A DNA stretch of 24,886 bases from NCBI RefSeq assembly GCF_000003605.2, contig NW_003119139.1, positions 1 to 24,886 on the forward strand, read 5' to 3'. This DNA comes from Saccoglossus kowalevskii (taxonomy: Eukaryota > Hemichordata > Enteropneusta > Harrimaniidae). Positions within the stretch are counted from its first letter, which is position 1. Every line of letters starts with the position of its first letter. A program made the translations under genes and the position numbers. Below, piece after piece: positions 1-24,886 of the stretch. The notes beneath the pieces are model-generated. The model saw only the letters and a list, made by a program, of their open reading frames with translations. It searched no databases and was not told where the DNA came from.

Positions 1-834
1 TGGTACATCGCACAGCAAAGGTAAGTAAATGTGCTCTACTTTAAATAATTATGTCTCACCGAATTAACTTCAAAATGGATTATAGTGGTTTAGGTCACGT
101 AATGTTGTATCACGATTGCTACAGACACAAATATGTGTTTTTTTATTTTTACAGGTAGTTATGTTGGCAGGAAATCAAGTCGCTATATCTACAGCGAGAC
201 ACAGTCGGTTTTATTAGAAGTAATATTTGCAACTACTACGGAGTATCTAAATCGCGACATGCGCAAGCGTATCGCCATAATTACCAACTTATCGGAAAAG
301 TCAATTATGGTAAGTGAGAGCATTATGTATGCACCAAAGTATGTTATAATGTAAGCGAACAGTTTCTTGTTGTTCATTATACAATAATCTATTTTATTCA
401 CTTTTCAGAAGTGGTTTCAGAATCGTCGGAGTCAAAAACGGAGGCAAGAACTGAAAAGAGATGCCGTGTTATATGCTAAGCACCATCAAGCACCAATACA
501 AAAGTTGAAAGAATCGACGACGCGTTTTCCGTCCGTGCGAAGTCGAGGAAAATCAGTGGACACTCGACTTGATGTCCTACCAGCAACGCCTTCCCTCAGG
601 GAATATATTGGTGTTCCACAATCCAGTAGTACACCAAGGCATTGTAGTGATACGAAGATACAAAATTGCAGTACACATTCCAGTGGTATCCTGACAGACG
701 TCTGTCAAAGTGAAATAGAAATATGTAGTACACCTTGTAAAGACGTGTCATCAGATTTGTCATTTAATGGAATTACTGATTTAGATCGTACTCTGTGTCC
801 ATTAGTCATTTGCGAAGCTTCATATTCAGTTTGA
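1..834 (+). CDS. Divergent homeodomain protein, copy 1 (5' partial)
   Basis: Only the last 20 nt of exon 1 (1-20) lie in the window. Intron 1 is 21-154, exon 2 155-309, intron 2 310-408, exon 3 409-834. All visible splice sites are GT-AG and the frame is open to TGA. This is the most diverged copy in coding sequence. Using the numbering of the complete 237-residue product, it has K40T (ACA for AAA), T70A in the helix 1-2 loop, Gly104 to Ser (homeodomain position 54, a base-contacting site in well-studied homeodomains) and R111L just after the homeodomain. It also has S to R and Y to C changes in the tail. Its 3' end (attcagttt before the stop) matches copy 2 only. It looks intact as far as can be seen; whether its DNA specificity differs is inference. 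Confidence 0.8.
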
Positions 835-888
835 GAAAAGCATTTATTCGTGGTTAGTCATTTTAATTTCGTGTACATAATACGTTAT

Positions 889-894
889 AATAAA
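889..894 (+). terminator. Poly(A) signal of homeobox copy 1
   Basis: AATAAA lies 55 nt after the TGA, in an A/T-rich 3' UTR with a second AATAAA-like run just downstream. This is the expected place for Pol II cleavage and polyadenylation, about 130 bp before the tRNA gene. Confidence 0.65.
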
Positions 895-1022
895 ATACAA
901 ATAAAAAATACATATTGTGTATTCAATTATGAGTCAAGATCGAAAGGAACAGTGTGATCTGGTCAAACGTTGTGATGTAAAAAATAAAAAATACCTTGCA
1001 TACGAAGCAGGCGATATGCAGT

Positions 1023-1107
1023 GTCTCCGTGGCGCAACGGATAGCGCGTCGGACTTCTAGTTGAAACAGTTATTCGGAGGCTGTGGGTTCGAATCCCACC
1101 AGAGATG
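1023..1107 (+). tRNA. tRNA-Arg(UCU) with 12-nt intron, unit 1 first copy
   Basis: Folds as a cloverleaf. The acceptor arm is GTCTCCG with CAGAGAT, giving a G1-U72 wobble and a C6-A67 mismatch found among first copies only here. The D stem is GCGC/GCGC, the anticodon stem TCGGA/TTCGG and the T arm GTGGG TTCGAAT CCCAC. The anticodon TCT is followed by A37, then the intron GTTGAAACAGTT, then A38. The T4 tract 3' of the gene (cttctttt) fits Pol III termination. The acceptor mismatch may weaken this copy. Confidence 0.85.
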
Positions 1108-1386
1108 TCTCTTCTTTTAAGTCACGATGGACATGTTTTGTTCAAATTGTCGTCAATAGTCTTAACATATTGGACAGTTGTAGCTCTCCTCGGTACTAAT
1201 AATTAGGAAAGACCGAGACCGTCGACAGAGATTAAAATATTCTGCACGCATTTTGACGGAATGAACCAATATAAAAAAATGGCTACCAATGATATAAAAA
1301 GCCAACTGGTTGTAGCGATACAAGGTGTTTGGTGTTGTGATGTAACAAATAAAAATATCTTGCATATGAAGCAGGCGGTATGCTGT

Positions 1387-1471
1387 GTCTCCGTGGCGCA
1401 ACGGATAGCGCGTCGGACTTCTAGTTGAAACAGTTATTCGGAGGCTGTGGGTTCGAATCCCACCGGAGATG
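1387..1471 (+). tRNA. tRNA-Arg(UCU), unit 1 second copy, intact
   Basis: All stems pair: acceptor GTCTCCG/CGGAGAT with only a G1-U72 wobble. It has anticodon TCT and the 12-nt intron GTTGAAACAGTT between 37 and 38. The B box GGTTCGAATCC matches the consensus, and a T4 tract follows. It lies in the second half of the internal duplication. Confidence 0.92.
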
Positions 1472-2453
1472 GCTCTTCTTTTAAGTCACGATGGACATGT
1501 TTTGTTCAAATTATCGTCAATGGTCTTAACATATTGGACAGTTGTAGCTCTCCTCGGTGCTAATAATTAGAAAGACCGAGACCGTCGACTGAGATTAAAA
1601 TATTCTACACGGATTTTGATGTAATGAACCAAATACAAAAATGGCTACCAATGGTATAAAAAGCCAACTGATTGTAGCGATACTAGGTGTTTGATACGTG
1701 TTCTACACGAGCCTTTGTAAGATCAACCGAAATATAAAAATAATTACCTAATTCCATCAACATACATGTCCTTGCTTATCCCCAACGTCTACATGGAATG
1801 ACGTTGAATGCTCTTTAACATGTTGTTGAAGCACCGTCACTCGGTAAATGTTGGTGAGTTGAAACATAATCAACCGGAACAATCACAGAGTTAGTGAGTT
1901 TTCACGATCCGCGGATTATTAATTAGCATTCCAATTATTAACACATTTGCCAAAAGTTAACACATTTGCCATGATATTAGAAAGCCGGCATTTTTGAAAG
2001 AAAAGCAGTTCTCTATTGGATTGTTTTGTTCAATTTAACGTCAGTGTTCTGTCCGAATTAAACAGCAGTATCTTACCTATGTATCAATAATTAAAGAACA
2101 CCAACGAGAGAAGAGCGTCGGATGAGATTTATAATTCCATACACATTTTGAAATGGTATACTCATTAATAAACATAACAAAATCGCCGCAGCCAGTAGAC
2201 GTTTTTTTTTTGTTTTGTCGAAGCGCCATCACTCGGTGAATACCGGCAAGTTCAATCATCAACAGCATTACACATCCGAGTTCCTGTGTCTTTTCACGTT
2301 ATATGGAGTGTTAATTGGCATAACAACACTGCGAGTTAACACATTTATAGCGCAAGTAAACAGGCGGCATTTTACAGAAGGGGGCGGCAATCCATTGACA
2401 AAGTTTTCTTGAATATCCTTACAAATGCGAAAATTGGTATAGGAATTCGAAAC
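1472..2453 (+). other. Unit 1 spacer: no gene, old internal duplications, candidate regulatory motifs
   Basis: There is no credible ORF or RNA gene. The first part (to about 1694) is the end of the 364-bp duplication. A module at about 1822-2020 (gaagcaccgtcactcggta ... gccggcattttt) recurs in degraded form at about 2214-2400 (gaagcgccatcactcggtg ... gcggcatttta). A degraded third copy of the tRNA 3' flank spans about 2022-2160, sharing tgttttgttcaa, ataatta, cgtcg, gagatt and cacattttga-like blocks in order. A TTAATTAG site is at 1919-1926, and TTAACACATTTGCC occurs twice 19 bp apart just after it. The spacer leads into the next unit's TATA box. Confidence 0.75.
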
Positions 2454-2459
2454 TATAAA
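2454..2459 (+). promoter_or_regulatory. TATA box of homeobox copy 2
   Basis: TATAAA followed by TCAACC, 79 bp upstream of the ATG at 2533. Transcription would start near 2485, leaving a leader of about 50 nt. The motif and spacing are the same before every copy in the window. Confidence 0.65.
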
Positions 2460-2532
2460 TCAACCAAAACATACCACATGTGTATCATTGCTACACGCTT
2501 TCTCGTCCCATGTGTATCGTATAAAGAATACT

Positions 2533-3451
2533 ATGGCATTACATATTGACAACACCCATTTTACAGCCAATGTTATGTTGAACTTATTACCGGTGTTAGA
2601 TATTGCTGGTCGGTTTGATTGGAAGAATGTCTGCGGTTACGTAGATGGTAAATCGCACAGCAAAGGTAAGTAAATGTGCTCTACTTTAAATAATTATGTC
2701 TCACCGAATTAACTTCAAAATGGATTATAGTGGTTTAGGTCACGTAATGTTGTATCACGATTGCTACAGACACAAATATGTGTTTTTTTTATTTTTACAG
2801 GTAGTTATGTTGGCAGGAAATCAAGTCGCTATATCTACAGCGAAACACAGTCGGTTTTATTAGAAGTAATATTTACAACTACTACGGAGTATCTAAATCG
2901 CGACATGCGCAAGCGTATCGCCATAATTACCAAATTATCGGAAAAGTCAATTATGGTAAGTGAGAGCATTATGTATGCACCAAAGTATGTTATAATGTAA
3001 GCGAACAGTTTCTTGTTGTTCATTATACAATAATCTATTTTATTCACTTTTCAGAAGTGGTTTCAGAATCGTCGGGGTCAAAAACGGAGGCAAGAACGGA
3101 AAAGAGATGCCGTGTTATATGCTAAGCACCATCAAGCACCAATACAAATGTTGAAAGAATCGACGACGCGTTTTCCGTCCGTGCGAAGTCGAGGAAAATC
3201 AGTGGACACTCGACTTGATGTCCTACCAGCAACGCCTTCCCTCAGTGAATATATTGGTGTTCCACAATCCAGTAGTACAAAATTGCAGTACACATTCCAG
3301 TGGTATCCTGGCAGACGTCTATCAAAGTGAAATAGAAATATGTAGTACACCTTGTAAAGACGTGTCATCAGATTTGTCATTTAATGGAATTACTGATTTA
3401 GATCGTACTCTGTGTCCATTATTCATTTGCGAAGCTTCATATTCAGTTTGA
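2533..3451 (+). pseudogene. Homeodomain gene copy 2, C-terminal frameshift
   Basis: Exon 1 is 2533-2665, intron 1 2666-2800, exon 2 2801-2955, intron 2 2956-3054; exon 3 starts at 3055. Splice sites and the homeodomain are intact. A 29-bp deletion in exon 3, at about 3278 and flanked by TAC direct repeats, shifts the frame. Translation then stops at 3328-3330, giving about 187 residues with an unrelated end instead of 237. The old frame continues to the ancestral TGA at 3449-3451. Asn89 is Lys (AAA), shared only with copy 6, as is the GAA codon for Glu59. A truncated but DNA-binding product remains possible, so pseudogene is a cautious label. The unit is also the shortest, with a single tRNA. 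Confidence 0.75.
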
Positions 3452-3505
3452 GAAAAGCATTTATTCGTGGTTAGTCATTTTAATTTCGTGTACATAATAC
3501 GTTAT

Positions 3506-3511
3506 AATAAA
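3506..3511 (+). terminator. Poly(A) signal of homeobox copy 2
   Basis: AATAAA 55 nt after the ancestral stop. With the premature stop at 3330 the 3' UTR would be longer than in sister copies. Confidence 0.6.
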
Positions 3512-3638
3512 ATATGAATACAAAATACATATTGTGTATTCAATTATGAGTCAAGATCGAAAGGAACAGTGTGATCTGGTCAAACGTTGTGATGTAAAAA
3601 ATAAAAATACCTTGCATACGAAGCAGGCGATATGCAGT

Positions 3639-3723
3639 GTCTCCGTGGCGCAACGGATAGCGCGTCGGACTTCTAGTTGAAACAGTTATTCGGAGGCTGT
3701 GGGTTCGAATCCCGCCGGAGATG
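3639..3723 (+). tRNA. tRNA-Arg(UCU), unit 2 only copy
   Basis: Intact cloverleaf with the 12-nt intron. The 3' T strand is CCCGC instead of CCCAC, changing the U50-A64 pair to a U-G wobble. This variant is shared only with the single tRNA of unit 6. A T4 tract follows. Confidence 0.9.
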
Positions 3724-4682
3724 GCTCTTCTTTTAGTCACGATGGACATGTTTGTTCAAATTGTCGTCAATAGTCTTAACATATTGGACAGTGTAGCTCT
3801 CTCGGTACTAATAATTAGGAAAGACCGAGACCGTCGACTGAGATTAAAATATTCTACACGCAAATACAAAAATGGCTACTAATGGTATAAAAAGCCAACT
3901 GATTGTAGCGATACTAGGTGTTTGATACGTGTTCTACACGAGCCTTTGTAAGATCAACCGAAATATAAAACTAATTACCTAATTCCATCAACATACATGT
4001 CCTTGCTTATCCCCAACGTCTACATGGAATGACGTTGAATGCTCTTTAACATGTTGTTGAAGCACCGTCACTCGGTAAATGTTGGTGAGTTGAAACATAA
4101 TCAACCAGAACAATCACAGAGTTAGTGAGTTTTCACGATCTGCGGATTATTAATTAGCATTCCAATTATTAACACATTTGCCAAAAGTTAACACATTTGC
4201 CATGATATTAGAAAGCCGGCATTTTAGAAAGAAAAGCAGTTCTCTATTGGCTTGTTTTGTTCAATTTAACGTCAGTCTTCTGTCCGAATTAAACAGCAGT
4301 ATCTTACCTAAGTGTCAATAATTAAAGAACACCAAAGAGAGAAGAGCGTCGGATGAGATTTATAATTCCATACACATTTTGAAATGGTATACTCATTAAT
4401 AAACACAACAAAATCGCCGCAGCCAGTAGACGTTTTTTTTGTTTTGTCGAAGCGCCATCACTCGGTGAATGCCGGCAAGTTCAATCATTAACAGCTTTAC
4501 ACATCCGAGTTCCTGTGTCTTTTCACGTTATATGGAGTGTTAATTGGCATAACAACACTGCGAGTTAACACATTTGTAGCGCAAGTAAACAGACGGCATT
4601 TTACAGAAGGGGGCGGCAATCCATTGACAAAGTTTTCTTGAATATCCTTACAAATGCGAAAATTGGTATAGGAATTCGAAAC
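3724..4682 (+). other. Unit 2 spacer (recombinant, shortened)
   Basis: There is no gene. The start has first-copy diagnostics (ggtactaataattagg, near 3804-3820). From ttctacacg (about 3852) onward it has second-copy diagnostics. One duplication copy was therefore removed by recombination between the two, with the switch between roughly 3820 and 3854. An extra 18 bp is missing right after that point. Several single-base losses cluster at 3731-3808. The rest matches the unit 1 spacer: TTAATTAG, the doubled TTAACACATTTGCC and the two degraded modules. Confidence 0.75.
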
Positions 4683-4688
4683 TATAAA
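4683..4688 (+). promoter_or_regulatory. TATA box of homeobox copy 3
   Basis: TATAAA, 79 bp before the ATG at 4762. Confidence 0.65.
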
Positions 4689-4761
4689 TCAACCAAAACA
4701 TACCACATGTGTATCATTGCTACACGCTTTCTCGTCCCATGTGTATCGTATAAAGAATACT

Positions 4762-5709
4762 ATGGCATTACATATTGACAACACCCATTTTACAGCCAAT
4801 GTTATGTTGAACATATTACCGGTGTTAGATATTGCTGGTCGGTTTGATTGGAAGAATGTCTGCGGTTACGTAGATGGTAAATCGCACAGCAAAGGTAAGT
4901 AAATGTGCTCTACTTTAAATAATTATGTCTCACCGAATTAACTTCAAAATGGATTATAGTGGTTTAGGTCACGTAATGTTGTATCACGATTGCTACAGAC
5001 ACAAATATGTTTTTTTTTAATTTTTACAGGTAGTTATGTTGGCAGGAAATCAAGTCGCTATATCTACAGCGAGACACAGTCGGTTTTATTAGAAGTAATA
5101 TTTACAACTACTACGGAGTATCTAAATCGCGACATGCGCAAGCGTATCGCCATAATTACCAACTTATCGGAAAAGTCAATTATGGTAAGTGAGAGCATTA
5201 TGTATGCACCAAAGTATGTTATAATGTAAGCGAACAGTTTCTTGTTGTTAATTATACAATAATCTATTTTATTCACTTTTCAGAAGTGGTTTCAGAATCG
5301 TCGGGGACAAAAACGGAGGCAAGAACGGAAAAGAGATGCCGTGTTATATGCTAAGCACCATCAAGCACCAATACAAAAGTTGAAAGAATCGACGACGCGT
5401 TTTCCGTCCGTGCGAAGTAGAGGAAAATCAGTGGACACTCGACTTGATGTCCTACCAGCAACGCCTTCCCTCAGTGAATATATTGGTGTTCCACAATCCA
5501 GTAGTACACCAAGGCATTGTAGTGATACGAAGATACAAAATTGCAGTACACATTCCAGTGGTATCCTGACAGACGTCTATCAAAGTGAAATAGAAATATG
5601 TAGTACACCTTGTAAAGACGTGTCATCAGATTTGTCATTTAATGGAATTACTGATTTAGATCGTACTCTGTGTCCATTAGTCATTTGCGAAGCTTCATAT
5701 TCTGTTTGA
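4762..5709 (+). CDS. Divergent homeodomain protein, copy 3 (intact reference copy)
   Basis: A three-exon gene: exon 1 4762-4894, intron 1 4895-5029, exon 2 5030-5184, intron 2 5185-5283, exon 3 5284-5709. It encodes 237 residues. Residues 1-45 form an unrecognised N-terminus. The homeodomain spans about 50-110, with Arg54 (position 5), Leu65 (16), Phe69 (20), Leu90 (40) and the helix-3 core WFQNRR at 98-103, including Gln50, Asn51 and Arg53. It is 61 residues long because the helix 1-2 loop (TTTTE, 70-74) has one extra residue. Lys at position 47, Gly at 54 and Gln at 55 are atypical. A basic stretch (KRRQERKR, 106-113) follows and could serve nuclear import. The tail is Ser/Thr/Cys-rich with no known domain. 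The intron falls between homeodomain positions 46 and 47, as in many paired-like genes. The likely role is a nuclear DNA-binding regulator; class and targets are unknown. The ATG is the first in frame downstream of the TATA box; an upstream TTG start is unlikely in a eukaryote. Confidence 0.85.
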
Positions 5710-5763
5710 GAAAAGCATTTATTCGTGGTTAGTCATTTTAATTTCGTGTACATAATACGTTAT

Positions 5764-5769
5764 AATAAA
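5764..5769 (+). terminator. Poly(A) signal of homeobox copy 3
   Basis: AATAAA 55 nt after the TGA, inside an A-rich run. Confidence 0.65.
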
Positions 5770-5896
5770 ATATAAATAAAAAATACATATTGTGTATTCA
5801 ATTATGAGTCAAGATCGAAAGGAACAATGTGATCTGGTCAAACGTTGTGATGTAAAAAATAAAAATACCTTGCATACGAAGCTGGCGATATGCAGT

Positions 5897-5981
5897 GTCT
5901 CCGTGGCGCAACGGATAGCGCGTCGGACTTCTAGTTGAAACAGTTATTCGGAGGCTGTGGGTTCGAATCCCACCGGAGATG
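5897..5981 (+). tRNA. tRNA-Arg(UCU), unit 3 first copy, intact
   Basis: Fully paired cloverleaf (only G1-U72, U27-G43 and G30-U40 wobbles) with anticodon TCT. In the intron GTTGAAACAGTT, the G third from the 3' end can pair with C32. That is the anticodon-intron pair expected for eukaryotic tRNA splicing. Confidence 0.93.
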
Positions 5982-6256
5982 GCTCTTCTTTTAAGTCACG
6001 ATGGACATGTTTTGTTCAAATTGTCGTCAATAGTCTTAACATATTGGACAGTTGTAGCTCTCCTCGGTACTAATAATTAGGAAAGACCGAGACCGTCGAC
6101 TGAGATTAAAATATTCTGCACGCATTTTGATGGAATGAACCAATATAAAAAATGGCTTCCTATGGTATAAAAAGCCAACTGGTTGTAGCGATACAAGTGT
6201 TTGGTGTTGTGATGTTACAATAAAAATATCTGCATATGAAGCAGGCGGTATGCTGT

Positions 6257-6340
6257 GTCTCATGGCGCAACGGATAGCTCGTCGGACTTCTAGTTGAAAA
6301 AGTTATTCGGAGGCTGTGGGTTCGAATCCCACCGGAGATG
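6257..6340 (+). pseudogene. tRNA-Arg(UCU) pseudogene, unit 3 second copy
   Basis: One C is missing from the acceptor 5' strand (gtctcatgg for gtctccatgg) and the D stem reads GCTC for GCGC. The intron is the GTTGAAAAAGTT variant. The acceptor stem cannot form fully. The lost C lies in a run of single-base losses (6196-6262), so part of the damage may be a consensus error. Confidence 0.8.
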
Positions 6341-7321
6341 GTTCTGCTTTTAAGTCACGATGGATTTGTTTTGTTAAAATCGTCGTCAATAGTCTTAACA
6401 TATTGGACAGTTATAGCTCTCCTCGGTGCTAATAATTAGAAAGACCGAGACCGTCGACTGAGATTAAAATATTCTACACGGATTTTGATGTAATGAACCA
6501 AATACAAAAATGGCTACTAATGGTATAAAAAGCCAACTGATTGTAGCGATATTAGGTGTTTGATATGTGTTCTACACGAGCCTTTGTAAGATCAACCGAA
6601 ATATAAAAATAATTACCTAATTCCATCAACATACATGTCCTTGCTTATCCCCAACGTCTACATGGAATGACGTTGAATGCTCTTTAACATGTTATTGAAG
6701 CACCGTCACTCGACAAATGTTGGTGAGTTGAAACATAATCAACCAGAACAATCACAGAGTTAGTGAGTTTTCACGACCCGCGGATTATTAATTAGCATTC
6801 CAATTGTTAACACATTTGCCAATAGTTAACAAATTTGCCACGATATTAGAAAGCCGGCATTTTTGAAAGAAAAGCAGTTCTCTATTGGCTTGTTTTGTTC
6901 AATTTAACGTCAGTCTTCTGTCCGAATTAAACAGCAGTATCTTACCTAAGTGTCAATAATTAAAGAACACCAAAGAGAGAAGAGCGTCGGATGAGATTTA
7001 TAATTCCATACACATTTTGAAATGGTATACTCATTAATAAACACAACAAAATCGCCGCAGCCAGTAGACGTTTTTTTTTGTTTTGTCGAAGCGCCATCAC
7101 TCGGTGAATGCCGGCAAGTTCAATCATTAACAGCTTTACACATCCGAGTTCCTGTGTCTTTTCACGTTATATGGAGTGTTAATTGGCATAACAACACTGC
7201 CAGTTAACACATTTGTAGCGCAAGTAAACAGCCGGCATTTTACAGAAGGGGGCGGCAATCCATTGACAAAGTTTTCTTGAATATCCTTACAAATGCGAAA
7301 ATTGGTATAGGAATTCGAAAC
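6341..7321 (+). other. Unit 3 spacer, no gene
   Basis: Same organisation as the unit 1 spacer. The first motif near 6805 reads gttaacacatttgcc and the second is mutated to gttaacaaatttgcc. Before the TATA box it reads cactgccagttaac, shared with the spacer before copy 7. Nothing coding was seen. Confidence 0.75.
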
Positions 7322-7327
7322 TATAAA
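7322..7327 (+). promoter_or_regulatory. TATA box of homeobox copy 4
   Basis: TATAAA followed by GC rather than TC (tataaagc), 79 bp before the ATG. The GC context is shared only with copy 7. Confidence 0.65.
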
Positions 7328-7400
7328 GCAACCCAAACATACCACATGTGTATCATTGCTACACGCTTTCTCGTCCCATGCGTATCGTATAAAGAATACT

Positions 7401-8347
7401 ATGGCATTACATATTGACAACACCCATTTTACAGCCAATGTTATGTTGAACATATTACCGGTGTTAGATATTGCTGGTCGGTTTGATTGGAAGAATGTCT
7501 GCGGTTACGTAGATGGTAAATCGCACAGCAAAGGTAAGTAAATGTGCTCTACTTTAAATAATTATGTCTCACCGAATTAACTTCAAAATGGATTATAGTG
7601 GTTTAGGTCACGTAATGTTGTATCACGATTGCTACAGACACAAATATGTATTTTTTTATTTTTACAGGTAGTTATGTTGGCAGGAAATCAAGTCGCTATA
7701 TCTACAGCGAGACACAGTCGGTTTTATTAGAAGTAATATTTACAACTACTACGGAGTATCTAAATCGCGACATGCGCAAGCGTATCGCCATAATTACCAA
7801 CTTATCGGAAAAGTCAATTATGGTAAGTGAGAGCATTATGTATGCACCAAAGTATGTTATAATGTAAGCGAACAGTTTCTTGTTGTTCATTATACAATAA
7901 TCTATTTTATTCACTTTTCAGAAGTGGTTTCAGAATCGTCGGGGTCAAAAACGGAGGCAAGAACGGAAAAGAGATGCCGTGTTATATGCTAAGCACCATC
8001 AAGCACCAATACAAAAGTTGAAAGAATCGACGACGCGTTTTCCGTCCGTGCGAAGTCGAGGAAAATCAGTGGACACTCGACTTGATGTCCTACCAGCAAC
8101 GCCTTCCCTCAGTGAATATGTTGGTGTTCCACAATCCAGTAGTACACCAAGGCATTGTAGTGATACGAAGATACAAAATTGCAGTACACATTCCAGTGGT
8201 ATCCTGACAGACGTCTATCAAAGTGAAATAGAAATATGTAGTACACCTTGTAAAGACGTGTCATCAGATTTGTCATTTAATGGAATTACTGATTTAGATC
8301 GTACTCTGTGTTCATTAGTCATTTGCGAAGCTTCATATTCTGTTTGA
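7401..8347 (+). CDS. Divergent homeodomain protein, copy 4 (intact)
   Basis: Exons 7401-7533, 7668-7822 and 7922-8347; introns 7534-7667 and 7823-7921. The reading frame is open for 237 residues and all splice sites are canonical. The homeodomain is identical to copy 3. Differences are confined to the tail: Val for Ile in the sequence before GVPQ (shared only with copy 7) and Pro to Ser near the C-terminus (CSLVI for CPLVI, found only here). Leu18 is Ile, as in copies 3 and 7. Coding, TATA context and 3' flank all tie this copy closely to copy 7. Confidence 0.85.
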
Positions 8348-8401
8348 GAAAAGCATTTATTCGTGGTTAGTCATTTTAATTTCGTGTACATAATACGTTA
8401 T

Positions 8402-8407
8402 AATAAA
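8402..8407 (+). terminator. Poly(A) signal of homeobox copy 4
   Basis: AATAAA 55 nt after the TGA. The following A-run is one base longer than in most copies and equal to that of copy 7. Confidence 0.65.
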
Positions 8408-8535
8408 ATATAAATAAAAAAATACATATTGTGTATTCAATTATGAGTCAAGATCGAAAGGAACAGTGTGATCTGGTCAAACGTTGTGATGTAAAAAATA
8501 AAAATACCTTGCATACGAAGCAGGCGATATGCAGT

Positions 8536-8620
8536 GTCTCCGTGGTGCAACGGATAGCGCGTCGGACTTCTAGTTGAAACAGTTATTCGGAGGCTGTGGG
8601 TTCGAATCCCACCGGAGATG
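8536..8620 (+). tRNA. tRNA-Arg(UCU), unit 4 first copy
   Basis: Cloverleaf with one change: the D stem 5' strand is GTGC for GCGC, giving a U-G wobble that still pairs. Intron, anticodon, B box and T4 terminator are unchanged. Probably functional. Confidence 0.88.
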
Positions 8621-8900
8621 GCTCTTCTTTTAAGTCACGATGGACATGTTTTGTTCAAATTGTCGTCAATAGTCATAACATATTGGACAGTTGTAGCTCT
8701 CCTCGGTACTAATAATTAGGAAAGACCGAGACCGTCGACTGAGATTAAAATATTCTGCACGCATTTTGATGGAATGAACCAATATAAAAAAAATGGCTAC
8801 CAATGGTATAAAAAGCCAACTGGTTGTAGCGATACAAGGTGTTTGGTGTTGTGATGTAACAAATAAAAATATCTTGCATATGAAGCAGGCGGTATGCTGT

Positions 8901-8985
8901 GTCTCCGTGGCGCAACGGATAGCGCGTCGGACTTCTAGTTGAAACAGTTATTCGGAGGCTGTGGGTTCGAATCCCACCGGAGATG
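8901..8985 (+). tRNA. tRNA-Arg(UCU), unit 4 second copy, intact
   Basis: Sequence identical to the intact second copies of units 1 and 7. All stems pair and the 12-nt intron is GTTGAAACAGTT. Confidence 0.92.
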
Positions 8986-9964
8986 GCTCTTCTTTTAAGT
9001 CACGATGGACATGTTTTGTTCAAATTATCGTCAATGGTCTTAACATATTGGACAGTTGTAGCTCTCCTCGGTGCTAATAATTAGAAAGACCGAGACCGTC
9101 GACTGAGATTAAAATATTCTACACGGATTTTGATGTAATGAACCAAATACAAAAATGGCTACTAATGGTATAAAAAGCCAACAGATTGTAGCGATACTAG
9201 GTGTTTGATACGTGTTCTACACGAGCCTTTGTAAGATCAACCGAAATATAAAAATAATTACCTAATTCCATCAACATACATGTCCTTGCTTATCCCCAAC
9301 GTCTACATGGAATGACGTTGAATGCTCTTTAACATGTTGTTGAAGCACCGTCACTCGGTAAATGTTGGTGAGTTGAAACATAATCAACCGGAACAATCAC
9401 AGAGTTAGTGAGTTTTCACGATCCGCGGATTATTAATTAGCATTCCAATTATTAACACATTTGCCAAAAGTTAACACATTTGCCATGATATTAGAAAGCC
9501 GGCATTTTTGAAAGAAAAGCAGTTCTCTATTGGCTTGTTTTGTTCAATTTAACCTCAGTGTTCTGTCCGAATTAAACAGCAGTATCTTACCTAAGTGTCA
9601 ATAATTAAAGAACACCAAATAGAGAAGAGCGTCGGATGAGATTTATAATTCCATACACATTTTGAAATGGTATACTCATTTTTAAACACAACAAAATCGC
9701 CGCAGCCAGTACACGTTTTTTTGTTTTGTCGAAGCGCCATCACTCGGTGAATGCCGGCAAGTTCAATAATTAACAGCTTTACACATCCGAGTTCCTGTGT
9801 CTTTTCACCTTATATGGAGTGTTAATTGGCATAACAACACTGCGAGTTAACACATTTGTAGCGCAAGTAAACAGACGGTATTTTACAGAAGGGGGCGGCA
9901 ATCCATTGACAAAGTGTTCTTGAATATCCTTACAAATGCGAAAATTGGTATAGGAATTCGAAAC
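8986..9964 (+). other. Unit 4 spacer, no gene
   Basis: Organised as in unit 1: end of the 364-bp duplication, module A, TTAATTAG, doubled TTAACACATTTGCC, degraded tRNA-flank copy, module B. Small differences include catttttaaacac for cattaataaacac near 9678. No ORF of note. Confidence 0.75.
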
Positions 9965-9970
9965 TATAAA
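9965..9970 (+). promoter_or_regulatory. TATA box of homeobox copy 5
   Basis: TATAAA, 79 bp before the ATG at 10044. It is intact although the gene it serves has lost a splice donor. Confidence 0.6.
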
Positions 9971-10043
9971 TCAACCAAAACGTACCACATGTGTATCATT
10001 GCTACACGCTTTCTCGTCCCATGCGTATCGTATAAAGAATACT

Positions 10044-10991
10044 ATGGCATTACATATTGACAACACCCATTTTAAAGCCAATGTTATGTTGAACTTATTA
10101 CCGGTGTTAGATATTGCTGGTCGGTTTGATTGGAAGAATGTCTGCGGTTTCGTAGATGGTAAATCGCACAGCAAAGATAAGTAAATGTGCTCTACTTTAA
10201 ATAATTATGTCTCACCGAATTAACTTCAAAATGGATTATAGTGGTTTAGGTCACGTAATGTTGTATCACGATTGCTACAGACACAAATATGTTTTTTTTT
10301 AATTTTTACAGGTAGTTATGTTGGCAGGAAATCAAGTCGCTATATCTACAGCGAGACACAGTCGGTTTTATTAGAAGTAATATTTACAACTACTACGGAG
10401 TATCTAAATCGCGACATGCGCAAGCGTATCGCCATAATTACCAACTTATCGGAAAAGTCAATTATGGTAAGTGAGAGCATTATGTATGCACCAAAGTATG
10501 TTATAATGTAAGCGAACAGTTTCTTGTTGTTCATTATACAATAATCTATTTTATTCACTTTTCAGAAGTGGTTTCAGAATCGTCGGGGACAAAAACGGAG
10601 GCAAGAACGGAAAAGAGATGCCGTGTTATATGCTAGGCACCATCAAGCACCAATACAAAAGTTGAAAGAATCGACGACGCGTTTTCCGTCCGTGCGAAGT
10701 CGAGGAAAATCAGTGGACACTCGACTTGATGTCCTACCAGCAACGCCTTCCCTCAGTGAATATATTGGTGTTCCACAATCCAGTAGTACACCAAGGCATT
10801 GTAGTGATACGAAGATACAAAATTGCAGTACACATTCCAGTGGTATCCTGGCAGACGTCTATCAAAGTGAAATAGAAATATGTAGTACACCTTGTAAAGA
10901 CGTGTCATCAGATTTGTCATTTAATGGAATTACTGATTTAGATCGTACTCTGTGTCCATTAGTCATTTGCGAAGCTTCATATTCTGTTTGA
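10044..10991 (+). pseudogene. Homeodomain gene copy 5, first splice donor lost
   Basis: Exon 1 is 10044-10176. The expected donor at 10177-10178 is AT instead of GT (aaag|ataagt). Exon 2 (10312-10466) and exon 3 (10566-10991) are open with canonical sites. Without splicing, translation from the ATG ends at 10182-10184 after 46 codons, before the homeodomain. A U12-type AT-AC intron is not supported, because the acceptor is still AG and no branch-site change is seen. Extra substitutions in exon 1 (T11K, Y36F), unique to this copy, fit relaxed constraint. K120R lies in exon 3. A cryptic donor or downstream start could still give a product, but the simplest reading is a broken copy. Confidence 0.75.
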
Positions 10992-11045
10992 GAAAAGCAT
11001 TTATTCGTGGTTAGTCATTTTAATTTCGTGTACATAATACGTTAT

Positions 11046-11051
11046 AATAAA
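11046..11051 (+). terminator. Poly(A) signal of homeobox copy 5
   Basis: AATAAA 55 nt after the exon-3 TGA. Confidence 0.6.
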
Positions 11052-11178
11052 ATATAAATACAAAATACATATTGTGTATTCAATTATGAGTCAAGATCGA
11101 AAGGAACAGTGTGATCTGGTCAAACGTTGTGATGTAAAAAATAAAAATACCTTGCATACGAAGCAGGCGATATGCAGT

Positions 11179-11263
11179 GTCTCCGTGGCGCAACGGATAG
11201 CGCGTCGGACTTCTAGTTGAAACAGTTATTCGGAGGCTGTGGGTTCGAATCCCACCGGAGATG
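11179..11263 (+). tRNA. tRNA-Arg(UCU), unit 5 first copy, intact
   Basis: Identical in sequence to the intact first copy of unit 3. The cloverleaf, intron and T4 terminator are complete. Confidence 0.93.
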
Positions 11264-11541
11264 GCTCTTCTTTTAAGTCACGATGGACATGTTTTGTTCA
11301 AATTGTCGTCAATAGTCTTAACATATTGGACAGTTGTAGCTCTCCTCGGTACTAATAATTAGGAAAGACCGAGACCGTCGACTGAGATTAAAATATTCTG
11401 CACGCATTTTGATGGAATGAACCAATATAAAAAATGGCTTCCTATGGTATAAAAAGCCAACTGGTTGTAGCGATACAAGGTGTTTGGTGTTGTGATGTTA
11501 CAAATAAAAATATCTTGCATATGAAACAGGCGGTATGCTGT

Positions 11542-11626
11542 GTCTCCATGGCGCAACGGATAGCGCGTCAGACTTCTAGTTGAAAAAGTTATTCGGAGGC
11601 TATGGGTTCGAATCCCACCAGAGATG
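11542..11626 (+). pseudogene. tRNA-Arg(UCU) pseudogene, unit 5 second copy
   Basis: Full length but with four unpaired stem positions: A7 (GTCTCCA), A29-C41 in the anticodon stem (TCAGA), A49-C65 in the T stem (ATGGG) and C6-A67 in the acceptor stem. The intron is GTTGAAAAAGTT. It is probably not processed into a stable tRNA. Confidence 0.8.
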
Positions 11627-12607
11627 CTTCTTCTTTTAAGTCACGATGGACATGTTTTGTTCAAATTGTCGTCAATAGTCTTAACATATTGGACAGTTGT
11701 AGCTCTCCTCGGTACTAATAATTAGGAAAGACCGAGACCGTCGACTGAGACTAAAATATTCTGCACGCATTTTGATGGAATGAACCAAATACAAAAAAAG
11801 GCTACTAATGGTATAAAAAGCCAACTGATTGTAGCGATACTAGGTGTTTGATATATGTTCTACACGAGCCTTTGTAAGATCAACCGAAATATAAAAAAAA
11901 TTACCTAATTCCATCAACATACATGTCCTTGCTTATCCCCAACGTCTACATGGAATGACGTTGAATGCTTTTTAACATGTTATTGAAGCACCGTCACACG
12001 GTAAATGTTGGTGAGTTGAAACATAATCAACCGGAACAATCACAGTGTTAGTGAGTTTTCACGATCCGCGGATTATTAATTAGCATTCAAATTCTTAACA
12101 CATTTGCCAAAAGTTAACACATTTGCCATGATATTAGAAAGCCGGCATTTTTGAAAGAAAAGCAGTTCTCTATTGGATTGTTTTGTTCAATTTAACGTCA
12201 GTGTTCTGTCCGAATTAAACAGCAGTATTTTATCTAAGTGTCAATAATTAAAGAACACCAAATAGAGAAGAGCGTCGGATGAGATTTATAATTCCATACA
12301 CATTTTGAATTGGTATACTCATTAATAAACACAACAAAATCGACGCAGCCTGTATACGTTTTTTTGTTTTGTCGAAGCGCCATCACTCGGTGAATGCCGG
12401 CAAGTTCAATCATTAACAGCTTTACACATCCGAGTTCCTGTGTCTTTTCACGTTATATGGAGTGTTAATTGGCATAACAACACTGCGAGTTAACACATTT
12501 GTAGCACAAGTAAACAGCCGGCATTTTACAGAAGGGGGCGGCAATCCATTGACAAAGTTTTCTTGAATATCCTTACAAATGCGAAAATTGGTATAGGAAT
12601 TCGAAAC
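11627..12607 (+). other. Unit 5 spacer, no gene
   Basis: Same modules as other spacers. It shares with the spacers of units 8-10 the variants cacagtgttagtg or ttatctaag and cgtcacacggt (in part), marking that subfamily. TTAATTAG and the doubled TTAACACATTTGCC are kept. Nothing coding. Confidence 0.7.
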
Positions 12608-12613
12608 TATAAA
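12608..12613 (+). promoter_or_regulatory. TATA box of homeobox copy 6
   Basis: TATAAA, 79 bp before the ATG at 12687. Confidence 0.65.
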
Positions 12614-12686
12614 TCAACCAAAACATACCACATGTGTATCATTGCTACACGCTTTCTCGTCCCATGCGTATCGTATAAAGAATACT

Positions 12687-13634
12687 ATGGCATTACATAT
12701 TGACAACACCCATTTTACAGCCAATGTTATGTTGAACTTATTACGGGTGTTAGATATTGCTGGTCGGTTTGATTGGAAGAATGTCTGCGGTTACGTAGAT
12801 GGTAAATCGCACAGCAAAGGTAAGTAAATGTGCTCTACTTTAAATAATTATGTCTCACCGAATTAACTTCAAAATGGATTATAGTGGTTTAGGTCACGTA
12901 ATGTTGTATCACGATTGCTACAGACACAAATATGTGTTTTTTTTATTTTTACAGGTAGTTATGTTGGCAGGAAATCAAGTCGCTATATCTACAGCGAAAC
13001 ACAGTCGGTTTTATTAGAAGTAATATTTACAACTACTACGGAGTATCTAAATCGCGACATGCGCAAGCGTATCGCCATAATTACCAAATTATCGGAAAAG
13101 TCAATTATGGTAAGTGAGAGCATTATGTATGCACCAAAGTATGTTATAATGTAAGCGAACAGTTTCTTGTTGTTCATTATACAATAATCTATTTTATTCA
13201 CTTTTCAGAAGTGGTTTCAGAATCGTCGGGGTCAAAAACGGAGGCAAGAACGGAAAAGAGATGCCGTGTTATATGCTAAGCACCATCAAGCACCAATACA
13301 AAAGTTGAAAGAATCGACGACGCGTTTTCCGTCCGTGCGAAGTCGAGGAAAATCAGTGGACACTCGACTTGATGTCCTACCAGCAACGCCTTCCCTCAGT
13401 GAATATATTGGTGTTCCACAATCCAGTAGTACACCAAGGCATTGTAGTGATACGAAGATACAAAATTGCAGTACACATTCCAGTGGTATCCTGACAGACG
13501 TCTATCAAAGTGAAATAGAAATATGTAGTACACCTTGTAAAGACGTGTCATCAGATTTGTCATTTAATGGAATTACTGATTTAGATCGTACTCTGTGTCC
13601 ATTAGTCATTTGCGAAGCTTCATATTCTGTTTGA
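12687..13634 (+). CDS. Divergent homeodomain protein, copy 6 (intact)
   Basis: Exons 12687-12819, 12955-13109 and 13209-13634; introns 12820-12954 and 13110-13208. Open for 237 residues with canonical splice sites. It differs from copy 3 by Leu at 18, Pro20 to Arg (unique) and Asn89 to Lys. Asn89 is homeodomain position 39, in the helix 2-3 turn, and the Lys is shared with copy 2. The GAA codon for Glu59 is also shared with copy 2. Unlike copy 2, the 29-bp tail segment is present, so copy 6 may resemble the state before that deletion. It sits in the second short unit, with one tRNA downstream. Confidence 0.84.
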
Positions 13635-13688
13635 GAAAAGCATTTATTCGTGGTTAGTCATTTTAATTTCGTGTACATAATACGTTAT

Positions 13689-13694
13689 AATAAA
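13689..13694 (+). terminator. Poly(A) signal of homeobox copy 6
   Basis: AATAAA 55 nt after the TGA. Confidence 0.65.
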
Positions 13695-13821
13695 ATATAA
13701 ATAAAAAATACATATTGTGTATTCAATTATGAGTCAAGATCGAAAGGAACAGTGTGATCTGGTCAAACGTTGTGATGTAAAAAATAAAAATACCTTGCAT
13801 ACGAAGCAGGCGATATGCAGT

Positions 13822-13906
13822 GTCTCCGTGGCGCAACGGATAGCGCGTCGGACTTCTAGTTGAAACAGTTATTCGGAGGCTGTGGGTTCGAATCCCGCCG
13901 GAGATG
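13822..13906 (+). tRNA. tRNA-Arg(UCU), unit 6 only copy
   Basis: Intact cloverleaf with intron. The 3' T strand CCCGC (U50-G64 wobble) is shared only with unit 2. A longer T-run (cttcttttt) follows. Confidence 0.9.
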
Positions 13907-14886
13907 GCTCTTCTTTTTAGTCACGATGGACATGTTTTGTTCAAATTGTCCTCAATGGTCTTAACATATTGGACAGTTGTAGCTCTCCTCGGTGCTAATA
14001 ATTAGAAAGACCGTGACCGTCGACTGAGATTAAAATATTCTACACGGATTTTGATGTAATGAACCAAATACAAAAATGGCTACTAATGGTATAAAAAGCC
14101 AACTGATTGTAGCGATACTAGGTGTTTGATACGTGTTCTACACGAGCCTTTGTAAGATCAACCGAAATATAAAAATAATTACCTAATTCCATCAACATAC
14201 ATGTCCTTGCTTATCCCCAACGTCTACATGGAATGACGTTGAATGCTCTTTAACATGTTGTTGAAGCACCGTCACTCGGTAAATGTTGGTGAGTTGAAAC
14301 ATAATCAACCAGAACAATCACAGAGTTAGTGAGTTTTCACGATCCGCGGATTATTAATTAGCATTCCAATTATTAACACATTTGCCAAAAGTTAACACAT
14401 TTGCCATGATATTAGAAAGCCGGCATTTTTGAAAGAAAAGCAGTTCTCTATTGGCTTGTTTTGTTCAATTTAACGTCAGTCTTCTGTCCGAATTAAACAG
14501 CAGTATCTTACCTAAGTGTCAATAATTAAAGAACACCAAAGAGAGAAGAGCGTCGGATGAGATTTATAATTCCATACACATTTTGAAATGGTATACTCAT
14601 TAATAAACACAACAAAATCGCCGCAGCCAGTAGACGTTTTTTTTGTTTTGTCGAAGCGCCATCACTCGGTGAATGCCGGCAAGTTCAATCATTAACAGCT
14701 TTACACATCCGAGTTCCTGTGTCTTTTCACGTTATATGGAGTGTTAATTGGCATAACAACACTGCCAGTTAACACATTTGTAGCGCAAGTAAACAGACGG
14801 CATTTTACAGAAGGGGGCGGCAATCCATTGACAAAGTTTTCTTGAATATCCTTACAAATGCGAAAATTGGTATAGGAATTCGAAAC
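13907..14886 (+). other. Unit 6 spacer (recombinant, shortened)
   Basis: There is no gene. Second-copy diagnostics (caatggtc, ggtgctaataattag) begin by about 13955. The copy was therefore lost by recombination within or just after the tRNA gene, at a different breakpoint from unit 2. The rest is the usual spacer with TTAATTAG and the doubled TTAACACATTTGCC. The end (cactgccagttaac) matches the spacer before copy 4. Confidence 0.75.
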
Positions 14887-14892
14887 TATAAA
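14887..14892 (+). promoter_or_regulatory. TATA box of homeobox copy 7
   Basis: TATAAA in the context tataaagc, as before copy 4; 79 bp before the ATG. Confidence 0.6.
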
Positions 14893-14965
14893 GCAACCAA
14901 AACATACCACATGTGTATCATTGCTACACGCTTTCTCGTCCCATGCGTATCGTATAAAGAATACT

Positions 14966-15913
14966 ATGGCATTACATATTGACAACACCCATTTTACAGC
15001 CAATGTTATGTTGAACATATTACCGGTGTTAGATATTGCTGGTCGGTTTGATTGGAAGAATGTCTGCGGTTACGTAGATGGTAAATCGCACAGCAAAGGT
15101 AAGTAAATGTGCTCTACTTTAAATAATTATGTCTCACCGAATTAACTTCAAAATGGATTATAGTGGTTTAGGTCACGTAATGTTGTATCACGATTGCTAC
15201 AGACACAAATATGTGTTTTTTTATTTTTACAGGTAGTTATGTTGGCAGGAAATCAAGTCGCTATATCTACAGCGAGACACAGTCGGTTTTATTAGAAGTA
15301 ATATTTACAACTACTACGGAGTATCTAAATCGCGACATGCGCCAAGCGTATCGCCATAATTACCAACTTATCGGAAAAGTCAATTATGGTAAGTGAGAGC
15401 ATTATGTATGCACCAAAGTATGTTATAATGTAAGCGAACAGTTTCTTGTTGTTCATTATACAATAATCTATTTTATTCACTTTTCAGAAGTGGTTTCAGA
15501 ATCGTCGGGGTCAAAAACGGCGGCAAGAACGGAAAAGAGATGCCGTGTTATATGCTAAGCACCATCAAGCACCAATACAAAAGTTGAAAGAATCGACGAC
15601 GCGTTTTCCGTCCGTGCGAAGTCGAGGAAAATCAGTGGACACTCGACTTGATGTCCTACCAGCAACGCCTTCCCTCAGTGAATATGTTGGTGTTCCACAA
15701 TCCAGTAGTACACCAAGGCATTGTAGTGATACGAAGATACAAAATTGCAGTACACATTCCAGTGGTATCCTGACAGACGTCTATCAAAGTGAAATAGAAA
15801 TATGTAGTACACCTTGTAAAGACGTGTCATCAGATTTGTCATTTAATGGAATTACTGATTTAGATCGTACTCTGTGTCCATTAGTCATTTGCGAAGCTTC
15901 ATATTCTGTTTGA
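14966..15913 (+). pseudogene. Homeodomain gene copy 7, frameshift inside the homeodomain
   Basis: Exon 1 is 14966-15098, exon 2 15233-15388 (156 nt, one more than its sisters), exon 3 15488-15913. An extra C at about 15342 (gcgccaagcg for gcgcaagcg) shifts the frame after Arg81, at the start of helix 2. With normal splicing the shifted frame meets TAA at 15556-15558. The product would be about 119 residues and would lack the WFQNRR recognition helix. Exon 3 itself is still open in the old frame and carries the Val variant shared with copy 4. The insertion next to a C could be a consensus error, but as it stands this copy cannot make the homeodomain. Confidence 0.78.
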
Positions 15914-15967
15914 GAAAAGCATTTATTCGTGGTTAGTCATTTTAATTTCGTGTACATAATACGTTAT

Positions 15968-15973
15968 AATAAA
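15968..15973 (+). terminator. Poly(A) signal of homeobox copy 7
   Basis: AATAAA 55 nt after the ancestral TGA, with the longer A-run also seen after copy 4. Confidence 0.6.
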
Positions 15974-16101
15974 ATATAAATAAAAAAATACATATTGTGT
16001 ATTCAATTATGAGTCAAGATCGAAAGGAACAGTGTGATCTGGTCAAACGTTGTGATGTAAAAAATAAAAATACCTTGCATACGAAGCAGGCGATATGCAG
16101 T

Positions 16102-16186
16102 GTCTCCGTGGCGCAACGGATAGCGCGTCGGACTTCTAGTTGAAACAGTTATTCGGAGGCTGTGGGTTCGAATCCCACCGGAGATG
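16102..16186 (+). tRNA. tRNA-Arg(UCU), unit 7 first copy, intact
   Basis: Identical to the intact first copies of units 3 and 5, with a fully paired cloverleaf and a 12-nt intron. Confidence 0.93.
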
Positions 16187-16466
16187 GCTCTTCTTTTAAG
16201 TCACGATGGACATGTTTTGTTCAAATTGTCGTCAATAGTCTTAACATATTGGACAGTTGTAGCTCTCCTCGGTACTAATAATTAGGAAAGACCGAGACCG
16301 TCGACTGAGATTAAAATATTCTGCACGCATTTTGATGGAATGAACCAATATAAAAAAAATGGCTACCAATGGTATAAAAAGCCAACTGGTTGTAGCGATA
16401 CAAGGTGTTTGGTGTTGTGATGTAACAAATAAAAATATCTTCCATATGAAGCAGGCGGTATGCTGT

Positions 16467-16551
16467 GTCTCCGTGGCGCAACGGATAGCGCGTCGGACTT
16501 CTAGTTGAAACAGTTATTCGGAGGCTGTGGGTTCGAATCCCACCGGAGATG
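16467..16551 (+). tRNA. tRNA-Arg(UCU), unit 7 second copy, intact
   Basis: Sound second copy, identical in sequence to those of units 1 and 4. Confidence 0.92.
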
Positions 16552-17528
16552 GCTCTTCTTTTAAGTCACGATGGACATGTTTTGTTCAAATTATCGTCAA
16601 TGGTCTTAACATATTGGACAGTTGTAGCTCTCCTCGGTGCTAATAATTAGAAAGACCGAGACCGTCGACTGAGATTAAAATATTCTACACGGATTTTGAT
16701 GTAATGAACCAAATACAAAAATGGCTACCAATGTTATAAAAAGCCAACTGATTGTAGCGATACTAGGTGTTTGATACGTGTTCTACACGAGCCTTTGTTA
16801 GATCAACCGAAATATAAAAATAATTACCTAATTCCATCAACATACATGTCCTTGCTTATCCCCAACGTCTACATGGAATGACGTTGAATGCTCTTTAACA
16901 TGTTGTTGAAGCACCGTCACTCGGTAAATGTTGGTGAGTTGAAACATAATCAACCAGAACAATCACAGAGTTAGTGAGTTTTCACGATCCGCGGATTATT
17001 AATTAGCATTCCAATTGTTAACACATTTGCCAAAAGTTAACACATTTGCCATGATATTAGAAAGCCGGCATTTTTGAAAGAAAAGCAGTTCTCTATTGGA
17101 GTCTTGTTCAATTTAACGTCAGTGTTCTGTCCGAATTAAACAGCAGTATCTTACTTAAGTGTCAATAATTAAAGAACACCAAAGAGAGAAGAGCGTCGGA
17201 TGAGATTTATAATTCCATACACATTTTGAAATGGTATACTCATTAATAAACACAACAAAATCGCCGCAGCCAGTAGACGTTTTTTTTGTTTTGTCGAAGC
17301 GCCATCACTCGGTGAATGCCGGCAAGTTCAATCATTAACAGCTTTACACATCCGAGTTCCTGTGTCTTTTCACGTTATATGGAGTGTTAATTGGCATAAC
17401 AACACTGCGAGTTAACACATTTGTAGCGCAAGTAAACAGACGGCATTTTACAGAAGGAGGCGGCAATCCATTGACAAAGTTTTCTTGAATATCCTTACAA
17501 ATGCGAAAATTGGTATAGGATTCGAAAC
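16552..17528 (+). other. Unit 7 spacer, no gene
   Basis: Standard spacer. Near 17098 the usual ttgttttgttcaa reads gtcttgttcaa, and one base is lost from ggaattcgaa just before the TATA box. This loss joins an upstream ATG (17485) to the exon-1 frame, see copy 8. TTAATTAG and the doubled TTAACACATTTGCC are present. Confidence 0.72.
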
Positions 17529-17534
17529 TATAAA
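17529..17534 (+). promoter_or_regulatory. TATA box of homeobox copy 8
   Basis: TATAAA, 79 bp before the ATG at 17608. The in-frame ATG at 17485 lies upstream of this box, so it should not be in the mRNA. Confidence 0.62.
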
Positions 17535-17607
17535 TCAACCAAAACATACCACATGTGTATCATTGCTACACGCTTTCTCGTCCCATGCGTATCGTATAAA
17601 GAATACT

Positions 17608-18555
17608 ATGGCATTACATATTGACAACACCCATTTTACAGCCAATGTTATGTTGAACTTATTACCGGTGTTAGATATTGCTGGTCGGTTTGATTGGAAG
17701 AATGTCTGCGGTTACGTAGATGGTAAATCGCACAGCAAAGGTAAGTAAATGTGCTCTACTTTAAATAATTATGTCTCACTGAATTAACTTCAAAATGGAT
17801 TATAGTGGTTTAGGTCACGTAATGTTGTATCACGATTGCTACAGACACAAATATGTGTTTTTTTTATTTTTACAGGTAGTTATGTTGGCAGGAAATCAAG
17901 TCGCTATATCTACAGCGAGACACAGTCGGTTTTATTAGAAGTAATATTTACAACTACTACGGAGTATCTAAATCGCGACATGCGCAAGCGTATCGCCATA
18001 AGTACCAACTTATCGGAAAAGTCAATTATGGTAAGTGAGAGCATTATGTGTGCACCAAAGTATGTTATAATGTAAGCGAACAGTTTCTTGTTGTTCATTA
18101 TACAATAATCTATTTTATTCACTTTTCAGAAGTGGTTTCAAAATCGTCGGGGTCAAAAACGGAGGCAAGAACGGAAAAGAGATGCCGTGTTATATGCTAA
18201 GCACCATCAAGCACCAATACAAAAGTTGAAAGAATCGACGACGCGTTTTCCGTCCGTGCGAAGTCGAGGAAAATCAGTGGACACTCGACTTGATGTCCTA
18301 CCAGCAACGCCTTCCCTCAGTGAATATATTGGTGTTCCACAATCCAGTAGTACACCAAGGCATTGTAGTGATACGAAGATACAAAATTGCAGTACACATT
18401 CCAGTGGTATCCTGACAGACGTCTATCAAAGTGAAATAGAAATATGTAGTACACCTTGTAAAGACGTGTCATCAGATTTGTCATTTAATGGAATTACTGA
18501 TTTAGATCGTACTCTGTGTCCATTAGTCATTTGCGAAGCTTCATATTCTGTTTGA
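17608..18555 (+). CDS. Divergent homeodomain protein, copy 8 (intact)
   Basis: Exons 17608-17740, 17876-18030 and 18130-18555; introns 17741-17875 and 18031-18129. Open for 237 residues with canonical splice sites. One homeodomain change is visible: Ile87 to Ser (AGT for ATT), in helix 2 just before the turn. This is a polar replacement in a segment normally hydrophobic, so its effect on folding is uncertain. The helix-3 Gln100 codon is CAA rather than CAG (silent). A one-base deletion upstream opens the frame back to an ATG at 17485. I keep the start at 17608 because that upstream ATG precedes the TATA box and is not in frame in other units. Confidence 0.82.
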
Positions 18556-18609
18556 GAAAAGCATTTATTCGTGGTTAGTCATTTTAATTTCGTGTACATA
18601 ATACGTTAT

Positions 18610-18615
18610 AATAAA
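18610..18615 (+). terminator. Poly(A) signal of homeobox copy 8
   Basis: AATAAA 55 nt after the TGA. Confidence 0.65.
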
Positions 18616-18742
18616 ATATAAATAAAAAATACATATTGTGTATTCAATTATGAGTCACGATCGAAAGGAACAGTGTGATCTGGTCAAACGTTGTGATGTA
18701 AAAAATAAAAATACCTTGCATACGAAGCTGGCGATATGCAGT

Positions 18743-18827
18743 GTCTCCGTGGCGCAACGGATAGCGCGTCGGACTTCTAGTTGAAACAGTTATTCGGAGG
18801 CTGTGGGTTCGAATCACACCGGAGATG
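18743..18827 (+). tRNA. tRNA-Arg(UCU), unit 8 first copy, T-stem mismatch
   Basis: The cloverleaf is complete except that the 3' T strand is CACAC for CCCAC. This gives a G52-A62 mismatch and alters the last position of the B box (GGTTCGAATCA). Transcription and stability may be reduced. Confidence 0.8.
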
Positions 18828-19108
18828 GCTCTTCTTTTAAGTCACGATGGACATGTTTTGTTCAAATTGTCGTCAATAGTCTTAACATATTGGACAGTTG
18901 TAGCTCTCCTCGGTACTAATAATTAGGAAAGACCGAGACCTTCGACTGAGATTAAAATATTCTGCACGCATTTTGATGGAATGAACCAATATAAAAAAAA
19001 ATGGCTTCCAATGGTATAAAAAGCCAACTGGTTGTAGCGATACAAGGTGTTTGGTGTTGTGATGTAACAAATAAAAATATCTTGCATATGAAGCAGGCGG
19101 TATGCTGT

Positions 19109-19193
19109 GTCTCCATGGCGCAACGGATAGCGCATCGGACTTCTAGTTGAAAAAGTTATTCGGAGGCTATGGGTTCGAATCCCACCGGAGATG
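19109..19193 (+). pseudogene. tRNA-Arg(UCU) pseudogene, unit 8 second copy
   Basis: Full length but has A7 (A7-C66 mismatch), A26 for G26 (gcgcatcgg) and A49-C65 in the T stem. The intron is GTTGAAAAAGTT. This is the decayed second-copy type also seen in units 5, 9 and 10. Confidence 0.72.
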
Positions 19194-20159
19194 CTTCTTC
19201 TTTTAAGTCGCGATGGATTTGTTTTGTTAAAATCGTCGTCAATGGTCTTAACATATTGGACAGTTATAGCTCTCCTCGGTGCTAATAATTAGAAAGACCG
19301 AGACCGTCGACTGAGATTAAAATATTCTACACGGATTTTGATGTAATGAACCAAATACAAAAATGGCTACTAATGGTATAAAAAGCCAACTGATTGTAGC
19401 GATACTAGGTGTTTGATACGTGTTCTACACGAGCCTTTGTAAGATCAACCGAAATATAAAAATAATTACCTAATTCCATCAACATACATGTCCTTGCTTA
19501 TCCCCAACGTCTACATGGAATGACGTTGAATGCTCTTTAACATGTTGTTGAAGCACCGTCACTCGGTAAATGTTGGTGAGTTGAAACATAATCAACCGGA
19601 CAATCACAGAGTTAGTGGAGTTTTCACGATCCGCGGATTATATAGCATCAAATGTTACACATTTGCAAAGTTAACACATTTGCCATGATATAGAAAGCCG
19701 GCATTTTGAAAGAAAAGCAGTTCTCTATTGGATGTTTGTCAATTTAACGTCAGTGTCTGTCCGAATTAAACATCAGTATTTTATCTAAGTGTCAATAATT
19801 AAAGAACACCAAATAGAGAAGAGCGTCGGATGAGATTTATAATTCCATACACATTTGGAAATGGTACACTCATTAATAAACACAACAAAAATCGCCGCAG
19901 CCAGTATACGTTTTTTTGTTTTGTCGAAGCGCCATCACTCGGTGAATGCCGGCAAGTTCAATCATTAACAGCTTTACACATCCGAGTTCCAGTGTCTTTT
20001 CACGTTATATGGAGTGTTAATTGGCATAACAACACTGCGAGTTAACACATTTGTAGCACAAGTAAACAGCCGGCATTTTACAGAAGGGGGCGGCAATCCA
20101 TTGACAAAGTTTTCTTGAATATCCTTACAAATGCGAAAATTGGTATAGGAATTCGAAAC
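19194..20159 (+). other. Unit 8 spacer with a cluster of single-base losses
   Basis: Standard spacer content, but between about 19596 and 19760 many single bases are missing, mostly from doubled letters or short runs. For example, TTAATTAG is collapsed and the first TTAACACATTTGCC reads gttacacatttgcaaag. The second motif copy is intact. This looks more like local consensus error than natural decay. No gene. Confidence 0.7.
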
Positions 20160-20165
20160 TATAAA
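20160..20165 (+). promoter_or_regulatory. TATA box of homeobox copy 9
   Basis: TATAAA, 79 bp before the ATG at 20239. Confidence 0.65.
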
Positions 20166-20238
20166 TCAACCAAAACATACCACATGTGTATCATTGCTAC
20201 ACGCTTTCTCGTCCCATGCGTATCGTATAAAGAATACT

Positions 20239-21251
20239 ATGGCATTACATATTGACAACACCCATTTTACAGCCAATGCTATGTTGAACTTATTACCGGT
20301 GTTAGATATTGCTGGTCGGTTTGATTGGAAGAATGTCTGCGGTTACGTAGATGGTAAATCGCACAGCAAAGGTAAGTAAATGTGCTCTACTTTAAATAAT
20401 TATGTCTCACCGAATTAACTTCAAAATGGATTACAGTGGTTTAGGTCACGTAATGTTGTATCACGATTGCTACAGACACAAATATGTTTTTTTTTATTTT
20501 TACAGGTAGTTATATTGGCAGGAAATCAAGTCGCTATATCTACAGCGAGACACAGTCGGTTTTATTAGAAGTAATATTTACAACTACTACGGAGTATCTA
20601 AATCGCGACATGCGCAAGCGTATCGCCATAATTACCAACTTATCGGAAAAGTCAATTATGGTAAGTGAGAGCATTATGTATGCACCAAAGTATGTTATAA
20701 TGTAAGCGAACAGTTTCTTGTTGTTCATTATACAATAATCTATTTTATTCACTTTTCAGAAGTGGTTTCAGAATCGTCGGGGTCCAAAACGGAGGCAAGA
20801 ACGGAAAAGAGATGCCGTGTTGTATGCTAAGCACCATCAAGCACCAATACAAAAGTTGAAAGAATCGACGACGCGTTTTCCGTCCGTGCGAAGTCGAGGA
20901 AAATCAGTGGACACTCGACTTGATGTCCTACCAGCAACGCCTTCCCTCAGTGAATATATTGGTGTTCCACAATCCAGTAGTACACCAAGGCATTGTAGTG
21001 ATACGAAGATACAAAATTGCAGTACACATTCCAGTGGTATCCTGACAGACGTCTATCAAAGTGAAATAGAAATATGTAGTACACCTTGTAAAGACGTGTC
21101 ATCAGATTTGTCATTTAATGGAATTACTGATTTAGATCGTACTCTGTGTCCATTAGTCATTTGCGAAGCTTCATATTCTGTTAGAGAAAAGCATTTATTC
21201 GTGGTTAGTCATTTTAATTTCGTGTACATAATACGTTATAATAAAATATAA
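20239..21251 (+). CDS. Divergent homeodomain protein, copy 9 (stop lost, extended tail)
   Basis: Exons 20239-20371, 20506-20660 and 20760-21251; introns 20372-20505 and 20661-20759. The usual TGA is AGA (21183-21185). The frame runs 22 codons further to TAA at 21249-21251, predicting 259 residues. The new stop lies just past the AATAAA (21240-21245), so it should still be in the mRNA if cleavage occurs the usual 10-30 nt downstream. The homeodomain has Gln105 to Pro (position 55) right after WFQNRRG, which could kink the end of helix 3. V14A and V48I are milder changes. It may be a drifting copy or a variant; the sequence alone does not decide. Confidence 0.75.
21240..21245 (+). terminator. 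Poly(A) signal of homeobox copy 9
   Basis: AATAAA at the standard place. Because the stop codon is lost, it falls inside the extended reading frame, 3 nt before the new TAA. Confidence 0.6.
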
Positions 21252-21372
21252 ATACAAAATACATATTGTGTATTCAATTATGAGTCAAGATCGAAAGGAA
21301 CAGTGTGATCTGGTCAAACGTTGTGATGTAACAAATAAAAATACCTTGCATACGAAGTTGGCCATATGCAGT

Positions 21373-21457
21373 GTCTCCGTGGCGCAACGGATAGCGCGTC
21401 GGACTTCTAGTTGAAACAGTTATTCGGAGGCTGTGGTTTCGAATCCCACCGGAGATG
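21373..21457 (+). tRNA. tRNA-Arg(UCU), unit 9 first copy, T-stem mismatch
   Basis: Complete except G53 to T (gtggtttcgaat), which breaks the conserved G53-C61 pair closing the T loop and changes the B box. Probably impaired. Confidence 0.75.
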
Positions 21458-21737
21458 GCTCTTCTTTTAAGTCACGATGGACATGTTTTGTTCAAATTGT
21501 CGTCAATAGTCTTAACATATTGGACAGTTGTAGCTCTCCTCGGTACTAATAATTAGGAAAGACCGAGACCTTCGACTGAGATTAAAATATTCTGCACGCA
21601 TTTTGATGGAATGAACCAATATAAAAAAAATGGCTTCCAATGGTATAAAAAGCCAACTGGTTGTAGCGATACAAGGTGTTTGGTGTTGTGATGTAACAAA
21701 TAAAAATATCTTGCATATGAAGTAGGCGGTATGCTGT

Positions 21738-21822
21738 GTCTCCATGGCGCAACGGATAGCGTGTCGGACTTCTAGTTGAAAAAGTTATTCGGAGGCTGTG
21801 GGTTCGAATCCCACCCAAGATG
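21738..21822 (+). pseudogene. tRNA-Arg(UCU) pseudogene, unit 9 second copy
   Basis: The acceptor 3' strand is CCAAGAT for CGGAGAT. With A7 on the 5' strand, the stem is broken at three positions. The D stem has a U25 wobble. This is the most decayed tRNA copy in the window. Confidence 0.85.
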
Positions 21823-22800
21823 CTTCTTCTTTTAAGTCACGATGGATTTGTTTTGTTAAAATCCTCGTCAATGGTCTTAACATATTGGACAGTTATAGCT
21901 CTCCTCGGTGCTAATAATTAGAAAGACCGAGACCGTCGACTGAGATTAAAATATTCTACACGGATTTTGATGTAATGAACCAAATACAAAAATGGTTACT
22001 AATGGTATAAAAAGCCAACTGATTGTAGCGATACTAGGTGTTCGATATGTGTTCTACACGAGCCTTTGTAAGATCAACCGAAATATAAAAATAATTACCT
22101 AATTCCATCAACATACATGTCCTTGCTTATCCCCAACGTCTACATGGAATGACGTTGAATGCTCTTTAACATGTTATTGAAACACCGTCACACGCTAAAT
22201 GTTGGTGAGTTGAAACATAATCAGCCGGAACAATCACAGTGTTAGTGAGTTTTCACGATCAGCGGATTATTAATTAGCATTCAAATTGTTAACACATTTG
22301 CCAAAAGTTAACACATTTGCCATGATATTAGAAAGCCGGCATTTTTGAAAGAAAAGCAGTTCTCTATTGGATTGTTTTGTTCAATTTAACGTCAGTGTTC
22401 TGTCCGAATTAAACAGCAGTATTTTATCTAAGTGTCAATAATAAAGAACACCAAATAGAGAAGAGCGTCGGATGAGATTTATAATTCCATACACATTTGA
22501 AATGGTATACCCATTAATAAACACAACAAAATCGCCGCAGCCAGTATACGTTTTTTTGTTTTGTCGAAGCGCCATCACTCGGTGAATGCCCGGCAAGTTC
22601 AATCATTAACAGCTTTACACATCCGAGTGCCAGTGTCTTTTCACGTTATATGGAGTGTTAATTGGCATAACAACACTGCGAGTTAACACATTTGTAGCAC
22701 AAGTAAACAGCCGGCATTTTACAGAAGGGGGCGGCAATCCATTGACAAAGTTTTCTTGAATATCCTTACAAATGCGAAAATTGGTATAGGAATTCGAAAC
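21823..22800 (+). other. Unit 9 spacer, no gene
   Basis: Standard spacer of the unit 8-10 subfamily (cacagtgttag, ttatctaag, accaaatagag). TTAATTAG near 22271 and the doubled TTAACACATTTGCC are kept. An extra C occurs in tgcccggcaag near 22590. Nothing coding. Confidence 0.72.
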
Positions 22801-22806
22801 TATAAA
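22801..22806 (+). promoter_or_regulatory. TATA box of homeobox copy 10
   Basis: TATAAA, 79 bp before the ATG at 22880. Confidence 0.65.
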
Positions 22807-22879
22807 TCAACCAAAACATACCACATGTGTATCATTGCTACACGCTTTCTCGTCCCATGCGTATCGTATAAAGAATACT

Positions 22880-23825
22880 ATGGCATTACATATTGACAAC
22901 ACCCATTTTACAGCCAATGTTATGTTGAACTTATTACCGGTGTTAGATATTGCTGGTCGGTTTGATTGGAAGAATGTCTGCGGTTACGTAGATGGTAAAT
23001 CGCACAGCAAAGGTAAGTAAATGTGCTCTACTTTAAATAATTATGTCTCACCGAATTAACTTCAAAATGGATTATAGTGGTTTAGGTCACGTAATGTTGT
23101 ATCACGATTGCTACAGACACAAATATGTGTTTTTTATCTTTACAGGTAGGTATGTTGGCAGGAAATCAAGTCGCTATATCTACAGCGAGACACAGTCGGT
23201 TTTATTAGAAGTAATATTTACAACTACTACGGAGTATCTAAATCGCGACATGCGCAAGCGTATCGCCATAATTACCAACTTATCGGAAAAGTCAATTATG
23301 GTAAGTGAGAGCATTATGTATGCACCAAAGTATGTTATAATGTAAGCGAACAGTTTCTTGTTGTTCATTATACAATAATCTATTTTATTCACTTTTCAGA
23401 AGTGGTTTCAGAATCGTCGGGGTCAAAAACGGAGGCAAGAACGGAAAAGAGATGCCGTGTTATATGCTAAGCACCATCAAGCACCAATACAAAAGTTGAA
23501 AGAATCGACGACGCGTTTTCCGTCCGTGCGAAGTCGAGGAAAATCAGTGGACACTCGACTTGATGTCCTACCAGCAACGCCTTCCCTCAGTGAATATATT
23601 GGTGTTCCACAATCCAGTAGTACACCAAGGCATTGTAGTGATACGAAGATACAAAATTGCAGTACACATTCCAGTGGTATCCTGACAGACGTCTATCAAA
23701 GTGAAATAGAAATATGTAGTACACCTTGTAAAGACGTGTCATCAGATTTGTCATTTAATGGAATTACTGATTTAGATCGTACTCTGTGTCCATTAGTCAT
23801 TTGCGAAGCTTCATATTCTGTTTGA
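22880..23825 (+). CDS. Divergent homeodomain protein, copy 10 (intact)
   Basis: Exons 23146-23300 (exon 2) and 23400-23825 (exon 3) follow exon 1 at 22880-23012; introns 23013-23145 and 23301-23399. Open for 237 residues. Ser46, the first full codon of exon 2, is Arg (AGG), four residues before the homeodomain. The intron-1 polypyrimidine tract is interrupted by a C (ttttttatctttacag) and is the shortest in the array, but the AG acceptor is kept. The homeodomain is otherwise as in copy 3, so this is a likely functional copy. Confidence 0.85.
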
Positions 23826-23879
23826 GAAAAGCATTTATTCGTGGTTAGTCATTTTAATTTCGTGTACATAATACGTTAT

Positions 23880-23885
23880 AATAAA
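23880..23885 (+). terminator. Poly(A) signal of homeobox copy 10
   Basis: AATAAA 55 nt after the TGA. Confidence 0.65.
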
Positions 23886-24012
23886 ATATGAATAAAAAAT
23901 ACATATTGTGTATTCAATTATGAGTCAAGATCGAAAGGAACAGTGTGATCTGGTCAAACGTTGTGATGTAAAAAATAAAAATACCTTGCATACGAAGCTG
24001 GCGATATGCAGT

Positions 24013-24097
24013 GTCTCCGTGGCGCAACGGATAGCGCGTCGGACTTCTAGTTGAAACAGTTATTCGGAGGCTGTGGGTTCGAATCCCACCGGAGATG
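24013..24097 (+). tRNA. tRNA-Arg(UCU), unit 10 first copy, intact
   Basis: Identical to the intact first copies of units 3, 5 and 7. Its 3' flank reads cttctttcaag, so the usual T4 is broken to TTT; Pol III may read on to a later T-run. Confidence 0.9.
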
Positions 24098-24377
24098 GCT
24101 CTTCTTTCAAGTCACGATGGACATGTTTTGTTCAAATTGTCGTCAATAGTCTTAACATATTGGACAGTTGTAGCTCTCCTCGGTAGTAATAATTAGGAAA
24201 GACCGAGACCTTCGACTGAGATTAAAATATTCTGCACGCATTTTGATGGAATGAACCAATATAAAAAAAATGGCTTCCAATGGTATAAAAAGCCAACTGG
24301 TTGTAGCGATACAAGGTGTTTGGTGTTGTGATGTAACAAATAAAAATATCTTGCATATGAAGTAGGCGGTATGCTGT

Positions 24378-24462
24378 GTCTCCATGGCGCAACGGATAGC
24401 GCGTCGGACTTCTAGTTGAAAAAGTTATTCGGAGGCTGTGGGTTCGAATCCCACCGGAGATG
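24378..24462 (+). tRNA. tRNA-Arg(UCU), unit 10 second copy, one acceptor mismatch
   Basis: Differs from the intact form by A7 (A7-C66 mismatch) and the GTTGAAAAAGTT intron; all other stems pair. The G third from the intron's 3' end is kept. It could be functional or an early stage of decay, as it belongs to the same lineage as the broken second copies of units 5, 8 and 9. Confidence 0.7.
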
Positions 24463-24886
24463 CTTCTACTTTTAAGTCACGATGGATTTGTTTTGTTAAA
24501 ATCGTCGTCAATGGTCTTAACATATTGGACAGTTATAGCTCTCCTCGGTGCTAATAATTAGAAAGACCGAGACCGTCGACTGAGATTTGAATATTCTACA
24601 CGGATTTTGATGTAATGAACCAAATACAAAAATGGCTACTAATGGTATAAAAAGCCAACTGATTGTAGCGATACTAGGTGTTTGCTATGTGTTCTACACG
24701 AGCCTTTGTAAGATCAACCGAAATATAAAAATAATTACCTAATTCCATCAACATACATGTCCTTGCTTATCCCCAACGTCTACATGGAATGACGTTGAAT
24801 GCTCTTTAACATGTTATTGAAGCACCGTCACACGGTAAATGTTGGTGAGTTGAAACATAATCAACCGGAACAATCACAGTGTTAGT
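24463..24886 (+). other. Unit 10 spacer, cut by the window end
   Basis: Holds the end of the 364-bp duplication and the start of module A, as in unit 9. The window ends before TTAATTAG. No gene. Confidence 0.75.

Follow-up and report, generated by a model that had tools for sequence, protein, structure and literature searches.

A tandem array of a homeobox gene and tRNA-Arg(UCU) genes in Saccoglossus kowalevskii as a probable protein-coding macrosatellite

Introduction

Human D4Z4 is composed of 3.3-kb units with 71% G+C, each carrying DUX4, a gene with two homeodomains whose reading frame is confined to a single retrogene exon, as outlined in excerpts of PMC12376486. Among eutherian mammals, the ETCHbox genes LEUTX and Obox are divergent duplicates of CRX; according to excerpts of PMC8208926, rabbit LEUTX is present in 27 gene copies, 14 of them putatively functional, and the mouse has 66 highly divergent Obox loci. 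A human tRNA tandem repeat at 1q23.3 consists of GC-rich 7.3-kb units, with 9-43 units per allele (PMC4041453, in excerpt), and lepidopteran Shx is a set of four divergent Hox-cluster genes located between pb and zen (PMC4207634, in excerpt).

The array described here, from the hemichordate Saccoglossus kowalevskii, resembles D4Z4/DUX4 since a whole homeobox coding frame is contained in each kb-scale tandem unit (mostly 2.3-2.6 kb vs 3.3 kb). However, its gene encodes one homeodomain in three coding exons, its G+C content is 38%, and its units include tRNA genes; the two homeodomains and single intronless frame of the D4Z4/DUX4 family are therefore absent. Like the ETCHbox arrays of rabbit LEUTX and mouse Obox, it is a large tandem array whose divergent homeobox genes include many broken copies, but the Obox loci are highly divergent whereas the units here are approximately 98% alike, and the relevant portion of PMC8208926 makes no mention of tRNA genes. 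The 1q23.3 repeat also has tRNA genes within large tandem units, although these are longer and GC-rich, and the corresponding portion of PMC4041453 mentions no homeobox gene. Shx is likewise a lineage-specific array of divergent homeobox genes, but with four divergent members in the Hox cluster as opposed to dozens of near-identical copies. A preliminary description of this DNA named Shx and Rhox as precedents and missed D4Z4/DUX4, LEUTX/Obox, and the 1q23.3 repeat, which are structurally nearer. In the open-licence literature of PMC, the combination of a homeobox gene, a tRNA gene, and a tandem repeat was not found; among the papers listed under looser criteria, those matching best dealt, by title, with DUX4, mitochondria, satellite reviews, or homeobox annotation.

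Results

Extent and structure of the array

The window, i.e. the whole stretch of 24,886 nt that was analysed, is an entire contig (NW_003119139.1, or C1193) of the 572-Mb genome (assembly GCF_000003605.2). It contains 10 homeodomain gene copies and 18 tRNA-Arg(UCU)-like copies, which bear an intron, in head-to-tail units, with all genes on the + strand and exon 3 spaced at 2.23-2.65 kb (Table 1). The earlier claims that at least ten near-identical homeobox copies lie head to tail, and that they were amplified as one unit together with one or two tRNA-Arg genes each, are borne out by the Pfam Homeodomain match, the Rfam and ARAGORN tRNA calls, and the unit layout. The array had also been said to have no end in sight. 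It does occupy C1193 throughout, but the missing end is an assembly limit, since the window is an entire contig, and an edge is known at C1554:575,931. There, 1.93 kb of DNA without a match to any array sequence (2,650 bp of the contig were read) abuts a gene copy cut in intron 1. A second edge was not found with a spacer query (68 candidates, 40 scored): the 42 matches that it listed all fall within array contigs.

Array sequence fills six contigs (154.8 kb), save 46 bp of C3844, and unit orientation is uniform within each of them. Full-length gene copies number 56 in these contigs, alongside 13 partial pieces tallied as 9 loci; with these and one partial copy on C1554, the total reaches at least 66 gene copies, which is an assembly count and not a number per haploid genome because contigs are possibly collapsed, allelic, or derived in part from a second haplotype. 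Complete gene-to-gene units (n=55) are mainly 2.28 or 2.64 kb long, and a tRNA-bearing module of approximately 360 bp is present once in most ~2.28-kb units and twice in most ~2.64-kb units. Since its kb-scale units are numerous, nearly identical, and arranged in tandem on a chromosome, the array is a macrosatellite.

An assembly artefact is unlikely because 40 distinct proteins are encoded among the 43 intact gene copies and because the edge joins the array to non-array DNA; in addition, stretches of the array match one another over 1.5 kb at no more than 99.3% (within C3970). A four-unit higher-order repeat, proposed from units 2 and 6, each with one tRNA and together the closest whole-unit pair (0.73%), was rejected since similarity rises at no separation over 49 units.

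Table 1. Positions of gene copies, tRNA copies, and repeat elements in the window.
Feature	Position	Strand	Detail	Support
Gene copy 1	1..834	+	cut by window start, open in part present; E1 end 1-20, E2 155-309, E3 409-834	
tRNA-Arg(TCT)	1022..1109	+	unit 1, first copy; 12-nt intron	ARAGORN, Rfam
tRNA-Arg(TCT)	1386..1473	+	unit 1, second copy	ARAGORN, Rfam
Gene copy 2	2533..3451	+	29-nt deletion in exon 3, frameshifted	
tRNA-Arg(TCT)	3638..3725	+	sole copy in unit 2	ARAGORN, Rfam
Gene copy 3	4762..5709	+	intact, 237 aa; E1 4762-4894, E2 5030-5184, E3 5284-5709	
tRNA-Arg(TCT)	5896..5983	+	first copy after gene 3	ARAGORN, Rfam
~360-bp tRNA-bearing module x2	5904..6551	+	reference unit	copies 90-94% alike ungapped
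tRNA-Arg-like	6255..6342	+	second copy after gene 3, degenerate; missed by ARAGORN and Rfam gathering score	
Spacer part	6805..7241	+	weaker diverged direct repeat (40 nt, 78%)	
Gene copy 4	7401..8347	+	intact	
tRNA-Arg(TCT)	8535..8622	+	first copy after gene 4	ARAGORN, Rfam
tRNA-Arg(TCT)	8900..8987	+	second copy after gene 4	ARAGORN, Rfam
Gene copy 5	10044..10991	+	open frame, intron-1 donor broken (GT>AT)	
tRNA-Arg(TCT)	11178..11265	+	first copy after gene 5	ARAGORN, Rfam
tRNA-Arg(TCT)	11542..11627	+	second copy after gene 5; low Rfam score, 31.2 bits; also called by ARAGORN	
Gene copy 6	12687..13634	+	intact	
tRNA-Arg(TCT)	13821..13908	+	sole copy in unit 6	ARAGORN, Rfam
Gene copy 7	14966..15913	+	+1 frameshift in exon 2 (homeobox)	
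tRNA-Arg(TCT)	16101..16188	+	first copy after gene 7	ARAGORN, Rfam
tRNA-Arg(TCT)	16466..16553	+	second copy after gene 7	ARAGORN, Rfam
Gene copy 8	17608..18555	+	intact	
tRNA-Arg(TCT)	18742..18829	+	first copy after gene 8	ARAGORN, Rfam
tRNA-Arg(TCT)	19109..19194	+	second copy after gene 8	ARAGORN, Rfam
Gene copy 9	20239..21185	+	without stop codon; frame continues to 21251	
tRNA-Arg(TCT)	21372..21459	+	first copy after gene 9	ARAGORN, Rfam
tRNA-Arg-like	21738..21822	+	second copy after gene 9; low Rfam score, 34.8 bits; missed by ARAGORN	
Gene copy 10	22880..23825	+	intact	
tRNA-Arg(TCT)	24012..24099	+	first copy after gene 10	ARAGORN, Rfam
tRNA-Arg(TCT)	24378..24463	+	second copy after gene 10	ARAGORN, Rfam

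The homeobox gene and its protein

The gene has three coding exons (133, 155, and 426 nt) with GT-AG introns, and encodes 237 amino acids. Residues 51-108 match the Pfam Homeodomain profile (PF00046, E 8.1e-11) with 42.0 bits vs a Pfam cut-off of 22.9, which makes it a homeodomain gene; 58 residues are aligned to 57 profile positions, with one extra residue. In a PDB search, all of the 60 matches listed out of 120 are homeodomain or homeobox proteins by name. As a class signal taken from the best PDB matches and not from a tree, Hox13, PRH, GSX2, OTX2, and DUX4 are mixed at similar scores, and CRX/OTX is not favoured over Hox13. A close single-copy paralogue was not found in the same genome, where the next homeobox matches are 30-42% identical, and no relative was matched in viral contigs. 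Separately, five weak homeobox matches are distributed over approximately 300 kb of contig C132, which may represent a Hox cluster. A 600-nt piece of cox1 from the genome translates as animal COI when TGA is taken as W, and ATA occurs at sites where Ile is expected.

Reading frame, start, stop, and splice sites are intact in 43 of the 56 full-length copies, including five of the ten in the window (3, 4, 6, 8, and 10). This count omits the 9 partial loci: four are cut by contig ends, two no longer have a start codon and are missing 39 nt in frame, and in the remaining three the gene end was not located by the script. Among copies not cut by contig ends, the proportion is 43/61.

The tRNA-Arg(UCU) genes

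The number of tRNA-Arg(TCT)-like copies in the window is 18 by fuzzy matching, 17 by Rfam at the gathering score (best match 54.5 bits), and 16 or 14 by ARAGORN in bacterial or intron mode, respectively. Over the six contigs, ARAGORN in intron mode assigned 79 of 86 calls to tRNA-Arg(TCT) and the other seven to Lys (3), Pyl (3), and undetermined (1). Features were counted in the 95 full copies among 96 tRNA-like copies of the array: TCT is at the expected position in 92, the A box is intact in 88 and the B box in 84, and a T run lies no more than 25 nt away in 85. The cloverleaf, TCT anticodon, A and B boxes, and terminator of a tRNA-Arg(UCU) gene are thus all present. Nearly all genomic copies of this sequence type sit in the array, which contains 95 of 96 genome matches to the 5' half of the tRNA (up to 2 mismatches) and 93 of 94 matches to the 3' half (up to 3 mismatches).

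One identical sequence is shared by 34 of the 95 full copies (83 nt compared). Nucleotide diversity (pi) is 1.6% in the first tRNA of the unit vs 2.4-2.5% in its flanks; in the second copies, several of which are low-scoring, it is 3.8% vs 3.5% in the spacer.

Variation among units

Divergence between units is approximately 2%. The mean distance between neighbouring units (2.19%) is close to that between units of different contigs (2.23%), and no gradient is seen. Over 56 gene copies, piN is 0.0125 and piS is 0.0138 (piN/piS 0.91), and pi is 1.29% in exons vs 1.19% in introns; a separate test likewise puts exon variability on a par with that of introns (p 0.24). By individual exon or intron, the homeobox gene has a pi of 1.0-1.8%, about equal to that of the first tRNA. 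In an alignment of 49 units, which omits six of the 55 because of odd length or structure, 242 of 838 spacer sites are segregating vs 176 of 947 gene sites (p 3e-7) and 37 of 233 intron sites (p 5e-5); variability in the spacer is roughly twice that in the gene body and core promoter.

Nonsense changes number 2 vs 6.4 expected (Poisson 0.046), and 16 homeodomain changes, one of them nonsense, were observed vs 21.7 missense changes expected. These deficits hint at some purifying selection. Alternatively, the gene body could vary less because a single gene haplotype spread recently, or because it mutates more slowly. Indels occur 9 times in 714 exonic sites and 6 times in 234 intronic sites (p 0.22), with length changes of the intron-1 poly-T omitted from the intronic count.

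The CpG observed/expected ratio is 1.19 in the array vs 0.52 in the 1.93-kb flank. CpG sites show no excess of C>T or G>A variants (32 at 204 sites vs 122 at 708). The array may thus be unmethylated or young, with that single short flank as the background.

Discussion

Overall, the array is probably a protein-coding macrosatellite, in which a chromosomal homeobox and tRNA-Arg(UCU) unit is homogenised array-wide by recombination while most copies drift. Unequal exchange and gene conversion over the entire array would both spread and homogenise the units, and most gene copies would drift because a minority of working homeobox copies would suffice. The tRNA genes move together with the homeobox gene. 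By analogy with DUX4 only, the protein may be a rapidly evolving factor that acts in the germ line or the early embryo. Passive satellite-like growth, one of the causes considered in the preliminary description, fits best once homogenisation is added to it, as neighbouring units are no closer than distant ones and exons vary like introns. A purely passive satellite, with the homeobox gene as dead cargo and no functional copy, would likewise be consistent with near-neutral variation and well-mixed units. That extreme form appears improbable given the well-formed homeodomain, the shortage of nonsense changes, and the many full-length copies that keep frame, start, stop, and splice sites, although this argument is not a strong one since the array may be too young for decay.

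Dosage selection was another cause originally offered. If extra homeobox product were beneficial, as it might be in a sex-linked or germline context, many copies would be kept, and the 43 intact copies, the deficit of nonsense changes, and the lower variation of the gene body and core promoter relative to the spacer are compatible with this. However, a piN/piS of 0.91 over 56 copies gives no support for protein dosage and does not reveal purifying selection common to most copies; exons are as variable as introns, indels are not significantly scarcer in exons than in introns, and the intact copies encode 40 different proteins. Selection for dosage of the homeobox protein is therefore unlikely. 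Selection could instead act on the Pol III gene, with the homeobox gene as a passenger. The concentration of this tRNA type in the array, the quiet first tRNA, and the sequence shared by over a third of full copies would agree with such a role, but variation in the second tRNA copies is on a par with that in the spacer, the homeobox gene and the first tRNA are about equally quiet, and the census was limited to 2-3 mismatches, so that the main supply of tRNA-Arg(UCU) may lie elsewhere. Dosage selection for the tRNA thus appears rather improbable. It is conceivable, if unlikely, that the macrosatellite sets two doses jointly, namely the copy number of a transcription factor and that of almost every gene of one tRNA-Arg(UCU) type; array length would then tie a regulatory gene to AGA decoding, and the Pol III genes would be boundaries keeping units open.

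If confirmed, a protein-coding macrosatellite of this kind would be an independent, non-DUX4 instance of a homeobox gene inside a macrosatellite, one in which the gene bears introns and is not a retrogene, and in which a tRNA gene is built into the unit. It would also be a case of a gene that has expanded greatly yet shows no signature of dosage selection, and would offer a test case for whether Pol III genes aid arrays in growing or remaining open, as well as a second system for asking why divergent homeobox genes enter tandem arrays.

Extent and edge of the array

C1193, the complete contig that forms the window, belongs to a genome assembly of 572 Mb in 4,830 contigs. Five further contigs (C3970, C3844, C2584, C3211, and C4681) consist of array units from end to end, except for 46 bp of C3844. 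Together, the six contigs amount to 154.8 kb. They carry 56 gene copies at full length, plus 13 fragments that were counted as nine loci. A truncated copy also lies at the extreme end of C1554 (576,650 bp), where, in the last 2,650 bp, DNA without similarity to the array gives way to array sequence. Therefore, the array is chromosomal. At least 66 gene copies, including partial ones, are present in this assembly, in which some contigs possibly represent a second haplotype. The observed/expected CpG ratio is 1.19 in the array units of the six contigs and 0.52 in the adjoining 1.93 kb of flank; C>T or G>A changes at CpG are not over-represented among the array copies.

Coordinates of the array edge, of particular copies, and of other loci noted in the assembly
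Feature	Position	Observation
Start of array	C1554:575,931	Within intron 1 of a gene copy
Array flank (L054 1-1930)	C1554:574001-575930	Short terminal exon-like frame, GTGIMVGLLHSRNVVGVDINEKC...; by eye, resembles the closing part of a methyltransferase-type protein
Flank repeat	C1554, around 575400-575600	Minisatellite-like stretch
Damaged gene copy	C2584:13523	39-nt in-frame deletion, lost start codon
Damaged gene copy	C3844:3331 (reverse-complement coordinates)	Same deletion and lost start codon
tRNA-Arg outside array	C4526:122375-122450	Sole match to the array type beyond the array at the mismatch limits used
Homeobox matches	C132:27235-331144	Five, weak, same strand, spanning about 300 kb; may be the animal's Hox cluster
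Probable mitochondrial genome	C4830 (17,037 bp)	ATA in a cox1 piece at a position which we take to be that of an isoleucine; a possible clue to the phylum

Structure of the unit

All ten gene copies in the window are arranged head-to-tail. Each gene has three coding exons of 133, 155, and 426 nt, separated by GT-AG introns of about 135 and 99 nt, and encodes a product of 237 aa. Pfam detects one homeodomain at residues 51-108 (E 8.1e-11), in which 58 residues align with 57 profile positions; in our reading of the sequence, the extra residue probably belongs to the loop that joins helix 1 to helix 2. The WFQNRR motif was found in the translated copies. Since the PDB matches (60 shown of 120) spread over several homeodomain classes at similar scores, the class was left unassigned.

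The stretch between successive genes contains one or two tRNA-Arg(TCT) genes, each interrupted by a 12-nt intron; in the window, ARAGORN (bacterial mode) detects 16 copies, Rfam 17, and fuzzy matching 18. Among 55 complete gene-to-gene units, tRNA-like copies number one in 28, two in 25, four in one, and none in one. Most units belong to two classes that differ by a duplicated tRNA-bearing module of about 360 bp: the shorter, about 2.28 kb, has one tRNA, and the longer, about 2.64 kb, has two.

Across the six contigs there are 95 full tRNA copies, with TCT at the expected place in 92, an intact A box in 88, an intact B box in 84, and a downstream T run in 85. ARAGORN in intron mode made 86 calls (79 Arg(TCT), 3 Lys, 3 Pyl, and 1 undetermined). 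In the whole genome, the 5' half (up to 2 mismatches) matches 96 times and the 3' half (up to 3 mismatches) 94 times, all but one of each within the six contigs. The two exceptions lie on C4526 at the 37-nt offset seen in array copies, and so this lone outside copy appears to be full length with an intron of equal length. It is possible that it was the source of the array's tRNA.

Integrity and variation of the copies

Frame, start, stop, and splice sites are intact in 43 of the 56 full-length copies, and these 43 encode 40 different proteins; the share is 43/61 when five damaged copies uncut by contig ends are added. A third copy, truncated at a contig end, has the 39-nt gap of the two damaged copies in the table. 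One sub-lineage of damaged copies has spread in its own right.

The 56 copies have a piN of 0.0125 and a piS of 0.0138; their diversity is 1.29% in exons and 1.19% in introns. For 124 variants, given the observed mutation types, 6.4 nonsense changes are expected and 2 were seen; in the homeodomain, 21.7 missense changes are expected and 16 changes were seen, one of them nonsense, which is not significantly different from the remainder of the protein (p 0.17). Therefore, protein selection on the average copy is weak, if present at all.

Along 49 regular units, diversity is 1.0-1.8% over exons and introns, 1.4% in the 100 bp upstream of the start codon, and 2.4-3.5% in the spacer parts; it is 1.6% in the first tRNA and 3.8% in the second. 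Both the gene (p 3e-7) and its introns (p 5e-5) are less variable than the spacer, and no difference was found between exons and introns in these units (p 0.24). Since the introns are as quiet as the exons, the low diversity of the gene body cannot be due mainly to selection on the protein. Exchange favouring the transcribed part could produce it; alternatively, it may stem from the recent spread of a single gene haplotype. Among the 49 units, similarity is unrelated to how far apart two units lie along the array, which points to mixing over the whole array rather than stepwise duplication of neighbours.

Comparison with known systems

In rabbit LEUTX and mouse Obox (PMC8208926), homeobox genes form arrays in which many copies are broken, and at human 1q23.3 a large tandem repeat carries tRNA genes (PMC4041453). 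No earlier account in which the two occur together was found in the open-licence PMC literature. The nearest known design is D4Z4/DUX4 (PMC12376486), in which each kilobase-scale unit likewise contains a whole homeobox gene frame. However, DUX4 has two homeodomains in a retrogene frame and D4Z4 is 71% G+C, whereas the present gene has one homeodomain and coding introns in an array of 38% G+C. Therefore, the array is not a member of the D4Z4/DUX4 family; its overall architecture matches a gene-bearing macrosatellite.
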